From NCBI GenBank assembly GCA_001790855.1, contig MGDH01000016.1, forward strand, positions 1 through 64,000: DNA of 64,000 nt, in the 5' to 3' direction. This document shows, piece after piece, positions 1-64,000 of the stretch. The position numbers and the translations under genes were made by a program. Numbering within the stretch: position 1 is the first letter of the stretch; every line of letters starts with the position of its first letter. This DNA comes from Candidatus Schekmanbacteria bacterium RIFCSPLOWO2_02_FULL_38_14. Lineage in GTDB: Bacteria; Schekmanbacteria; GWA2-38-11. The notes beneath the pieces were generated by a model that saw only the letters and a list, made by a program, of their open reading frames with translations, made no database searches and had not been told where the DNA came from.

Positions 1-3000
1 TACCCACAGCTCTGCAGTGCCCATAACAATACCACCGCTTACACCCTCAGCACCAGCCCATGTTGTAGCAGTTGTACCGTGCTGCCCTCTTGTAATCCCC
101 GTAAAGCCCGCCCTGTAGATGGTAGTTGGAGCGCTATGCGCTGCTACATCTGTTACATCCACTCCCCTCATCGGTGTCCAAAGGGTTAACCCGGTTATAC
201 TGTTATAGTATATTTCCTCATCATCAATCAAAATACGCCTTTGGTTGCTGCCAGCACCGCTAGAACTTGCGGGCAGTCCTGTTGTTCCTGATAAGACAAT
301 ACCGTAGTCACCAGTTCCATGCCTTGTGGTCCTGAATACAGGCGTTCCTTTTGGATGATTTGCAATACCGTGGTCTCTTGGTCCTCTTGAGCCTCTTCCA
401 GAAAAATCACCACCAGGTGATCCTCCTGGGTCAGTTAAAGTTCTTAGTGTAGTTCCTGATATTGCTCCATACTGGATTACCTCACTCTCTACTACAATAG
501 CGCCTGATGCCGGCAAACTTGCTACACTGCTCAGGACAATCGTGGTATCAGTTGCCCATACATGGCTTGCAAGAGTGCCGTCATTTGCAGGAAGAGCAGT
601 TGTAAGCGTGAGAGCCGTAGCAACCTTATTCCCTGTGTAGTTCACCTTCTCAATAAAAATTGATGACTCAGGCACATAGTTGTTGACGTCTGCATTAGTA
701 GACTTGTCTAAAACCAGCGTTCCCGCTGTAGTAAACCTCACTGATGGTGTACCGAAGGTAGGGTCAGTAACATAGAACGTGCTTGTTGTTTCGGTTATGC
801 CCGCAGCAGTGTTTGAAGAGGATGCCACAGAGGTACTGAACTGCTGTCTGCTCGTGCTCATGTATAATTTGCCATTCAGCGAGACAAAGACAAATCCTTT
901 GCCAAAGGGATCTCCAAAACCGTCTCCTGTAATCTTTATCCAGTTTACCCCGTCTGCACTCTTATAGAGCCTGAAGCCGGTATTAGTTCTCTGGAATGGA
1001 TATACAGCAGCATAAAGCCACCCTTCATGTGAGCCTGTGGTAGCGGTGAAATCATCCCGCTTGTTAAAACCAGCTATTGATGATAAACTTTCTAAAGTTG
1101 CCCCGCCTGAAGCAGTGGGTGTTGTGATACCCAGTGCTGATCCGTTATCTCCTGTAAATAAATCAACCTTCCTTATCCAGTCGCTGTCTACTGTTCCTGC
1201 TGATGTTCCTGCATTTGACGAAAAATATAGCTCGCCTCCGGAAGAATTGTACTGGGCAATTCCCTGCGGAAGGTTATTTGTAGATACTAAAAGAGTATTA
1301 TCAATAACCGGTGAGGCTGTGCCCTCGGTGCTCGGAGCAAAGGCAAAAAGATCAAATGATGTTCCATTGGCGGTTTCACTAAGACCACGCTCGTTTGGGC
1401 CCTTTGTTAAACGAAGCTTATTACCAGAGGCAGGAACATGGTCATTTGCATGGATTCCATAGATTAGCGTACTGCCTTTATTGTCAATGATTGTCACGCT
1501 TGACCTTCCAAGAGTATCATTATGTGCCCAGTGATGGGCAAGCTCATGGTCTAAAGGGGTTGTGCTAAAGGTTACTGTACATATATACATGGATGAACCA
1601 TTAATCAGTGCCGGTGCTGCAGTGATTGTTGCATAGATATCATCAGAGGTGATATCTGTAATCTTAGTCCAGTCACCGTTAGTAACCCAGTTACCATCAC
1701 CACGTGCTCCAGTTATCACACCGTTAGTATATGTTGTCCCTTTGCCTGTACCATTTGCAGGGCCAGCCCTGTAAATCTGTGCACCGGGCTTTGCTGTAAT
1801 CCCGCCCTTTGCAAAAAACAAGTACTTGTCTGATGTGCCAAACTGAACATTGCTGACAGCAGAGGATATTGATGTGCCATAGGTGCCTTGCTCGTCTATA
1901 TCACCGAACGCATCGCTCATTACTATATTCCATGATCCTGCTGATCCGGTTGGTGAATAGTCAAACCGGGCTTGTGTTACGGTGCCGGGTGTCTTATTGT
2001 ATCCTCTGAAATAACCTGTGGCAAATAAATTTCCATCAAACTCAAGTAAATCTTTTATAGCTTTGGTGTCTGTCATGCTGTGGACTTTTGTCCATGTTGT
2101 GCCTGAGCCAGACCATCTCCATATCTCAGCGCCCTGCTGGTTATTAGGGTCTGTCTGCCCATTGCCAAATATTGCTGCCTTGCTTGTTCCTGCATAAAGG
2201 GCACCGTTAAAGCCTGCCAGAGATGTGCCCCAGTTGTTATAGCCAAAATTTAAATAATCTTCAGCGCCTCCGAAACCATCCGCATTAATCTGGGACCATG
2301 TTCCGCCTGTAGGCTCATACTCCCATACCTCGGCACCGGTAATTCCAGTTCCTGTTCCAATTCCACCAGGAAAGTCATTTTGTTTGCCTGTATCCCTTGC
2401 AGGATGAACCTGTTTGCCCATTGTAACATAGAGTTTACCATTAAAGGCTGTCATTGAATCAATAAATATTTTGTCTCCCCTATCAGCATCAGCATTCTCC
2501 CATGCTGTAGATGCTATGCCGTCACCGGCTATCTGATGCCAGTTGTCTGCATAGATATTGCCAGAGAAGCTAAAGTTAACTGCATCAGGGTCAGAAAATT
2601 TCCATGCAACCCTTGAACTCGATCCCCCTGAAGCAATATATTCCGCATTTGGTGCGTGATTGAAATAAGGATTCCCATCAGGGTCATAGCCATATTCATT
2701 ATTGACCGAGATGCCAGAAGTAACACTGCTGATTGTAACATAAGTACCGTAAAGAGTATCTGATGAATTGTTAGTTAAGAGAACTGAGGCTGTAAAAATC
2801 TTATCTCCGGCATTCCAAAAAGAATTTACTCCATCAGTTGAAATTGTGATGTTTGGTGTAACACTAAGTTTTGATGAAACTCCTTTTTTTCTCTTGCCGT
2901 CAAGGTACTCAATCTTCATACTCCCTCTTGCAACATCAATATGGGCAACAAAGCTCTGAATAGGCTTTTTGGAATTTTTTTTCAGAGAACCTTCAACTTC

Positions 3001-3120
3001 CCCATTACCTAAACCAAGTTTTCCGCCGCCTCCGCTATCACCTCCGCATCCTTGGAGGGTTAAGATCAAAAATGTTATTAATATAACTAAGTATAACCCC
3101 TTAGAAAAAACATTTTTCAT
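1..3120 (-). CDS. Large secreted lipoprotein with propeller-like repeats (partial, C-terminus beyond left edge)
   Basis: I read the complement in the frame starting at ATG 3118-3120 and found no stop for 1040 codons up to the window edge. The protein starts with a positively charged N-terminus, a hydrophobic stretch and the lipobox LQGC followed by a Gly-rich linker, so it should be a lipid-anchored exported protein. Residues about 170-700 contain recurring units of the type F-x-G-x-L-Y ... GAEIW, like the Kelch/sialidase-type units of beta-propellers. Further on there are two related units with the pattern LPASG...I-x-Y...GRGSRG...H-x-x-GT-x-V. The function is unknown; a surface-exposed binding or structural role is an inference. 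The start lies 37 nt downstream of the stop of the FG-GAP gene, so the two are probably cotranscribed. Confidence 0.8.
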   Translation of the reverse strand, partial: MKNVFSKGLYLVILITFLILTLQGCGGDSGGGGKLGLGNGEVEGSLKKNSKKPIQSFVAHIDVARGSMKIEYLDGKRKKGVSSKLSVTPNITISTDGVNSFWNAGDKIFTASVLLTNNSSDTLYGTYVTISSVTSGISVNNEYGYDPDGNPYFNHAPNAEYIASGGSSSRVAWKFSDPDAVNFSFSGNIYADNWHQIAGDGIASTAWENADADRGDKIFIDSMTAFNGKLYVTMGKQVHPARDTGKQNDFPGGIGTGTGITGAEVWEYEPTGGTWSQINADGFGGAEDYLNFGYNNWGTSLAGFNGALYAGTSKAAIFGNGQTDPNNQQGAEIWRWSGSGTTWTKVHSMTDTKAIKDLLEFDGNLFATGYFRGYNKTPGTVTQARFDYSPTGSAGSWNIVMSDAFGDIDEQGTYGTSISSAVSNVQFGTSDKYLFFAKGGITAKPGAQIYRAGPANGTGKGTTYTNGVITGARGDGNWVTNGDWTKITDITSDDIYATITAAPALINGSSMYICTVTFSTTPLDHELAHHWAHNDTLGRSSVTIIDNKGSTLIYGIHANDHVPASGNKLRLTKGPNERGLSETANGTSFDLFAFAPSTEGTASPVIDNTLLVSTNNLPQGIAQYNSSGGELYFSSNAGTSAGTVDSDWIRKVDLFTGDNGSALGITTPTASGGATLESLSSIAGFNKRDDFTATTGSHEGWLYAAVYPFQRTNTGFRLYKSADGVNWIKITGDGFGDPFGKGFVFVSLNGKLYMSTSRQQFSTSVASSSNTAAGITETTSTFYVTDPTFGTPSVRFTTAGTLVLDKSTNADVNNYVPESSIFIEKVNYTGNKVATALTLTTALPANDGTLASHVWATDTTIVLSSVASLPASGAIVVESEVIQYGAISGTTLRTLTDPGGSPGGDFSGRGSRGPRDHGIANHPKGTPVFRTTRHGTGDYGIVLSGTTGLPASSSGAGSNQRRILIDDEEIYYNSITGLTLWTPMRGVDVTDVAAHSAPTTIYRAGFTGITRGQHGTTATTWAGAEGVSGGIVMGTAELWV

Positions 3121-3157
3121 AATCCCTTCTCCTTATAAATTACCTTTATAGACTATC

Positions 3158-5152
3158 CTATTTAATTTTTATTACAAATTGCTTACTCTTGGTCTTCTTT
3201 GCAGGACTGCTTGAGTCTGTTACAGTTATTTTGAATTTAAATGTTCCTCGTGTTGTAGGCTTACCTGAAATTGCTCCTGTTGATTTATTCAGTCTCAATC
3301 TGGGAGGCAGTTTCCCACTTGCCAGTTTCCATGTATATGGAGTAGTACCACCACTTGCCTCTATCTTGCCGGAATAGGCTTTTTTCAATTTTCCTGCTGG
3401 CAAAGGAGAAGTTGTGGTAATACTTAAATTAGTAACTGAAGCAGTACCGCTAAAATCCTGAGTCTCATCTTTGGAAAGGGCTGTGAAGTCTTTTTGGGTT
3501 GGTGTAAAGGCATATCCTGTCAAAGTCGGGGTGACTGTGTAATCCTTGTCTCCTTCAAGCCCTGAGAAGGTATATTTCCCGTCACTTCCGGGATTGGTGG
3601 TTGCGCTATCTCCGCCGCTCAATGTAACTGTCACACCAATTACACTGCCGCTTCCTCCTGAAAGGCTAATCGTTCCAGATATGGTATATGTAGCTTCGGT
3701 AAAATCCTGCACCTCATCCTGAGAAAGGCTGGTAAAATCTGCTTTGGTCGGGTCAAAGATATAGCCTGGCAAGGTGGGAGTAACCGTATAATTCTTCCCT
3801 TGTTCAAGTCCCTCCTCAAAAGAATATATTCCATTATTAAGCCCGGGAGAAGTTACAGGATTTGTGGTAGCACTTTTATCTCCGCTCAGTGTAACTGTTA
3901 CATCAGTTGCGCTTTTGCTTCCTCCTGAAAGAGCAATTTCACCTGTAATTGCATGGGGAAGCATATCTGCTGATTTGTCAGTAAAAACACCTGTCCCATC
4001 ATTTATCAGAAGCCTATTATTACCGCCGAAATTGGTAACAAATATATCAGGTTTGTCATCCCCATTGGCATCACCTGTTGCCGCACCACTGCTGTAATCA
4101 TCATCCACCGGCAAGGTTCCTTCTGTAAAATGGCCTGAACCATTATTAATAAGCAGTTTGTCCTGCCCGTCATTTGCCACAAAAATGTCATAGTCACCAT
4201 CATTATCTACATCAACAGCAACAGCACTCCAGCTTGAATCTGAAATCTGTGGCAAATTTGCAGTTTTATCTTCAAACTCTGATGTTCCTGAATTAAAGAT
4301 ATATAACCTGTTCTGCTGTCCTTTTGCATTAGTAACAAAAATATCATTCTTGTTGTCACCGCTAAAATCCTTGATTATAACAGAAGAGCTGAAGTCTGTG
4401 TCTTGCGGAAAAAAACCAGTGCTTGCTGCGCTAAAACTCCCTGAACCATTATTAAGATACACTTTATTTACTACACCGCTATCTTTACCATTGGCTACAA
4501 ATATGTCTACATCGCCGTCATTGTCCAAATCTCCAAAAGCTGCATCAAAACTGTAATCATTAAAACTTGGCAGGTTTAAAGAGGTCTTATCTGCAAACTT
4601 ACTTATTCCGGTATTATAAATGTATAACCTGTTCTGCTGTCCTCCGTCATTTGCAATATAAATATAATCAACCTTATTATCACTGTTAATATCAGCCACA
4701 GTTGCAGAAATGCTTGAATCCTCATCATTAGGAATTATAATATTATTATATGTATCCCCTACCTTGCTTGAATCCTCAGTAAACTGCCCGCTACCGTTAT
4801 TAAGGAGAAGTCTGTTTGCAACGCTAAGAGAATTAACAGCCAGAATATCCGGTTTTCCATCTTCATTAAAATCACCAACAACTACTTTTTCAGTAACAGT
4901 TGAGTTACTGCCAGTAATTCTTGTAGAGGTTTCATCTATAAAATATAGATTGTTGTTATTTATTAATATTCTGATTGCATTGCTTGTAGAACCGTAGGAA
5001 GAGCTTGAAACAATCAAATCTTTGTCACCATCATTATCAATGTCTGTAAAAACAGCGCTTGTATAAGGACGGGGAATCTCACCGTAACAGAAATTTGCAA
5101 AAAGTAAAATCAAGAAAACGATTAGAGAAAATCTAGCAGATTTGAAATACAT
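3158..5152 (-). CDS. Exported FG-GAP/VCBS-repeat protein with carboxypeptidase-regulatory-like and He_PIG-type domains
   Basis: This 664-residue protein begins with a signal peptide (hydrophobic core at about residues 8-24). About seven FG-GAP/integrin-alpha type repeats follow, each with a calcium-loop-like motif such as DIDNDGDKD, DFNEDGKPD, DLDNDGDVD or DVDNDGDYD, which is consistent with a seven-bladed propeller at about residues 30-400. Two similar beta-sandwich repeats (ISGTISLSGG..., each ending D-F-T-x-L-S-x-D-E) come next and resemble carboxypeptidase-regulatory-like domains. The last ~90 residues resemble an Ig-like He_PIG domain (GKLPPRLRLNKSTGAISG). These features point to an extracellular or outer-surface protein. 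The substrate or partner is not visible. It is probably the first gene of a two-gene unit with the downstream lipoprotein. Confidence 0.8.
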   Translation of the reverse strand: MYFKSARFSLIVFLILLFANFCYGEIPRPYTSAVFTDIDNDGDKDLIVSSSSYGSTSNAIRILINNNNLYFIDETSTRITGSNSTVTEKVVVGDFNEDGKPDILAVNSLSVANRLLLNNGSGQFTEDSSKVGDTYNNIIIPNDEDSSISATVADINSDNKVDYIYIANDGGQQNRLYIYNTGISKFADKTSLNLPSFNDYSFDAAFGDLDNDGDVDIFVANGKDSGVVNKVYLNNGSGSFSAASTGFFPQDTDFSSSVIIKDFSGDNKNDIFVTNAKGQQNRLYIFNSGTSEFEDKTANLPQISDSSWSAVAVDVDNDGDYDIFVANDGQDKLLINNGSGHFTEGTLPVDDDYSSGAATGDANGDDKPDIFVTNFGGNNRLLINDGTGVFTDKSADMLPHAITGEIALSGGSKSATDVTVTLSGDKSATTNPVTSPGLNNGIYSFEEGLEQGKNYTVTPTLPGYIFDPTKADFTSLSQDEVQDFTEATYTISGTISLSGGSGSVIGVTVTLSGGDSATTNPGSDGKYTFSGLEGDKDYTVTPTLTGYAFTPTQKDFTALSKDETQDFSGTASVTNLSITTTSPLPAGKLKKAYSGKIEASGGTTPYTWKLASGKLPPRLRLNKSTGAISGKPTTRGTFKFKITVTDSSSPAKKTKSKQFVIKIK

Positions 5153-5415
5153 TTATTCCTCCTTTTGAGTAAAAGGTAAAAAAAATATCTAATTTCTTTC
5201 TAAGCTCAGGCAATTTTTTGCAGAACCACCCCTTTCTAATAATTTAAATTTATACAAGATTTTAACTTACTTTATCCGTCATATTGCAGAAACAGACCTT
5301 ATCTGAATTTTAAGACATTATAAAAAATATTTTAATTCATTTCTATAAAAAACACTATTTCTTATTAATTATCCTTAATTTATTGTCAACAAAAATTCAA
5401 CTTCTACTTTTCCTC

Positions 5416-5444
5416 TTGACATCGCATAAACCTCCTTATATATC
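5416..5444 (+). promoter_or_regulatory. Candidate sigma70 promoter
   Basis: A perfect -35 TTGACA (5416-5421) is followed by a 17-nt spacer and TATATC (5439-5444, 4 of 6 matches). The expected start site is near 5452. It could transcribe the small ORF at 5472, or read through into ugd with a leader of about 250 nt. Confidence 0.45.
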
Positions 5445-5471
5445 TTATCACCTCGTAAATGGCAGAAAGCC

Positions 5472-5564
5472 ATGATGAAGCACTATCCTAAATTCATTGC
5501 GGGAAGCAAAGCAATTGAGGATTTAACAGAAGATGTTGGCTGTCAGTCAACAGGTAAAAATTAA
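5472..5564 (+). CDS. Possible 30-aa small ORF, unrecognised
   Basis: The ORF ATG ATG AAG ... TAA encodes a polar 30-residue peptide with one Cys. It is flanked by a candidate promoter about 30 nt upstream and a hairpin terminator 5 nt downstream. There is no convincing Shine-Dalgarno and I recognise no family. The unit may be a small RNA gene or decayed coding sequence instead of a real peptide gene. Confidence 0.2.
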   Translation: MMKHYPKFIAGSKAIEDLTEDVGCQSTGKN

Positions 5565-5568
5565 AAAC

Positions 5569-5596
5569 AAAAAGGCTAAATCAGGTAGTCTTTTTT
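5569..5596 (+). terminator. Candidate Rho-independent terminator
   Basis: Arms AAAAAGGCTA (5569-5578) and TAGTCTTTTT (5586-5595) pair over 10 bp with one G-U pair and a 7-nt loop, followed by a T-rich tract. The stem is AT-rich and therefore weak. Confidence 0.4.
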
Positions 5597-5707
5597 ATTT
5601 ATCTGCTAATAAGAGCAGGTATATTTCCCGAAAAACATAAAGCTTGCTGGGGTAAAGAAATCTGTTGCTTGGATAAAAAATCATAAAACTTATTTCGGAG
5701 GAAAAAA

Positions 5708-7006
5708 ATGAACATCTGCGTCATTGGCACAGGCTATGTCGGACTTGTAACAGGCGCTGTATTTGCAGACCTTGGTAATGATGTGATATGCGTTGACAGC
5801 GATGAGAAAAAAATTGAAATGCTGAATAAAAACATAATGCCAATCTACGAGCCCGGGCTTGAAGAAATGGTATCAAGAAATTTTTCTGACAAAAGACTTG
5901 TCTTTACCTCTAATCTGGAAATGGGAGTAAAAAGATCAGATGTGATTTTCATAGCTGTTGGAACGCCTCCGAAAGAAAACGGAGAAACTGATTTGACATA
6001 TATAGAGGAAGCAGCAAGAGGAATAGCCAAATATATTGATAAATACAAGGTCATAGTCAACAAATCTACTGTTCCTGTTGGCACCGGCGATTTTGTAAGA
6101 GAAATCATTGAAAAGAATAAAAAAACTAATGTTGATTTTGATGTTCTATCAAACCCTGAATTTTTAAGAGAAGGCTCGGCAATAAGAGACACGCTGCACC
6201 CGGACAGAATTGTAATAGGCGCGCCATCAAAACAGGTAGCAATGGTTCTTCTTGAACTTTATGCTACCCTTGAAAGGCCAATGATTATAACTGACATTTA
6301 CAGCGCTGAGATGATAAAGTATGCGTCAAACTCCTTCCTTGCATTAAAAATTTCATTTATTAACTCAGTTGCTGACCTGTGTGAAAAAACAGGTGCAAAT
6401 GTAACTGATGTTGCAAAAGGAATGGGGCTTGACTCAAGAATTGGCCAGAATTTTCTGGACCCGGGTCTTGGCTACGGGGGTTCGTGTTTCCCAAAAGATG
6501 TTGACTCGTTTATAAAAACTGCTGAAAGATTCTCTCATCAGTTTGAAATACTAAAGGCTGCTGTAGAAGTAAACAGGCAGAGATGCCCAAAGTTTATAAA
6601 CAAGATGAAAAATGTGCTCGGAACATTAAAGGGGAAGACTATAGGGATTCTTGGGCTTTCATTTAAACCCAACACTGATGATATAAGGGAAGCAAAATCC
6701 CTTGAACTGATATCATTTTTAATAAATGAAGGAGCCAATATAAGAGCATACGACCCTGTGGCAATGGATAATACAAAAGCCCTGTTTCCCGGTATCACTT
6801 ACTGCAGCAACCCATACGAATTGGCAGAAGGATGTGATGCCCTTGCAATTGTAACGGAATGGAGAGAATTCAGATTTTTAAATCTTGAAAAAATCAAGCA
6901 GGCTATGAAACGTCCTGTTATTTTTGACGGAAGGAACATTTACGACCCTGCAAGAAAGAAAAAACTGGGATTTGAGTATTACAGCATAGGCAGACAAAAA
7001 TGTTAA
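5708..7006 (+). CDS. ugd: UDP-glucose/GDP-mannose 6-dehydrogenase family (UDP-glucose 6-dehydrogenase)
   Basis: This cytoplasmic NAD-dependent four-electron oxidase converts UDP-glucose (or a close relative) to the uronic acid for surface polysaccharides. The 432 residues are full length. The N-terminal Rossmann motif GTGYVGLVTG is at residues 7-16, and the catalytic-cysteine motif GYGGSCFPKD has its Cys at residue 260. The central dimerisation helix and C-terminal UDP-binding domain (GLSFKPNTDDIREA) are present. The start is supported by GGAGG about 6 nt upstream. It overlaps yicC by 7 nt and heads the run ugd-yicC-gmk-maf-yggU. Substrate choice (UDP-Glc or GDP-Man) is not certain from motifs alone. 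Confidence 0.93.
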   Translation: MNICVIGTGYVGLVTGAVFADLGNDVICVDSDEKKIEMLNKNIMPIYEPGLEEMVSRNFSDKRLVFTSNLEMGVKRSDVIFIAVGTPPKENGETDLTYIEEAARGIAKYIDKYKVIVNKSTVPVGTGDFVREIIEKNKKTNVDFDVLSNPEFLREGSAIRDTLHPDRIVIGAPSKQVAMVLLELYATLERPMIITDIYSAEMIKYASNSFLALKISFINSVADLCEKTGANVTDVAKGMGLDSRIGQNFLDPGLGYGGSCFPKDVDSFIKTAERFSHQFEILKAAVEVNRQRCPKFINKMKNVLGTLKGKTIGILGLSFKPNTDDIREAKSLELISFLINEGANIRAYDPVAMDNTKALFPGITYCSNPYELAEGCDALAIVTEWREFRFLNLEKIKQAMKRPVIFDGRNIYDPARKKKLGFEYYSIGRQKC

Positions 7007-7881
7007 AAAGCATGACAGGATTCGGGCAGGGAGAAGCCAGCAGCAACCTGCATAAAATCAGAATTGAAATCCGCTCCGTCAATCACCGCTATCTTGAAAT
7101 CTCCGCGAAACTTCCGGGAATATTAAAATCTTTTGAAAGAAAGGCTTTTGAAGAGCTTAAAAAAAATTTCTCCCGTGGAAAGTTTGAACTTTTTCTGAAC
7201 CTTGATTCAAATACCAGCCAGCCTATCAAGGAAATAGAATTAGACCTCAGGCTTGCAGAAAACTATATAAAAGTCTTGAAGGAGTTAAAGGATATTTATT
7301 CTCTTTCGGGAGAAATCACTGTATCAGATGTTGCAAAACTGAGGGATATTTTTATTCTAAAAGAATCACAGGATGATGAAAGCTGCATTGACAGGCTTTT
7401 TGAATCAGCTCTTTCTCAGGCAATAAGCGCAATCAGGGAAAGCCGGATTTCAGAAGGAATTATCATTGAAAAGGATATGAGAAAAAGAGTTCTGGATATC
7501 TTGAAATCTGTTCAGCAGATTGATGAAAAAAAAGAGTCGTTTCTTCTTGCATATAAAGACAAACTGCAGGAAAGGATAAAAAAAATATCTTCAGGAATTG
7601 AAATAGACCCTGCAAAAATAGAGGAACAGATAGTGCTTTTTGCTGAGAAAAGCGACATCACAGAAGAAGTTTTAAGGGCTAAAACCCATCTTGAAAATTT
7701 TTTAAAGCTTTTTAAAGAATGCGAACCTGTTGGAAGAAAAATGGATTTCTACATACAGGAAATTAACCGCGAAATAAACACAATGAGCTCCAAAAGCAGC
7801 AGCGTGATTGTCTCAGAAACAGCAGTCATAGTGAAGGCTGAACTTGAAAAGATAAGAGAGCAGGTACAGAATGTTGAGTAG
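7000..7881 (+). CDS. yicC: YicC family endoribonuclease-like protein
   Basis: The 293-residue protein has the canonical YicC start (MLKSMTGFG) and the family pattern of an N-terminal YicC domain (about 1-155) and a C-terminal DUF1732 domain ending in a conserved helical tail (EINREINTMSSKS). E. coli YicC is described as an RNase; the role in this organism is inferred from family membership. It overlaps ugd by 7 nt and gmk by 11 nt. The yicC-gmk pairing is common in bacteria and supports both calls. Confidence 0.92.
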   Translation: MLKSMTGFGQGEASSNLHKIRIEIRSVNHRYLEISAKLPGILKSFERKAFEELKKNFSRGKFELFLNLDSNTSQPIKEIELDLRLAENYIKVLKELKDIYSLSGEITVSDVAKLRDIFILKESQDDESCIDRLFESALSQAISAIRESRISEGIIIEKDMRKRVLDILKSVQQIDEKKESFLLAYKDKLQERIKKISSGIEIDPAKIEEQIVLFAEKSDITEEVLRAKTHLENFLKLFKECEPVGRKMDFYIQEINREINTMSSKSSSVIVSETAVIVKAELEKIREQVQNVE

Positions 7882-8485
7882 AAAAAACTTCCTTCTGATA
7901 GTTTCTGCGCCTTCAGGGGGAGGAAAAACCACTCTGTGCAAAAAACTAATTGAATCTCTCCCTGATATAAAACTCTCTGTTTCCTATACCACAAGAACGC
8001 CAAGAAGCGGTGAAATCAATGGAAATGATTATTTCTTCATCTCAGGCAAACGTTTCAGGGAAATGAAATCAAAGGGGGCTTTTGCCGAGTGGGCGCTGGT
8101 TCACGGGAATTATTATGGAACAACTTTAAAAAATGTAAAGGAAGCAATGGACAGGGGAAATGATCTGGTTTTAGCCATTGACACGCAGGGTGCCACAAAA
8201 GCAAGAAAGAAGTTCAAAAATTCGCTACTTGTCTTTGTAATCCCTTCTTCTTTAAAGGAACTTGAAAAAAGATTAAAAAGCAGGAATGCTGACTCCTTTG
8301 AGGAAATAGAGAAAAGGCTGAAAGCTGCCTTAAAGGAAATAAAATGTATTCCCAGATATGATTACCTGATAATTAATGACAATATCCATTCAGCCTTATC
8401 AGAGTTAAAATCCATTGTCATTGCTGAAAGGATAAAAGTCTCAAGAATCAAGGAAAAGAAATTCAGCTTAAAAAACCTTCTCTGA
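7871..8485 (+). CDS. gmk: Guanylate kinase
   Basis: The enzyme phosphorylates GMP to GDP with ATP in the cytoplasm. The 204-residue protein has the P-loop SAPSGGGKTT at residues 12-21 and the guanylate-kinase signature region with TRTPRSGEINGNDYFFI, which forms the GMP-binding site. Length is normal. It overlaps yicC at its start, and its stop (TGA) overlaps the maf start by one base in a TGATG-type junction, which implies translational coupling. Confidence 0.96.
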   Translation: MLSRKNFLLIVSAPSGGGKTTLCKKLIESLPDIKLSVSYTTRTPRSGEINGNDYFFISGKRFREMKSKGAFAEWALVHGNYYGTTLKNVKEAMDRGNDLVLAIDTQGATKARKKFKNSLLVFVIPSSLKELEKRLKSRNADSFEEIEKRLKAALKEIKCIPRYDYLIINDNIHSALSELKSIVIAERIKVSRIKEKKFSLKNLL

Positions 8486-9063
8486 TGAACACACATATTA
8501 TTTTAGCTTCATCCTCACCGAGAAAAAATTCTCTGCTAACTGAAACAGGACTAAAATTTAAAACTGTACCATCCAATGTTGATGAAAAAGCAAAAATTTC
8601 AGAAAGTGCAGAGGATTTTGCTTTAAGAACAGCAAAAGAAAAAGCCTTAAAGGCTTCATTGAAAGAGAAGGGAATAATCATAGCTGCTGATACAGTGATT
8701 AAGATTGATAGTTCAATTATCGGGAAACCGAAAGACGGAAAAGATGCTGTAAGAATCCTCTCGCGTTTGAGCGGAAGAAAACATGCTGTGATAACAGGGC
8801 TTGCTGTTTATGATACTTCAACAAAAAGATTCTATACCAAATGTGTAAGGACATATGTGACAATGGATACACTGAGCCCTGAACAGATAAAATCCTATGT
8901 CAGAACAGGAGAACCGCTGGATAAAGCAGGCGGATATGCCATACAGGGCAAAGGGAAATTTTTTATTCGCAAAATCGACGGATGCTATTTTAATGTTGTT
9001 GGACTTCCCCTGAATGCCCTGTCAAAGCTTTTAAATAAAGCAGGATGCAAAAAACTCTTTTAA
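8485..9063 (+). CDS. maf: Maf family nucleoside triphosphate pyrophosphatase
   Basis: The 192-residue Maf/HAM1-like fold protein hydrolyses non-canonical or modified nucleoside triphosphates (dTTP/UTP/m7GTP type, depending on subfamily). Visible motifs are the N-terminal SSSPRKNSLL substrate loop, the AADTVIK metal-binding region and the GEPLDKAGGYAIQGKG signature near residues 135-152. These match the dTTP/UTP pyrophosphatase (YhdE-like) pattern. It is coupled to gmk by a one-base overlap and overlaps the next gene by 19 nt. Confidence 0.92.
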   Translation: MNTHIILASSSPRKNSLLTETGLKFKTVPSNVDEKAKISESAEDFALRTAKEKALKASLKEKGIIIAADTVIKIDSSIIGKPKDGKDAVRILSRLSGRKHAVITGLAVYDTSTKRFYTKCVRTYVTMDTLSPEQIKSYVRTGEPLDKAGGYAIQGKGKFFIRKIDGCYFNVVGLPLNALSKLLNKAGCKKLF

Positions 9064-9308
9064 AAATAAAGGTTACTCCACGTTCTTCAAAAAATGAAGT
9101 AAAGGAACTTTCTGATGGCGTGCTAAGAATCCGCCTCACATCTCCTCCGACAGAAGGTAAGGCAAATGAGCATCTCGTAAAATTTCTGGCTGAAATTTTT
9201 AATATTAAAAAATCAGATATAAGAATTGTATCAGGTTTTAAATCACGGGAAAAACTGGTAGAAATCTCTGCAAAATCCATTCAGATACCAACAATAAAAA
9301 AAGTTTAA
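9045..9308 (+). CDS. DUF167 / YggU family protein
   Basis: This small 87-residue protein has the YggU/DUF167 hallmarks: an N-terminal KVTPRSSKNEV strand and the loop LTSPPTEGKANE, followed by a helix and a predicted VSG-x-KSREK motif. The biochemical function of the family is unknown. It overlaps maf by 19 nt and ends the ugd-yicC-gmk-maf transcription unit. Confidence 0.88.
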   Translation: MQKTLLKIKVTPRSSKNEVKELSDGVLRIRLTSPPTEGKANEHLVKFLAEIFNIKKSDIRIVSGFKSREKLVEISAKSIQIPTIKKV

Positions 9309-9599
9309 AATTTTTACGTTGATTTGAGATTTTGGATTTGATATTTTATAATGCATAATTAAGGTAGATTTGTCCAAAATAAATTTGTGTCCAGTAAAAT
9401 TAATGTCCTCTTGATTCCTGCTGGAGTTTACCATCATGAAAATGGGGGTAGGAATCATCATGAGTCAAAGGCTCATAAAGGGGCATGAAAATAATCAGGC
9501 GCCTGCCTGCCGGCAGGCAGGTCCCGCCTGTCCATGAAAATTTTAGAGTCAATGACAATAATTAATTGGAACAGTAGTGCTTAATTTACTAAAATTCTT
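9309..9599. other. 291-bp intergenic region
   Basis: There is no gene between the yggU-like gene and mtnA. The only structured element is the perfect 20-nt palindrome at 9502-9521. Short ORFs here are in poor context and I do not call them. Confidence 0.5.
9502..9521. repeat. Perfect 20-nt GC-rich palindrome (dispersed repeat, copy 1)
   Basis: The sequence CCTGCCTGCCGGCAGGCAGG is its own reverse complement. It stands out in an AT-rich genome and recurs as the core of the 34-nt palindrome at 15447-15480. Confidence 0.85.
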
Positions 9600-9611
9600 A
9601 TGAGGGAAGAA

Positions 9612-10667
9612 ATGTTTAAGACCGTTGAATGGAAAAATAATTTTGTCAGATTAATTGACCAAATCAGGTTGCCTGACAAGGAGGTTTATGTTGACTGCAG
9701 AAACTATGAAGAAGTAGCTCAGGCAATAGAAAAAATGATAGTCAGGGGCGCTCCTGCAATCGGTGTGACAGCAGCTTTTGGAATCGCTCTCGGGGCAGTA
9801 AAATCAAAAGCAGACACTATAGGAAAATTTAAAGCAGAATTTGATAAAATCTGTTATCGTTTAAGCATTACAAGACCAACCGCAGTTAACCTTTTCTGGG
9901 CAATTGACAGGATGAAGGAAGTTTTCATCAAAAACAGCAAATGCCCGCCTGATGAAATTAAAAGGCTTCTTCTCAAAGAAGCAAAAACTGTTTGTGAAGA
10001 AGATATAAAGATTAACAAATTAATCGGAATGCACGGCAGCAAGCTGATAAACAACGGAGACACTGTCCTGACTCACTGCAATGCAGGCGCGCTTGCAACA
10101 GCAGGCTTTGGAACAGCCCTTGGTGTTATAAGGGCATCTGTTAATGACGGGAAAAAAATTGCGGTTATTGCTGATGAAACAAGACCGTTTTTGCAGGGAG
10201 CAAGGCTTACAGCATGGGAGCTTTTAAAGGATAAAATCCCTGTGACATTAATCTGCGATAATATGGCGGGTTATTTTATGAGCAAAGGAGAGATTTCAAA
10301 AGTCATTGTAGGAGCCGACAGGATAGCCTCAAACGGGGACGTAGCAAATAAAATAGGAACTTATACTGTGGCTGTTCTTGCAAAAGAACATAATATACCA
10401 TTCTATGTGGCAGCACCAATATCAACCATTGACCCTAAAATGAAAAACGGAAAATTCATTCCGATTGAGGAAAGGAATCCTTTGGAGATAACTACAATCA
10501 AAGGAAAACCAATTGCACCTCAAAAGGTTAGAGTCAAAAACCCTGCCTTTGATGTTACTCCAAACTGCTATATCTCTGCAATCATAACTGAGAAAGGAAT
10601 TTTAAGAAAACCGTATTCAGAAAGCATCAAAAAGGTTTTAACCCGCATAAGTTCTAAGAAGAAATAA
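9612..10667 (+). CDS. mtnA: Methylthioribose-1-phosphate isomerase
   Basis: This enzyme of the methionine salvage pathway isomerises 5-methylthioribose-1-phosphate to 5-methylthioribulose-1-phosphate. Visible features are [13 protein letters not shown] near residue 45, [11 protein letters not shown] with the catalytic Cys near residue 155, and the catalytic Asp in [18 protein letters not shown] near residue 235. I prefer the ATG at 9612 over the in-frame ATG at 9600. GAGGG at 9602-9606 is ideally spaced for 9612, and the protein then begins MFKTVEW as family members do. It stands alone, converging on the pmbA-like gene with only 14 bp between. Confidence 0.93.
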
Positions 10668-10681
10668 AACCTTACAACCAA

Positions 10682-12082
10682 CTATCCCTTTCCGCTAACG
10701 CTCATCTCTTCAATCATCAGCGTTGGGGCACCAATCCTTCCATAAAATCTTAAATCAGAGCCGACTTTTTTAACAGACCTGAATAAATCCATTATATTTC
10801 CTGAAATCACAACACCCCTTACAGGAAATGATATCTTCCCTCCTTTAATCCATAAACCTGAAACACCAAGAGAGAAATCCCCTGAAATCGGATTGGCAGT
10901 ATGAACACCCATTGCCTCTCTTATAAGAAAACCATCATCAATTTCTGAAACAATTTCTTCCTGTGAAATGTTTCCCTTTTCTATATAAAAATTGGAAACG
11001 CTAACCCTTGGTGTATCTTTAAACCCTCCTCTGAATCCATTCCCTGTGGAAACTGTGTCGTCTTTTTTCGCTGTGTATATATCGTACAGAAAACCTCTCA
11101 GGACTCCGTTTTCAACCAGAACTGTCCTCTGCATCGGAACTCCTTCGCCATCAGCAGGCGCTGATGCTAATCCCTCAGGCAAAAGCCCGTTATCAACGAT
11201 TGAAATCTGCTTTGCAGCAACACTTTCGCCTGTTTTTCCGGAAAGCATTGATTTCCCTTTCTGTACATTATCAGCAGACAATGAAGAAGCAAAAATGCTT
11301 AAAAATTCCATAGCCACATATGGGTCAAGAAGAACCGGAACCTTTTTTGTCTCCACAGAAGTTGCACCAAGCATCTCAACTGCCCTTCTTGCAGCCTCTC
11401 TTCCAACCATCTCAAAATCCAGATTTTTAAACCACCTTGATGAATCAATTTCCCATCCCGTTTCCATCACATTGTTTTCCTGGGCAATCAGGGTTATGCT
11501 TGAGGAACAGTAAGTTCCCCTGTTGGTATATTCCAGTCCCTTTGTGTTTAAAATCGCAACCTCATACTGAGTATCATCGAATGAGCATTTTCTTACATTT
11601 ATAATTCTTTTATCAAAATCTCTTCCTGTTTTTTCTGCAAATCTGGTTTTTTCTATTTTTTCCTCTATGGATATTTCGCTCAATTTTTCATCAAAGCAGT
11701 TGACCTGAGGATATCTTTCAACTGCCTCAGAAAAACCCCTGAACTCGTCAGGAGTGCTATTCCTTGCGCTGCTGATTGCCTTGTCTATTAGTTTATTGAT
11801 TGAATCGCTGTTAAAATCATTACAATAGGAAAAACCGCATGCTCCGTCAACCATAACTCTCAACCCAATTCCTCTGTCCTTGGCAAGTTCAAAAGAGTCA
11901 ACCCTCTGGTCTTTTATCTCAATTGAAGTGGACTCAGAACTTGTCATATATACTTCTGCACCCTGAGCCTTTCTCCCTTTAGCTTTTTTCAAAATTTCTC
12001 TGCAAAGTTTTATTGCTTCCAATTCACTCTCCATATTTTCGGGACATTCTTGTCCCGCTGACATTTCAATTTTCATTTTCAT
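10682..12082 (-). CDS. pmbA: TldD/PmbA family protein (PmbA-like)
   Basis: The 466-residue protein belongs to the TldD/PmbA metalloprotease-like family, which in E. coli matures microcin B17 and degrades CcdA. It has the typical N-terminal helix-rich region, the RGIGLRVMVDGACGFSY strand and a C-terminal domain with NPISGDFSLGVSGLWI and a VRGVVISGN stretch. I do not see an HExxxH zinc motif, which fits PmbA, the non-catalytic partner, more than TldD. No tldD partner is visible in the window. The start at 12082 overlaps the upstream GNAT gene by 17 nt; an in-frame ATG at 12034 is an alternative. Confidence 0.85.
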   Translation of the reverse strand: MKMKIEMSAGQECPENMESELEAIKLCREILKKAKGRKAQGAEVYMTSSESTSIEIKDQRVDSFELAKDRGIGLRVMVDGACGFSYCNDFNSDSINKLIDKAISSARNSTPDEFRGFSEAVERYPQVNCFDEKLSEISIEEKIEKTRFAEKTGRDFDKRIINVRKCSFDDTQYEVAILNTKGLEYTNRGTYCSSSITLIAQENNVMETGWEIDSSRWFKNLDFEMVGREAARRAVEMLGATSVETKKVPVLLDPYVAMEFLSIFASSLSADNVQKGKSMLSGKTGESVAAKQISIVDNGLLPEGLASAPADGEGVPMQRTVLVENGVLRGFLYDIYTAKKDDTVSTGNGFRGGFKDTPRVSVSNFYIEKGNISQEEIVSEIDDGFLIREAMGVHTANPISGDFSLGVSGLWIKGGKISFPVRGVVISGNIMDLFRSVKKVGSDLRFYGRIGAPTLMIEEMSVSGKG

Positions 12083-12551
12083 CCAATTCCTTAATCAGAG
12101 CGACTTCATCACAGTGAGGAAATTTTATGCATTTCATACAGTCATTCCAGATTTTCTGCGGCAGTTCTGATTTGTCAACTACAGTAAATCCTTTTTTCTT
12201 AAAAAACTCCGGTTCATAGGTTAAAGCGAAAACCTTTTTTATTTCAATTTTTCTTGCATCTGAAAGACATTTTTTTATAAGTTTTGAACCGATTCCCTTT
12301 CCAACAGCCTTTTTCTTAACAGCTAAAGAGCATATCTCTCCAAGATTACTCCAGAAAACTTTCAGGTTGCAGACACCAAGGATTTCATTCCCTTTCTCAT
12401 ACACTAAAAATCCCCTGATGCTTTCACATATTTCACTCAAAGAGCGGGGAATCATCTTCCCCTTTTTGGCATAAAAGTTGATTATTTCCTGTATTGTAGG
12501 AACATCGCTTATCCTTGCGCTCCTGATTTTCCCTTCAACCCTCTTTCCCAT
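12066..12551 (-). CDS. Short GNAT N-acetyltransferase, ArgA-like
   Basis: The 161-residue GNAT-fold protein starts with IRSARISDVPTIQEIINFYA. It carries the acetyl-CoA-binding motif KAVGKGIGSKLIKKC near residue 80 and ends in a Cys-containing region (DCMKCIKFPHC). This is the layout of stand-alone ArgA-type acetyltransferases that make N-acetylglutamate for arginine synthesis. That substrate is inferred from similarity, and another small acceptor is possible. It is cotranscribed with the downstream pmbA-like gene. Confidence 0.75.
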   Translation of the reverse strand: MGKRVEGKIRSARISDVPTIQEIINFYAKKGKMIPRSLSEICESIRGFLVYEKGNEILGVCNLKVFWSNLGEICSLAVKKKAVGKGIGSKLIKKCLSDARKIEIKKVFALTYEPEFFKKKGFTVVDKSELPQKIWNDCMKCIKFPHCDEVALIKELDENEN

Positions 12552-12581
12552 AATCTGTTTCCTTCAAATTTATTTAAAATG

Positions 12582-12610
12582 AAACTAATTTATGTATCAA
12601 GCCTTGTCAA
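12582..12610 (-). promoter_or_regulatory. Candidate promoter for the GNAT/pmbA unit
   Basis: On the minus strand a perfect TTGACA (12605-12610) is followed by 17 nt and TAGTTT (12582-12587, 3 of 6 matches). It lies 31 nt upstream of the GNAT start. Confidence 0.3.
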
Positions 12611-12713
12611 TTAAAAATAATTCTGTTGATTTGATTTCAATAAATATGGTAACAATTTCAAAAAAGGTCGGCAAGCCTGCTTAATAAATGAAAAAATTGC
12701 AGGAATCGAATGA

Positions 12714-13187
12714 ATGAAAAATTCCAATAAGTCTGCAGAAGGCATTAAAATTGTTTGCAGCAACAGAAAAGCATCACATGATTACCATATCATTGAAAAA
12801 ATTGAAGCAGGCATAGTCTTAGCTGGAACAGAGGTAAAATCGCTGAGGGAAGGCAAGGCTAATCTGAAAGACAGCTATGCGCTGATAAAAGATGAAGAAA
12901 TATACCTTTTGAACTGTCACATAAGCCCTTATTCTCCGGGGGCAAGGGAAAATCCTCCTCCAGCAAGGGCAAGGAAACTCCTTCTGCACAAAAAAGAGAT
13001 ACAGAGGCTGATAGGAAAAACCCGTGAAAAAGGATTCACTTTGGTTCCATTAAAGATTTATTTTAAAAAAGCACACGCCAAGGTTGAATTAGCGCTTGTA
13101 AAAGGGAAAAAGCTTTATGATAAAAGAAGGGCTTTAAAGGAAAAAGAATCAAAGCGTGAACTTGAAAGAGCAATGAAAAACAGATGA
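12714..13187 (+). CDS. smpB: SsrA-binding protein SmpB
   Basis: SmpB binds tmRNA and is needed for rescue of stalled ribosomes. The 157-residue protein has the OB-fold core with the family motif AGTEVKSLREGKANLKDSY and the C-terminal basic tail (KLYDKRRALKEKESKRE) that enters the decoding centre. The ATG at 12710 leads to an immediate stop, so 12714 is the start. AGGAAT lies upstream. Its last codons overlap the amidase start by 4 nt (ATGA), which indicates coupling. Confidence 0.96.
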   Translation: MKNSNKSAEGIKIVCSNRKASHDYHIIEKIEAGIVLAGTEVKSLREGKANLKDSYALIKDEEIYLLNCHISPYSPGARENPPPARARKLLLHKKEIQRLIGKTREKGFTLVPLKIYFKKAHAKVELALVKGKKLYDKRRALKEKESKRELERAMKNR

Positions 13188-13969
13188 CAAAAAGTAAATA
13201 TAAAATATATTTTTCTGTTTTATTCTTCCTGATTTTCTCAGATTTGCTGTCTATTGAAGCGCTCTCAGTTCTAAAGGAGACTCAGGCAATCTCTCCTGCG
13301 GTTTCCAAAAAAAAGCTGGTAGCCATTGACCCGGGGCACGGAGGAAAAGACATTGGGTGTAAAAGCCCCAATGGTCTGACAGAAAAAGAAATTACCCTTA
13401 AGCTGGCTTTAATGGTTAAGGATATTCTTTCCAAAAACCCGGTTATGGATGTCTTCCTCGCAAGAAGCGAAGACATTGACCTGTCATCTGAAAAACGGGT
13501 ATCTTTGGCAAACTCAAAAGGAGCTGATATTTTTTTAAGTCTCCACATAAACGCTTCATTTGATAAAAATCAAAAAGGAATTGAAATATACTATTACTCT
13601 GAGGATAATTTAGGTTTTTCCTATTCTCAATCTCAGACCCAGAGTTTAAACCCGGAAGCCAGTGATGAAGAAAATAAATCTCTGATTTTACCGTGGAACG
13701 AAGCGCAGAATATTTTTATACCAAAAAGTTTTGAAGCTGCATCCTTTCTTGAAGAAAGTTTTAAAAGTTCTCAGGAGATAGCATTCAGGTCAGTCAATCC
13801 CGCGCCGCTTCTTGTTCTGACAGGGACAGCAATGCCTGCTGTTCTCATAGAAGCTGGCTTCATCACTAACACTGAAGAAGAAACCGCTTTGTCAAGAGAT
13901 GGATATCTAAAAGTTCTTGCTATAAAGATTGTAGAAGGAATAACAAAATATTTTGAGGATAATGGGTAG
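13184..13969 (+). CDS. N-acetylmuramoyl-L-alanine amidase (Amidase_3), secreted
   Basis: This zinc enzyme cleaves the bond between MurNAc and L-alanine in peptidoglycan, acting in the periplasm. Residues 7-26 form a signal or anchor segment. The Amidase_3 domain covers about 45-258 with zinc and catalytic residues recognisable as His52 (DPGHGGKD), Glu67 (LTEKE), His121 (LSLHINAS) and Glu223 (LIEAGFI). No LysM, SPOR or AMIN domain is present. The gene sits in the chain smpB-amidase-GerMN-murI, a cell-wall setting. Confidence 0.92.
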   Translation: MTKSKYKIYFSVLFFLIFSDLLSIEALSVLKETQAISPAVSKKKLVAIDPGHGGKDIGCKSPNGLTEKEITLKLALMVKDILSKNPVMDVFLARSEDIDLSSEKRVSLANSKGADIFLSLHINASFDKNQKGIEIYYYSEDNLGFSYSQSQTQSLNPEASDEENKSLILPWNEAQNIFIPKSFEAASFLEESFKSSQEIAFRSVNPAPLLVLTGTAMPAVLIEAGFITNTEEETALSRDGYLKVLAIKIVEGITKYFEDNG

Positions 13970-13971
13970 AA

Positions 13972-14568
13972 ATGTCAAGCCCTGTAAAAAAATATAATTA
14001 TCATTTGCGCAAGCTAACAGCCTTTACACTCTCAATCATTCTCTTTCTTTCATTATATCCGGGCTGTAGCAAAAAATCTTCAACAGAAAAAAAAACCCGT
14101 AGCGATGCAAATTCTGAAAATGAACCAAAAGAAAAAAAAGAAATGGTAGTTAAAGTTTTTTTCCTTAACGGGTCAGAGCTTGCTTATGAAGAAAAGACAA
14201 TATTTTTCAACAGCGGGAAACCCTCTGAAAAGATAAATGAGGCATTAAATGCTCTTATTGAGGGTCCAAAACAAGGGATGACTCCGACTCTGTCAAACAA
14301 GATAAAGCTTCTGAATGCCTTTTTTGATGAAGACGGAACTGCTTATCTCAATTTCTCAAAGGATATTATAAAAAACAATCCCGGAGGAACTTTTGCAGAA
14401 CTTTCAGCAATCAACTCCATAGTCCATACCCTTGTTGAAAATTTTGAGGAAATAACTGCTGTTCAGATTTTAATCAACGGAGAAGAAGTAAACACGCTAT
14501 GGGGACACATAGATACCTCAAAGCCTTTTAAACTCAAAGAATTTTCTGAAGCATCTCTCAGGAAATAA
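13972..14568 (+). CDS. GerMN-domain lipoprotein
   Basis: The 198-residue protein has a signal segment at residues 15-33 ending in the lipobox YPGC, so it is probably lipid-anchored. After a charged Lys/Glu/Ser linker comes one GerMN/sporulation-type domain (about 60-190) with the family features EALNALIEGP and GTAYLNFSKDI. The molecular role of GerMN domains is not settled; they are usually cell-envelope proteins. The start is 2 nt after the amidase stop, and murI follows after 9 nt. Confidence 0.85.
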   Translation: MSSPVKKYNYHLRKLTAFTLSIILFLSLYPGCSKKSSTEKKTRSDANSENEPKEKKEMVVKVFFLNGSELAYEEKTIFFNSGKPSEKINEALNALIEGPKQGMTPTLSNKIKLLNAFFDEDGTAYLNFSKDIIKNNPGGTFAELSAINSIVHTLVENFEEITAVQILINGEEVNTLWGHIDTSKPFKLKEFSEASLRK

Positions 14569-14577
14569 TGAGGAAAA

Positions 14578-15387
14578 ATGAGCGCTAAGGATAGGAAAAA
14601 ACCTATAGGAGTTTTTGACTCAGGAATTGGAGGGCTTACAGTCCTTAAACAGATAATGAGACTTTTGCCGAATGAAAATACTATTTATCTTGGGGACACA
14701 GCAAGAGTGCCTTATGGCACTAAGTCACAGGAAACAGTAAAAAAATATTCTTTTCAGAATATCCACTTCCTGCTTGAAAAAGGGGTAAAACTGCTGGTAA
14801 TAGCCTGCAATACTGCCACTGCTTACAGTCTTGACACAGCCAGAGAAACTTTTAAAATTCCAATAATAGGAGTTATTGAGCCTGGCGCAATGGCAGCAGT
14901 AAGGGAAAGCAGTATTAAAAGAGTTGGTGTGATAGGAACACGAGGAACCATTGAAAGCTCTGTTTACAGAAAGGCAATCATGTCCCTTAACCCGGAATTT
15001 AGCGTGTTTGAAAAACCATGCCCCCTGTTTGTATCGCTTGCCGAGGAAGGACTAATCCATGACAATATAACTTTTATGATAGCTGACAAATATCTTGCAT
15101 CTTTTAAAAGCAAAAGAATTGATACACTTGTGCTTGGGTGCACCCACTATCCTTTGCTCAAAAACATAATTCAGAAATCAATGGGAAAATCTGTAAATCT
15201 CATAGACTCAAGCATTGAAACAGCAAAGGTGGTAAAAGATATTCTAAAGAAAAACACTCTGGAGAATAAAGTTGCAACCAAACCTTATCACCGATTCTTT
15301 GTAACTGACACTTCATCCCATTTTTTAAAAACTGCAAAGCTCTTCCTCGGAAAAGAAATAGAGCATTTTGTTCAGGTAGATTTGTAG
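14578..15387 (+). CDS. murI: Glutamate racemase
   Basis: MurI makes D-glutamate for peptidoglycan. The 269 residues include the N-terminal IGVFDSGIGGLTV motif. The two catalytic cysteines are at residue 77 (VIACNTAT) and residue 188 (LVLGCTHYPLL). A GAGG Shine-Dalgarno precedes the ATG. The gene ends the cell-wall cluster and is followed by a 114-nt gap with a 34-nt palindrome before rph. Confidence 0.96.
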   Translation: MSAKDRKKPIGVFDSGIGGLTVLKQIMRLLPNENTIYLGDTARVPYGTKSQETVKKYSFQNIHFLLEKGVKLLVIACNTATAYSLDTARETFKIPIIGVIEPGAMAAVRESSIKRVGVIGTRGTIESSVYRKAIMSLNPEFSVFEKPCPLFVSLAEEGLIHDNITFMIADKYLASFKSKRIDTLVLGCTHYPLLKNIIQKSMGKSVNLIDSSIETAKVVKDILKKNTLENKVATKPYHRFFVTDTSSHFLKTAKLFLGKEIEHFVQVDL

Positions 15388-15446
15388 AGAGTGGAGAAAA
15401 AATGTAACAAGGGTGGGGGCAAGACAATGCCTGTCTAAAAGTAGGG

Positions 15447-15480
15447 GCAGACACCTGCCTGCCGGCAGGCAGGTGTCTGC
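15447..15480. repeat. Perfect 34-nt palindrome (dispersed repeat, copy 2)
   Basis: The arm GCAGACACCTGCCTGCC is followed directly by its exact reverse complement, with no loop. The central 20 nt equal the palindrome at 9502-9521. It lies 21 nt upstream of the rph start, inside the likely murI-rph transcript. Confidence 0.88.
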
Positions 15481-15501
15481 TCAGAGAAAGAGGAGACAAT
15501 C

Positions 15502-16218
15502 GTGAGACACGATGGACGCAAATATGACGAGATGAGAAAGGTAGAAATCAAAAGAAGGTTTTTAAAGAATCCTTCAGGCTCTGTGCTTATTTCCCTCGGA
15601 GAAACAAAAGTCCTCTGCACAGCAACAGTTGAAGAAAAAGTGCCGCAGTTTCTGGAAAATACAGGTACAGGATGGATAACAGCAGAGTATTCCCTTCTCC
15701 CGGGTTCAACACACACAAGGACAAGGCGTGAGGCTTCTGCAGGCAAAATCAGCGGAAGAACTCATGAGATACAGAGGCTGATTGGAAGGTCACTCCGTTC
15801 AATTGCAGACCTATCGCTCCTTGGAGAAAGGACAATATGGATTGACTGCGATGTGCTGCAGGCAGATGGCGGAACAAGGACAGCCTCAATAACAGGTGCC
15901 TATGTAGCGCTTGCTGATGCAATAGAGACATTGCTTTTAAAAAAAGCAATAAGCAGAAATCCTATAAAAGACCAGGTTGCCGGAATAAGTGTTGGTATAG
16001 TAAAAGGCAAAAAATGTCTGGATTTAAATTACAAGGAAGATTCAAATGCAGATGTTGACATGAATGTAATAATGACTCGGAGCGGAAAACTTGTTGAAGT
16101 TCAAGCAACCGCTGAAAAAAATGCTTTTTCCAAAAATGACCTTGATGACCTTTTGTCTTTAGCACGCAAGGGAATTTTTAATCTCTTTGATGCTCAGAAA
16201 AAAGCATTGAGTAAATAG
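15502..16218 (+). CDS. rph: Ribonuclease PH
   Basis: This phosphorolytic 3'-5' exoribonuclease trims tRNA 3' ends. The 238-residue protein begins MRHDGR from a GTG start, supported by GAGGAG about 7 nt upstream. RNase PH motifs include [22 protein letters not shown] in two adjoining blocks, LIGRSLRS, the phosphate/metal region [19 protein letters not shown], and [15 protein letters not shown]. Length is normal. An rdgB gene, often found next to rph, is not present here. Confidence 0.95.
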
Positions 16219-16304
16219 TTGATAAAGTTTCAAAAATGGTTCAGAGTTTTATAAATTATCTAAAAACTCCTTAACTCATAACTCTGTAACTACCTAAAAA
16301 CTTC

Positions 16305-16334
16305 TTGACAATAATTCTGTTTCAACTGAATATT
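16305..16334 (+). promoter_or_regulatory. Candidate promoter for leuS
   Basis: TTGACA (16305-16310) is perfect. At 18-nt spacing lies AATATT (16329-16334, 4 of 6 matches). Transcription would begin only a few nucleotides before the leuS ATG at 16343, giving a nearly leaderless mRNA, so the assignment is uncertain. Confidence 0.3.
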
Positions 16335-16342
16335 TTCAGGCT

Positions 16343-18832
16343 ATGAAATACGAACCAAAAAGCATAGAAGATAAATGGCAGAAAATTTGGGAAGAGGAAA
16401 AACTCTTTGCGGCAAAACCTGATAAAACCAGAAAAAAATATTATGTCCTTGAAATGTTCCCCTACCCTTCGGGGAAAATCCACATGGGGCATGTGAGAAA
16501 CTACGTAATTGGTGATGTGGTTGCAAGGTACAAGTGGAAAAAGGGGTACAATGTCCTCCATCCCATGGGATGGGATTCCTTCGGACTTCCTGCAGAAAAT
16601 GCAGCAATAAAACATAAGATTCATCCGGCAAAATGGACTGAAGAAAATATAAGTTACATGAGAAAACAGCTCAAAAGCCTTGGATTGAGCTATGACTGGG
16701 ACAGAGAGATTTCAACATGCAGAGAAGATTACTATAAATGGTGTCAGTGGTTTTTCCTTAAGTTTTATGAGAGAGGGCTTGCATACCAGAAGGAATCTCT
16801 GGTGAACTGGTGTGATTCCTGCACAACCGTGCTTGCAAATGAGCAGGTAGAAGACGGAAAATGCTGGAGATGTGAAACCGAAGTGACCCAGAAGGAAATG
16901 AAACAGTGGTTCTTCAAAATTACCCACTACGCTGAAGAACTTCTTTCAGAACTTGATAACCTTAAAGGCTGGCCTGAAAGAGTCCTCATTATGCAGAAAA
17001 ACTGGATAGGGAAAAGCTATGGCGCTGAAATAATATTCCCTGTTGCTGATTCAAACCTTTCAGTCACAGTTTTCACTACAAGGCAGGACACAGTCTTTGG
17101 CGCCACATTTATGAGCATTGCGCCTGAAAACCCGGTTGTGAAAGAGCTTGTCAAAGGAACAGAGTATGAAAAACCTGTCAGCGATTTCATAGAGCAGGTT
17201 AAAAAACAGAGCAAAATCACAAGAACTGATATAACAAAAGAAAAAGAAGGAATTTTTACAGGAAGGTACTGCATAAATCCCTTGACCGGCTGGAAGATGC
17301 CAATATTTGTGGCAAATTTTGTGTTAATGGATTACGGAACTGGCGCAGTTATGGCTGTTCCTGCCCACGACCAGAGGGATTTTGATTTTGCAAAAAAATA
17401 TAACCTTCCAATTAAAGTCGTTATCCAGCCCCCTGACAAGAGGCTTGATTCAGACACTTTGGAAGAAGCCTATACTGAGGAAGGTATTCTGGCAGATTCC
17501 GGAAAATTTTCAGGAATGAAAAATACTGAAGCAATGGGTTTGCTTATAGAATATTTTGAGAAAAAAGGTGTAGGGGAAAAAAGAGTGAACTACAGGCTCA
17601 AGGACTGGGGAATCTCTAGGCAGAGATATTGGGGAGCCCCGATTCCAATAATCTATTGCAACTCATGCGGAACTGTCCCTGTTGCGGAAAAAGATCTGCC
17701 AGTGCTTCTTCCAATGGACCTGAACTTCGATATCATTGGAGATTCACCTCTTAAAAAAAGCAATGAGTTTCTGAACACAACCTGCCCAAGATGCAGGGGT
17801 ATAGCAAAACGGGAAACAGATACAATGGATACATTTGTTGATTCATCCTGGTATTTTTCAAGATATTGTACTCCTGACAGTGAAAGCCTGCCGCTTGAAA
17901 AACAGGATTTGAATTACTGGATGCCTGTTGACCAGTACATAGGCGGCATTGAGCACGCAGTACTCCATCTTCTCTATGCAAGATTTTTCACCAAAGTTAC
18001 AAGAGACTTAGGGTTTTTAGATAAAGGCGAACCCTTCATAAATCTTTTGACTCAGGGAATGGTCATAAAAGATGGGGCAAAGATGTCAAAATCAAAGGGG
18101 AATGTTGTTGACCCTGATGACCTTATAAAAAAATACGGTTCTGATACAGTAAGGCTCTTTTGCCTCTTTGCTTCCCCTCCTGAAAAGGACCTTGACTGGA
18201 GCGATGAGGGAGTTGACGGGGCTTTCAGGTTTTTGAACAGGGTATGGAGACTGGTTGAGCAGGAAGGGAAAAGCTTGCCTCTGTCTGAAAAAAAAATTCT
18301 GCCGGAAACAGACAAACTCTCTGATAGCGCCAAGCATATCCTGAAGAAATGCCATAAAACCATAAAAAAAGTATCTGTTGACATTGAAGACAGGTTCCAC
18401 TTCAATACTGCAATTGCGGCAATAATGGAACTTGTTAACTCAATCTATCTGATAGATGAGAAAGAGCTTGCAGGGAATGATGGACTGAAAAATTCATATA
18501 TTTTTGCCATTGAAACTGTGCTCTTGCTTCTTTCTCCGTTTGCGCCCCATATCTGCGAAGAGCTTTGGCAAAGGCTTGGAAAATCAGGAAGTGTATTTGA
18601 ACAACCATGGCTCTGTTATGATGAAAAAATGCTGACAGAAGAAAATGTAACCATCGTAATACAGATTAATGGAAAGGTGCGTGGGAAAATAACAGTTTCT
18701 GTTTCAGCTTCTGAAGAAGAAATAAAAGAGGCTGCAGTTAATAATGAAAAAATTAAGGAATTTCTCAAAAACAAGAAAGTTGTAAAATCGATTCTGGTTC
18801 CAAAAAAGCTGATAAACATTGTAGTTGAATGA
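16343..18832 (+). CDS. leuS: Leucyl-tRNA synthetase
   Basis: This class I aminoacyl-tRNA synthetase charges tRNA-Leu. The 829 residues carry the HIGH-type motif HMGH at 47-50 and KMSKS at about 580-584. A zinc-type Cys pair pattern (CDSC...CWRC) lies near residue 160, with the CP1 editing domain after it ([12 protein letters not shown]). A second Cys cluster (CNSCG...CPRC) lies near 435-485. The C-terminal anticodon-binding and extension domains end the protein ([10 protein letters not shown]-type motif: [12 protein letters not shown]). It is complete and of normal length. Confidence 0.97.
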
Positions 18833-18861
18833 TATAGAAGACTTAGGGTATAAGGTATTGA

Positions 18862-18967
18862 GTCATTGCAAGCAGCATAAGCAACAAAACAATCTTCCTT
18901 TTCTCCCCCTTTAGAAAAGGGGGAATAGAGGGGAATTTGAGATTGCTTCGCTATCGCTCGCAATGAC
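18862..18967. repeat. MITE-like element with imperfect terminal inverted repeats
   Basis: The left end GTCATTGCAAGC and the right end (complement GTCATTGCGAGC) are near-identical inverted ends. The similarity continues with CAATCTT/CAATCTC about 30 nt inside. The 106-bp body contains another imperfect stem (CCCCCTTT...AAAAGGGGG) and no ORF of note. It lies in the leuS-lptE gap. Repeats with this end sequence are common dispersed elements in many bacterial genomes; their mobiliser is not visible here. Confidence 0.6.
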
Positions 18968-18990
18968 AAATCTGGAGAAACATTTTTAAG

Positions 18991-19506
18991 ATGCGAGCAA
19001 TAATAATTTCTATAAGTATTCTTTCCTTATTTCTTTTTTCTTCCTGTTATTATCTGGTTGGTTCTGGCAGTTCAGAGGCAGGTAAGGAAATAGAAAGCCT
19101 TGCAATACCTGTTTTGAAAAATAAGACAGACGTTCCGGGAATTGAGATAACAATAACAGATGCAATGATAAAGGAATTCACAGCCTTTTCACCTAAAATG
19201 ATTACTGATACTGAACACGCAAAAGCAATAATACATGGTAATGTTGTCTTTTATAATCTTGAAACAGTAACTGCTGATACAAGGGACAAAGTGTTTGAAT
19301 ACAGGCTAAGGATAAAGCTTGAAATAACCTTAAAGGATATTGATGAAAGCAATATCCTCTATCAGAACAAAGATTTTGAATGGTTCATTGACTTTAAAGT
19401 ACCAAGAGATTCAATCTCAAGAAAAAGAGAGGAAGAGTACGCCTGTGCAAGGCTTGCACAAAAACTTTCCAAAAAACTTGTAGGCGAGATTTTTGAAGGA
19501 TTTTAG
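18991..19506 (+). CDS. lptE: LptE-like LPS-assembly lipoprotein
   Basis: The 171-residue lipoprotein has a signal peptide ending in the lipobox FSSC. The following residues (YYLVGSGSS) and the core with IPVLKNKTDVPGIE and an alternating beta/alpha layout match LptE (rare lipoprotein B), the plug partner of LptD in LPS insertion. Its position immediately downstream of leuS is the classic leuS-lptE order and is strong support. The usual next gene, holA, is missing; rpsT converges from the other side after 48 bp. Confidence 0.8.
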   Translation: MRAIIISISILSLFLFSSCYYLVGSGSSEAGKEIESLAIPVLKNKTDVPGIEITITDAMIKEFTAFSPKMITDTEHAKAIIHGNVVFYNLETVTADTRDKVFEYRLRIKLEITLKDIDESNILYQNKDFEWFIDFKVPRDSISRKREEEYACARLAQKLSKKLVGEIFEGF

Positions 19507-19554
19507 AATTAAATCCTTAAATCTTACGGACTTGCAAGCTTTCCGCCTAAAGCA

Positions 19555-19848
19555 TCAGCTTTTGACAGCAGCTTCTTTTTGTCTATTCAGCAGAGCATTA
19601 ATCCTTCTTGTAATCCTTGAAATCTTTCTTGATGCAGTGTTCTTATGAAAAACCCTTTTTGCTGCTGCTTTATCAATAACCGGTATTGCCTTTTTCAGCA
19701 AGGCTTTTGCATTTTCTGAATCATTTGCTTCAACCGCAGACAGAATCTTTTTTACTGCAGTTTTTACACCGGATTTTACCATCCTGTTTCTTGTATTTCT
19801 TCTTATGCCCTGTCTGATTCTTTTTTCTGCTGACTTTGTATTTGCCAA
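19555..19848 (-). CDS. rpsT: 30S ribosomal protein S20
   Basis: The 97-residue, strongly basic protein starts MANTKSAEKRIRQG and has the three-helix S20 pattern with an ALLKKAIPVIDKAAAKRV helix and HKNTASRKISR motif. S20 binds 16S rRNA early in 30S assembly. It is transcribed leftward on its own and converges with lptE. Confidence 0.97.
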   Translation of the reverse strand: MANTKSAEKRIRQGIRRNTRNRMVKSGVKTAVKKILSAVEANDSENAKALLKKAIPVIDKAAAKRVFHKNTASRKISRITRRINALLNRQKEAAVKS

Positions 19849-19904
19849 ATTCCCGTCTCCTTAAAGATTAAAAAATTTTGAGCATTTTCAATTACCACAA
19901 GGAT

Positions 19905-20951
19905 TTATCTGCTGTCAAGAGAATTAACCTCTTTTTCAGCTTTTTTCATAAGCTCTCTCTTTCCCCTGAACTCCCTGACTGCCATAAGATGCTCAGTATA
20001 ACTCTTTGAAAATTTGTGATACCCTTCATTTGTGGAAACAAAATAAAGGTAATTTTCTCTGGCAGGATACATGGCTGCAAGGATTGCTTCCTTTCCCGGG
20101 TTTGCAATTGGACCCGGAGGCAACCCTCTGTATTTGTATGTATTATACGGTGAATCAATCTGTAACGAACTGTTTTTAAGAACTCCGTCAAAGCTGTCTT
20201 CAATCACATAAATAATTGTGGGGTCGCATTGGAGAGGCATATTTTTTCTTAACCTGTTGTGCAGCACAGCAGAAACAAGCCCTTTTTCTTCCGCAGATTT
20301 TGCCTCTTTTTCAACGATTGAAGCAAGAATTACAACTTCATGTATGCTTAATTTCATCTCATCAGTTTTCCTTTTGAAAGCGTCAGTAAAAACCTCATGA
20401 AAACGGCTTACCATTTTTGTAAGAATAAACCCCTCGCCACTTCCTTTGGTAAACTCATATGTATCAGGGAAAAGATACCCCTCAAGAGATAATGCGCCTA
20501 TACCAAGTGATTTTATGAATTCCCTGTCATGGGCAAGTTTTAAAAATTTTTTCTTGTCAATAAGCTGCTCTTTAAGGAGAAGTTTCGCAATCTGGTTTAA
20601 GGTAAATCCCTCAGGAATAGTAACATAATGCTTCCTGTATGCCCCTTTCTCAAGGGTCTGATAAATCTCAAGCGGCGCCATAGTAGCTCTGAGTTCATAT
20701 TCTCCTGCCTTAATCACAGGAGATTTGCTGTTAATCCTGCACATCAGGGTAAAAAACATTGGGTGTGAAATGATTTCCTCTTTTACAAGAATATAGGCTG
20801 CCTCCTTTATTCCCGTGCCTTTGGGAATCTCAATTACCTTTGTTCTCTGGTCATTGTTAAGAGGAGTATAAGGATAATCCCACAACACTCTGACAAAAGT
20901 AAAAACCGCAAGTATAAGAAAGACTAAAACAAGTGCTATATATTTTCCCAA
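19905..20951 (-). CDS. mltG: Endolytic murein transglycosylase MltG
   Basis: MltG is an inner-membrane lytic transglycosylase thought to cut nascent glycan strands and end their elongation. The 348-residue protein has a single N-terminal membrane segment (about residues 3-22) and a LysM-like region (VIEIPKGTGIKEAAYIL). The YceG domain follows with the catalytic-Glu motif ASIVEKEAK and the HNRLRKNMPLQCDPT signature. The apparent start is TTG, backed by AAAGGAG about 10 nt upstream. It sits 84 nt downstream of ruvX in the same direction. Confidence 0.93.
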   Translation of the reverse strand: MGKYIALVLVFLILAVFTFVRVLWDYPYTPLNNDQRTKVIEIPKGTGIKEAAYILVKEEIISHPMFFTLMCRINSKSPVIKAGEYELRATMAPLEIYQTLEKGAYRKHYVTIPEGFTLNQIAKLLLKEQLIDKKKFLKLAHDREFIKSLGIGALSLEGYLFPDTYEFTKGSGEGFILTKMVSRFHEVFTDAFKRKTDEMKLSIHEVVILASIVEKEAKSAEEKGLVSAVLHNRLRKNMPLQCDPTIIYVIEDSFDGVLKNSSLQIDSPYNTYKYRGLPPGPIANPGKEAILAAMYPARENYLYFVSTNEGYHKFSKSYTEHLMAVREFRGKRELMKKAEKEVNSLDSR

Positions 20952-21020
20952 AACCAGGGCTCTCCTTTAAAAGAATTACATAGATTAAAGACAGATTACA
21001 CAGATTATCTTATCTATTTA

Positions 21021-21050
21021 GTTATAAGTTATAAGTCACAGGTTATAAGT
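21021..21050. repeat. Short direct repeats of GTTATAAGT
   Basis: Two non-overlapping copies and one overlapping partial copy of GTTATAAGT occur in 30 nt, overlapping the 3' end of ruvX (stop at 21036-21038). They leave the last codons of ruvX suspect but do not clearly break the gene. Confidence 0.6.
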
Positions 21051-21458
21051 TTTTTTTGAATCCAGATATCCCTGAAGTATCAAAACTGCTGAAAGCCTGT
21101 CTCTCATTTGCTTTCTTTTTTCCCTTCTTATCCCTTTTTCAATAAGAACTCTTTCAGCCTCTTTTGATGTAAACCTTTCATCCCATGGGTTCATTTGAAT
21201 ATCTATAGATTTTTTAAGGTGCTCTATGAATTTTAATGTTTTTTCTCCCTGCTCTCCTATCCCGCCGTAAAGGTTCTTAGGAATCCCGTAAACAATCTCC
21301 TTTACTTCATGCTTATCTATGAGTTCTTTTAACTTTCTTGAATCCTCTTCTATCCTTGTCCTCTTTATGGTTTCAAGCCCTGAGGCAATAATTCCTGATT
21401 CATCACTTAAAGCCACACCTATAAACCTGTCCCCAATATCAAGTCCAAGAATTCTCAT
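21036..21458 (-). CDS. ruvX: RuvX/YqgF-family Holliday junction resolvase-like nuclease
   Basis: The RNase H-fold protein begins MRILGLDIGDRFIGVALSD, with the first catalytic Asp in this block. It has the VYGIPKNLYGGIGEQ and WDERFTSKEAE motifs and a C-terminal Asp in RDRLSAVLILQGYL. In bacteria the family processes the 16S rRNA 5' end and may act in recombination. The frame also opens from a TTG at 21476, but ATG 21458 gives the canonical N-terminus. It is probably cotranscribed with mltG, as is common. Confidence 0.9.
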   Translation of the reverse strand: MRILGLDIGDRFIGVALSDESGIIASGLETIKRTRIEEDSRKLKELIDKHEVKEIVYGIPKNLYGGIGEQGEKTLKFIEHLKKSIDIQMNPWDERFTSKEAERVLIEKGIRREKRKQMRDRLSAVLILQGYLDSKKTYNL

Positions 21459-21505
21459 GTTTTCAAGAATTAGCAAAGAAACCCAAATTTATCAAGGAAT
21501 TTGAA

Positions 21506-21534
21506 TTGACAAACCCCCTCTCAGCTTCTAATAT
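21506..21534 (+). promoter_or_regulatory. Promoter of the mntA-hepT module
   Basis: A perfect -35 TTGACA (21506-21511) is followed by a 17-nt spacer and TAATAT (21529-21534, 4 of 6 matches). The start site should be near 21541, giving a leader of about 77 nt before mntA. This is the best-looking promoter in the window. Confidence 0.6.
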
Positions 21535-21586
21535 AAAATTCTAAGCTTGGTGAAAAACTATGCTTGAAATTAGCAAAACCTGTAGA

Positions 21587-21606
21587 AATAGACCTTTAGG
21601 TCTATT
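21587..21606. promoter_or_regulatory. Perfect palindrome in the mntA leader, candidate operator
   Basis: The arms AATAGACCT and AGGTCTATT are exact reverse complements around a 2-nt TT centre, 11 nt before the mntA ATG. It could be an operator for autoregulation or an RNA hairpin that hides the start. Which protein binds it, if any, is not known. Confidence 0.5.
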
Positions 21607-21617
21607 ATTAAAACTAT

Positions 21618-22025
21618 ATGGAACTACCTATAAAATTTGACAATAAAAAGCTTAATCATCTGGTCAAAAAATACAATATTTCCTTAATTGTTTTATTTGG
21701 CTCTTATACAAAAGGAATCAGAAATAAAAATAGCGATATTGATATTGGTATTTATTTAAAAAATCTTATTAATGATAGTAAAGAGTTTCAGCTTTTGACT
21801 GATCTTATAAAAATATTTAAAAATGATTCTTTAGATGTGGCTATATTAAATTATGCATCACCTTTGCTTTTATTTGAAGTAGCAAAAAAAGGTAAGCTAA
21901 TTGCTGAGAGAAAAAAAGGTGATTTTTTAAAGTTTAAGATTATGGCATTTAAAAAATACTGGGAAACAAAAAAATTCCGCACTTTAAGAAAAACCTTCCT
22001 CAACAATACAATTTCAAGGAGCTAA
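21618..22025 (+). CDS. mntA: MntA-like minimal nucleotidyltransferase (antitoxin of HepT/MntA module)
   Basis: The 135-residue MNT-domain protein has the exact GSX10DXD motif: Gly28-Ser29, then Asp40 and Asp42. In characterised HepT/MntA systems the MNT partner neutralises HepT by adding AMP residues to its motif tyrosine. That activity is established for relatives and inferred here. It lies 2 nt before hepT, with its own promoter and a palindrome upstream. There is no strong Shine-Dalgarno before its ATG. Confidence 0.85.
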   Translation: MELPIKFDNKKLNHLVKKYNISLIVLFGSYTKGIRNKNSDIDIGIYLKNLINDSKEFQLLTDLIKIFKNDSLDVAILNYASPLLLFEVAKKGKLIAERKKGDFLKFKIMAFKKYWETKKFRTLRKTFLNNTISRS

Positions 22026-22027
22026 GA

Positions 22028-22465
22028 TTGATTGCTTCCAGTGATTTAGGAGTCATAACTGAAAAATTGATTCTATTGAGACAATACCTTGGAGAACTTT
22101 CAGAAATTAAAGATATAACCTTCAATTACTACATGGGAAATAAAATTGTTAAAAGAGGAGCAGAAAGACTCCTTCAGCTCTTGGTGGAAGTTGCAAGCGA
22201 TATAAATGGAGCTCTCCTAACAATGGGGGATAAAACTCCCCCAGAAAGTTATTACGAGTCATTTATCAAGGCAGGCAAGGCTGGATTAATACCGGATCAG
22301 TTGGCTAAAAGGCTTGCTCCAAGTTCTGGGCTTCGAAATAGAATAGTTCATGAATATGGTGAATATAAAGATAGCATTGTTTATAAAAATATTAAAAGTA
22401 TACACAAAAATTATAGCGATTATTTAAGATCCATAAACAATTATCTTCAGAAAAAGAAAATATAA
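22028..22465 (+). CDS. hepT: HepT-like HEPN ribonuclease toxin (DUF86)
   Basis: The 145-residue helical HEPN protein carries the RX4HXY motif exactly: Arg103, His108, Tyr110 (RNRIVHEY). This motif forms the RNase active site in HepT toxins, and the Tyr is the site of AMPylation by MntA. The start codon is TTG at 22028, supported by AAGGAG 6 nt upstream. No ATG candidate near the beginning fits the family N-terminus. It is directly coupled to mntA. Confidence 0.85.
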   Translation: MIASSDLGVITEKLILLRQYLGELSEIKDITFNYYMGNKIVKRGAERLLQLLVEVASDINGALLTMGDKTPPESYYESFIKAGKAGLIPDQLAKRLAPSSGLRNRIVHEYGEYKDSIVYKNIKSIHKNYSDYLRSINNYLQKKKI

Positions 22466-22506
22466 AAGCAAATCTTCCTCAGAATCTCTAACTCAACTAA
22501 ATATTT

Positions 22507-23586
22507 ATGAAAGATAAAGAGTTATCTCCTGAAAACCAGTTAATCCTGAATTGTGCCACAACGGCTATGGATGAAAATGTTTGTGCATCAAACCTTGATA
22601 TGATAAAAAAAGGCTTGAACTGGGAGCATATCTATGAAACAGCAAAAAACCACAATGTCGCCCCCCTGATGTATCCAAACCTGAAGGAACTCAACAACAA
22701 CCATCCAATACCTCAGAATATCCTTTTCAAGTTCAGAAAATCCTATCACAGCAACGGCATTCGCAACACAAGGCTCTATAACGAGCTTGCAATATTGCTA
22801 AAAGAGTTCAAAGAAAATGGAATTGAGGTAATGTTTATTAAAGGCGCTGCCCTTGCAATTCTTGTTTACAAAAACATCGCCCTCCGTCCAATGAGTGATG
22901 TGGATATTTTGATTAAAAAAGAGGATGCTGAAAAGGTTGAAGAGATTTTAGTTAAGAATGGTTATAAAGAAGATATCCCTTTGCGAAGAAAATATTTTTC
23001 TGAACTTTTTCCCTATTTGTCTCCCTATGTAAAAACAAATATCTTAACCGTAGAAATTAAATGGGGACTCTTTGGCTACTGGCCAAATGGGTTTAAACCT
23101 GGCTTTAATGATTTTTCCAAAAGTTCAAAATTTATTATAATAAATAATTTAACAGTTCTAATTCCTTCAATAGAAAATATGGTAGAATTAGTTTGGCGTC
23201 ATGCTAAAAAACATAAAATCGTTGGCGAGCAACAATTACTGTCGTATTGTGATTTAGCTGAGCTTGAGAGGAGCTACGGGAAGGAGATTAAGCATAAGTT
23301 TAAATATATTCTTACTCCTGAAGAAATTTTAGAGGATGAGAAAAATAATTCTAAGGATTTATATTTTATCCCAGGCGTATATGACAGGATTAAATCAATA
23401 AATGGGATATATAATAAATTACTTTATATTTTTGGATCTCTCTTCCCAAATAGAGAATTTATAATTAAGCGTTATAAGATAAGGAATAAAAAATCAGTTT
23501 ATTTATATTTTTTATTAAGGCCTTCTATATTAATTTTAAACATGCTAAAAAGCCTTTTATTTAAAATAAAAAAATCCCTTTTTTAA
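22507..23586 (+). CDS. Uncharacterised nucleotidyltransferase-fold protein (NTase_sub_bind-like)
   Basis: The 359-residue protein has an N-terminal helical region and an NTase-like core near residues 110-150 (VMFIKGAALAIL ... RPMSDVDIL). There the pair of Asp residues in DVD is placed like the metal-binding DxD of nucleotidyltransferases. Proteins of this kind often lie in or next to polysaccharide loci; the substrate is unknown. The gene is 41 nt downstream of hepT and runs toward the glycan locus, converging on the WecG-like gene. It may be part of the glycan region rather than of the toxin module. Confidence 0.7.
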   Translation: MKDKELSPENQLILNCATTAMDENVCASNLDMIKKGLNWEHIYETAKNHNVAPLMYPNLKELNNNHPIPQNILFKFRKSYHSNGIRNTRLYNELAILLKEFKENGIEVMFIKGAALAILVYKNIALRPMSDVDILIKKEDAEKVEEILVKNGYKEDIPLRRKYFSELFPYLSPYVKTNILTVEIKWGLFGYWPNGFKPGFNDFSKSSKFIIINNLTVLIPSIENMVELVWRHAKKHKIVGEQQLLSYCDLAELERSYGKEIKHKFKYILTPEEILEDEKNNSKDLYFIPGVYDRIKSINGIYNKLLYIFGSLFPNREFIIKRYKIRNKKSVYLYFLLRPSILILNMLKSLLFKIKKSLF

Positions 23587-23710
23587 CTATGATGCATAAA
23601 CTTTTCTTGAGAAAACTATACTAACCAATAACTTACCCATTCTGCAAATCTTTGGTGTAAAGAATAGAACAATTATTTTCTAAATTGGAGAAGTGGTTCG
23701 TCATAGCATT

Positions 23711-24481
23711 TTATGATTTGCTTTTTACTTGCTTAAACATTGCTATTAAAACATGTCCCAAGAACATAGGTGATGAAACAAAATTTCGTTTCCACAATCG
23801 CCAAGGCTCTAGCATTAACCTTGGTAACCATTCTAATCCAAGATGTTGTAACCATACAGGTGCTCGCTTTTTTGTACCAGCAAAATAATCGAATGCTGCT
23901 CCAACTGCACCAATAAATGAAACGTTAAGCTTATCTTTATTATGATATATCCATTTTTCCTGTTTTGGAGCAGTCATGCCCACCCAAAGCACATCAGGTT
24001 TTGCATTGTTGATTGCCTCAATCATAAAGCTATTATCTTCTTTGCTAAAGTCTTCCTTAAAAGGGGGAGAATATGTCCCTGCAATTTTTATGTTTGGAAA
24101 AACAACCTTCATCCTATCTTTTATTTTTTCAAGAGTTTTCTCTGTTGAACCAAGAAAAAAATAACTATATTTTCTTTTTTTATTCAAAACATTACTGAGA
24201 CCTATAAAAACATCACTTCCTGTAATCCGATCATAAATATTCCCTCCTAATATTTTTGAAGCGATCACAATCCCAACTCCATCTGGTGTTACAAGGTCAG
24301 CATTTTCTATTGCCGCACTAAAATCAGAGTCATTTCTTGCAAGTTCCAATGAATGCGGATTAGCACAAATAAAATACTTGTGCTTTTCTATGTTTTCAAG
24401 CCATCTAAGAATTGTAGAAATGCATTCTGTTTTCGATAGCGTGGTAATATTATAATCAAGTATTGACTCATGTGTTTTCAT
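23711..24481 (-). CDS. WecG/TagA/CpsF family glycosyltransferase
   Basis: The 256-residue protein has the family motifs ICANPHSLELA, TPDGVGIVIASKI and WVGMTAPKQEKWI, plus FIGAVGAAFDYFAG near the C-terminus. Members transfer ManNAc-type or ManNAcA-type sugars (GT26) to lipid-linked acceptors on the inner face of the membrane. The donor in this organism cannot be read from the sequence. It is the last gene of the leftward glycan locus, 9 nt after the preceding GT4 gene. Confidence 0.88.
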   Translation of the reverse strand: MKTHESILDYNITTLSKTECISTILRWLENIEKHKYFICANPHSLELARNDSDFSAAIENADLVTPDGVGIVIASKILGGNIYDRITGSDVFIGLSNVLNKKRKYSYFFLGSTEKTLEKIKDRMKVVFPNIKIAGTYSPPFKEDFSKEDNSFMIEAINNAKPDVLWVGMTAPKQEKWIYHNKDKLNVSFIGAVGAAFDYFAGTKKRAPVWLQHLGLEWLPRLMLEPWRLWKRNFVSSPMFLGHVLIAMFKQVKSKS

Positions 24482-24490
24482 TTTTTCTCT

Positions 24491-25681
24491 CTATCTATTA
24501 TTTTCAATTGCTTTTTGATAAATGCCTATTAATATTTCAAAATTTTTCTCAAATGTATATTTCGCCTCAAACTCTGCACGAGCATTCTTACCCATCTCTA
24601 TAGATGCATTAGTATTGTCTAACATCCATTTTATCTTTAAAGCAAGGTCATCAGGATTACCTGGTTCAAAAAAAAGTCCAGTTTTTCCATCCTCTACAAT
24701 TTCCTCCATTACACCAAGTCGTGAGGCAATAATAGGCTTACCACATGCAAAAGCTTCAATAACTGGTTTGCCAAAAGTCTCATAACATTCTGAAGTAAAA
24801 AATAAAAACATAGAATTCTTTATATTTTCTATAACTTCTTCCCAAGGAAGATAACCACATATTTTAACATTTTCCAATTTATGTTTAATAATAAATTCTT
24901 CTATATCCTTTTTCAAAGAACCATCTCCTATTATTTTCAATACAATACCTTTTGAATCTATTTTCTTCCATGATTTCAATAGTGTCATTACTCCTTTTTC
25001 AGAAGTAAGTCTTCCAACAAAAAGTACAAATTTTTTAAAATTAAAATGAGGTTCTAAATTATTTTTGATAAAATTTGGTTTTACAAATATTTTCTCCGCT
25101 GGCAGGCTAGCCTTTATAAATTTTGATTTAGAAAACTCTGTTAAAATAATGAATGCATCTATTTTGGTATTCCATGTTCCTATAATTCTATGAAGATATT
25201 CCATAAAAGCCATCACTAGTGAAGAAGTTCTAGAATTTCTATAACAACCATTTAGAAAGGCATTATAAGGTATTCTCCCTATACAATCCTCACATGTCTT
25301 ACCATTTCTGAAAAGAAGACCATTCACACAAAATATTCTATAGTTGTGTAAAGTTTGAACTACAGGAATTCCAGCATCTTTACAGGCATAATAGGCCGAT
25401 GGTGAGATTGTGTAAAAAATGTTATGAAAATGACATAAATCTGGTTTTTCTTTTTTTATTATAGACTTAAGTTCTTTATAACTCTTTAAAGACCATACAA
25501 TATTGATTGGTAATTGTAATTTATTTTTAAACCTATAAGATAAAATTTCGTCATTATATTTTGTATATGTTATTACTTCTATCCCTTTTTTTTTCAAAAG
25601 TTCTAATTCATCTTTAAAGACAATATCTTCACCGCTTGGAGCTGTGGAAATATAGAAATTATGCACAAACAGTATTTTCAT
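24491..25681 (-). CDS. GT4-type glycosyltransferase
   Basis: This 396-residue GT-B protein has an N-terminal donor-independent domain (SGEDIVFKDELELLKKKGIEV), a Cys-containing loop of the type seen in Cap1E/WcaC-like enzymes (CVNGLLFRNGKTCEDCIG) and a C-terminal GT1 domain. The retaining-enzyme E-x7-E-like motif is readable as ETFGKPVIEAFACGKPII. The start overlaps the polymerase gene by 23 nt, so the two are translated together. Donor and acceptor are unknown. Confidence 0.88.
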   Translation of the reverse strand: MKILFVHNFYISTAPSGEDIVFKDELELLKKKGIEVITYTKYNDEILSYRFKNKLQLPINIVWSLKSYKELKSIIKKEKPDLCHFHNIFYTISPSAYYACKDAGIPVVQTLHNYRIFCVNGLLFRNGKTCEDCIGRIPYNAFLNGCYRNSRTSSLVMAFMEYLHRIIGTWNTKIDAFIILTEFSKSKFIKASLPAEKIFVKPNFIKNNLEPHFNFKKFVLFVGRLTSEKGVMTLLKSWKKIDSKGIVLKIIGDGSLKKDIEEFIIKHKLENVKICGYLPWEEVIENIKNSMFLFFTSECYETFGKPVIEAFACGKPIIASRLGVMEEIVEDGKTGLFFEPGNPDDLALKIKWMLDNTNASIEMGKNARAEFEAKYTFEKNFEILIGIYQKAIENNR

Positions 25682-27032
25682 TTGTTGACCTTTTCACAAA
25701 TGTTTTGGAATACAAATTTTTTCTATATTTTGCAAAATATGTAAAATAAGTATACAGAACACCCAAATAATACCAGAATACCACACTAGTTGCTCGACTG
25801 TCGAGCGTAGGATTAAACAATGAATCAAAAATTATAAGCATCAAAATAAGTATCACAATATTGAGAGAAACATTTTTTTTGCCATTGCTTTTTTCTATGC
25901 TCTTGTTCAAAAAATGAATCTTGAATATTCCATAAACAATTGTAAGATATGCTATCATAAGAAGCATACCACCTTGTAATAAAAACGAAATAATTTGACT
26001 TTCACTGCCAGGGTTTAAACCGCCGAGGGAGGCAGCACTGGTATAAGCTCCCAAACCATCACCTTGAAAAAGGTGTTCTGGAATCATTTCACCCCAGAAC
26101 ATAACCCTTGCCCCTAACGACGCTGAAAAAAGCATTCTGCGCAAATAGCTGCTTTTTACCCCACCCATCATAAACTCATCTAGTTCATTTAATAAAACAG
26201 GATTAAAATATATAAGAAAAAATATGCACAAAATGACACCCGTCAACACCATCAAACGTTTTTTGTTTATAATATACTTTATTACAATAATTGCTATCAT
26301 TAATCCCACCAATGACCCTCTCGAACCTACCAGTATAAGTGCTCCTATCAAACAAACATATATTATCCATTTAATAGGCACTTTGAGAAATGTACCGTTG
26401 TAGTAATATACGAAAAATATCCCAATAATAAAATATATCGCCGCTTCCCTGAGACCAGAAAAAATCGATATATATCTGTAAACACCCATATCAGCAAAAT
26501 AGTTACCTCCTATAGTTGCATAACCACTACTTAGCCATGCCTTCTCAAAAGAGAAATAATTGTTCACCCGCTGAAGAAAAATATAAACAGTCCCAATAAT
26601 AACAACTAAAAATATAAAATTGGAAAATTTATCTTTAAAAAAATCATAGTCATAATTGTTTTTCAGGACTGTTTCTTTACCAAAAAAGTAGAAAAAAATA
26701 TAAATTACAAATATCTTAATATAAGCTATTGAAACCAATACATTTGACAGAAAAATTACGCCTGAAACAAATAATGAAAATAAAAAAAAGAATATTTTCT
26801 TATTTATAAAAAACAGGTGTTTACTTTTACATATTATATAAAACAGCAAGAAAAAATCTGGAATTAGAAGCAAAGTATTATATAGAATACCCGGATCGCC
26901 ACCAATAAACAAAAACCTTTTAAAGAAATTTGACAATATTATTAATGCCGCAAGGAAAATCAAATAGCTTCTAAAAAGAATGCCAAATAAAGATGCAATA
27001 GACATATACAAACTAAAAATCAAAAAAAACAT
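25659..27032 (-). CDS. Multi-pass O-antigen polymerase/ligase-like protein (Wzy/WaaL type)
   Basis: The strongly hydrophobic protein of about 457 residues has 11-12 predicted membrane segments and a large periplasmic loop before the C-terminal helices, as in Wzy/WaaL proteins. A GSRGSLVGL motif near the middle matches the O-antigen ligase/polymerase family (PF04932-like). I prefer ATG 27032. The upstream ATG at 27047 lies inside a sequence that looks like the terminal repeat of an IS element (see 27034-27309), so the residues MGGTP would be IS-derived. With a flippase at 47874 it supports Wzx/Wzy-type export. Confidence 0.78.
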   Translation of the reverse strand: MFFLIFSLYMSIASLFGILFRSYLIFLAALIILSNFFKRFLFIGGDPGILYNTLLLIPDFFLLFYIICKSKHLFFINKKIFFFLFSLFVSGVIFLSNVLVSIAYIKIFVIYIFFYFFGKETVLKNNYDYDFFKDKFSNFIFLVVIIGTVYIFLQRVNNYFSFEKAWLSSGYATIGGNYFADMGVYRYISIFSGLREAAIYFIIGIFFVYYYNGTFLKVPIKWIIYVCLIGALILVGSRGSLVGLMIAIIVIKYIINKKRLMVLTGVILCIFFLIYFNPVLLNELDEFMMGGVKSSYLRRMLFSASLGARVMFWGEMIPEHLFQGDGLGAYTSAASLGGLNPGSESQIISFLLQGGMLLMIAYLTIVYGIFKIHFLNKSIEKSNGKKNVSLNIVILILMLIIFDSLFNPTLDSRATSVVFWYYLGVLYTYFTYFAKYRKNLYSKTFVKRSTNENTVCA

Positions 27033-27033
27033 T

Positions 27034-27058
27034 GGAGTGCCCCCCATCGGTTAGACAC
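27034..27058 (-). mobile_element. Candidate IS terminal sequence
   Basis: Read on the minus strand, this segment begins TGTCTAACCGATGGGGGG and follows directly on the tail of the transposase remnant. That is where the right terminal repeat of an IS3/IS481-like element would be. The opposite end is not found. Confidence 0.45.
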
Positions 27059-27309
27059 AAAGAACCTCTGAGGATAGTAGGGTTTGACGAGTTCTATTTT
27101 TTATCTTTGCCACCAAGGATTCGTATTCATTTGGTGGTTGGTGGACAATCTCCCAAGGCTGAATACAGCATCTTCTCATTGTACACTTCTTCGATAAAAT
27201 AGGGAATGCGTTCCTTCACATCCTCAAAGGTTCTGTAGCCCCAAAAGGTATACTCCTCGTCCTTAAGGGTTTTGATAAAGCTTTCCGCAGTCCAGCTGCT
27301 TTGAGATCA
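27051..27309 (-). pseudogene. Remnant of an IS3-type transposase (integrase core C-terminus), frameshifted
   Basis: The complement encodes AESFIKTLKDEEYTFWGYR and then FEDVKERIPYFIEEVYNEK, the usual C-terminal part of the DDE integrase core of IS3-group transposases. After YSALGDCPPTT the frame breaks. A seven-base tandem duplication (CCACCAA twice) shifts it, and the expected tail PNEYESLVAKIKNRTRQ continues in another frame to a stop. The N-terminal two thirds are gone. This is dead DNA from an old insertion between the polymerase and the neighbouring glycosyltransferase. Confidence 0.85.
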
Positions 27310-27332
27310 TCTACGTATTAACGAATGGCAAT

Positions 27333-28388
27333 TTACATACGAGCGCCGACAACTATAAACTCTTCCATTTGTTTATCCCCCAATCCCCAATTATCACCAT
27401 TATAAACATATGAACGCCGACCTTCCACCATATCGATGATTAAATTTTTAACATAATCCTTCTGTGTATAAACAATATTGGCTTTATCCAAATAGCTTTT
27501 TGATGGGATAAACTTACACCCCACTCCAGCCAAAATCTCCACTAAATGGTATGGTAGTTTTAACTTATTAAGAACTTTTTTCAAAAACACATATGAAGGC
27601 TTTTTCCATTTTGAATCATGATCAATATGATACAAACTTAAAGGCTTCTTAAAAACATACTGCTTTGCGCCTGATAAATGTGCCATGTATAGGAGCAGAT
27701 CATCTGCTCCAGGGCTTATCCCTTCAGGAAAACCATGGATTAAATGCCACCTCTCCCTAGAAAACAGCATAAAATCACCTGGAGCCTTGTCATGAAGAAT
27801 GGGAATTTTTCTCTTTAACAAAAATTCAAATGGACCTGGAGTATACATATCAATAATGTTTTGTTCACAGTATTTTAACTGCTCATCAATCGTTGTGATA
27901 TCTAAAACCCTTCTATTCACATCACATCGATCTATACGATACATTTTATCTTTTTCGAGTTTTTTGTTCGCAAAAAAATCAACTAGTTCTTCTGACAATA
28001 AAATGTCTATTACCGTAGACAGTATAAACTCACCTCTTGCCCTTCTGATTCCAACATTCCATGGAGTCAAATCGCGAATACTATAATCTTCAGACCAGTC
28101 ATAGTTCCCAACTGTAGATGAAGGAACAACAACTGTGCGAACCCTACAATAACCTAATTTAGAAGGCCATGAATATATATCCTTTATTAAGGGCCTACCA
28201 TTAGGAGGAATCCATTCTACAAGTATCAATTCAGATGATATTTTCTTTCTCTCCATTTGAGAAATAATGCCATCTATGCACACCTGCATCCTACGATACA
28301 TATTAGCACTATGATTGTCGTTTCTAGATACAATTACGATACTTAAATAAGGATTGTCCTGTAATTGATTCTTTTCCGCTCCATGCAT
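27333..28388 (-). CDS. GT2-like glycosyltransferase domain protein
   Basis: The 351-residue protein starts with a GT-A-like strand (LSIVIVSRNDN) and continues with features of family 2 proteins: PWNVGIRRARGEFIL near residues 110-125 and DKAPGDFMLFSRERWHLIHG near 210. I do not see a clean DXD metal motif, so activity and donor are uncertain. It overlaps nothing and lies 4 nt downstream of the HddC-like gene. The IS remnant follows its stop directly, so the transcript may be interrupted here. Confidence 0.65.
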   Translation of the reverse strand: MHGAEKNQLQDNPYLSIVIVSRNDNHSANMYRRMQVCIDGIISQMERKKISSELILVEWIPPNGRPLIKDIYSWPSKLGYCRVRTVVVPSSTVGNYDWSEDYSIRDLTPWNVGIRRARGEFILSTVIDILLSEELVDFFANKKLEKDKMYRIDRCDVNRRVLDITTIDEQLKYCEQNIIDMYTPGPFEFLLKRKIPILHDKAPGDFMLFSRERWHLIHGFPEGISPGADDLLLYMAHLSGAKQYVFKKPLSLYHIDHDSKWKKPSYVFLKKVLNKLKLPYHLVEILAGVGCKFIPSKSYLDKANIVYTQKDYVKNLIIDMVEGRRSYVYNGDNWGLGDKQMEEFIVVGARM

Positions 28389-28392
28389 AAAT

Positions 28393-29106
28393 TCACTTCT
28401 TACATATAGAATGTGTTTCTAAAAAATCTTTTGCTTGTTTATACCTTTTTGGGGTGCCTATATCAATCAATCTCTCTCTGGTATAAAAACCATAGATACA
28501 CTGCCCTACAAGTTTAGGGAAAATATCATTTTCAAGCGAACACTTTATACCTGAAGGTATTGCAGATAGAATACTCCTGTCAAAGAGATAAATGCCAGCA
28601 CTAACCAGCTTCCCGCTGCCGTCCATTTTTTCATTAAATTTGACAATTCTACCCAAATCATCAAGAACTATAGATCCAAAATCTCTCGCGTTTTGAATTT
28701 CGGTAACCACTATGGATAAATGGGACTTCTTTTTTATATGAAAATCAACAAAATTTGCCAGATCAACATGACAAAAGGAGTCTCCATTTATAATCAAAAA
28801 TGGACTAGATCTTATAAATTTATCAGCATTTTTTATTGCACCCGCAGTACCAAGAGGTGTCTTTTCTTCTGAAAAAACCAATTCAAATGAATGCTCTTTA
28901 TCATTGTAATAATCTTTTACATAATCTGTCATATAGCCGGTGCAAAGGATGAAACGCTTAAAACCATAGGAGGATATATATTCAACTAATATATCAAGTA
29001 AAGGTCTGCCATTAATCTCAGCCATCGGTTTAGGTCTATCGTTTACAACTTTTTTTAAACGTGTACCCTCACCACCAATTAAAATCAAAGCGTCAATGTC
29101 TTTCAT
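28393..29106 (-). CDS. hddC: Sugar-1-phosphate nucleotidyltransferase, HddC-like (heptose-1-P guanylyltransferase candidate)
   Basis: The 237-residue nucleotidyltransferase has the N-terminal loop GGEGTRL with Lys-Pro-Met (RPKPM) at residues 11-28, and INGDSF, the metal-binding Asp block. It adjoins an HddA-like kinase. In several species HddA and HddC convert D-glycero-D-manno-heptose-7-phosphate to GDP-heptose (the phosphatase GmhB acts between). The assignment relies on this pairing; a closely related RmlA/GCD1-type NTP transferase with another sugar is possible. Confidence 0.72.
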   Translation of the reverse strand: MKDIDALILIGGEGTRLKKVVNDRPKPMAEINGRPLLDILVEYISSYGFKRFILCTGYMTDYVKDYYNDKEHSFELVFSEEKTPLGTAGAIKNADKFIRSSPFLIINGDSFCHVDLANFVDFHIKKKSHLSIVVTEIQNARDFGSIVLDDLGRIVKFNEKMDGSGKLVSAGIYLFDRSILSAIPSGIKCSLENDIFPKLVGQCIYGFYTRERLIDIGTPKRYKQAKDFLETHSICKK

Positions 29107-29113
29107 GTGTAAA

Positions 29114-30112
29114 TTAATAGAAATCTTGTGTGGAATATAAAACCACTTGGCTCCCTAACTTTTCAAAACCTAAAGGAACATATATAAGATTTTTTAATTT
29201 TTCCTTTATATGGTTGTGATATTCAGGCTTGGCAAATAAAAGTATAAAACCACCGCCTCCAGCACCAAGCAGTTTACCACCTAAGGCACCTGCTTTTATT
29301 GAAACCTCATAAATTTCATCTATCCTGCCGTTAGTTATTAAACTGGTAAGATTTTTCTTTATAATCCATGATTCATGAAGTAGTTTGCCAAAATCAGTGA
29401 GATCATTTGAATCACGGTCAAGAATACTAATGGCTTCACCCACCATTTGCTTCATTGCACTTAATTCAGATATTTTGTTGTTGAGTTGTTTTATCTGTTC
29501 GACAGCAATGTTAGATGCATTCCTTGAAAATCCAGTAAAGAATAATAGGAGATGAGATTGAAGTATATCTATTTTTTCCTGTTGAATAGTAATGGGATAA
29601 ACATAAAATTCCTCTTCTCCGCCAAATTCAATTTTGTTAAAGCCCCCGAACGTCGTAGCCACCTGATCCTGTGAACCCACATTTTCTTTGATTAATTTTT
29701 GCTCCACATGAATCGCATCTGAAGCCAACTGTCTTTTGGTTATAATTTTTCCTTTTAGAGCGTAGAGCGCGTTTAGCAATCCCACAGTAAAAGATGAGCT
29801 GGAACCTATTCCTGAACGTGCAGGGACATCGCTTGTATGTACTATTTCCACGCCTCTATCAATCCCCATAAATCTCAAACACTCACGAACCGCAGGATGT
29901 TTTATTTCGTCAATACTTTGAGTCTCCTCACGTATTCTATACCTGATTAAATTTTTATAATCGAAAAAAGGTGGAAGATATCTACAACTAATGTAGCAGT
30001 ATTTATTAAATGTCGTGCTAAGAACAACACCTCCATGTCCTTTATACCAACCTGGATAATCCGTCCCACCACCAAAAAATGAAATACGAAACGGCGTTCT
30101 TGTAATAATCAT
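29114..30112 (-). CDS. hddA: GHMP kinase, HddA-like (D-glycero-D-manno-heptose-7-phosphate kinase candidate)
   Basis: The 332-residue GHMP kinase begins with ITRTPFRISFFGGGTDYP, typical of HddA and fucokinase-type kinases. It has the ATP-binding motif PARSGIGSSSSFTVG at residues 97-111 and the C-terminal GALGGKLLGAGGGGF loop. HddA phosphorylates heptose-7-phosphate at C1. It precedes the HddC-like gene by 7 nt. The isomerase GmhA and phosphatase GmhB, needed for the same path, are not in the window. Confidence 0.78.
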   Translation of the reverse strand: MIITRTPFRISFFGGGTDYPGWYKGHGGVVLSTTFNKYCYISCRYLPPFFDYKNLIRYRIREETQSIDEIKHPAVRECLRFMGIDRGVEIVHTSDVPARSGIGSSSSFTVGLLNALYALKGKIITKRQLASDAIHVEQKLIKENVGSQDQVATTFGGFNKIEFGGEEEFYVYPITIQQEKIDILQSHLLLFFTGFSRNASNIAVEQIKQLNNKISELSAMKQMVGEAISILDRDSNDLTDFGKLLHESWIIKKNLTSLITNGRIDEIYEVSIKAGALGGKLLGAGGGGFILLFAKPEYHNHIKEKLKNLIYVPLGFEKLGSQVVLYSTQDFY

Positions 30113-30130
30113 ATAAGAAACCTCTTGTAA

Positions 30131-31057
30131 TCAATAATTAGTTGCATCAGCTTGCCTTAAATGCCACTTCGAAAAATTATAAATATAATTGAATTCAGGT
30201 TTTAAAACCTTAACACAAAAATAAGATTCATATTCACCTTCTCTAAAACCGATTTCTTCGACCACTTTACGAACCATCGTTCCCGGAACGGCCCATGTTG
30301 TAATTTTATTTGCTCCCAGTTCTTTCAGATGCCAACATGCCCCAATAAAAAGCCTCTTTAATTTCCTGCTATCTTTCAACGAGCATTCAAAATCAACAAT
30401 ATCTCCGTAAGACGTCTTTGTAACAGGGTCTACGAACTTTTTTATAATTGCAAACTCACCAGTATCAATCGTGACAATTGAATATGAATACATTGGATTT
30501 AGAGCATAACGCCAAAAACGATATTTTTGCGAATCTTGAAAAATTATTATGCTATCCTGCTGCTTTTTGATCTCCGGGAAAACAGTCTTCTTTGTCACAG
30601 ATTCGCATTTTGTTCCATTATTTACAATATCAGCCAAATAATCAAGAATTAATATTCGCAATGCACCGATTGTTTTAAAACCAAATGAGCGTTCACAGGG
30701 CAATTTTGCCCTCTTATTGGCAAAAATACACAATACGTCCAAATCATTGAAGTTGCCGATTGCTGCTTGCCCTAATCTAGTAAAATGGCCTTTTTCTCTC
30801 CAACGTGGTGCAATATTTAAGTGGTTTGCCTGCCCGCATATTAAATTATGCGTCAGTTTCCTTTTTTGTATCCCAAATATACCCACCAGCTCATTACCGC
30901 AAAAACCACACATCAAAACTACAGGAATCACTGTTTCAAAACATTGCCAAGTCCAAAATTCCTTTGGCCTTTTAATTTTATACATTGTACTGAGCAATGA
31001 ATATATTACTGGAATATCTTCAGGTGTCGCTCGTCTGTAAATTATATTATCACTCAT
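30131..31057 (-). CDS. GNAT-fold acetyltransferase-like protein
   Basis: The 308-residue protein opens with a GNAT-like strand-helix start (IIYRRATPEDIPVIYSLLS) and has a central stretch LNIAPRWREKGHFTRLGQAA placed like an acyl-CoA-binding loop. The C-terminal ~150 residues may form a second, degenerate acetyltransferase-like half. It overlaps the RmlC-like gene by 4 nt. Acylation of an amino or hydroxy sugar is plausible from context, but the substrate is not visible. Confidence 0.55.
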   Translation of the reverse strand: MSDNIIYRRATPEDIPVIYSLLSTMYKIKRPKEFWTWQCFETVIPVVLMCGFCGNELVGIFGIQKRKLTHNLICGQANHLNIAPRWREKGHFTRLGQAAIGNFNDLDVLCIFANKRAKLPCERSFGFKTIGALRILILDYLADIVNNGTKCESVTKKTVFPEIKKQQDSIIIFQDSQKYRFWRYALNPMYSYSIVTIDTGEFAIIKKFVDPVTKTSYGDIVDFECSLKDSRKLKRLFIGACWHLKELGANKITTWAVPGTMVRKVVEEIGFREGEYESYFCVKVLKPEFNYIYNFSKWHLRQADATNY

Positions 31058-31572
31058 TTAACGAAATCACCACGCTCATCTCGCATAGACAATATAGGAT
31101 TTTTGATAGGCCACCAAATGTTAAATCTTGGATCATTCCATTTGATTGTAAATTGTCTTGATGGATCATAATAATGAGACTGTTTATAATGAAAAATGGA
31201 CTTTTCACTCAAACAGAGATGACCATTGCCATGTTTGGGTGGCACAAGTACCTGATGTTTATTAACATCAGACAATACAAAAGACTGCCATTTACCATAA
31301 TTATTTGAAAATTCATCATAGTTGATGACCATTAAATAAAATTTGCCATGCAGACATGAAATTAGCTTCCACGTTCGGTCATCCCCATGCACGCCCTTTA
31401 ATACTCCTCTTGTAGCAATCGAGATGTCATCTTCAACAAAGTCTATATCTATCCCTTTAGATTTGTACAATTCTTTACTATATATCTCAAAATATTCCCC
31501 CCTATGATCTTCAAAAAAAGTAGGTTTAATTAACAAAACACCACTTAGATATGTCTCGCACACTTCAATCAT
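31054..31572 (-). CDS. RmlC-like sugar 3,5-epimerase (cupin)
   Basis: The 172-residue protein is a dTDP-4-dehydrorhamnose 3,5-epimerase-family cupin: PTFFEDHRGEYFEIYS, then TRGVLKGVHGDD with the His of the active-site region, and PPKHGNGHLCLS. Since no rmlA/rmlD set is here and HddA/HddC-like genes adjoin, the likely analogy is to the GDP-heptose epimerases of Campylobacter (Cj1430-type) rather than to rhamnose synthesis. That is an inference. Start and stop overlap both neighbours by 4 nt. Confidence 0.75.
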   Translation of the reverse strand: MIEVCETYLSGVLLIKPTFFEDHRGEYFEIYSKELYKSKGIDIDFVEDDISIATRGVLKGVHGDDRTWKLISCLHGKFYLMVINYDEFSNNYGKWQSFVLSDVNKHQVLVPPKHGNGHLCLSEKSIFHYKQSHYYDPSRQFTIKWNDPRFNIWWPIKNPILSMRDERGDFVK

Positions 31573-32567
31573 TGATTAATCTCCTCAATAAAATAATTTT
31601 TCTTGTTCAAATACTCGTTTTGATTATTCACAAACCAATCCCACGTCTCTTTCAAACCATCTCGCAGTGGCGTTGTAGGGTTATAACCAATTAATTCTTG
31701 GGCAAGAGTAATATCCATAACCCTTTTACGATATCCAGTTGGCTTAGTAGCATCAAACTCATAATTAAAATCAATAAAACTCCTCAATGCCTCAACCAAT
31801 TCCCTAATGGAATAGCCTTTTCCACTACCTAAGTTGACAAAGCTTGATTTAGTTTCATAGTGTATCGCCTGTATAATACCTTCTGCAACATCCCTGCTAT
31901 AAACAAAATCCCTTATGGAACTGCCGTCTCCCCATATAATTACAGGATTTTCTTTCTTGTAGATTCGGCACATGATGGAAGGAATCACCATAGCATTATC
32001 TGGATCAAAATTGTCGCCCGGTCCGTAAACATTTGAAGGTCTCACAACTGCAAAATTGTTAAGATTATACTGTACTTTATAAGCATGGACTTGAAGTTCT
32101 GCCATTCTTTTTGCCCAACCAGCAAAATCCATCGGCATACTGTCCAATTTATAATTAGACTCTTTAAAAACATCTGTGCTTGCATATGCACCGATTGAAC
32201 TTGTATAGACAACTCTGCCCACTTTATTAACTCTGCATGCCTCCAAAACATTCGTGTTCATCATAACTGTTGGCACAAAATGACTTGCCAACTTATTTTC
32301 AGAAACAGCGGCTGACCCTTTAATACCTGCAAGATGAAAAACAAAGTTCATGCCTTTTGTTGCATCTTTGCAAAATTCAAAACTCGTTAGATCACCCAAC
32401 ACATGTTGGGCTTTGTTATTTACTTTAACTTTATCAAGAGATACTATTTTTACACATGCACCACAGTCACATAATATATTCACCACCTGCCTTCCAATCA
32501 AACCTGTTCCTCCTGTCACCAACACATTTTTACCAATAAAGCTTCCTAGTATTATATTGTCTATCAC
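31569..32567 (-). CDS. Extended SDR, GDP-fucose-synthase/epimerase-like, catalytic Tyr replaced by Ala
   Basis: The 332-residue protein has the Rossmann motif TGGTGLIGRQV and the SDR Ser motif YTSSIGAY. The position that should hold the catalytic YxxxK reads AGWAK: the Lys is present and the Tyr is Ala. The distance from the Ser to this block (25 residues) is as in GalE, so the alignment is firm. The fold is that of NDP-sugar epimerases/reductases (GPGDNFDPDN, WGDGSSIRDFVY). It is one of three related genes here (with 34402 and 39437). The reaction is unknown; the missing Tyr makes classic oxidoreductase chemistry doubtful. Confidence 0.78.
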   Translation of the reverse strand: MIDNIILGSFIGKNVLVTGGTGLIGRQVVNILCDCGACVKIVSLDKVKVNNKAQHVLGDLTSFEFCKDATKGMNFVFHLAGIKGSAAVSENKLASHFVPTVMMNTNVLEACRVNKVGRVVYTSSIGAYASTDVFKESNYKLDSMPMDFAGWAKRMAELQVHAYKVQYNLNNFAVVRPSNVYGPGDNFDPDNAMVIPSIMCRIYKKENPVIIWGDGSSIRDFVYSRDVAEGIIQAIHYETKSSFVNLGSGKGYSIRELVEALRSFIDFNYEFDATKPTGYRKRVMDITLAQELIGYNPTTPLRDGLKETWDWFVNNQNEYLNKKNYFIEEINQ

Positions 32568-32619
32568 CCCATTCCTCCCTCCTAAATTTGGTTAACCCAC
32601 AACTGGCATACCCATTGAA

Positions 32620-33798
32620 CTACGCAATGTTTAACCTGCGAAATCTATCTATACTAAGCCCACTATCATCTGTGTTGCAAATAATGCCAGCTGCTGTTAT
32701 GCGTGACTTTGCGGCTTGTAATCGTTCACGCATTGTCAGTTCGGTGACCTTATTAGAAAGATTGTATGACTCCATTCCATGTGTTTCCATATAACAACTT
32801 GCCAGCACATATTTAGGCTTATGCTTCAGAATAAATTCAACAGTTTCATTAATATCGTCTTTAGTTTCTCCGGGAAATCCAATAATAATATGGGTATCAA
32901 ATTCTACATAACAAATCTCGTTGAGAAGTCCAAAAATTTTGTCAAGATCACTTCTGCTATACGGCCTGTTCATCAATTTCAAAATTCGATCTGATGCTGA
33001 TTGAATTGGCAGATTTAGATGACGAATATTTCCTTTTGCCAAAAAATTGCTAATTTCTTCATAAAACAAAACAAAGCCCTCGGGGTTAAAATTATTTAAA
33101 GCAATCTTCAATTTAGGGTTAATTTTCAGCAAATTGTGCATCAAAGATGGAAGATTTGTTCCAATATCGCAACCATAATCACCAAGGCTATCAGATATTA
33201 AAATGATTTCATAACAACCTGTTTTTTCAACCATGCGTCGACAAGCCTCAACTATCTCATTTTCAGGAAAACTACGATAAGGAGGAAACGCCAATTTCTC
33301 AGAACAATATGTACATTTATAGTTACATCCTTCAGATACTAATATTTTTATGAATTGATCATGGAATGTTACGTCCTTGTTCGGATTCTCCTTTCTAAAT
33401 TTATCTACATCTTCACAAACATTTTCTTGAATGAATACAGAACAAACATTATCGAAATTAACCACCCCGCGCCCAAAATATTCTTCCATTTTCTTTTTAT
33501 CATCGCGCCAGTTAATAACGTATCCGCTAAATCCTTCTGCAAGTTCTTGTGGTACTATATCTGGCAAACAACCTGCTACTATCAATTTTGCATTATATTC
33601 ATTTTGATATCGTTTAACTTCGGCTAATGAATTATCTTTATGATCTCTTCTAAAACCACAAGTCCAAAGCAAAATAACTTCACTATCTTGGGGCTTGCCT
33701 ACTATTTCATGACCATTTTTAACAAGAAAAGAACGATATTGTTCCAACTCCGCCTTGCGCGTAGCACAAGCACTAAGCCATTTAATAAATACTTTCAT
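32620..33798 (-). CDS. MTTase-like radical-SAM protein without TRAM domain
   Basis: The 392 residues carry an N-terminal UPF0004-like domain with Cys11, Cys47 and Cys77 at the spacing of the second cluster of methylthiotransferases. A radical-SAM domain follows with C158-x3-C162-x2-C165 (GCNYKCTYC) and IIIGFPGET. This is the layout of MiaB/RimO/MtaB, which insert a methylthio group. It ends after the radical-SAM barrel without the RNA-binding TRAM domain and sits in the middle of a glycan locus. Sulfur transfer to a sugar or other small substrate is an inference; it could also be a stray tRNA-type enzyme. Confidence 0.75.
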   Translation of the reverse strand: MKVFIKWLSACATRKAELEQYRSFLVKNGHEIVGKPQDSEVILLWTCGFRRDHKDNSLAEVKRYQNEYNAKLIVAGCLPDIVPQELAEGFSGYVINWRDDKKKMEEYFGRGVVNFDNVCSVFIQENVCEDVDKFRKENPNKDVTFHDQFIKILVSEGCNYKCTYCSEKLAFPPYRSFPENEIVEACRRMVEKTGCYEIILISDSLGDYGCDIGTNLPSLMHNLLKINPKLKIALNNFNPEGFVLFYEEISNFLAKGNIRHLNLPIQSASDRILKLMNRPYSRSDLDKIFGLLNEICYVEFDTHIIIGFPGETKDDINETVEFILKHKPKYVLASCYMETHGMESYNLSNKVTELTMRERLQAAKSRITAAGIICNTDDSGLSIDRFRRLNIA

Positions 33799-33862
33799 AT
33801 AAGATTATTAGTTACAAACCTTTGATACTATTTTTATAGTTGCACCGGCATTATAAAGAAAC

Positions 33863-34375
33863 TTAAACTTCTATTATAAAATCAACATCGTTATTGGATT
33901 TATATTTATCAATAAACTTCTTTGCTAACAAATAAGTTTTGGATGGATTAGTTCTATCGTCTTCCAATAAACAATTTAAAGAATTTTCAATTGTCTTTGA
34001 TTGAATAGCAGCCATCGATAAAACCAAATCTCTAATGTGTCCACTATCAGTCTTGTCAGTGTAATAACATTCAACAATCTCCAGCGCAAAATCATAAAAA
34101 TATGTCAGAATTGCTGTAAGCAACAACACTTCTATATTCCTTTTAAAAAAGTTTCTATTTTTATTTGCTGGATCAAAAGGATCTTTAAAATACAATGCAT
34201 CTGCAGCGGGTTCGAAACAGGCATAATGCATTAAAGAAGCGACTGGAGAAATCAACGAATGCACACCTCCTAACGCACCAATATCAATAAATCCCAATGG
34301 GCATTCAGAAAAAGAAGCGTGAAGACTAGACTGCTTAAAATAAGGATTATTTACTATAGAATTCAATAGTAACAT
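33863..34375 (-). CDS. Truncated FkbM-like methyltransferase (probable internal deletion)
   Basis: The 170-residue product starts with GFIDIGALGGVHSLISPVAS and FEPAADAL, matching the first part of FkbM-type SAM methyltransferases (the SAM-binding IDIGA loop and the FEP block). The rest of the Rossmann fold is missing. Residues from about 70 on are a helical tail such as may follow the catalytic domain in longer proteins. It is probably a decayed gene with an in-frame deletion. A small protein with a new role cannot be excluded. It lies 26 nt downstream of the epimerase at 34402. Confidence 0.5.
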   Translation of the reverse strand: MLLLNSIVNNPYFKQSSLHASFSECPLGFIDIGALGGVHSLISPVASLMHYACFEPAADALYFKDPFDPANKNRNFFKRNIEVLLLTAILTYFYDFALEIVECYYTDKTDSGHIRDLVLSMAAIQSKTIENSLNCLLEDDRTNPSKTYLLAKKFIDKYKSNNDVDFIIEV

Positions 34376-34401
34376 AATCGTCTACTTCCAACATCTTAAT
34401 T

Positions 34402-35361
34402 TTAGGAATGATAAAGTGCGCTTCTGTACCAATCAATCGTTTTTTTAAGTCCAACCCTAATAGGAGTCTCGGCCTTAAAACCAAGCATTTTCTCTATTTT
34501 TGAAGGGTCAATCAGTCTTTTAGGAATCATTGTTGGTTTTGAAGTATCATAAATAATTTCAGCATTCTTATATCCATCAATATCAATTATGATTTCGAGC
34601 AAATCTCTTAGAACATATTGATTACCGCTAGCGATGTTTATTACATCAAAATTTTCAATTTTTTCCATTGCCAATAAAAGTCCATCAATATAATCATCAA
34701 TATAAATAAAATCCTTAATATCACTTCCATCACCCCAAATTTTCATTGGATTCTGTCGCTCGACTACCCTTCTAATCAAAGCTGGAAGGACGTGAGAGGT
34801 TTCCTGATCAAAATTATCGAAAGGGCCATACAAATTAGCAGGTCTTATTATTAACGTCTGCATAGGTTTTTTTATTTTTGTCGAATACATTTCACACATT
34901 ATTTCGCAAAAACGTTTCATCCAACCTGCTATAAAATATTTTTCAAAAAAATTATTTGAAGTGTCTTCTTCTTTAACAGGATAATCCGTTACTGGATAAA
35001 CTGTATTACTACTAATGAAAGCAAATTTTTTTACCCCGGTTTCATAAGCAGCTTCTAAAATTTGGGCATTCATTATAAGATTAGGAGTTAAAAGGAATAA
35101 CGGCTTTTTTTCTATCATTGCAGCTCCAGCTGTAACAGCAGCACAATGTATAACATAATCCATGTCTTTACAGACAATAGAACAATCTTCAGATCTTCTC
35201 AAATCAACCTTTATATATTCAATACGTTTATCTTTAATGACGACGTCTTTTTTATACAGCGTAGCTCTGATATTTGCACCATGGTCAAGCAATCGTTTTA
35301 TCAAATTCACGCCGGTAAATCCAGCCCCTCCAGTTACTAAAATATTTTTCTCTTTAAACAT
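34402..35361 (-). CDS. Extended SDR, catalytic Tyr replaced by Ala (paralogue 2)
   Basis: The 319-residue protein has TGGAGFTGVNLI, the Ser block ISSNTVYP and the YxxxK-equivalent block AGWMK, in which Lys is retained and Tyr is Ala. It shares PFDNFDQETSHVLPALIRR and WGDGSDIKDFIY with the SDRs at 31569 and 39437. This makes them a paralogous group within one locus. A GDP-sugar reductase or epimerase relationship is likely by fold, but the substrate is unknown. It lies 23 nt downstream of the radical-SAM gene at 35385. Confidence 0.78.
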   Translation of the reverse strand: MFKEKNILVTGGAGFTGVNLIKRLLDHGANIRATLYKKDVVIKDKRIEYIKVDLRRSEDCSIVCKDMDYVIHCAAVTAGAAMIEKKPLFLLTPNLIMNAQILEAAYETGVKKFAFISSNTVYPVTDYPVKEEDTSNNFFEKYFIAGWMKRFCEIMCEMYSTKIKKPMQTLIIRPANLYGPFDNFDQETSHVLPALIRRVVERQNPMKIWGDGSDIKDFIYIDDYIDGLLLAMEKIENFDVINIASGNQYVLRDLLEIIIDIDGYKNAEIIYDTSKPTMIPKRLIDPSKIEKMLGFKAETPIRVGLKKTIDWYRSALYHS

Positions 35362-35384
35362 AAAAACTCCTTATTAGTTGTGTA

Positions 35385-36932
35385 TCAGTTGTCAAATTCA
35401 TAAAATACATCGACATTGTTGTAAATAATTTTCCCATATAAACTTTTAAGACGCCTTCCTTGGATTGCGTATATCGCATCGATCGGGTATTTGAAAAATC
35501 GCTTCTTGACTCTCCATTTGGCGATTTTTTTGAGAATAAAATTATCGAAAAAAATACTACAAAACAAATCGAGCGATTTGCCCCATAATGACGTATCTGT
35601 TGGTGCACTATTTAGAGTGCCGGAATAAGGGAAATAATAAAAATAAAAATATTTTACCTGATTTCTATATGATTTTTTAAACCACGGGGCTTTAAATTTT
35701 CTCAAAGTATGATCAGACCACGCCTCAAGACTTTCGGGTTCTTTAAATCCATGTTTAATAGCCTCCCCATAAAGACTGGTGGAGGGATAAGGGGTATAAT
35801 AAAAAAGTCGAAAATCGAAATCAGGATTAATCTCTCTGCACTTCAATATCATGTCCATGGTTTCGAAGACTTCAGATTCAGGTACTCCGTGGACACCAAC
35901 CATTGAAGAGAAGGATGCCCTGATGCCAATTTTCTTCATCTTATTTACAAATTCATACGTTTGTTCAACCGTTGCTTTTTTATTCAATCTTTCAAGAGTT
36001 AAATTTGATCCAGATTCAGCCCCGATGTATAGTTGTTTACAACCTGATTTTTTTACCAACTTTAAGGTTTCATCATCATATTTTGCAAGAATAAGATTAA
36101 CACTAACACCTGCGTCCCATGAAATTTTGTAGGGTCTTTTATTCAATTCCTCGCAAAATTGTACAACTCTTTTCCTTGAAACAAAGAAATTATCATCATC
36201 TATTGTTATTCCGGTAATCTTGTATTTCGATACCAAAAACTCGATTTCTTCCAATATATTATCCATGTTTCTAAAGAAAATGTGCCTTTTGTAAACACTG
36301 GCAACTTCACAAAAAGCACAATTGTTAGGACAACCTAAACTCGTAATTATGCCTATCGATCTATCAGATCTATCAGCAAAAGGCTTTTTATAAATATATT
36401 TCTCAACATCAACAGCCTCAAAAGGCATTTTAACCTCTTCAATTAAAGACAATAGTTCTCTGCAAGGATTGTGGTATATCTTTCCTTGCTTCTTGAAAGA
36501 GATTCCTTTTATGTTTGACAAATCTCTATCACAGGAAAGTGCAACAGCCAGTTCTTTTAAAGTGACTTCTCCTTGTCCTCTGACTACAATATCTACAAAC
36601 GGATGTCGAAGTGTTTGTTCGGGCATGCTGGTTGGATGCCACCCTCCCCAAACAATTGGAACTTCTGGATGGAATTCTTTTATTTTTTTTGAAATTTCAA
36701 GTCCTCCTTTTATTTGAACACCTGTAAATGAACTTATACCAAAGCATAATATGTTTTTTTTAAACTTCTTGATCGTTGCGTCTAAGTCAACTTCTGTTCT
36801 TTGATCAATTATTTTTACTTTGATATCAGCATTTTTAAGATAGCTATATAAAAACATTAAAGAATAAGGCAATCTCCCGCTCATGGTTGTTCCAGGCCAT
36901 GGTCTGGGATAAAACAAAACTATTTCATTCAT
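35385..36932 (-). CDS. B12-binding-domain radical-SAM protein
   Basis: The 515 residues have an N-terminal cobalamin-binding-like domain (about 1-140, with IVWGGWHPTSMPEQ) and a radical-SAM domain with C201-x3-C205-x2-C208 (CPNNCAFC). The C-terminal region is rich in aromatic and basic residues. Relatives act in C-methylation, ring closure or other radical chemistry on small molecules, including sugars and lipids. The substrate here is not visible. The reading frame is open, without a start codon, back to the stop of the upstream transketolase gene. Confidence 0.82.
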   Translation of the reverse strand: MNEIVLFYPRPWPGTTMSGRLPYSLMFLYSYLKNADIKVKIIDQRTEVDLDATIKKFKKNILCFGISSFTGVQIKGGLEISKKIKEFHPEVPIVWGGWHPTSMPEQTLRHPFVDIVVRGQGEVTLKELAVALSCDRDLSNIKGISFKKQGKIYHNPCRELLSLIEEVKMPFEAVDVEKYIYKKPFADRSDRSIGIITSLGCPNNCAFCEVASVYKRHIFFRNMDNILEEIEFLVSKYKITGITIDDDNFFVSRKRVVQFCEELNKRPYKISWDAGVSVNLILAKYDDETLKLVKKSGCKQLYIGAESGSNLTLERLNKKATVEQTYEFVNKMKKIGIRASFSSMVGVHGVPESEVFETMDMILKCREINPDFDFRLFYYTPYPSTSLYGEAIKHGFKEPESLEAWSDHTLRKFKAPWFKKSYRNQVKYFYFYYFPYSGTLNSAPTDTSLWGKSLDLFCSIFFDNFILKKIAKWRVKKRFFKYPIDAIYAIQGRRLKSLYGKIIYNNVDVFYEFDN

Positions 36933-37040
36933 TATGTTATTGACTCTTGCATAAATAATGCAATGACGGGTATCTAAAGGGATATCCGCTATATGTCCAA
37001 AAGGTTCTGCAAATTTGGTCGTGTACCACCTTGCCCCGCA

Positions 37041-37931
37041 TCACCCAGATAACTCTATATGTTTTACAACTACATTTCTAATCCCCGCAGGATCCAGACC
37101 CACATGACGCCGAACCTCGTTCAATGTACCATACCAGCAACAGAAGTCGTCCGGCAGCAGGCCATGATAGGCCGTCTGAAGGTTGGGCACTTCGTTAACA
37201 GCCTCGTAGAGACCAAGCGCATCGTGCACTACAAGGATCTTCGTCTTAGAAAATTCAGTGAGGATCTCCTTGTCGATTGGTTTTATGGTGTGAAAATAAA
37301 TAAGGTTCACATTCAAATCCTTGCATGCTTCAAGTACATTGACCAAAATCGGACCCGCGGTCATCACCGTCACGTTTGAACAGGCTCTCTTTAGAACCAC
37401 ACCCTTGCCAAATTCCACGGAATAATCATTAATTAAGTGGGGATGATCCGAAAGCCTTATGTAGGATGGCTTTCCTCTCCGGTATTGGCTCCGCAACAAA
37501 ATATTAAGTTCTCTTGTCGAGCCGGGTTGAATAACTTCCATACCAGGCAGGAGCCGCAAAATCGCCAAATCCGTATATGAGTGGTGGGATGCCCCGTCCC
37601 AAGCATAATCGAACGTCGCCCCACATGAAACAATATTGACACCGAAGCGGTTATAACACACATCCAGCTTTATCTGCTCATAGCTCCTCTCTGTTATAAA
37701 TGGCGCTATTGTATGAACAAAAGGGAAAAAACCTTGCGAGCTCAAACCAGCAGAAACACTTATAAGCGTGTTCTCACAAATACCCATATTGTAAAATCTA
37801 TCAGGATATCTGTCCTTAAAATCCTTGAAGAGATAAACACTCACATCTCCTAGTATCAAAACCACTCTATCATCTTGCCTGGCCAAATCTAAAACTGTTT
37901 CTTTAAATTGTTTCCTCACACAGCTCTCCAA
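37041..37931 (-). CDS. Transketolase-like C-terminal subunit (ThDP enzyme, pair A)
   Basis: The 296 residues cover the pyrimidine-binding domain of transketolases, with the cofactor-activating Glu53 (MGICENTLISVSAGL) and the block THTIAPFITERSYEQI-like (VHTIAPFITERS). The C-terminal transketolase domain follows. The partner N-terminal half is the overlapping gene at 37903 (29-nt overlap). Split transketolases of this size usually move a two-carbon ketol unit. In a glycan locus this may build or shorten an unusual sugar, which is an inference. Confidence 0.85.
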   Translation of the reverse strand: MESCVRKQFKETVLDLARQDDRVVLILGDVSVYLFKDFKDRYPDRFYNMGICENTLISVSAGLSSQGFFPFVHTIAPFITERSYEQIKLDVCYNRFGVNIVSCGATFDYAWDGASHHSYTDLAILRLLPGMEVIQPGSTRELNILLRSQYRRGKPSYIRLSDHPHLINDYSVEFGKGVVLKRACSNVTVMTAGPILVNVLEACKDLNVNLIYFHTIKPIDKEILTEFSKTKILVVHDALGLYEAVNEVPNLQTAYHGLLPDDFCCWYGTLNEVRRHVGLDPAGIRNVVVKHIELSG

Positions 37932-38685
37932 TTAAATTTTCAAGCTCTTGATCATTTGGCGACCTTCTATGCCATTCATATTGATTCTCGATTAGCGTTC
38001 TGCAACCAAAACCCTTTTTAGTATCAGCAACAATAACTCTGACCGTGTCGCTTTTCTTTGTTATTTCTTTTTTTAATTTGTCTATATCGTGACCGTTAAC
38101 TTCAACAACTTCACAACCAAAACTTTTAAATCTTTCGGCAGGATTGGTTATTTGCAGTCCCCTACTGTGAGACATGTTATTGTCATATATAATAGTAAGG
38201 TTATCGAGTTTCAGATGAGAGGCAACCATAACCGCCTCCCATACAGATCCTTCATTAGATTCACCATCGCCGATAAGTACAAACACCTTCCTATTTTCAC
38301 CTTTTATTCTAATTGCAAGCGCTATCCCAACAGCAATACCTATTCCATGTCCCAAAGAACCTGTTGATGCCTCTATGCCTGGCACTTTAAGCCTATCTGC
38401 ATGACATCCTAAATCCGACATGAAAGATCCGAAAGTCTCCACCCTCTTTTTATCAAAGTAACCGAATTCTGCCAAAACACAATAATGAGCAAGTGCCGCG
38501 TGCCCCTTGCTTAAAATAAATATATCTCTTTCTTTCCACGACGGATTTTTAGGATCGTGTTTTATCGTACTATAAATCGTATATAGTATCTCTATAATAG
38601 AGAAACAGGTAGGGATGTGCCCATGACCACTTAATTGAGCAATTCTCAAAATATCTTTTCTGATTTTTTTACAAATAGGCTTCAT
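37903..38685 (-). CDS. Transketolase-like N-terminal subunit (ThDP-binding, pair A)
   Basis: The 260 residues hold the ThDP-diphosphate-binding domain: SKGHAALAHY, the loop EASTGSLGHGIGIAVG, and the GDG...N motif (Gly139-Asp140-Gly141, Asn near 169-170) that binds Mg-ThDP. With the C-terminal subunit at 37041 it forms a complete enzyme. The start overlaps the methyltransferase at 38682 by 4 nt. A near-duplicate pair occurs at 57346-59048. Confidence 0.88.
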   Translation of the reverse strand: MKPICKKIRKDILRIAQLSGHGHIPTCFSIIEILYTIYSTIKHDPKNPSWKERDIFILSKGHAALAHYCVLAEFGYFDKKRVETFGSFMSDLGCHADRLKVPGIEASTGSLGHGIGIAVGIALAIRIKGENRKVFVLIGDGESNEGSVWEAVMVASHLKLDNLTIIYDNNMSHSRGLQITNPAERFKSFGCEVVEVNGHDIDKLKKEITKKSDTVRVIVADTKKGFGCRTLIENQYEWHRRSPNDQELENLIGELCEETI

Positions 38686-39449
38686 TCTATTTTCAAGTAC
38701 GATACTCTTGAAGTCATTGGAAGTCTTTGAATTCTCACGTTATTTAATCCTAACACCTCTTTAAGTGCTATTGTCTCTCCAGGAAAGATATCATCACATA
38801 ATTCATCAAACACAAGAATGCTCCCTTTGCACAAATAGGGTTTAATGGCTTCCAATGCAACTTTGGTAGGTGCATAGATATCAAAGTCCAGAACGGCCAA
38901 AGAAATGATAGTTTCCGGGTGTTTCTTAAAATATTCTGGTAGAGTTTCTCTAATATCTCCCTTTACAATTTCATATCTCTTTAAATGAGACATCGGGTTC
39001 AACTGTTCTTGCATGTATAAAACTTTACCGAGGTAATCTTCATAACCATGCGCTACCGAAAAAGAACCGTCCTTACATTTGCAAAGTTCACCATCCTTTT
39101 CAGACATTCCTCTAAAACCCTCAAATGTATCAAAACCCACAATTTTCCTATGCCTGTTAAATGGCTCGAACACCCCCCTCAAAGCAGACATGATTGATAA
39201 TGTCTGACCCCATCTGACTCCAAATTCTACAACTATACCATGAGTATGGATAATCTTTTTATAAATTTCATAAAAGAATAGTATTCTTGACAGATTCTTA
39301 GATGTCAGAAACAATCCCAGGTTAGGCAACAGTTCATCATCAGGAAGCGGAGCAGACTTAAGTTGTTCTACAAACTGTTTTAAAACTGCCTTCTCATCCG
39401 AGTTGGATAAAATTATTGCATCGTGTTTTTCTGTTTTCATTTGTTCCAC
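38682..39449 (-). CDS. TylF/CmcI-like SAM-dependent methyltransferase
   Basis: The 255-residue protein has the motif VVEFGVRWGQTLSIMSAL and VGFDTFEGFRG for SAM binding. It also has LDFDIYAPTKVALEAI and the metal-type FDELCDDIFPGE near the C-terminus, as in macrocin O-methyltransferase (TylF) family proteins that methylate sugar hydroxyls. The sugar target is a reasonable guess from context. It overlaps both neighbours (4 and 13 nt), consistent with one polycistron. Confidence 0.78.
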   Translation of the reverse strand: MEQMKTEKHDAIILSNSDEKAVLKQFVEQLKSAPLPDDELLPNLGLFLTSKNLSRILFFYEIYKKIIHTHGIVVEFGVRWGQTLSIMSALRGVFEPFNRHRKIVGFDTFEGFRGMSEKDGELCKCKDGSFSVAHGYEDYLGKVLYMQEQLNPMSHLKRYEIVKGDIRETLPEYFKKHPETIISLAVLDFDIYAPTKVALEAIKPYLCKGSILVFDELCDDIFPGETIALKEVLGLNNVRIQRLPMTSRVSYLKIE

Positions 39450-40456
39450 CTTCCTTTATTTTCAAACCACCATTCGGTGGTTTTCCTTATTCCCTCCTCG
39501 ACAGTATTTTGTGCCTGCCAACCAAGAGTGTTTTTTATCTTTGTACAATCAAGCGCCCTGAAATTCATAGTTGTGGGTTTGTCTTGAATGTATTTTACTT
39601 CTTTTGGTGTATGTCCTGCATATTTCAAAGCCAGATTAACAACCTCACCAACCGAGACTTTTACTCCAGAGCCAACATTGAAAACATCGAATTTAACATT
39701 ACCATTGTCTAACATCATTACAATCGCTCTTGCAAAATCATCTGAATAAATAACATCCCTGATGACATCAGGACTTCCCCATACTTCGAAAGGGTCCATC
39801 TTATCAATGGCTTTACGAATAATTGCTGGAATAAAATTAGAGGTCTTCGGGTCAAATTTAGCATAAGGACCAAAAATATTTGCTACCCGGGCCACAACTA
39901 TTTCCATACCATTTTGCTCATATAAAAATTTGCATAGTTTTTCGATAAACCTAACTACCCATCCAAATCCCAGATAAGCCTGATTGGGATCCTTGTTCAA
40001 ATCAAGTTCATCCTCTTTTATACTCCCTTCGAACTCCTGATATAAAGTTGCAGAACCAATATAAATTACCCGTTTAATATTTTCCAGCTGAAATGCTTCT
40101 ATCATCTGTGTATTCATCAATAAATTTTCTTTAATATGCCTCCACGGGAATGATCTTATTATGCCTGCCCCACCTGTATATGCGGCTGCCATAACTGCAC
40201 AATCACATCCACTAGCCATCCTCTTGCAATCCTCTAGAGAAGTTAGATCACCATCCACATAATCCACACGCTCATTTTTAATAAAAGGTCTCGTATTCTT
40301 ATAATATGAGGCACGGACTTTGGCTCCAGGATAATTATTAAGGATATGCACCAAAATGCTGGTGCCCGCCATCCCAGTCGCACCTGCCAAAAAAATTAAT
40401 TTCTCATTTAACGTAGATCTGTTTTTTTGCAATTTCACAAGATTGCTATTTTTCAA
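39437..40456 (-). CDS. Extended SDR with catalytic Tyr to Phe and Lys to Val (paralogue 3)
   Basis: The 339-residue protein begins with a normal Rossmann loop (AGATGMAGTSIL) and has the Ser block YIGSATLYQ. Its YxxxK-equivalent block reads FGWVV, so both Tyr and Lys are lost. It shares YAKFDPKTSNFIPAIIRKA and DVIYSDDFARA with the SDRs at 31569 and 34402. It may be a non-catalytic partner, or use other residues. It lies between a transketolase/methyltransferase cluster and a Gmd-like gene. Confidence 0.76.
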   Translation of the reverse strand: MKNSNLVKLQKNRSTLNEKLIFLAGATGMAGTSILVHILNNYPGAKVRASYYKNTRPFIKNERVDYVDGDLTSLEDCKRMASGCDCAVMAAAYTGGAGIIRSFPWRHIKENLLMNTQMIEAFQLENIKRVIYIGSATLYQEFEGSIKEDELDLNKDPNQAYLGFGWVVRFIEKLCKFLYEQNGMEIVVARVANIFGPYAKFDPKTSNFIPAIIRKAIDKMDPFEVWGSPDVIRDVIYSDDFARAIVMMLDNGNVKFDVFNVGSGVKVSVGEVVNLALKYAGHTPKEVKYIQDKPTTMNFRALDCTKIKNTLGWQAQNTVEEGIRKTTEWWFENKGRWNK

Positions 40457-41438
40457 TCGTTAGTGCTTTCCATGGACAACGAGACAACTCCTCTTTCCAA
40501 TACACCAACATATCTTGGAGGGTTTTTTCAAAAGGTATTTCCGGCTTCCATCCTGTTTCATTTTTGAATTTGTCTATACAAGGTATCTGCAATGTCACAT
40601 CAGAAGGCCTCAACAGTTTGGAGTTAACCTTAACCTCAATCCTTACCTTAGAAAGTGACAATAAAATATCCAAAGCCTCCCCAATCATCATTGTCCTATC
40701 ACCGCCTATATTATAGACCTCACCGGGCTTACACCTGTTTATTAAAATCCAATATGCCCTCACCGCATCTCTCACGTCACAGAAAGTTCTCACGGATTTT
40801 AAGTTCCCAACATATACAACCGGTTTGCTAAGTCCTAATTCAGCAGCTGCAACCTGCTTGGCAAATGACGACATGGCAAAAACATCACCTCTCCTTGGCC
40901 CTGTATGAGTAAACATTCTAGTGCGTATATTTTTAATTCCGTAAGATACAAAGTACTGAAAGGCTATCATATCTTCTCCGACTTTGCTTACTGCATATGG
41001 CGAAGCCGGCTTAAACGGGCATGTTTCTTTAATTGGAACATCTGCCTCATTTACCTGGCCATAGACTTCTGAAGACGAACATATATGAACAACTGGATTA
41101 ATTTCCGTTATCCTAACGGCCTCGAGCAGATTTGTTGTCCCTATAACGTTCACCCATAGAGTGTGAACAGGAGAGTTAAAACTGGTCAAAACATAACTCT
41201 GCGCCGCTAAATGAAAAATAACCTCAGGTTGAACAACCTTAAGATGTCGAATCAGAGCGCCCAAATCACAAAGATCAGCCTCAAGTGGAGTTACTTTATT
41301 GTATATTTTTTCAAGATTATCCTTTGGGCTTCTCCACCTGCATAATCCATAGACTTCATGATTTTCATTTAGATTAAGTATATATTCTGCAAGATGACTC
41401 CCCACAAAACCTGTTATTCCTGTAATCAATATTTTCAT
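40446..41438 (-). CDS. GDP-mannose 4,6-dehydratase/RMD-family NDP-sugar enzyme
   Basis: The 330-residue extended SDR has TGITGFVGSHLAEYI, the CSSSEVYG block with Glu and a canonical YAVSK. It also has the GMD/RMD signature TGPRRGDVFA and VRTFCDVRDAVRAYW. Members dehydrate GDP-mannose or GDP-heptose, or reduce the 4-keto product. With HddA- and HddC-like genes nearby, GDP-heptose is a possible substrate. The start is 48 nt after the polysialyltransferase-like gene. Confidence 0.82.
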   Translation of the reverse strand: MKILITGITGFVGSHLAEYILNLNENHEVYGLCRWRSPKDNLEKIYNKVTPLEADLCDLGALIRHLKVVQPEVIFHLAAQSYVLTSFNSPVHTLWVNVIGTTNLLEAVRITEINPVVHICSSSEVYGQVNEADVPIKETCPFKPASPYAVSKVGEDMIAFQYFVSYGIKNIRTRMFTHTGPRRGDVFAMSSFAKQVAAAELGLSKPVVYVGNLKSVRTFCDVRDAVRAYWILINRCKPGEVYNIGGDRTMMIGEALDILLSLSKVRIEVKVNSKLLRPSDVTLQIPCIDKFKNETGWKPEIPFEKTLQDMLVYWKEELSRCPWKALTIEK

Positions 41439-41486
41439 ATAATAAATCTCATTCTCTATGCTGTTAATGATTTAACTTTGTATAGA

Positions 41487-42635
41487 TTATAACACGCTTT
41501 CTCGTTGATTAACCTTAATATTATGAAAATCATCTACAAAACGTTTATACTCCTTAAGTAGTAATTGATTGGCAGAATTAGAATTCACTTCCGATAAAAT
41601 CGGGGAAGCACCTAACCACCAATACGAATAGATTAATGATGATGAATACGAACCCCATAAAGTGGGCATATTCAACATTACCATCAACAATTCAACAGGG
41701 AGAAACCGATTAATTTCATATTTCATAGTAAATACTTTGCAATCATATTTTTTAAAATATCCCAAATAATTATTCAAATCCAAAGGATGGTTTTTTATTA
41801 AAACACAAGAATCATTTAACGAAACATCCTTAATCTGGTGCTCAAGATAATTATTATATTCATTTGGTGGCACCTCTGCTGTAGGCAGATATACATACCT
41901 GTTTTTGAAACGATTCATCTGAGCATTTATATCAACAATCTCCCCATATTCTTTTGGAAACATTTTTTGATATTCTTTCTCCACATGCTTAAATATTTTT
42001 GGTATTAAATCACTCGCATTAACAGATACCAGAGACACATTTTTCTCTAATTGCTTTTTTTTTATTAAATGACACCGTCCACCATCCAAGAAAACAAACC
42101 GTGAGGGGATAGTGCCGCGGCTCATAAATCGATACCCTACAAAATAATCAAAACATCGTCTAAAAAGGGTTATTGGACTGTACCTATTTCTCATAGAATA
42201 AAACAAATTATATTCCTGTATGCTATGCTCAATAATATTAAGCTTAGCAGTTCTATCTTTGATCAAAGACCACAGCATAGATGGCATGGGTGCATAAATC
42301 TGATCAATTCCACCAAATTCAGTAAGGTTTTTATTAAGATGTTTTTTAAATGACTTATAATATTTTACCGCTTTGTAATATCTAATGATCCTCCTTTTCA
42401 ACAAACCCACATGTTCCATCCGATCAATGTAAATAACCTTTCCCCATGGAAAATAACTCTCAATCATGCTGTTCAATTTGAAATAATTTTCTTTAAAAAC
42501 ATTAGTAGCCCTCTCAACGCAAAGAATATTAATATCTGTTGCATGCAGTTTTTCTGCAACCACACTAGCTGCAATGGTACTCATTAATCCATTTGTAAAA
42601 AAAACATTGGTAACCATCTTAAACACCCTCCTCAT
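41487..42635 (-). CDS. Polysialyltransferase-like GT-B protein
   Basis: The 382-residue protein has an EHSIQEYN block near residue 132 and an IKNHPLD motif near residue 275. It ends with LPVELLMVMLNM followed by WGSYSSSLIYS. This order resembles the His-Pro and Ser-Ser motifs of bacterial poly/sialyltransferase-like enzymes (POLYST or GT52-type). The residue identity is modest, so the sugar donor, possibly a CMP-nonulosonic acid, is uncertain. No CMP-sugar synthase is seen in the window. An alternative start at M7 exists. Confidence 0.55.
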   Translation of the reverse strand: MRRVFKMVTNVFFTNGLMSTIAASVVAEKLHATDINILCVERATNVFKENYFKLNSMIESYFPWGKVIYIDRMEHVGLLKRRIIRYYKAVKYYKSFKKHLNKNLTEFGGIDQIYAPMPSMLWSLIKDRTAKLNIIEHSIQEYNLFYSMRNRYSPITLFRRCFDYFVGYRFMSRGTIPSRFVFLDGGRCHLIKKKQLEKNVSLVSVNASDLIPKIFKHVEKEYQKMFPKEYGEIVDINAQMNRFKNRYVYLPTAEVPPNEYNNYLEHQIKDVSLNDSCVLIKNHPLDLNNYLGYFKKYDCKVFTMKYEINRFLPVELLMVMLNMPTLWGSYSSSLIYSYWWLGASPILSEVNSNSANQLLLKEYKRFVDDFHNIKVNQRESVL

Positions 42636-42693
42636 CTGTTGTTTTTTTTATGTCTCCAAGAATAGTTAACAGATGATCCCCAGCTTTATACTC

Positions 42694-44271
42694 TTACGAA
42701 GATAACTGGCCAACATTAAACTTTCGCCAATAAATAGTCGCTTTTGGATAACTTGCATTATCGAATGATAATCTTTTTACTACCTCAACAATATTTTCCG
42801 AACAACCTGAATTTCCATCGCATACAATGAATACCCAAGTCGGTTTTGAAAAAAATGTCTCCTTGTTTAGAACTTGATCATATCGAACACTATAGCTTGA
42901 AATTCCTTGTTGTTGAAATAACAAATTATACTTAGCGTCTCCGGCAATCACTACGACAGACGCTTCTGTATCAGCAGATCTAATAGATTGTATTCCATTT
43001 AAAACAACTGACTTAACACGGCAATCTAATCTATTTTCATACTCCTTATACGCAGAATAACTCCACGCTCCTGCCATACCAACAACCACAACCAAAATAG
43101 TAAAAATTCGAGCACCGCGTTGGCTCATGATAGAAAATAAAAATTCTACCACAAACATTATAATAATGGGGCTAATAAAATAGTAATATCGACACTCACT
43201 AAAGAATTTAAAGCTCGTGCCATTCCAGAAACAAAGCGTAAGAAAACCAAGGAATAGTATTAACGACATAAACGATAAAATAAACCATGATGTCAAAACG
43301 TTGAAACGGCCTATGCGATATAATTTATACAACACACAGCCCATTGTGAACATAACACCTGCTGCCAAAATACGGACTACCATTACTAATTGTCCACCTA
43401 TATTCAACTTGTTTACAATAAAAATCAAGAGTCCTGGAGGCATAAAAACGTACAATATCGCCTCAAATATTTCCAGTAAATTAAAATTCAAGTGTAAGTG
43501 TTTATTGATAACAGCGCCTATTGTTCCAACACTACCTGCGTACAAAACGTTTGTATAAAAAATAATAACGGCAGTTACAATAGGCAACAAAACAACTAAT
43601 GAACTATTAATTACCACTTCTTTGTAATTTTTTCGATGCATAAATACTACCCATACAAAGCATATTATTAACATAACCAAGCCTAAATATTTCACAAGAA
43701 TCGCAATAGAAACCAGTAGGCTTGTAGCAAGAATAAACACACTTTGCTTTTTAATGTTCTTCTCTCGAGCAGGGAGCTGTTTGACAGACAACATTAACCA
43801 GGTTAGTAAAGGAAATATCGCCCAAAGAATTAAGTCAGTGCAAGAAGATGCAAATCGCAATGACAGTGGGCACAATAGAGAAACGTACAAAATTTTAGCC
43901 ATTGTTCTTTCGATATAAAAGTCAGACAACTTAAACCACAGCCATATACCAGAGATGAGAACAACGCTTTTAAAAAGCTTTGCAGAAAACCCTATGCTAA
44001 AACCAATTTTCAACAATAAAGAGATGAAAAAAGAATATCCTATTGGCCACCCTTTTAAATAACTATAGTTGGCAATGGACAAATCCTTTTGGGGAATCAA
44101 TGTGGCTGTATATCCACGGCCATCAGCCAACCTCATCGCAGCTTGAAGTTGAAAAGCTTCATCTGTATTAGAGAAATAGGGGTTTACGAAAAGCACATAT
44201 AAAAAGGGAATAACCAATAGAAAAATTAGAATGAAAACTAAGTTTTTATTGTAGCTCGTGTACATTCGCAA
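42694..44271 (-). CDS. GT39/ArnT-like membrane glycosyltransferase
   Basis: The 525-residue protein has about 10-12 membrane segments. The first periplasmic loop carries NTDEAFQLQAAMRLADGRGY, in which Asp-Glu is placed like the catalytic acidic pair of GT39/GT83 (PMT/ArnT) enzymes. These use polyprenyl-phosphate sugars on the periplasmic side. A short soluble C-terminal domain follows. It lies 16 nt downstream of a GT2 gene that could charge polyprenyl phosphate, a common pairing. Confidence 0.72.
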   Translation of the reverse strand: MRMYTSYNKNLVFILIFLLVIPFLYVLFVNPYFSNTDEAFQLQAAMRLADGRGYTATLIPQKDLSIANYSYLKGWPIGYSFFISLLLKIGFSIGFSAKLFKSVVLISGIWLWFKLSDFYIERTMAKILYVSLLCPLSLRFASSCTDLILWAIFPLLTWLMLSVKQLPAREKNIKKQSVFILATSLLVSIAILVKYLGLVMLIICFVWVVFMHRKNYKEVVINSSLVVLLPIVTAVIIFYTNVLYAGSVGTIGAVINKHLHLNFNLLEIFEAILYVFMPPGLLIFIVNKLNIGGQLVMVVRILAAGVMFTMGCVLYKLYRIGRFNVLTSWFILSFMSLILFLGFLTLCFWNGTSFKFFSECRYYYFISPIIIMFVVEFLFSIMSQRGARIFTILVVVVGMAGAWSYSAYKEYENRLDCRVKSVVLNGIQSIRSADTEASVVVIAGDAKYNLLFQQQGISSYSVRYDQVLNKETFFSKPTWVFIVCDGNSGCSENIVEVVKRLSFDNASYPKATIYWRKFNVGQLSS

Positions 44272-44287
44272 TAAAAAAATCCAATAG

Positions 44288-45010
44288 CTAGTAAACTCGG
44301 ACGGGTTTTTTATTATACAAAGAACGCTGTGTTAAAAATATTTCTATAATTAACATAAAAAAAGTATTAATAACTTCTACTAAGTTTTTTATCTTTATTG
44401 CGCTACTATTCTGTTTTTTAGCCTGGGCATACCCTGGAATTTCGAAAAATGAGCATCCTTGCCTCAAAAGTTTTACTGTTATTTCAGCAATAACACTAAA
44501 TCTCTGTGCTCGAATTGGTAAGCCTCTCAATTTCCAAGTTGGATATATGCATGGTGAATTGATATATTGAATGTAAATATCAAATAAAACTGTATAAATT
44601 AAGTTATAAAAATTTGACAAAACTATTCTCCTGCGACATCTCACTTTTTTATTCAAATAAAAACCAAAAACCAATTCCGCCTTATTTTTATATCTAAACA
44701 GCTCTCTTAATAAATTTATACTCATGTCATTACTTCCGCCAATAATAGTAAATTTTTCATACTTTGCTATTTTTATTGCTTTTTTTAAGCTTTCTCCAAT
44801 CCCTATATTTGTTTTATTAAAAATGCCGCGAATAAAATTATATTTTCTGGTCAATTCAGAAATTAGAAAACCTGTCTTATCAGTACTTCCATCGTCCACT
44901 ATTATTATATCTAACTGGGTCTCTGTCTCATTTGCAACTTGAATTATATCAGAAACAGTATTTTCTAAATTATTTTCTTCATTCAGACAGGGTATCATAA
45001 TTGACAACAT
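44288..45010 (-). CDS. GT2 glycosyltransferase (polyprenyl-phosphate sugar synthase-like)
   Basis: The 240-residue protein has the GT-A N-terminus SIMIPCLNEENNL and IIVDDGSTDKTG. The position of the usual DxD reads GGSND, so only the second Asp is kept. A hydrophobic C-terminal segment (about 210-228) may attach it to the membrane. The pairing with the downstream GT39-like protein suggests that it makes its polyprenyl-phosphate donor. Confidence 0.78.
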   Translation of the reverse strand: MLSIMIPCLNEENNLENTVSDIIQVANETETQLDIIIVDDGSTDKTGFLISELTRKYNFIRGIFNKTNIGIGESLKKAIKIAKYEKFTIIGGSNDMSINLLRELFRYKNKAELVFGFYLNKKVRCRRRIVLSNFYNLIYTVLFDIYIQYINSPCIYPTWKLRGLPIRAQRFSVIAEITVKLLRQGCSFFEIPGYAQAKKQNSSAIKIKNLVEVINTFFMLIIEIFLTQRSLYNKKPVRVY

Positions 45011-45034
45011 CTTTATTGATTTAATTTGCAGAAA

Positions 45035-46423
45035 TCAGGTTTGTCGAAAACCTCTAAACGACGCATCGCATTCAAAATACAATTTTTTCGCATTTTCGAT
45101 CGCATTACATTTTTGATACAGAAAGTAGTTTTCTATTAACACTTTATTTGCCTCGTAGAGAAGCATATAAAATTCATCATCACTTAGGTTTGTAAAATTA
45201 ACTGACAATAAATCTGAATTAATATGTTTATTCTCATAAAAATCTTCACAATCTTTCAGCAAACCTTTCTCTATAGCATAATAATATAGTGGGGAGCCTG
45301 GATATGGTGTAACAGGTCTTATTGTTCTCATTTGAGCATGGTCATCATACTTAAGCAGGAAATCAACACCAAGTTTTAACGATTCTGCGGTTTCTCCAAT
45401 ATTGCCGAATATAATATTAAACCCTGGGCTTATACCAGCAGCTAAAGTATTTTCTATGCTACTGATGATTTGCTTAACCATAAGCCCCTTTTTCATTGTA
45501 TGAAGGGCTTTTTCATCCAGCGACTCAATACCATAATTAATGAAAACACATCCTGCTTCTTTCATTAATCTAAGAACATCAGGTCTTGCATAATTTAATC
45601 TGCCGTTACAAAACCATTTAAATTTAAGTTTTGACTTAATAAAACTTTCACATAATTCAACTGTTCTCTGAACGGAGCTCATTAAAAGCTCGTCCTGGAA
45701 ATCAATATAAGAAATATGATAGTCTTTCTTCAAAATTTGTATTTCTTCTATAATGCTATCTGTGGACCGGACTCTATGGCCTTTATCCATCCTGTAACAA
45801 AAATTACATTTAAAAGTACACCCTCTCCCTGATAATAGAAGCATACAACGTTCGCTGTTTTTAATATTGGCTTCTCTTAACAAAGCATAATGATCAATAG
45901 GAAATAAATCCCATGCGGGAAAAGGAATTTCATCAATATTTGGTATAAGTGCACGTCTTGGTGTCTGAATACATTTTCCATTTTTCAAAAATGCAATGCC
46001 ATGAACAGAACACAATTCTTTTTTTTCTTTTAAAGTTTCTAATAGTTCTATTATTGTAATTTCGCCTTCTCCGATTACTACTACATCAGCTCGTGTTTTT
46101 TTTAAGAAATACTCAGGTTCTGGCGATGGACCATGCCCTCCTATTATAAAAAAGGGCCTATTTTTTGCTTTATTAATAGCTTCTGATATTTTTAATAACT
46201 TTCTGTATTGATAATAGCCTCCTATAACACCTACGCCGATTACATCAAAATACTCCCTGTTCAATAAATTAAGTAAATGTGATTCTGGCCAATGATAAAC
46301 ATCTTGGTTATAAATTTTAACTTCATGCCCTGCATTTCTGCATACGGACGCAATGTATGCTAATCCAAGGGGAAAAACTGAAATATAAGAATCATTATCA
46401 TATGCTACTAACAGAATTCGCAT
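45035..46423 (-). CDS. B12-binding-domain radical-SAM protein
   Basis: The 462 residues have an N-terminal cobalamin-binding-like domain (FFIIGGHGPSPEPEYF, about 1-140) and a radical-SAM domain with C202-x3-C206-x2-C209 (CTFKCNFC). Further on there is FIIFGNIGET-like (NIIFGNIGET). Family relatives methylate or rearrange small molecules. The substrate is unknown. A candidate promoter lies at 46518-46545 upstream. Confidence 0.82.
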   Translation of the reverse strand: MRILLVAYDNDSYISVFPLGLAYIASVCRNAGHEVKIYNQDVYHWPESHLLNLLNREYFDVIGVGVIGGYYQYRKLLKISEAINKAKNRPFFIIGGHGPSPEPEYFLKKTRADVVVIGEGEITIIELLETLKEKKELCSVHGIAFLKNGKCIQTPRRALIPNIDEIPFPAWDLFPIDHYALLREANIKNSERCMLLLSGRGCTFKCNFCYRMDKGHRVRSTDSIIEEIQILKKDYHISYIDFQDELLMSSVQRTVELCESFIKSKLKFKWFCNGRLNYARPDVLRLMKEAGCVFINYGIESLDEKALHTMKKGLMVKQIISSIENTLAAGISPGFNIIFGNIGETAESLKLGVDFLLKYDDHAQMRTIRPVTPYPGSPLYYYAIEKGLLKDCEDFYENKHINSDLLSVNFTNLSDDEFYMLLYEANKVLIENYFLYQKCNAIENAKKLYFECDASFRGFRQT

Positions 46424-46517
46424 TTGAATACCTTCAACCCATAATTTATTTTCTTATCCTGATTACCAGCATGTCCTTCCGAAAACTCCATTTTGCTCAT
46501 TTATCTATATTTACCTA

Positions 46518-46545
46518 AATATGTTATTGCCTGCGGTCATGTCAA
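46518..46545 (-). promoter_or_regulatory. Candidate internal promoter of the glycan locus
   Basis: On the minus strand, TTGACA (46540-46545) is followed by 16 nt and CATATT (46518-46523, 4 of 6 matches). It lies in a 163-nt gap, about 95 nt before the radical-SAM gene at 45035-46423, and could drive the distal part of the locus. Confidence 0.4.
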
Positions 46546-46586
46546 TAATCGGGCAGTAGTAAGCGAAATTATATCCTCACACAAAA

Positions 46587-47816
46587 CTAATTTTTACTAT
46601 TCATCTTAACCCTAGCTGATGGATGCCCATATTTATTACGAGCTTTTTCTAAAACTGTACTGCACCACTTATTCCGATCAAGTTTGGAATAAAGTGCCTT
46701 AAACTCATTTAACAAGAGTTCTGGTGTTACCAAAATCTGGGTACTAAACATTTTTTGTCTATCTGTTGCAAACGAAAAATTTTCCCCAGATTTCAATTCA
46801 AGTCTATGTAAACACCATTCTGGGAATTTGAATATCAAATAAGGAAGGTCACTAAACTGCGCAATAGTATTAACCCCAGATGATGTACCCATATACATTA
46901 AAGATGTGCGAATCAAAGCAAGGTCTTCTATTATAGATGTCCCAAAATCTTTTGCGATAATTACATTCGACCTTTTTCTCAGGCCATCAAAAGTTTCCTC
47001 CCGTAATCCAACAAATACAAAAACAACTTCCGGAAAATCTATTTTACACTGATCTATGAATGACAACCAAACCACAGGATTAGTGTTCCGTTCAGAAGCA
47101 TGCGATGTTTGTTTTAAAGATAATGTTACAGGTACTGTATTCTCTGGCAAATAATTCAGGTAGAACCAATGTGCCCAAAATCCATCCCTATCACCAATTC
47201 TAAGATATGGTATATATCCATGCGAATTATAAAAATCTTGTACCTCATTAAAGTTGGGGAATCCATAATCAGCATAATTATATGTTTCGCCTAAGTGATG
47301 AGCCAACGGTGGGAACATGTCATAGCGTTCAACATTACTTTTCAAGAAATGATAAAATTCTTTACGAGAATTAAATTGGAAAATTGATCCAAGATATGGA
47401 CATGTACTAAACAATGGAAGGAATTCAAGCATATAGTCTTGCGCATTATCAGATGTAATATTATTATCTTCGGCTTTTTTACGGTTGCCAATTGGGTTAT
47501 CACTATCATATATAACACAAATATCAACTTCTTCTGCATTATATTTAATTTTCAAAATGCTTAATCTTTCAATGAAAAGTAAGGGATCTCCAACTGACCA
47601 TGGAAGGGCTTTGAAGTCCCAAACTCCCAAAATACGTTTCTTTTGAAAGTTTGGTGCGAAAATTAGTTTCATCAAATTATAATAAAACCTGACTTTTATT
47701 GGCCATAGACCCAGCCTCAACCAAAAACTATATAATTTATCAGTTATTATCTTACATGTAGTAAGAACACCGTGCTTACGAATTTTGCGATATATATCTA
47801 TACCCTTTTGAAACAT
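46587..47816 (-). CDS. Unrecognised GT-B-like protein (paralogue 1)
   Basis: The 409-residue protein resembles a GT-B glycosyltransferase only loosely. It contains RILGVWDFKALPWSVGD near residue 60, and VPVTLSLKQ and IAKDFGTSIIEDLALIRT followed by MGTSSG in the C-terminal half, like the sugar-nucleotide binding part of GT9-like enzymes. A clear paralogue is at 55588-56643. The family is not one I recognise; transferase activity is an inference. Confidence 0.6.
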   Translation of the reverse strand: MFQKGIDIYRKIRKHGVLTTCKIITDKLYSFWLRLGLWPIKVRFYYNLMKLIFAPNFQKKRILGVWDFKALPWSVGDPLLFIERLSILKIKYNAEEVDICVIYDSDNPIGNRKKAEDNNITSDNAQDYMLEFLPLFSTCPYLGSIFQFNSRKEFYHFLKSNVERYDMFPPLAHHLGETYNYADYGFPNFNEVQDFYNSHGYIPYLRIGDRDGFWAHWFYLNYLPENTVPVTLSLKQTSHASERNTNPVVWLSFIDQCKIDFPEVVFVFVGLREETFDGLRKRSNVIIAKDFGTSIIEDLALIRTSLMYMGTSSGVNTIAQFSDLPYLIFKFPEWCLHRLELKSGENFSFATDRQKMFSTQILVTPELLLNEFKALYSKLDRNKWCSTVLEKARNKYGHPSARVKMNSKN

Positions 47817-47873
47817 TTTATTTCCTATTTATACATTATATTTCTAATAATCAATTTAGTACTGACTAAACTT

Positions 47874-49316
47874 TCAATAGTACCGACTTACCTTACCATC
47901 TAAGCCAACAATAGTTTTACCATCACCATGCCAAATACCTTTGAGACGATACCATTGCCATGCTACCAAGGGGATTACAATTAATAGTGATATCATGTAT
48001 CCGACTGCCATTCCCATGGCAGAAAAATAACGTCCAAGGAAAACATTGCTGCATGTGATTAAAATTGCAGCCAGAACACTAATGAGCAATAATGGTTCTT
48101 GCTTATGGGCTCTCAGATACCCTGCCATAGGAACTGATATGGCTTGAAATATTTGTGCAAAGGCAAATATTCCCATAGGCAATGGTGGCAAAAGACGAGC
48201 CGCAAAAGGATGCTGTAAGACATTGAGTATGTATACTATAAGCCAGCCGCTGAATGATATGAAACCTGAAACCACTATCGTTATTTTCATGAGTCGCCAA
48301 AATAGTCTATCTAGTTCCTCATATTCTCTCCGTGCAATCAGCATACCAAATTGTGGAATTTTAGGAGCAATCCATGCAGTAGGAATTGAAGGTATGAGTC
48401 CGACTACACTCCATGTCATACCCATCTGTCCTGCAACTACAGCACCATGATATTTAAAAAGTATCGGTATAAAAAAGTAATGGACAAAATAACCACATAA
48501 ACAGCTTAGGCCTATCTTCCATTGCATTGGCCAAATATCATTAGACCAATGCAATTTTTCTTTAACTTTAAATGAGAATATTAAAGTTTTAGAAAATACC
48601 TTATATTTTCTTAAAATAAGCGTAATAATGCATATTATACTTGCTATATTAGAAAAAGTTAAAACCCATAAATTTGTGTGTAATAATATTGTTAACCAAA
48701 GAGTTATTTTGACAAATAATGCTTGGTAAAACGAGTAGGTATATAAATTAGATACTTGATTGCATCCCTCTAATATAGAAGTAATTGGAAGCAATAAAAC
48801 CGCAATACTAGTGATAAAACAAAGTGAAAACCAGGGCATTTCCCAGTCAATCGAAGGATCTGGGGATCTGGAAAAAAACAGATATCCCCCTACACCTAAA
48901 CCAATAAGTACGAAGATGGCGGCAATTCCATACCATTTTAAAACAAAACGTGTCAAACTAGCCAGTCTCGAAAGAGCTACATTATCGCCAATTATATTGC
49001 CATCATTATCTAAACTTAAACTAGACCATTCATGTGCGGCAAATTGGAGAATTACAATACTTAGTCCCAATTCAGCAAAAGTTTGTAATGCAACCAAACT
49101 TTGAAAAGTATAATAATAACCCTGCAATTTTGCAGTAAAAACGCTAATCATTAAAATTCCAGTAATTGGCCCAGTAATTAGATTGAATACTCGAGTTAAA
49201 AGTCCAAAAAATACAGGTCTATCTATAGAAGCCCTTTGCATAAAAAGGTGCATTGTGTCTTTTATAATCATCATTTTACAAGGTGCCTCCAGTTGATTTT
49301 TCTCGGGTCTGTCCAT
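47874..49316 (-). CDS. Wzx-like polysaccharide flippase
   Basis: The 480-residue protein has about 12 membrane segments and the features of MATE/MVF-type polysaccharide transporters. These include an N-terminal amphipathic part (FFGLLTRVFNLITGPI) and a conserved region MGMTWSVVGLIPSIPTAW in the middle. It moves lipid-linked oligosaccharide units across the inner membrane for polymerisation by Wzy. It is encoded between the radical-SAM fusion gene and the GT-B-like gene. Confidence 0.85.
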   Translation of the reverse strand: MDRPEKNQLEAPCKMMIIKDTMHLFMQRASIDRPVFFGLLTRVFNLITGPITGILMISVFTAKLQGYYYTFQSLVALQTFAELGLSIVILQFAAHEWSSLSLDNDGNIIGDNVALSRLASLTRFVLKWYGIAAIFVLIGLGVGGYLFFSRSPDPSIDWEMPWFSLCFITSIAVLLLPITSILEGCNQVSNLYTYSFYQALFVKITLWLTILLHTNLWVLTFSNIASIICIITLILRKYKVFSKTLIFSFKVKEKLHWSNDIWPMQWKIGLSCLCGYFVHYFFIPILFKYHGAVVAGQMGMTWSVVGLIPSIPTAWIAPKIPQFGMLIARREYEELDRLFWRLMKITIVVSGFISFSGWLIVYILNVLQHPFAARLLPPLPMGIFAFAQIFQAISVPMAGYLRAHKQEPLLLISVLAAILITCSNVFLGRYFSAMGMAVGYMISLLIVIPLVAWQWYRLKGIWHGDGKTIVGLDGKVSRYY

Positions 49317-49366
49317 TAATCCAGAGCAATGTCATAATGTTTCTCTCGCAAGCTTATTTTTCTGTT

Positions 49367-51466
49367 CTATAAGCTTTTCTGTTTCCAAAGAATATACTTC
49401 AAGTACAACTCCTTTGTAAAAGTAGCACCAAATAGCCGTCTCAACACTCGTTTTGATATCTGTTTTAATGTAGGTTCTATTTTTAGAAACAATGCCCCAA
49501 ATCTTAATAGCTTTATAACTAAGCCCCAAATTATACGATCAAAAGCTCCTCTATGACCTTTCCCTGTAGTAAATTTACTTACGTAACGTGTTATTTTTAA
49601 ACTAAATCTTTTATTATCAGGCACTAAGTGTAAAATTTTAGGAGCGTTCGTTCCATTTTTTGAATAAAACATTTTTATCATTAATTCTGCATCTCCAGTT
49701 GGATCATCAGCTATTAGAATCTTATCCGGTGCTATACTTAGGAGCTTTTCTATTTGTAATATTGGCATATGAGCAAATAGCGGACTCGAATCTTTCTTTC
49801 TTTCAAGTTCAAGAAATCCTTTTATCCTTTCATAGTTTAATCCAAAATGGTCATAACGTAATATATTCATCGCTTGCAATTGTGTGCCGGCAATAACCAA
49901 TTTTTCTGCACTCCTTAATTCTTCACATAACATATCATAGTGTCTAAAAAAATCTTCTAGTTTATAATAATTTATATGTAAAGGAATGTAACACTTTGGG
50001 CAATATGTTAACTGCCCTAATAAATTATAATCTGATAACACTTTAACAGTACTGCCACACTCTGAACATATACCGTTTACACTTATTGTTCCCAATAACC
50101 AATTCCTTTTATATTTAACATCTAAGACCTTAAATCTATTAAATAAAAATGTATAAAAACACCTAAGCTCGCTGAAAACAACACTCCAAAAACGATCATT
50201 GGAAATCGCGCTAATATTTAAATATCTTTCTCGATTTCTCCATAATAAATCATAAGGACCGGGGGTCAGATGTATGTTTTTGTAATAGTCTTTTTCATCG
50301 TTGATTAAACCTCTTTTTAAAGCACTTTTATAAATTTGCGTTCCTGGATATGCATCTACTAAACTTACATCAGCATTCATTTCCTCATTAATTACCATAT
50401 CAATTGTTTCTTTTAAATCTTCCTTAGTTTCTCCTTCATTCCCCACCATAAAAGTACCAAGACACGGTATTTTTGCTTCTTTTGCTGCTCTATAGAACTT
50501 TATAATTTCTTCCTTAGTCGTTTGTTTTTTCATTATTTTTAATATTTTATTTGAACTACTTTCTATACCAGCTCCTGTTAAAACACATCCAGCCTCTTTC
50601 ATTGCAACAAAAGTATCAACATCGATATTCTTTACATCTACACGCATCCCACACATCCATGGTTTTTTCGTTTTCAATCTCTTGTATTCTTCACAAAACC
50701 GCAAAATGTCTTCCTTGGTTTGGTAAAACATTTCATTAACGAAATTAAGTATGTCAAAATTATACTTAGAAAGTAAAAATTCTATTTCTTCCATAATATG
50801 TTCAAGGGGACGTTTTCTAAATGCCCCGATGGTCGGGGAGCAAAAGGTACATACTCCAACACATCCCCTGCCAGTCAGTACCGGTAAAACTACCTGATTA
50901 TGCATATAGGACGCTTCAGCATATTTGTAATAATTTATATTAATGTGATGCCAGGCGGGCAAAATATTAATATCTTGCAAATCCAATCTTTTAGGATGAT
51001 TTTTAATTACTTCACTGCTAGACCTGTCTTTAAAAAGTAGTCCTGGCACTTCTTTAAAATCATCTGAGCCATTACTTAACTCATCAATAAGGCAAGGGAG
51101 CGAGGTTTCAGCTTCACCAATAATCCCGAAATCAATTCCCATCATTTCACTATCAAAAAGAAAACGAGGATTAACGTCTTTGGTGATATTACCACCTATT
51201 ATAATCGGCAAACCAGGTTTGATCGAACGAATTGTATGAATGGTTTGTGATATAAAATTAAAGTTGGAAATTAGCCCTCCAGTTGCAAATGCTAAATAAT
51301 CATTTTTTTTAAGCAGTTTACTATAATCTGGATTGGTAAGTGTTGTATCAATAAAATCAAATGGTATATTATTCCGTTCCAAACATGAAAGGACATAAGC
51401 CATTCCCAGTGGGCTATGCTTATAAGGAGGTTTTACTATTAATAATTTCCTACTATCTTTTTGCAT
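49367..51466 (-). CDS. Radical-SAM protein fused to a zinc ribbon and a Rossmann-like domain
   Basis: The 699 residues divide into three parts. The first is a B12-binding-like domain and a radical-SAM domain (about 1-420) with C202-x3-C206-x2-C209 (CVGVCTFC) and FMVGNEGET. The second is a zinc-ribbon-type Cys quartet at C467, C470, C489, C492. The third is a Rossmann-like segment at about 520-600 (LVIAGTQLQAMNI ... DKILIADDPTGDAELM), similar to nucleotide-binding domains that carry sugar-binding or regulatory functions. A basic helical tail closes it. The substrate is unknown; the fusion is unusual. Confidence 0.78.
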   Translation of the reverse strand: MQKDSRKLLIVKPPYKHSPLGMAYVLSCLERNNIPFDFIDTTLTNPDYSKLLKKNDYLAFATGGLISNFNFISQTIHTIRSIKPGLPIIIGGNITKDVNPRFLFDSEMMGIDFGIIGEAETSLPCLIDELSNGSDDFKEVPGLLFKDRSSSEVIKNHPKRLDLQDINILPAWHHININYYKYAEASYMHNQVVLPVLTGRGCVGVCTFCSPTIGAFRKRPLEHIMEEIEFLLSKYNFDILNFVNEMFYQTKEDILRFCEEYKRLKTKKPWMCGMRVDVKNIDVDTFVAMKEAGCVLTGAGIESSSNKILKIMKKQTTKEEIIKFYRAAKEAKIPCLGTFMVGNEGETKEDLKETIDMVINEEMNADVSLVDAYPGTQIYKSALKRGLINDEKDYYKNIHLTPGPYDLLWRNRERYLNISAISNDRFWSVVFSELRCFYTFLFNRFKVLDVKYKRNWLLGTISVNGICSECGSTVKVLSDYNLLGQLTYCPKCYIPLHINYYKLEDFFRHYDMLCEELRSAEKLVIAGTQLQAMNILRYDHFGLNYERIKGFLELERKKDSSPLFAHMPILQIEKLLSIAPDKILIADDPTGDAELMIKMFYSKNGTNAPKILHLVPDNKRFSLKITRYVSKFTTGKGHRGAFDRIIWGLVIKLLRFGALFLKIEPTLKQISKRVLRRLFGATFTKELYLKYILWKQKSL

Positions 51467-51535
51467 TTGATAACCCTCCTATTGATTTCAAAAAACATGT
51501 TTTTATGTAAAATCTCCCCACCTCTCCCAAAAACC

Positions 51536-52582
51536 TTATTCTCCAGACATATTAATCAATGCCCTTCCTGCCTTACCCTGCTCCAAATCATCAAAGGCAC
51601 TATTTATATCTTCCAACCTATACTCATTAGTATTGAGAGCATCGAGTCTAAGCTTGCCAGCAAGATACATGTTGACATACAATGGAATATCTCGATCCAT
51701 TTGAGTCTCCCCTCCCCATGTTCCAATAATTTTCTTGCCTTTGATAAGATCAAATGGATCAATTAATATCTTTTCACCCAGTGGTAGATTGCCAGCCAGA
51801 ACACACAGACCGCCATTATTGCGAACTGATCGAAAAGCAGTTTCCATGGACTCCTTCTTACCAGCAGACTCAATCGCATAATCAATACCACGATTACCTG
51901 TAATGTCCATTATTCCTGATAAGACATCCTGATTTCTTGCATTAATTATATGTGTTGCTCCCAACTGAATAGCCTGTTCAAGTTTATGATCAAGTACATC
52001 TATGGCAATAATTAAGGAAGCATTTGCTATTTTAGCTGCTAATAAAGCACTTAAACCAATACCACCAACTCCAAATACAGCAACACTAGTACTAGGTTTT
52101 ACACGTGCTGTATTCATAACAATTCCTGCACCTGTAGGAATAGCACAACCAAGAAGAGCAGCTTCACGTAAAGGCATTTTATCAGGAATTTTTACAACAC
52201 GATTTTCTGAAATAACAGCCTTTGTCAGAAATGTAGATATCGCACCGGAATTTACTATTGAGCCATTGCTTCTCTTGTATAAAGCAGACGGAACATCAGC
52301 ACCCATGCCTTTTATCCATGTCAGCACAACATGGTCTCCCGGCTTTACCTTTTTAACACTGCTCCCAACATTTTCAACAACCCCTGAACCTTCATGTCCT
52401 AAGGTATGGGGAAGAAATTTGTCTTCACCTTTTAACCCATGAACCTCATTAAGTTGAGAGTGACATACTCCACTATAAGCAATCTTAACTAGAACCTGTC
52501 CTGCTTTGAGTTCAGGAATTGTAAGCTCTTCAATCTGTAAGGGATTATTAATTTTGTTCAAAACTGCTGCTAAGGTTTTCAT
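51536..52582 (-). CDS. Zinc-dependent alcohol dehydrogenase, structural-zinc cysteines absent
   Basis: The 348-residue MDR-family protein has catalytic-zinc ligands Cys40 (CHSQL) and His63-Glu64 (LGHEGSG), a third Cys in LLGCAIPTGAG, and the cofactor loop VGGIGLSAL. The loop that normally holds the four-Cys structural zinc site (after WIKGMGADV) contains none. It probably oxidises or reduces an alcohol/ketone in sugar synthesis. It is followed downstream by the radical-SAM fusion gene. Confidence 0.82.
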   Translation of the reverse strand: MKTLAAVLNKINNPLQIEELTIPELKAGQVLVKIAYSGVCHSQLNEVHGLKGEDKFLPHTLGHEGSGVVENVGSSVKKVKPGDHVVLTWIKGMGADVPSALYKRSNGSIVNSGAISTFLTKAVISENRVVKIPDKMPLREAALLGCAIPTGAGIVMNTARVKPSTSVAVFGVGGIGLSALLAAKIANASLIIAIDVLDHKLEQAIQLGATHIINARNQDVLSGIMDITGNRGIDYAIESAGKKESMETAFRSVRNNGGLCVLAGNLPLGEKILIDPFDLIKGKKIIGTWGGETQMDRDIPLYVNMYLAGKLRLDALNTNEYRLEDINSAFDDLEQGKAGRALINMSGE

Positions 52583-52631
52583 AATGTTCTTTCAGATAGA
52601 GCATAGTGAAGAGGTAAAATATCGAAGGCTA

Positions 52632-53078
52632 TTATTCTTTGATTCTCTGTCCAACAATCTTTGTTCCCTTATGAAAATTTTCTATTGTTTGGCGCATTAC
52701 AGATGGCATATCTAAGAATGAAAGCTGTTCAAACTTAAACACACCTACATCCTGTCCCTCCATCAGTTTATGCTTATTCCAGACCGAGCTGATATCAGAA
52801 ACAAAGAACCATGTACGAGTCTTGGCCTTTTCAAAGTTTGAATAGTAATCCGTAAACCACAAAAACCTATATTCTGCAGGTTTTATAGAAAGTTCCTCTA
52901 ATACTTCTCTATTTATAGATTGAAGCGGTGTCTCTTCGTTATTTATCACCCCTCCAAAAAGAGACCATTGGCCTGTTGCTGCTATAGTTGGCTTGTTGTC
53001 ACGCAATTGCAAAACATAGTTACCAGAGACCAGCAAAATAGCATGAGAACTCTGGATTTCAGGAATGTTCCTATTCAA
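52632..53078 (-). CDS. Nudix hydrolase
   Basis: The 148-residue protein has a Nudix box that fits GX5EX7REUXEEXGU except for Ser in place of the final Gly (GGVINNEETPLQSINREV, then LEELSI). It would hydrolyse a nucleoside diphosphate linked to X, for example a nucleotide sugar or dinucleotide. The substrate is not specified. It lies between the ADH and the methyltransferase genes. Confidence 0.8.
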   Translation of the reverse strand: MNRNIPEIQSSHAILLVSGNYVLQLRDNKPTIAATGQWSLFGGVINNEETPLQSINREVLEELSIKPAEYRFLWFTDYYSNFEKAKTRTWFFVSDISSVWNKHKLMEGQDVGVFKFEQLSFLDMPSVMRQTIENFHKGTKIVGQRIKE

Positions 53079-53123
53079 ATATTCCTCCGAACTTCTACTC
53101 TATGCTCTATGCCATTTGCCTTT

Positions 53124-53780
53124 TTAATCCGCTATGAACCACCAATAATCTCCAGTGTATCCCACCTCATCAAATAATTTTTTCCAGTCATCAACATGCA
53201 TCATAGTCTCAGCAGTAAGCACCCATTTGAAAAGATTCTCCCGCTCGGTCTCATTTCGCCATGCATCAACAGTAATATAGCTATTGCCTCTGCAAACACG
53301 CTGGATTTCACGAAGTGCCTCTTTAAGGCGCTGAAGAGGAAGGTTATGGATAGAGTTAATGGAGATGACTAAATCAAAGCTCTTATCAGGATAAGGTAAT
53401 TTTTCTGCACTCCAGATTTTCAGAAACGGTTTAACTGAAGGCATTGCATTCTCAATAGCATAAGAACTTACATCTATTCCAGCAACAATACAGCCAGGTA
53501 TCAACTCTTTGAAGTCATGCAACATAAAGCCTTTTCCACACCCAATATCCAGAATAGCGGCATTCTCAGGCAAATTATAATAATCCTTCATACGCTTTAC
53601 AACAGACTTCCATCTGCCGTCGTATTTATATCCCCCATAACCGCATTTCCGGTCACCATCAAAAAAATCCTTTCCAAACTGTTTAGCAATGCGGACAATC
53701 TCAGGAGTTTTCTCCTGTGCACGCTTATCATAATCCCGTACAGTTTTTGGATGCGTATCAAGCAAATTAATCTCTTTCAT
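53124..53780 (-). CDS. Class I SAM-dependent methyltransferase
   Basis: The 218-residue protein has the SAM-binding motif ILDIGCGKGFMLHDF, the motif II Asp in IDVSSYAIENA and the post-block SFDLVISINSIHNL. It is of the UbiE/COQ5-like type. The N-terminal ~70 residues (YGGYKYDGRWKSV) may set acceptor recognition. The acceptor is unknown; a sugar or lipid intermediate is likely from context. Confidence 0.8.
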   Translation of the reverse strand: MKEINLLDTHPKTVRDYDKRAQEKTPEIVRIAKQFGKDFFDGDRKCGYGGYKYDGRWKSVVKRMKDYYNLPENAAILDIGCGKGFMLHDFKELIPGCIVAGIDVSSYAIENAMPSVKPFLKIWSAEKLPYPDKSFDLVISINSIHNLPLQRLKEALREIQRVCRGNSYITVDAWRNETERENLFKWVLTAETMMHVDDWKKLFDEVGYTGDYWWFIAD

Positions 53781-53800
53781 AAGATTCCCCTAACTATTAC

Positions 53801-54604
53801 CTATAAAATTGTGTACAATTTGCCACCATTAACATGAAAACATGAGCCAGTTATCCATGACGCTTTATTAGAAGATAGAAATGTTACCAATTCAGCCACA
53901 TCTTTCCCCTCACCAACACGTCCTAAAGGTATCTTAACAGATTCTTCTGTATCTATCTTTACCCTTGCCTCTTCTATCGAGATATTGTGGATATCAGCTA
54001 ATCGTTGGACATTTCTATCCCAAGAATCGCTATGCACTGGTCCAGGACAAACTACATTCACCAGTATATTGTCCTTCACAAGTTGATTAGACAAATATTT
54101 GCTAAGATTTATTACTGCTGCTTTGGTAATTGTATAATGAGGATTATAAGAACCAGGCTGCAACCCTGAAATAGATGAGATATTAATTATTCGTGGTGCA
54201 GTAGACTTACGGAGCCAGGGAATTGAATATTGGACAAAGTAAACTATTGTCATAACATTCAGCTCAAAAGCCATTTTCCAATCATCATGTTTTAATTCAA
54301 AAAAATCTCCAAATTTATCTGTCCCTCCTAAATTATTAATTAGAATATCTATCTGCCCAAATTTTTCAACCACACTATTAATTAAATTCTGCACAGATTC
54401 AGGTTTCGTTGCTTCTACAGGAATTGCATAAATACTACCACCAGAATCTGCAATTTCTTTTTGCACTGAAAGCAATGACTCTCTTCCTCTTGCACAAATG
54501 ACTACATTTACACCTTCTTCAGCAAGAGATTTTGCAATAGCTTTGCCAATACCTTTGCTACCACCTGTGACTATTGCAACACGGTCTTTTAAACCTAGCT
54601 CCAT
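53801..54604 (-). CDS. Classical SDR (3-oxoacyl-reductase-like)
   Basis: The 267-residue protein has TGGSKGIGKAIA for NAD(P) binding, INNLGG, the Ser in NISSISG and the canonical catalytic YTITK, followed by a C-terminal NGGKLY. All catalytic residues are present. It may reduce or oxidise a keto sugar, or an acyl group. It lies downstream of another SDR (54801), separated by a 196-nt gap. Confidence 0.82.
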   Translation of the reverse strand: MELGLKDRVAIVTGGSKGIGKAIAKSLAEEGVNVVICARGRESLLSVQKEIADSGGSIYAIPVEATKPESVQNLINSVVEKFGQIDILINNLGGTDKFGDFFELKHDDWKMAFELNVMTIVYFVQYSIPWLRKSTAPRIINISSISGLQPGSYNPHYTITKAAVINLSKYLSNQLVKDNILVNVVCPGPVHSDSWDRNVQRLADIHNISIEEARVKIDTEESVKIPLGRVGEGKDVAELVTFLSSNKASWITGSCFHVNGGKLYTIL

Positions 54605-54645
54605 TCCTTATCTCCTTACCCCTTGTTGGTGGTAAACTCCACATT

Positions 54646-54671
54646 TCAATATAGTCTGGTTTCTATATTGA
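54646..54671. repeat. Inverted repeat upstream of an SDR gene
   Basis: Arms TCAATATAG (54646-54654) and CTATATTGA (54663-54671) are perfect over 9 bp with an 8-nt loop. They lie about 42 nt upstream of the SDR at 53801-54604. It may be a weak hairpin or an operator. Confidence 0.4.
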
Positions 54672-54762
54672 TTAAGTTCTTCGATTGTTGCATCCATTGA
54701 CGTTTGTTATCCCAACGGCTATTTGGTATAAACAATAGTATTTCAACAGAAAAATTATTCAT
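54646..54762 (-). other. 38-codon ORF between two SDR genes, possible coding remnant
   Basis: The minus-strand ORF from ATG 54762 reads MNNFSVEILLFIPNSRWDN in its first half and ends TRLY. It has no Shine-Dalgarno. The composition is protein-like, but I recognise no family. It may be the remains of a lost gene in the 196-nt gap. Confidence 0.25.
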
Positions 54763-54800
54763 ACATAATTTTCTTTTTTGCTATATCAATTACATTATTC

Positions 54801-55613
54801 TTATTCTTTTTTTTCAAACCGAAAAACAAGGCTGCTTTGTTCCTGCAATGTAAGACCCCCATCAATTATTATACACTGTCCATTAATAAAAGATGACTCT
54901 GAAGAACAGAGGAATAATACCAAATTTGCAACATCATCAGAACAACCTATATGTCCCGATGGGTGAATAAAATTAACCATTTCTCTATAGTTCTTATTAT
55001 TATCTTGGTCATAACGAGCTTTATGTTCATCCCGTACGATAAAGCCAGGCAAAATTGTATTTACACGAACCCCAAATTTGCCTGTATGCATAGCAAGGTA
55101 ACGCGTCATTTGCAGCATCCCTGCCTTTGCAATATGATATACAGGTGATTCATGACAAGCTAATAATGCTGCAACGGAACTAATGTTAATGATATTCCCT
55201 CCTCCTTTTTCTGACATAACTCGGCATGCTTCTTGAGAAGCAAAAAATGCTGCTCTCAATGTAACAGATATTCCTTTTTCCCAAGAATTTTCATCCTCTT
55301 CAAAGAAAGATGTGCGCTGTCCTGAACGTGCATTATTTACTAAAATATCCAATTTACCATATCGCTGAACAACTTGTCGTACCATATCATAAGGAGCTCC
55401 TTTTAGACTTAAATCAACATGAAAAAAACTTGCCGATATTTTTCTGTCAATAAGTTCCATTTCAGTTTTTTTCCCGTTTTCCAAGTCAATATCGCAAATT
55501 GCAACATGTGCACCTTCCTGTCCAAATGCTCGTGCTATATTTTTCCCAATTCCTGTTGCACTACCAGTAATTAGCGCTACTTTATTTTCAAAACGTTTTT
55601 TTCCCATACTCAT
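54801..55613 (-). CDS. Classical SDR
   Basis: The protein starts near the ATG at 55613 or 55607 (MGKKRFENKVALITG). The frame is open up to 55685, but that would overlap the upstream gene by about 100 nt. It has TGSATGIGKNIA, VNNARSG, NISSVAALLA and the canonical catalytic YHIAK, ending with IDGGL. It overlaps the upstream GT-B-like gene by about 20-26 nt. The substrate is unknown; a glycan precursor is likely from context. Confidence 0.78.
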   Translation of the reverse strand: MSMGKKRFENKVALITGSATGIGKNIARAFGQEGAHVAICDIDLENGKKTEMELIDRKISASFFHVDLSLKGAPYDMVRQVVQRYGKLDILVNNARSGQRTSFFEEDENSWEKGISVTLRAAFFASQEACRVMSEKGGGNIINISSVAALLACHESPVYHIAKAGMLQMTRYLAMHTGKFGVRVNTILPGFIVRDEHKARYDQDNNKNYREMVNFIHPSGHIGCSDDVANLVLFLCSSESSFINGQCIIIDGGLTLQEQSSLVFRFEKKE

Positions 55614-56643
55614 TTTTATGTAACTGCAATTTTTCTTGCTTCGTCTCCCAATAATGTTCATTAACATTATTATATAAAAAATCAAAATTAGATAAAATGT
55701 TCTCCTGAGTCTCTATAGCTCTCAAAACTTTCTGCAATGAAGTTGCAAAAGAATATCTATCTTCCCTCCCCAGTTCTAAATGCATTTTTTCAGCATGATG
55801 ATCCGGATTTTTATAAATAATATATGGGACATCGCTGAATAGTGCCATCTGACAAGGCCCACTTGTCATTCCCATGAAAATGCAAGCTGTTTGAATTAAA
55901 GCCAAATCCCGAGAAAGGTTGCTTCCAAAATCTCTTGCCAATAATACGTTAGGAATATTGTGTATTCTCTTATCTATTTTTTCGTTGCCAATAAGGATAA
56001 ACTTGGCATTATAACGTACATTACAGGTTTCAAAAAAAGCAATCCAGGCATCAAAATTTGCATTACTGCAATTTTGTTCTTCCGGATTATTTTTCAAATG
56101 AATGACTACCGGTATACTTGGAAACACATTGCTTTGCAAAAAATTAATCGCCCAATCTAAAAGTCCTATCCTGCAGGAAAGGTAGGGTATAAATGAATAA
56201 TTTTGGAAAAACTTCTGTACAGTAAAGGTATTGTCACAATTATAGTTCAGTATCTCTTGTTCATTCGCTGAAGGCCATAAAATATACTCACATGATGCAT
56301 CAGAAATAAAATTCTGCAAAATTCTAAAAGAATCGCACTGATAATATAAATTTATATTGTCTATATCAAGGAGTGTGGTTATTATTATAGATTTATTACA
56401 ACACTCTTTGCCCAATACTCTAAGCAAACCATCCTTTCCGCATACTTCATTCCCAGATAATATTTTAGATCCATCTCCTATAAAACACAAATCAATGTAT
56501 TCAGCCTTATGAATTAGCTGCTGTATTCTTAGTTCTTCAAGAAAAATCAGCAAACATCCCAAACTGAGTCTATCCCCTCGAAGATTCCAAACCCCTAAAA
56601 TTCTTCTTTGCATGTCTGTTTTAACAATCTTATTAGTAATCAT
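55588..56643 (-). CDS. Unrecognised GT-B-like protein (paralogue 2)
   Basis: The 351-residue protein is homologous to the one at 46587-47816. The shared blocks include RILGVW near the N-terminus, a Leu-rich FLEELRI helix, a strand-turn PVVIHLKNNPE, and LLARDFGSNLSRDLALIQT followed by MGMTSG. Later come FSDVPYIIYKNP and FATSLQKV. This pattern suggests a GT-B type transferase. Neither donor nor acceptor can be read off. Confidence 0.6.
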   Translation of the reverse strand: MITNKIVKTDMQRRILGVWNLRGDRLSLGCLLIFLEELRIQQLIHKAEYIDLCFIGDGSKILSGNEVCGKDGLLRVLGKECCNKSIIITTLLDIDNINLYYQCDSFRILQNFISDASCEYILWPSANEQEILNYNCDNTFTVQKFFQNYSFIPYLSCRIGLLDWAINFLQSNVFPSIPVVIHLKNNPEEQNCSNANFDAWIAFFETCNVRYNAKFILIGNEKIDKRIHNIPNVLLARDFGSNLSRDLALIQTACIFMGMTSGPCQMALFSDVPYIIYKNPDHHAEKMHLELGREDRYSFATSLQKVLRAIETQENILSNFDFLYNNVNEHYWETKQEKLQLHKNEYGKKTF

Positions 56644-56654
56644 CGTGAATGGGG

Positions 56655-57335
56655 CTACCCTTTGTTCCCTACTCCAATAGCCAATAAATAGTGGGCCATT
56701 GGGAAGAATCCAGTATGCACAACTTCATCATTCATAGAAAAAATAAAAACATTTTCAAAAAATGATGCCATTAACTTTTTAAGACTTTCTCCACTCTTTA
56801 AGTTTATGTGACCAATAGCACTTTCTGAAGAAGCATATTGCTGAGAATTAATATTGGGAGTACCAATAATAAAAATGGCATCTGGTTTTAATGAATCACT
56901 AATATTTGTCATAAACTTTTGCTCAAGATTAGGCGGGATGTGTTCAATAACATCCAAAGCAAAAGCACCATCATATTTTTTTTTCAATGGTCTTGTCGTA
57001 ATATCTAAAACCTCATAAGTACAATTCGCTCCATATTCTACTCTTTTGACATTATCTTCAATTACAAGAGGTTCAATATCAATACCATGTACACTACCGA
57101 CAGTTTGCAATACAATAGCAGTTCCCAAAGAATCCCCGCAACCGACCTCTAACACTTCCTCTTTGCCTGCTAATATTTTTGCACAAAACTTATAACGTGA
57201 AAGTAAAAAACACAAATGTCTTGGATCATTTCTCCATATATGACTGGTATATGGTCCTAAGACAACACCACCTTTGTTATAATATGTATCAAATTGAATT
57301 TGGTTTTGAGGTTCATTGGCTATTCTTCCTGACAT
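56655..57335 (-). CDS. Class I SAM-dependent methyltransferase (Methyltransf_11-type)
   Basis: The 226-residue protein has the SAM motif VLEVGCGDSLGTAIVL, IDIEPLVIEDN and FALDVIEHIPP, a typical small-molecule methyltransferase pattern. It lies 11 nt after the transketolase pair B, in a clear translational series. The acceptor is unknown. Confidence 0.8.
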   Translation of the reverse strand: MSGRIANEPQNQIQFDTYYNKGGVVLGPYTSHIWRNDPRHLCFLLSRYKFCAKILAGKEEVLEVGCGDSLGTAIVLQTVGSVHGIDIEPLVIEDNVKRVEYGANCTYEVLDITTRPLKKKYDGAFALDVIEHIPPNLEQKFMTNISDSLKPDAIFIIGTPNINSQQYASSESAIGHINLKSGESLKKLMASFFENVFIFSMNDEVVHTGFFPMAHYLLAIGVGNKG

Positions 57336-57345
57336 AAAATTTTCC

Positions 57346-58278
57346 TCACATATGTTTTTTAAAATTATTTTGTATAACTCTTATTATCCCATCTGATGAA
57401 AGACCCGCCTGTGAACAGAGTTCCTCGTAAGTGCCATAGTCATGCATAAACGAATCAATGGCAATTGAGCTAAACTGCATACCTTTAATATTATAAACTC
57501 CCTGTAAAATATCATGCCCCAATCCACCAAAACGATTGTGCTCCTCTACTACAAGAACTTTTTTAGTCTTCTCAACACTTTCATATATTAATGGTAAGTC
57601 CAAAGGCAATATAGTATGAACATAAATTATCTCAACATCCCATCCCTTGCCTGAAAGTTTATTTCTTGCTTCTATAGCATTTTTAAGCTGTGGCCCTGTA
57701 GCAACAAGAGTAATATCTTTTCCTTCAGTAATTTTAATAGCCTTGCCAAATTTTATTAAAAAAGGATCTATTAATTGCTCATGCTGAACCTCAGGTATTC
57801 TAAACAAGGTTAAATAGCTGTTGTTGTATGTTTGCTTGAAAAGTATATCAAATTCAGCACATGAGCTAGGATATACAACCTGTGTATTAGGAAGAGATTT
57901 AATCAATGCAAAATCATCATAACAATGATGTGTACATCCGAGGTTTGAATAATCAAATGCACTCCCAACTGATATAAGATTTCCGTTCAGCTTTTGATAA
58001 CAAAAATCTAACTTAATTTGCTCAAATGATCTCTCAAGAATAAATGGCGCAATTGTATGCACAACAGGATAAAAACCGGTTTTTGCAAGTCCGGCTGCCA
58101 TACTGACAATAGTTGGTTCACATATTCCCACATTATAAAATCTGCCGGGGCAAGCTTTTGCAAATGGCTGTAAAATAAAATGGCTAATATCACCTATCAA
58201 AACTACCAAGTTGGGATCGCTTTGCCCTACTTCCAACATTGTATCTGCAAACTGTTGCCGTATTTTTTTTAGCTTCAA
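57346..58278 (-). CDS. Transketolase-like C-terminal subunit (ThDP enzyme, pair B)
   Basis: The 310-residue protein has Glu54 in VGICEPTIVSMAAGL, VHTIAPFILERSFEQIKLD and the C-terminal domain with VVEEHNRFGGLG. It corresponds closely to the gene at 37041. Its N-terminal partner overlaps it by 4 nt at 58275-59048. A C2-ketol transfer reaction on a sugar is inferred. Confidence 0.85.
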   Translation of the reverse strand: MKLKKIRQQFADTMLEVGQSDPNLVVLIGDISHFILQPFAKACPGRFYNVGICEPTIVSMAAGLAKTGFYPVVHTIAPFILERSFEQIKLDFCYQKLNGNLISVGSAFDYSNLGCTHHCYDDFALIKSLPNTQVVYPSSCAEFDILFKQTYNNSYLTLFRIPEVQHEQLIDPFLIKFGKAIKITEGKDITLVATGPQLKNAIEARNKLSGKGWDVEIIYVHTILPLDLPLIYESVEKTKKVLVVEEHNRFGGLGHDILQGVYNIKGMQFSSIAIDSFMHDYGTYEELCSQAGLSSDGIIRVIQNNFKKHM

Positions 58279-59048
58279 GAGAGTGCCTCCATAATTATTT
58301 TATATTCATCTTCATTTGGAATCTTGTGGTGCCATATCCCATGCCCTTCAAGCATAGGAACACCCTTTCCCTTAATGGTCTTTGCAATTATCACGATTGG
58401 TGCACCATTAACACAAAAATTTATATTTGATAAGGCAGATTTGATCTCTGCTTCCGAATGCCCATCTATTACAATTGTGGTCCAGCCAAATGCCTTCCAT
58501 TTCGAAGGAAAATCATCACGAGGCATTAACTGTGCGGCAGAACCGTTCCAGTCCACCATAACACATAGATTTCCTAACTGAAGATTATTTGCAACATTAG
58601 CAGCTTCCCAAATAGTGCCTTCATGACACTCTCCATCTCCAACAAGAACAAACACTCTGTTAGATTTGCCACGAATACGAAGTCCTAAAGCAATGCCAAC
58701 AGCAAAAGAAAAACCGTGGCCAAGAGAACCTGTAGATGCCTCGATTCCCGGAATTTTGGTGCAATCAGGATGCTCACCCAATATCCCTCCTGGTTTGCAA
58801 AACATATTAAGGTCATCTTCTGTAATAAACCCACAACTTTTAAGGACTACATACAGAGCAAGACACCCATGACCTTTACTTAAAATAAAATAATCACGAT
58901 CTTCCCAATCAGGATTTTCAGGATCAAATCTAAGATAGTTTTTGTATAAAATGGCTATTATATCAACAATAGAAAATGCACTTGGAATATGACCATCCTT
59001 TCCCTTTCTAACCATTTCAACAATCCGTTTGCGATATTCCTCATGCAT
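58275..59048 (-). CDS. Transketolase-like N-terminal subunit (ThDP-binding, pair B)
   Basis: The 257 residues carry SKGHGCLALY, EASTGSLGHGFSFAVG and the ThDP motif Gly137-Asp138-Gly139 with Asn168 (VDWNG). It is a close relative of the subunit at 37903. Its start is 29 nt downstream of an SDR stop. The two copies differ in the loop after the ThDP motif (YDNN versus VDWN), which may reflect different acceptors. Confidence 0.88.
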   Translation of the reverse strand: MHEEYRKRIVEMVRKGKDGHIPSAFSIVDIIAILYKNYLRFDPENPDWEDRDYFILSKGHGCLALYVVLKSCGFITEDDLNMFCKPGGILGEHPDCTKIPGIEASTGSLGHGFSFAVGIALGLRIRGKSNRVFVLVGDGECHEGTIWEAANVANNLQLGNLCVMVDWNGSAAQLMPRDDFPSKWKAFGWTTIVIDGHSEAEIKSALSNINFCVNGAPIVIIAKTIKGKGVPMLEGHGIWHHKIPNEDEYKIIMEALS

Positions 59049-59077
59049 CTATCTTCCCCCTTGCAAGTTTAATTAAG

Positions 59078-59854
59078 CTATTGCCCAAAATAACCTCTTC
59101 CCTGTCCTCCATCTATAGGAATAATGCTTCCCGTATTAAAAGAAGCTAATTCAGAACAAAGAAATGTGACAAAGTTTCCAATTTCTTCAGGTTGACCAAA
59201 ACGCCCAATGCGCTGCCTTTCAGTCAGAAATTTTTTGACATGTTCAGGATTTTCTTTTAAGGTTATATCCCAATATCCCTTCTCTGTGAAAACCGCACCT
59301 GGAAGCACGGCAGAAACTACGACTCCATCTGGAGCAACGACACCGCCAAAACTTCTTGTATACGCTGTCAAGGCAGCTTTTATTGCACAATAAGTTACAG
59401 GGCCATGGTTTTCCATCGAAGAAATAGAAGAAATGTGAACTACACGCCCCCACTTCTTTTTTTGCATATTTGGAACAAGAAGTATGTTTAATTCTACTGC
59501 AACTTCAAAATTGAAACGATATATACGTCTCCAATCCTGAATAGAACAAAAAGGATCCTTTATATCAAGTGTACCACCAAGATTATGTACCAATATAGAT
59601 GGCTTTCCAAAGTCCTTATTAAGTATTTTAACAAGTTCTGCAGGACCGGTATCATCGGTCAGGTCAAGTGTTATTCCTAAATGTCCCTTAACTTTTCCAC
59701 CTATTTCATCTATCAAGCTTTCTACATCAGCAGAAGTCCTTGAAACAACGGCAACACGCGATCCTTCCCTTGCAAGACATTGTGCTATAGCCCGCCCAAT
59801 ACCACGACCTCCGCCAGTTACTAAAGCTAACCGGCCAAAAATTCCTAAATTCAA
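59078..59854 (-). CDS. Classical SDR (3-oxoacyl-reductase-like)
   Basis: The 258-residue protein has TGGGRGIGRAIAQ, HNLGG, HISSISSM and the canonical catalytic YCAIK, plus a C-terminal IDGGQG. It would reduce or oxidise a sugar or acyl intermediate. It lies between the C-methyltransferase-like gene and the transketolase pair B. Confidence 0.82.
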   Translation of the reverse strand: MNLGIFGRLALVTGGGRGIGRAIAQCLAREGSRVAVVSRTSADVESLIDEIGGKVKGHLGITLDLTDDTGPAELVKILNKDFGKPSILVHNLGGTLDIKDPFCSIQDWRRIYRFNFEVAVELNILLVPNMQKKKWGRVVHISSISSMENHGPVTYCAIKAALTAYTRSFGGVVAPDGVVVSAVLPGAVFTEKGYWDITLKENPEHVKKFLTERQRIGRFGQPEEIGNFVTFLCSELASFNTGSIIPIDGGQGRGYFGQ

Positions 59855-59870
59855 AATAATCTCCTTAATA

Positions 59871-61073
59871 TCAAATTATATGTAAAGGATAGATAATATG
59901 CTTAGGTCTGAATGCAAATAGTTTAGTCATTATAGGTTTAATATTATCAATCGCAGTAACAAAAATAGTTAACCCATTAGTATTTTCAATTTTATTTGAA
60001 TGTTGAACTTGAACCGGAAGGTTAGCATAAAACAAATCATCTTTTTCTTTGTCATCATCAATGACTGCTTTCAAAAACGAAAGGTCAGTTTTTAAATGAT
60101 ATGCTAAAACCGGAAGCATCAGAGCAGCACCATACCCGTATATATGGGTGTTCTTGAATTCAAATAATATTTTTCTCGTATTATCCATTTGGCTGAAAAA
60201 CAGGTTTCTCTTGCGTTCAATATCTTCTTTTGCAAAAGGGAATTTAAAGCGTTTTTGTTTTGAAGTCTTTTTTCTAAAAGCAACAATTAAAGCACCCCAA
60301 TTGTGATAATTTTCAGTAAAACCTATTAACTCAGCTCCGCATTTTTCTAAAAGAACACTGAGCGAGCTTAAACTAAAGTATTGTAAATGTTCATGAAAAA
60401 CCTGATCAAACCTTCCTTTTGTTATCAAAGATTCAAATCCTGGCATTTCAAAAAGGAAAAGTGTATTTGCGGTGGAACAATCAATCAGTTTTTTTAAAAC
60501 AGTTTGAGGGTCAAAAATATGTTCAAGAGTATGCCTGCACACAATTAGATCAGGCTTACAGGGAAGGGCTTTTTCTAAATCAATGTCTTCAAGTGCCCCT
60601 CCTATAACGTGTAAATTTTGGTCATCATTATCTGGTTTTTTTGAAGTCCATATAGGATCAATTCCTATCCTTGTCTTTCCAAAGGATTTCATTTTATTTA
60701 GTAAATATAAATCATTACATCCCACATCAATAATGCACTCAATTTTTTTGTTTGGAATAAGAGTTTTTAAATAATCAAGAAATATTTCAGTCCCATGTTG
60801 CGCGGTTGTACTTAAAGAAGTTCTGAAAGTATATTTCTGAGAATCATAAAGTATTTCAGGATTAATCTGATTTCGAAGTTGACCATGTCCGCATTCCGGA
60901 CACCATAACAAAGCTTGATCAAACCCTTCTGAAAAATCAGCATGCTTTTTTTTTGAAAACAAACCAGTAATTGGCAATTCCGGCATACTCATAATCTCAA
61001 TGAGATTTTCATTATTGCAAACTGCACACCACGATCTTTTACATACAATTATATCTTCATGCTTTATGGACAT
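59871..61073 (-). CDS. Sugar C-methyltransferase-like protein (zinc-binding/SAM type)
   Basis: The 400-residue product from ATG 61073 has an N-terminal zinc-type Cys set (CAVC, then CPECG) as in Methyltransf_13 proteins. A SAM fold follows with VGCNDLYLLNKM and CRHTLEHIFDP, then a C-terminal domain (IYGYGAALMLPVLAYHL) like the C-terminal domain of NDP-sugar C-methyltransferases. The frame is open to 61277, but that lies within the neighbouring gene, so 61073 is the better start. It overlaps the epimerase at 61057 by 17 nt. C-methylation of a deoxysugar is a plausible role. Confidence 0.8.
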   Translation of the reverse strand: MSIKHEDIIVCKRSWCAVCNNENLIEIMSMPELPITGLFSKKKHADFSEGFDQALLWCPECGHGQLRNQINPEILYDSQKYTFRTSLSTTAQHGTEIFLDYLKTLIPNKKIECIIDVGCNDLYLLNKMKSFGKTRIGIDPIWTSKKPDNDDQNLHVIGGALEDIDLEKALPCKPDLIVCRHTLEHIFDPQTVLKKLIDCSTANTLFLFEMPGFESLITKGRFDQVFHEHLQYFSLSSLSVLLEKCGAELIGFTENYHNWGALIVAFRKKTSKQKRFKFPFAKEDIERKRNLFFSQMDNTRKILFEFKNTHIYGYGAALMLPVLAYHLKTDLSFLKAVIDDDKEKDDLFYANLPVQVQHSNKIENTNGLTIFVTAIDNIKPIMTKLFAFRPKHIIYPLHII

Positions 61074-62055
61074 AATCGAGCGGCTCCTTTTTAATCTGCT
61101 CCCAATCATTCTCAACCCATTTGACAACGCCAGCCAAACCCTCTTCCATAGAGATAGTTGGTTTCCATTCAAATTCTTTTCTCGCTTTACCAGAATCAAT
61201 AACATAGGCAGCATCCTGCCCAAGCCTCTCAGCAACTGTTTTTGTTGCCTTATTAAAATCGAGTCCCATTTTTTCACAAATAATACGCACTACATCCCTT
61301 ACAGCAATCCCTTGATCCGGAGACAGGTGGTAGATTTCACCTGTTCTTCCTTTTTCCATCGCAGCAAGTTCCCCGATTGAAATATCTCTTATATGGATAT
61401 AAGACTTGACTGCTTTGCCACCACCGTGAAGCTCAATAATCTTTCCTAACTTTAAATAAATTGCTGACCTTGGAATAATTTTAAATAATTGCTGGTGCGC
61501 ACCATATACATTGGTAGAACGGATCATTACCATTGGAAATCCAAAGTTCTTCACAAAAGTAAAAAGTGACAAATCCCCTGCAGCCTTAGATGCTGCATAA
61601 GGAGTACTGGAATTTAGCGGAGCGTCTTCTTTTACAATTCCTACGCAGGTGCCATATACTTCAGGAGAAGAAATATGAACATACCGTCTAAGAAATTTAC
61701 GGTCTTTTAAAGCGTGTGCTAATTCAGTAATTGAAACTGCATTTGTTTGAAACCACTGGCCAGGATTTTCCCAACTCGGAGCTACCTCGCTTTGTGCAGC
61801 AAAATTCACTACAAAGTCGGGTTTAAAAGAATCAACCAGATTGATAACCTGAGACATACCTTTATTCAAATCCATCTTATAAAATTTAAAGTCCGGGTTC
61901 TTGCTCTTCTTGTAAGGTAAAAACAAAGCACTTTTCTCCGGTGACCTGCTGATACCTGCAACCGAGTATCCTCCCTTTTCCAGCAACAAATCTATAAAAT
62001 CGCTACCCGAAAAAGAGTTACTGCCTATTACTATAACTTTCTGTTTACTTTGCAT
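61057..62055 (-). CDS. RmlB-like NDP-sugar 4,6-dehydratase/epimerase
   Basis: The 332-residue extended SDR has GSNSFSGSDFIDLLL, a Ser block ISSPEVYG and the canonical catalytic YAASK. The C-terminal ERLGQDAAYVIDSGKARKEF resembles RmlB. The Thr-Asp-Glu triad of dehydratases reads Ser-Pro-Glu here, so whether it dehydrates is uncertain. The gene has a 107-nt gap before it, which contains a hairpin, and may begin a new unit. Confidence 0.8.
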   Translation of the reverse strand: MQSKQKVIVIGSNSFSGSDFIDLLLEKGGYSVAGISRSPEKSALFLPYKKSKNPDFKFYKMDLNKGMSQVINLVDSFKPDFVVNFAAQSEVAPSWENPGQWFQTNAVSITELAHALKDRKFLRRYVHISSPEVYGTCVGIVKEDAPLNSSTPYAASKAAGDLSLFTFVKNFGFPMVMIRSTNVYGAHQQLFKIIPRSAIYLKLGKIIELHGGGKAVKSYIHIRDISIGELAAMEKGRTGEIYHLSPDQGIAVRDVVRIICEKMGLDFNKATKTVAERLGQDAAYVIDSGKARKEFEWKPTISMEEGLAGVVKWVENDWEQIKKEPLDYVHKA

Positions 62056-62087
62056 TATTCACCTTGGTACTCTTGAACATTAGAAGT

Positions 62088-62132
62088 GAGGTAATAAGAA
62101 ATGGGAACCCATTTCTCACTTCCCATTACCTC
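62088..62132. repeat. Complex imperfect inverted repeat
   Basis: The outer arms GAGGTAAT (62088-62095) and ATTACCTC (62125-62132) flank an inner pair GAAATGGG (62098-62105) and CCCATTTC (62108-62115) around an AA centre. It lies in the gap between the E1-beta-like gene and the RmlB-like gene. It may act as an attenuating hairpin or a small repeat. Confidence 0.5.
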
Positions 62133-62161
62133 ATTTCAATATAGCCTATATGGAGCATTTT

Positions 62162-63220
62162 TTAAAAAGGACCGGTAAATGATCTGTCCGGAACATCCAG
62201 AGGGGTATCATGAAAAATTCCGAGTTCTTCTTCACTCCGCAAGGGAAGTCCAAACATCTTTCCGGCTGCATTGACAATATCAACAGATTTAGGATAATAA
62301 TGATTTGCCAGTGCCCAACTTGTTGGAGTTGGAACGTCCGGAAATGTCACACGGGAAGGAGCAGATTTCAGATAGCTATGCGCCTTTTCACATACAAATG
62401 CTATTATTTCGGCAGAAACACCAAAGCTGCGCCATGCACCATCTACTACCAAAAGATGGCCAGTTCTCCTAACAGAGTCTAAAATTAATTCTTCGTCCAT
62501 GGGTTTAATCGTTCTCAAATCTATAACGTCGGAGTTGATTCCGCCTTTGGCAAGAATATCTGCTGCTTTTAATGCCTCTAAAGACATGTACGATGAAGCA
62601 ACGATTGTTATTGAATTCCCTTCTCGCATTTTTTTTGCTTTGCCTATAGGAACGCGATACATCTCCTCTGGAACATGACCAAATATATTATGCAACCAGC
62701 GGTGTTCGAGATAAATAACCGGGTTATCATCTTCAATTGCTGCTATCAATAAACCTTTAGCATCATATGGCGTAGTCGGCATCACAACCTTCAACCCGGG
62801 AATATGCGCAAAAATAGACTGCAGGCTCTGCGAGTGCTGTGGCCCCTGACCCCAACCCCTCCCAATAATCAAACGGATTACCAAAGGTACTTTCATCTTT
62901 CCACCAAACATATAGTGCCATTTTGCTGCATTATTGATGATTTGATCCAATGATAAGAGCATAAAATCAATACGCTGGTGGGTAATAATTGGCCGCATCC
63001 CTACCAGAGATGAACCTATCGCAACCCCTGTCATTCCATTCTCTGCAACGGGCATATCCATTACCCTTTTACTGCCAAACTTTTTTTCAAGACCAATGGT
63101 GGTTCCAAATATTCCTTTGGGATCAGTAACACCAAGGCCCATAATATAGACAGAAGGGGCATTTTCCAGACACTGGCTTGTGGCCTCAAGAATTGCCTGT
63201 GCGTAATTAAGTTCCCGCAT
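62162..63220 (-). CDS. E1-beta-like subunit of a ThDP-dependent dehydrogenase or acyl-transferring enzyme
   Basis: The 352 residues have the pyrimidine-binding domain with the cofactor-activating Glu60 (MPVAENGMTG), the block RGWGQGPQHSQS and a C-terminal transketolase domain. This resembles the beta subunit of pyruvate or acetoin dehydrogenase E1, or AviB-type proteins for sugar branches. Its start overlaps the alpha subunit stop as TAATG (one shared base). No E2/E3 genes are visible in the window. Confidence 0.82.
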   Translation of the reverse strand: MRELNYAQAILEATSQCLENAPSVYIMGLGVTDPKGIFGTTIGLEKKFGSKRVMDMPVAENGMTGVAIGSSLVGMRPIITHQRIDFMLLSLDQIINNAAKWHYMFGGKMKVPLVIRLIIGRGWGQGPQHSQSLQSIFAHIPGLKVVMPTTPYDAKGLLIAAIEDDNPVIYLEHRWLHNIFGHVPEEMYRVPIGKAKKMREGNSITIVASSYMSLEALKAADILAKGGINSDVIDLRTIKPMDEELILDSVRRTGHLLVVDGAWRSFGVSAEIIAFVCEKAHSYLKSAPSRVTFPDVPTPTSWALANHYYPKSVDIVNAAGKMFGLPLRSEEELGIFHDTPLDVPDRSFTGPF

Positions 63221-64000
63221 TATCTTAATTCGTCCCCAGCATAAACATCAGAATAAATTTGATTAATCTCAGGGAAAGGGCTCTCCTTAGCAAAATTAAT
63301 CGCCGCATCAATTTCCGATCTAATCTTTTGCCTGAACTCTTTAATCTGCTGCTGAAGAAGAATTCCCTCCTGAAGTAAACGCTTTTCAAAGTTTTCCACA
63401 GGGCATTTCTGGTACCATTCCATAAACTCTTCTTCCGACCGATAGCCCAAATTATTATCATAATTAGGTCCGCAGTGCTCGCGAAACCTATATGTATCAA
63501 ACTCAATAAAGGAGGGCCCTAAACATTTGCGGGCATGTTCAATGGCTTTCCCAGCAATATGATCTACTACCTCTACATCATTACCATCCCCCTTTTCACT
63601 GTATATACCAAATGCCCTTGCAATAGATAAATTATCACGTTCTTCTGGCTGACGAACTGAAAGCGGCGAATATACAGAATAAAAGTTGTTCTCACAAACA
63701 AAAACAACCGGCAATTTTTTCAAGGCAGCAAAGTTTAAACTCTCACAAAACACCCCTTCCTCTGTAGCGGCGTCTCCCAAAAAAACAACTGTAACTCTAT
63801 TTTCTCCTTTCATAACTGTTCCAAAAGCAACTCCTACAGCAACCGGAATAATTCCTCCTACTATAGGGGTCGATCCCAAATAATTTACTTCAAGATCTAC
63901 AAGATGCATAGAACCTCCTTTGCCTTTTGTACAACCAGTGGCTTTGCCTAATATTTCCGCCATCATCGCTCTAAGACTGCCTCCTTTGGCAAGAAAGTGG
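63220..64000 (-). CDS. E1-alpha-like subunit (partial, N-terminus beyond right edge)
   Basis: The open frame runs to the window edge: HFLAKGGSLRAMMAEILGKA with GCTKGKGGSMHLVD next. The ThDP motif is GDAATEEG with an Asn-Asn block (VCENNFYS). This is the usual pattern of E1 alpha (pyruvate/acetoin dehydrogenase type, OXPP family). It is the upstream partner of the beta-like gene at 62162. The start codon is outside the window. Confidence 0.85.
   Translation of the reverse strand, partial: HFLAKGGSLRAMMAEILGKATGCTKGKGGSMHLVDLEVNYLGSTPIVGGIIPVAVGVAFGTVMKGENRVTVVFLGDAATEEGVFCESLNFAALKKLPVVFVCENNFYSVYSPLSVRQPEERDNLSIARAFGIYSEKGDGNDVEVVDHIAGKAIEHARKCLGPSFIEFDTYRFREHCGPNYDNNLGYRSEEEFMEWYQKCPVENFEKRLLQEGILLQQQIKEFRQKIRSEIDAAINFAKESPFPEINQIYSDVYAGDELR

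Follow-up and report, generated by a model that had tools for sequence, protein, structure and literature searches.

Gene content of the locus

The window (the whole analysed stretch of 64,000 nucleotides) carries between positions 23711 and 64000 a tightly packed locus of 39 open reading frames, all located on the minus strand and together covering 96% of this region; the single strand and the tight packing are as the original prediction had stated. Its inventory was also borne out for two split transketolase-like (TK) pairs (TK-N/TK-C at 57346-59048 and 37041-38685), one E1 alpha/beta-like pair (62162-64167), four radical-SAM proteins (all with PF04055) and several methyltransferases (g04, g08, g12 and, with weak Pfam scores, g24). 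The genes are as follows:

g01, 63220..64000 (start beyond the window, ~64167-64200), minus: E1 alpha, cassette A, 327 aa (PF00676, 1e-50)
g02, 62162..63220, minus: E1 beta, cassette A, carboligase-type candidate without E2 (PF02779/PF02780; tree)
g03, 61057..62055, minus: extended SDR, dTDP-glucose-4,6-dehydratase-like, homologue of Bradyrhizobium gdh (TIGR01181, 190 bits; 42% to gdh); motif SPEVYG at the site where dehydratases carry an acidic residue
g04, 59871..61074, minus: methyltransferase with zinc-binding domain, C-methyltransferase type (PF08421, PF13489)
g05, 59078..59854, minus: short-chain dehydrogenase adjoining TK2 (PF13561; 16/20 A loci)
g06, 58275..59048, minus: TK2 N-terminal subunit (PF00456, 6e-42)
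g07, 57346..58278, minus: TK2 C-terminal subunit; H461G, S385F, D469L in E. coli numbering (PF02779/PF02780)
g08, 56655..57335, minus: methyltransferase (PF13489; 10/20 A loci)
g09, 55588..56643, minus: GT9-like (heptosyltransferase-fold) glycosyltransferase candidate (29% to g17)
g10, 54801..55685, minus: short-chain dehydrogenase (PF13561)
g11, 53801..54604, minus: short-chain dehydrogenase (PF13561)
g12, 53124..53780, minus: methyltransferase, homologue of the bradyrhizose-operon methyltransferase (PF08241; 50% to the Bradyrhizobium protein)
g13, 52632..53078, minus: Nudix hydrolase (PF00293)
g14, 51536..52582, minus: zinc alcohol dehydrogenase, homologue of the bradyrhizose-operon ADH (PF00107; 46%)
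g15, 49367..51466, minus: B12-binding radical SAM (PF04055, PF02310)
g16, 47874..49316, minus: Wzx-like flippase (NCBIfam WZX_like, NF041503, 65 bits, below its own cut-off)
g17, 46587..47816, minus: GT9-like (heptosyltransferase-fold) glycosyltransferase candidate (AlphaFold model)
g18, 45035..46423, minus: B12-binding radical SAM (profile match)
g19, 44288..45010, minus: GT2 glycosyltransferase (PF00535)
g20, 42694..44271, minus: polytopic membrane protein, GT39-like candidate (no Pfam match; by eye only)
g21, 41487..42635, minus: polysialyltransferase-like candidate (PF07388, weak, 20.6 bits)
g22, 40446..41438, minus: GDP-heptose 4,6-dehydratase-like, cassette B (best PDB match 7us5, 6.9e-79)
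g23, 39437..40456, minus: NAD-dependent epimerase/reductase, GDP-fucose synthase-like (family profile matches)
g24, 38682..39449, minus: TylF-like methyltransferase, strongly conserved beside TK1 (29/35 B loci, median 71%)
g25, 37903..38685, minus: TK1 N-terminal subunit (PF00456, 1.7e-33)
g26, 37041..37931, minus: TK1 C-terminal subunit; H461G, S385Y, D469 kept (PF02779)
g27, 35385..36932, minus: B12-binding radical SAM (profile match)
g28, 34402..35361, minus: NAD-dependent epimerase/reductase (29/35 B loci)
g29, 33863..34375, minus: remnant of a longer protein, shortened by an in-frame internal deletion (170 aa versus 362 aa in the L083 homologue)
g30, 32620..33798, minus: MiaB-like radical SAM, MiaB/RimO-type (TIGR00089, 194 bits, below cut-off)
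g31, 31569..32567, minus: NAD-dependent epimerase/reductase, GDP-fucose synthase-like (18/35 B loci)
g32, 31054..31572, minus: RmlC-type 3,5-epimerase (matches include GDP-4-keto-heptose epimerases)
g33, 30131..31057, minus: GNAT-like protein (no Pfam match; 34-41% homologues in four B loci)
g34, 29114..30112, minus: HddA-type heptose kinase (HddA-type kinases are the best PDB matches)
g35, 28393..29106, minus: HddC/mannose-1-P-type guanylyltransferase (family profile matches)
g36, 27333..28388, minus: GT2-like candidate (no family match; by eye only)
g37, 25659..27047, minus: Wzy-like polymerase (Wzy_C, PF04932, weak, 22 bits, below its own cut-off)
g38, 24491..25681, minus: GT4 glycosyltransferase (PF00534)
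g39, 23711..24481, minus: WecG/TagA glycosyltransferase (PF03808, 2e-60)

Beyond the window, the locus continues for 7 kb, as far as position 71,181, where the contig stops, and encodes an isomerase-like TIM barrel, two SDRs, a GSU2086-family protein, two HldE-type cytidylyltransferases (one as a PfkB kinase fusion) and a C4-dehydrogenase-like SDR. The proposed number of about eight glycosyltransferases is plausible, with five supported, since three (g19, g38, and g39) are clear by Pfam and two (g09 and g17) are GT9-like, while g20, g21, and g36 are candidates. For g09 and g17, searches of Pfam and NCBIfam gave no match and the sole aid was the fold: the AlphaFold model of g17 (pLDDT 72) reached Z scores of 17.4 and 16.8 to GT9 and WaaF, versus 12 for other folds.

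Amongst the radical-SAM proteins, g15, g18, and g27 carry a B12-binding domain, and the MiaB-like g30 belongs to a group in which three N-terminal cysteines and the CxxxCxxC motif are kept (5/5). Radical tailoring by conserved partners was not upheld: no orthologous set was found, orthologues of at least 46% identity being present in six other loci only, and these genes were therefore rejected as core partners and regarded as variable accessories. As regards the suggested co-occurrence of both TK pairs with radical-SAM genes, some radical-SAM gene lies nearby in 20/35 B loci, 6/20 A loci and 0/12 other split-TK loci (not every one of these controls is a glycan locus, so the association may reflect the context), and the two TK pairs are separately distributed.

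Two cassettes and their probable link to heptoses

The locus consists of two independent cassettes, A (51.5-65.3 kb) and B (28.4-41.4 kb), and A was found without B in 20, and B without A in 35, other genomes from many phyla. Cassette A comprises the E1 alpha/beta pair, the second TK pair (TK2), a Cj1427-like C4-dehydrogenase, the dTDP-glucose-dehydratase-like SDR, the ADH and methyltransferases, with its kinase/cytidylyltransferase and 4-dehydrogenase situated just past the window end; cassette B comprises a predicted GDP-heptose pathway and the first TK pair (TK1). Every core gene shows the same exclusive pattern in these loci, e.g., E1 beta is present in 16/20 A loci but in none of the 35 B loci, and g24, common in B loci, in 0/20 A loci. 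As the cassettes have separate distributions, the glycan probably contains two unusual sugars, and not the one branched sugar inferred previously.

Heptoses, which the original prediction had not proposed, are the most likely substrates. A heptose enzyme was the best solved-structure match of g22, g34, and u7, and heptose enzymes were among the best for g32; the NCBIfam equivalog cut-offs for HddA, HddC, and HldE were not reached by the locus genes. An SIS isomerase in 9/20 A loci and the GT9 heptosyltransferase-like fold of g17 favour the heptose link; against it, GmhA-like genes are located elsewhere in this genome, and such a gene is adjacent in 2/35 B loci only. The GDP-heptose pathways of Campylobacter jejuni employ the enzyme types predicted here: a heptose kinase, a guanylyltransferase, a 4,6-dehydratase, an RmlC-type epimerase and C4-reductases, and the C4-dehydrogenase Cj1427 is the counterpart of the cassette A dehydrogenase (PMC10680097, PMC7949155), whereas the C. 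jejuni review does not mention a transketolase (PMC10680097).

ThDP enzymes and competing readings

The same genome encodes elsewhere its own housekeeping (split) TK, DXS and two E1 pairs, so the locus ThDP copies are extra; the possibility that they are displaced central-metabolism genes was thus ruled out, in line with the earlier reading. None of them is truncated, their cofactor and catalytic residues are intact, and they are conserved over many phyla. In the tree, TK1 and TK2 formed two supported clades (SH-aLRT 95 and 99) apart from housekeeping TKs and did not group with the central-metabolism TK of this organism; the two clades are found in 8 and 11 phyla, not necessarily in this order, and are accompanied by heptose genes. 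Every TK1 and TK2 row read retains the catalytic Glu and His (ThDP Glu411, His473) and the GDG motif, while the sugar-phosphate ligand His461 is replaced by Gly in 55/55 sequences and the ligand Ser385 by Y/F in TK1 and F/G/Y in TK2. R358 and R520 are kept, so some phosphate binding may remain. D469 is kept in 23/23 loci with a 4,6-dehydratase and lost in 19/19 with only a 4-dehydrogenase, these loci representing few clades.

The E1 pair is placed outside the PDH-type clade, and only one Streptomyces cluster pair joined its wider group. The TKs most likely put a hydroxyacetyl unit on nucleotide-linked 4-keto-heptoses, and the E1 pair most likely adds an acetyl unit. YerE (yersiniose), a single-chain decarboxylase-type enzyme, uses ThDP to attach a two-carbon branch to a nucleotide keto-sugar. 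Among the 39 window genes, no YerE-like full-length decarboxylase-type ThDP enzyme (PF02776) was found. In alpha-KADH2 enzymes (AviB1/B2, Pau11/12, and KbDH), a similar E1 alpha/beta-type pair is thought to put a pyruvate-derived acetyl on a keto-sugar (PMC12247030, PMC4753412), but these originate from actinobacterial antibiotics, whereas the locus pair accompanies a TK pair in loci for surface glycans. Addition of a hydroxyacetyl unit to a keto-sugar was also proposed for the miharamycin/amipurimycin split TKs and those of 13 Streptomyces clusters; these are uncharacterised and reported in that source from Streptomyces only (PMC12247030), while TK1 and TK2 belong to two other clades. According to the same 2025 review, ketone branching has not been demonstrated for any transketolase, all listed candidates being from Streptomyces; our literature search found no described TK in O-antigen loci among the papers it covered.

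Two widely shared gene sets probably add two-carbon branches to seven-carbon cell-surface sugars. We favour, with moderate confidence, a Wzx/Wzy-type surface glycan containing two unusual sugars derived from heptoses, each the product of a separate, horizontally spread cassette, with branching by TK and E1. In cassette B, HddA/HddC-type enzymes would yield GDP-heptose, which the GMD-like dehydratase may convert into a 6-deoxy-4-keto intermediate shaped by the epimerase and reductases, and TK1 would move a two-carbon hydroxyacetyl unit onto the keto carbon, which would thereby become a branched tertiary alcohol. In cassette A, a heptose would be activated by the HldE-type kinase/nucleotidyltransferase, receive a 4-ketone from the Cj1427-like dehydrogenase and a hydroxyacetyl branch from TK2; the E1 pair, presumably acting without E2/E3, would add an acetyl-type branch from pyruvate, and SDRs, the zinc ADH and methyltransferases might complete the sugar. 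Of the earlier idea of a branched sugar with radical tailoring, it is ThDP branching of keto-sugars that stands as the best reading, the pairs being located in conserved nucleotide-sugar cassettes.

Sedoheptulose 7-phosphate is where heptose pathways begin (PMC10680097), and since both cassettes look heptose-based, the TK pairs could be dedicated suppliers of this compound without any branching. This seems unlikely, as the sugar-phosphate ligands are lost throughout both clades, a housekeeping split TK is already present, other pentose-phosphate genes never accompany TK1 or TK2 in the loci read, and residue 469 tracks the type of the neighbouring ketone-forming enzyme. We likewise give a low probability to extension, in place of ketone branching, of free or phosphorylated aldehydes to higher ketoses, e.g., nonulosonic acid precursors, although in Lindowbacteria (G032) the TK1 C-subunit gene is followed by a NeuB-like synthase gene and genes of the NeuB family and for an acylneuraminate cytidylyltransferase are present on pDCAR1; a Pfam profile search found no NeuB-like gene among the 39 window genes, and such neighbours are exceptions, TK1 being accompanied as a rule by GDP-heptose genes.

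An ordinary 2-oxoacid dehydrogenase or acetoin-cleaving E1, present here by chance, would agree with the complete E1 alpha and beta domains and the 42-47% identity shared with one PDH-type pair of this genome, yet it is improbable given the position outside the PDH-type clade, the linkage to TK2 in 16/20 A loci and the neighbourhood search, in which an E2 gene was found in 0/20 A loci versus 14/29 short E1 loci from other genomes. Some decay does occur in the locus, because g29 is a clear remnant, but that the locus makes one common O-antigen, with the ThDP genes as decaying passengers, is very improbable in view of their intactness and conservation. The original prediction named no described locus with this combination, but it recurs: Magnetovibrio, an Omnitrophota MAG and also a plasmid of Solidesulfovibrio carry several ThDP pairs in one locus. 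The pDCAR1 glycan cluster of Solidesulfovibrio carbinolicus shares two split TK pairs, radical SAM and methyltransferases, and differs in its nonulosonate genes and TK clades.

The bradyrhizose operon and a possible product of cassette A

The gdh operon is required for bradyrhizose in photosynthetic Bradyrhizobium, with the authors' reservation that gdh mutants could be polar (PMC4743980). Both published gdh primers match a g03-like gene, 380 bp apart (PMC4743980), and the rfaL primer site lies 39 and 42 kb from the operon versus the published 40 kb. The operon has 11 genes, including split TK-N/TK-C, and six cassette A genes have homologues in it (25-50% identity): the HldE-like kinase/cytidylyltransferase, the Cj1427-like 4-dehydrogenase, the gdh-like SDR, the split TK, the zinc ADH and the methyltransferase. 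Its TK, which also carries H461G and D469L, forms a clade separate from TK2; the operon lacks E1 alpha/beta, g04, g05, and radical SAM, and has an SIS isomerase, a HAD phosphatase and an APH-like kinase, none of which is present in this window. TK1 was rejected as the bradyrhizose TK, as it is found in 3/146 Bradyrhizobium genomes (those read are without reaction-centre genes) and the operon TK belongs to another clade. Reaction-centre genes were also rejected as an operon marker: 13/146 genomes have them, only 2 of these 13 with the operon, and three operon genomes are without them.

Bradyrhizose is a rare ten-carbon sugar with a fused six-carbon ring, the carbon count being that given in a review. 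We found no biosynthetic scheme for it in the literature searched, its genes being known only as one operon. On that count, the ten carbons could be C7 + C2 (TK) + C1 (methyl), and the fused ring could arise if an aldol reaction joined the branch to C7. We tentatively propose, as a possibility somewhat short of even, that cassette A makes bradyrhizose-type sugars, i.e., that heptoses become fused bicyclic carbasugars via a split-TK hydroxyacetyl branch at C4 of a nucleotide-linked 4-keto-heptose, followed by an intramolecular aldol reaction to C7 closing the six-carbon ring, and that this chemistry is spread over at least eight phyla.

The analysis points to two large, separate TK families in surface-glycan loci of many phyla, with a clear active-site signature and with likely acceptors that known enzymes of Campylobacter can produce, and a concrete, testable scheme for bradyrhizose is at hand. 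If this is true, transketolase would gain a new use, and branched and carbocyclic sugars a new biosynthetic route.

Gene content and distribution of two transketolase cassettes

The window covers the first 64,000 of the 71,181 bases of contig C16 of the source genome (2.68 Mb, 99% complete). The left flank (1-23.6 kb) holds mostly ordinary cell genes, and from position 23711 onwards the window contains 39 genes (g01-g39, g01 being nearest the window end), all on the minus strand and 96% coding. Seven further minus-strand genes continue up to the contig end, including:

u7, past the window end, minus strand, SDR
u6, past the window end, minus strand, cytidylyltransferase-PfkB kinase fusion, HldE-like
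u5, past the window end, minus strand, second cytidylyltransferase
u4, past the window end, minus strand, GSU2086 family (NF052581)

The GSU2086-family protein (L007, 3286-4308), with weak similarity to deoxyhypusine synthase, is encoded upstream in this heptose locus. The gene list of the original prediction was borne out: the locus encodes one E1 alpha/beta pair, two split transketolase (TK) pairs and four radical-SAM proteins, of which one is MiaB-like and the other three have B12-binding domains. Gene g29 (33863-34375) is a 170-aa remnant of a 362-aa protein known from Desulfospira (L083), its middle having been lost in frame.

Scanning of genome contigs with TK C-subunits returned 72 loci, and mapping of all window genes onto them revealed a clean division into cassette A (20 loci) and cassette B (35 loci). 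The following counts are lower bounds, some contigs being short: in cassette A, the TK2 pair (g06/g07) is accompanied by E1 alpha/beta (15-16 of 20), the SDR g05 (16), the methyltransferase g12 (14), the dehydratase-like SDR g03 (12), the zinc alcohol dehydrogenase g14 (12), u7 (10) and the methyltransferase g08 (10), and in cassette B the TK1 pair (g25/g26) occurs with the methyltransferase g24 (29 of 35), g28 (29), the 4,6-dehydratase-like g22 (25), g32 (24), g34 (22), g23 (18), g31 (18) and g35 (14). None of the 35 cassette B loci contained an E1 pair, and the cassette B core was absent from the 20 cassette A loci, except for one with kinase and nucleotidyltransferase genes. With L043, the closest colinear relative, the locus has nine cassette A genes in common (54-85% identity). 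Hosts that can be cultured include Pseudoalteromonas luteoviolacea HI1 for cassette A and Desulfospira joergensenii for cassette B.

In the TK C-subunit tree, both families form supported clades (SH-aLRT 95 and 99), placed together with an actinobacterial group and away from housekeeping TKs. Judged by the taxa in record titles, mostly those of MAG contigs, TK2 is spread over 8 phyla and TK1 over 11 (one archaeal). Since the genomes nearest to the source genome contain TK matches to TK2 no better than 27-28% identity, horizontal acquisition of the cassettes is probable. Cassette B is also present on an archaeal MAG contig (Methanoperedens, L097), with best genes at 63-77% identity, which reflects either between-domain transfer or misbinning. 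Five Pelagibacteraceae loci (L109, L110, L111, L112, and L114) encode a split TK with a C-subunit of only about 160 aa, which comprises the pyrimidine-binding domain but lacks the C-terminal one; four of these loci also have a u7-like dehydrogenase in the vicinity.

Radical-SAM genes were found near TK1 in 20 of 35 loci, near TK2 in 6 of 20, and near other split TKs in 0 of 12. They are mostly not orthologous between loci (g30 recurs in four B loci at 46-56%, g15 in one A locus at 51%, g18 in another at 65%) and are best regarded as tailoring genes that vary from locus to locus. The MiaB/RimO-like g30 (32620-33798) has homologues of 392-399 aa in the cassette B loci L066, L067, L090, and L097; three N-terminal cysteines and a CxxxCxxC motif are present in 5/5 homologues, Pfam found no C-terminal TRAM domain in g30, and its substrate may be a sugar instead of tRNA.

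Active sites and probable heptose character of the cassettes

The original prediction would have been contradicted had the ThDP pairs been ordinary central-metabolism enzymes with orthologues missing elsewhere in the genome. This is not the case: contig C18 carries another split TK, C22 a DXS and C4 two E1 pairs, and the locus pairs are extra to these copies. E2 genes adjoin both C4 E1 pairs. No E2 was found near the locus-type E1 pair at any of the 20 cassette A loci, whereas an E2 gene accompanies 14 of the 29 short E1 loci taken from other genomes. The E1 beta subunit falls outside the PDH-type clade and groups with pairs from glycan and antibiotic clusters.

Alignment with the E. coli enzyme, whose numbering is used here, revealed that both TK families retain the catalytic and cofactor residues Glu411, Asp381, His473, and Arg358 and, in the N-subunit, His26, His66, His100, Asp155, and Glu160, residue roles being those of established TK structures. 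The sugar-phosphate ligand His461 is replaced by Gly in all 55 TK1 and TK2 sequences, and Ser385 by Tyr or Phe in TK1 and by Phe, Gly or Tyr in TK2; at these two positions the TK found elsewhere in the genome has Ser 385 and His 461. Asp469 is present in 34/34 TK1 sequences, with Leu in 21/21 of TK2. Among loci of at least 6 kb, Asp469 was present in 23/23 with a g22-like 4,6-dehydratase and absent in 19/19 with a u7-like dehydrogenase only, an association overstated by its Fisher value, because the loci represent few clades, with TK1 making up the first set and TK2, Bradyrhizobium and a Pelagibacter group the second.

By its gene content, cassette B looks like a GDP-heptose pathway: g32 matches RmlC-type epimerases, GDP-4-keto-heptose epimerases among them, the best solved-structure matches of g34 are HddA-type kinases, and g35 scores to HddC and mannose-1-phosphate guanylyltransferases; GmhA-like genes lie elsewhere in the source genome. 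Cassette A looks heptose-based too, with its HldE-like kinase/cytidylyltransferase and a GmhA-like SIS gene at 9/20 loci. The best solved-structure match of u7 is 6vo6/6vo8, which we take to be Campylobacter Cj1427. Cj1427 is a GDP-heptose C4-dehydrogenase (PMC10680097). Genes g09 and g17 are related to each other, and the g17 model matches GT9 heptosyltransferases (Z 17; next fold 12), which would be consistent with a heptose, a fold alone not being a function.

The transketolase of the bradyrhizose operon

To our knowledge, the genes for bradyrhizose were previously unknown. This ten-carbon bicyclic monosaccharide is the sole sugar of one Bradyrhizobium O-antigen (PMC9912281). Busset et al. 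found that bradyrhizose is lost when gdh is disrupted, a gene in a cluster of eleven that lies 40 kb from rfaL; they allowed for polar effects and assumed that the operon makes the sugar (PMC4743980).

A TK of a clade other than TK1 or TK2 is present in 5/146 Bradyrhizobium genomes, and in all four genomes read (L128-L131) it sits within an operon of eleven co-directional genes, as follows:

CT-PfkB
nucleotidyltransferase
u7-like
SIS isomerase
gdh, 42% identity to g03
TK N-subunit, 42% to g06
TK C-subunit, 33-35% to g07
alcohol dehydrogenase, 46% to g14
HAD phosphatase
APH-like kinase
methyltransferase, 50% to g12

The g03-like gene contains matches to both published gdh primers, 380 bp apart and with 1-3 mismatches, and the rfaL primer match lies 39 and 42 kb away in two genomes (G208 and G128). 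The operon that bradyrhizose requires thus includes a TK pair, and cassette A is the homologue of this operon with added genes. As g03 (61057-62055) and Bradyrhizobium gdh (L128-L130) have Pro in the SPEVYG/TPEVYG motif, at what we take to be the position of the catalytic Asp in dTDP-glucose dehydratases, gdh is perhaps no dehydratase.

Proposed branching and relation to known systems

C1 of bradyrhizose can close onto the hydroxyl of C4, C5 or C9 (PMC9912281), from which we infer a tertiary alcohol at C4, with bonds to C3, C5, and C9, and a carbocycle made up of C4-C9. Gene content suggests a scheme in which a hydroxyacetyl unit added at a heptose C4 ketone would supply C9 and C8, the alcohol dehydrogenase would possibly make a C7 aldehyde, aldol addition of C8 to C7 would close the ring, and one methyl would give C10. 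In the window locus, E1 alpha/beta would provide a further acetyl branch, and the cassette B product would be a branched 6-deoxy-heptose.

The combination is not unique to the source genome, since Magnetovibrio, an Omnitrophota MAG, Lindowbacteria, and pDCAR1 have comparable loci with several ThDP enzymes. In one Lindowbacteria genome (G032; L036, L168, and L169), a NeuB-like gene directly follows TK1, and within 60 kb there are a second TK and an E1 pair, each beside a u7-like gene. An Azospirillum oryzae plasmid locus (L132), with no TK annotated, carries E1 alpha/beta, a u7-like dehydrogenase (64%), a PfkB kinase, a SIS isomerase, two aminotransferases, and a radical-SAM gene; its product is possibly an acetyl-branched, transaminated heptose.

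YerE and the alpha-KADH2 pairs are known ThDP enzymes branching keto-sugars. Branching by a TK is so far only a proposal based on Streptomyces clusters (PMC12247030). The novel points are the occurrence of two TK families in surface-glycan loci across many phyla, their association with 4-keto-heptose enzymes, and the TK of the bradyrhizose operon.
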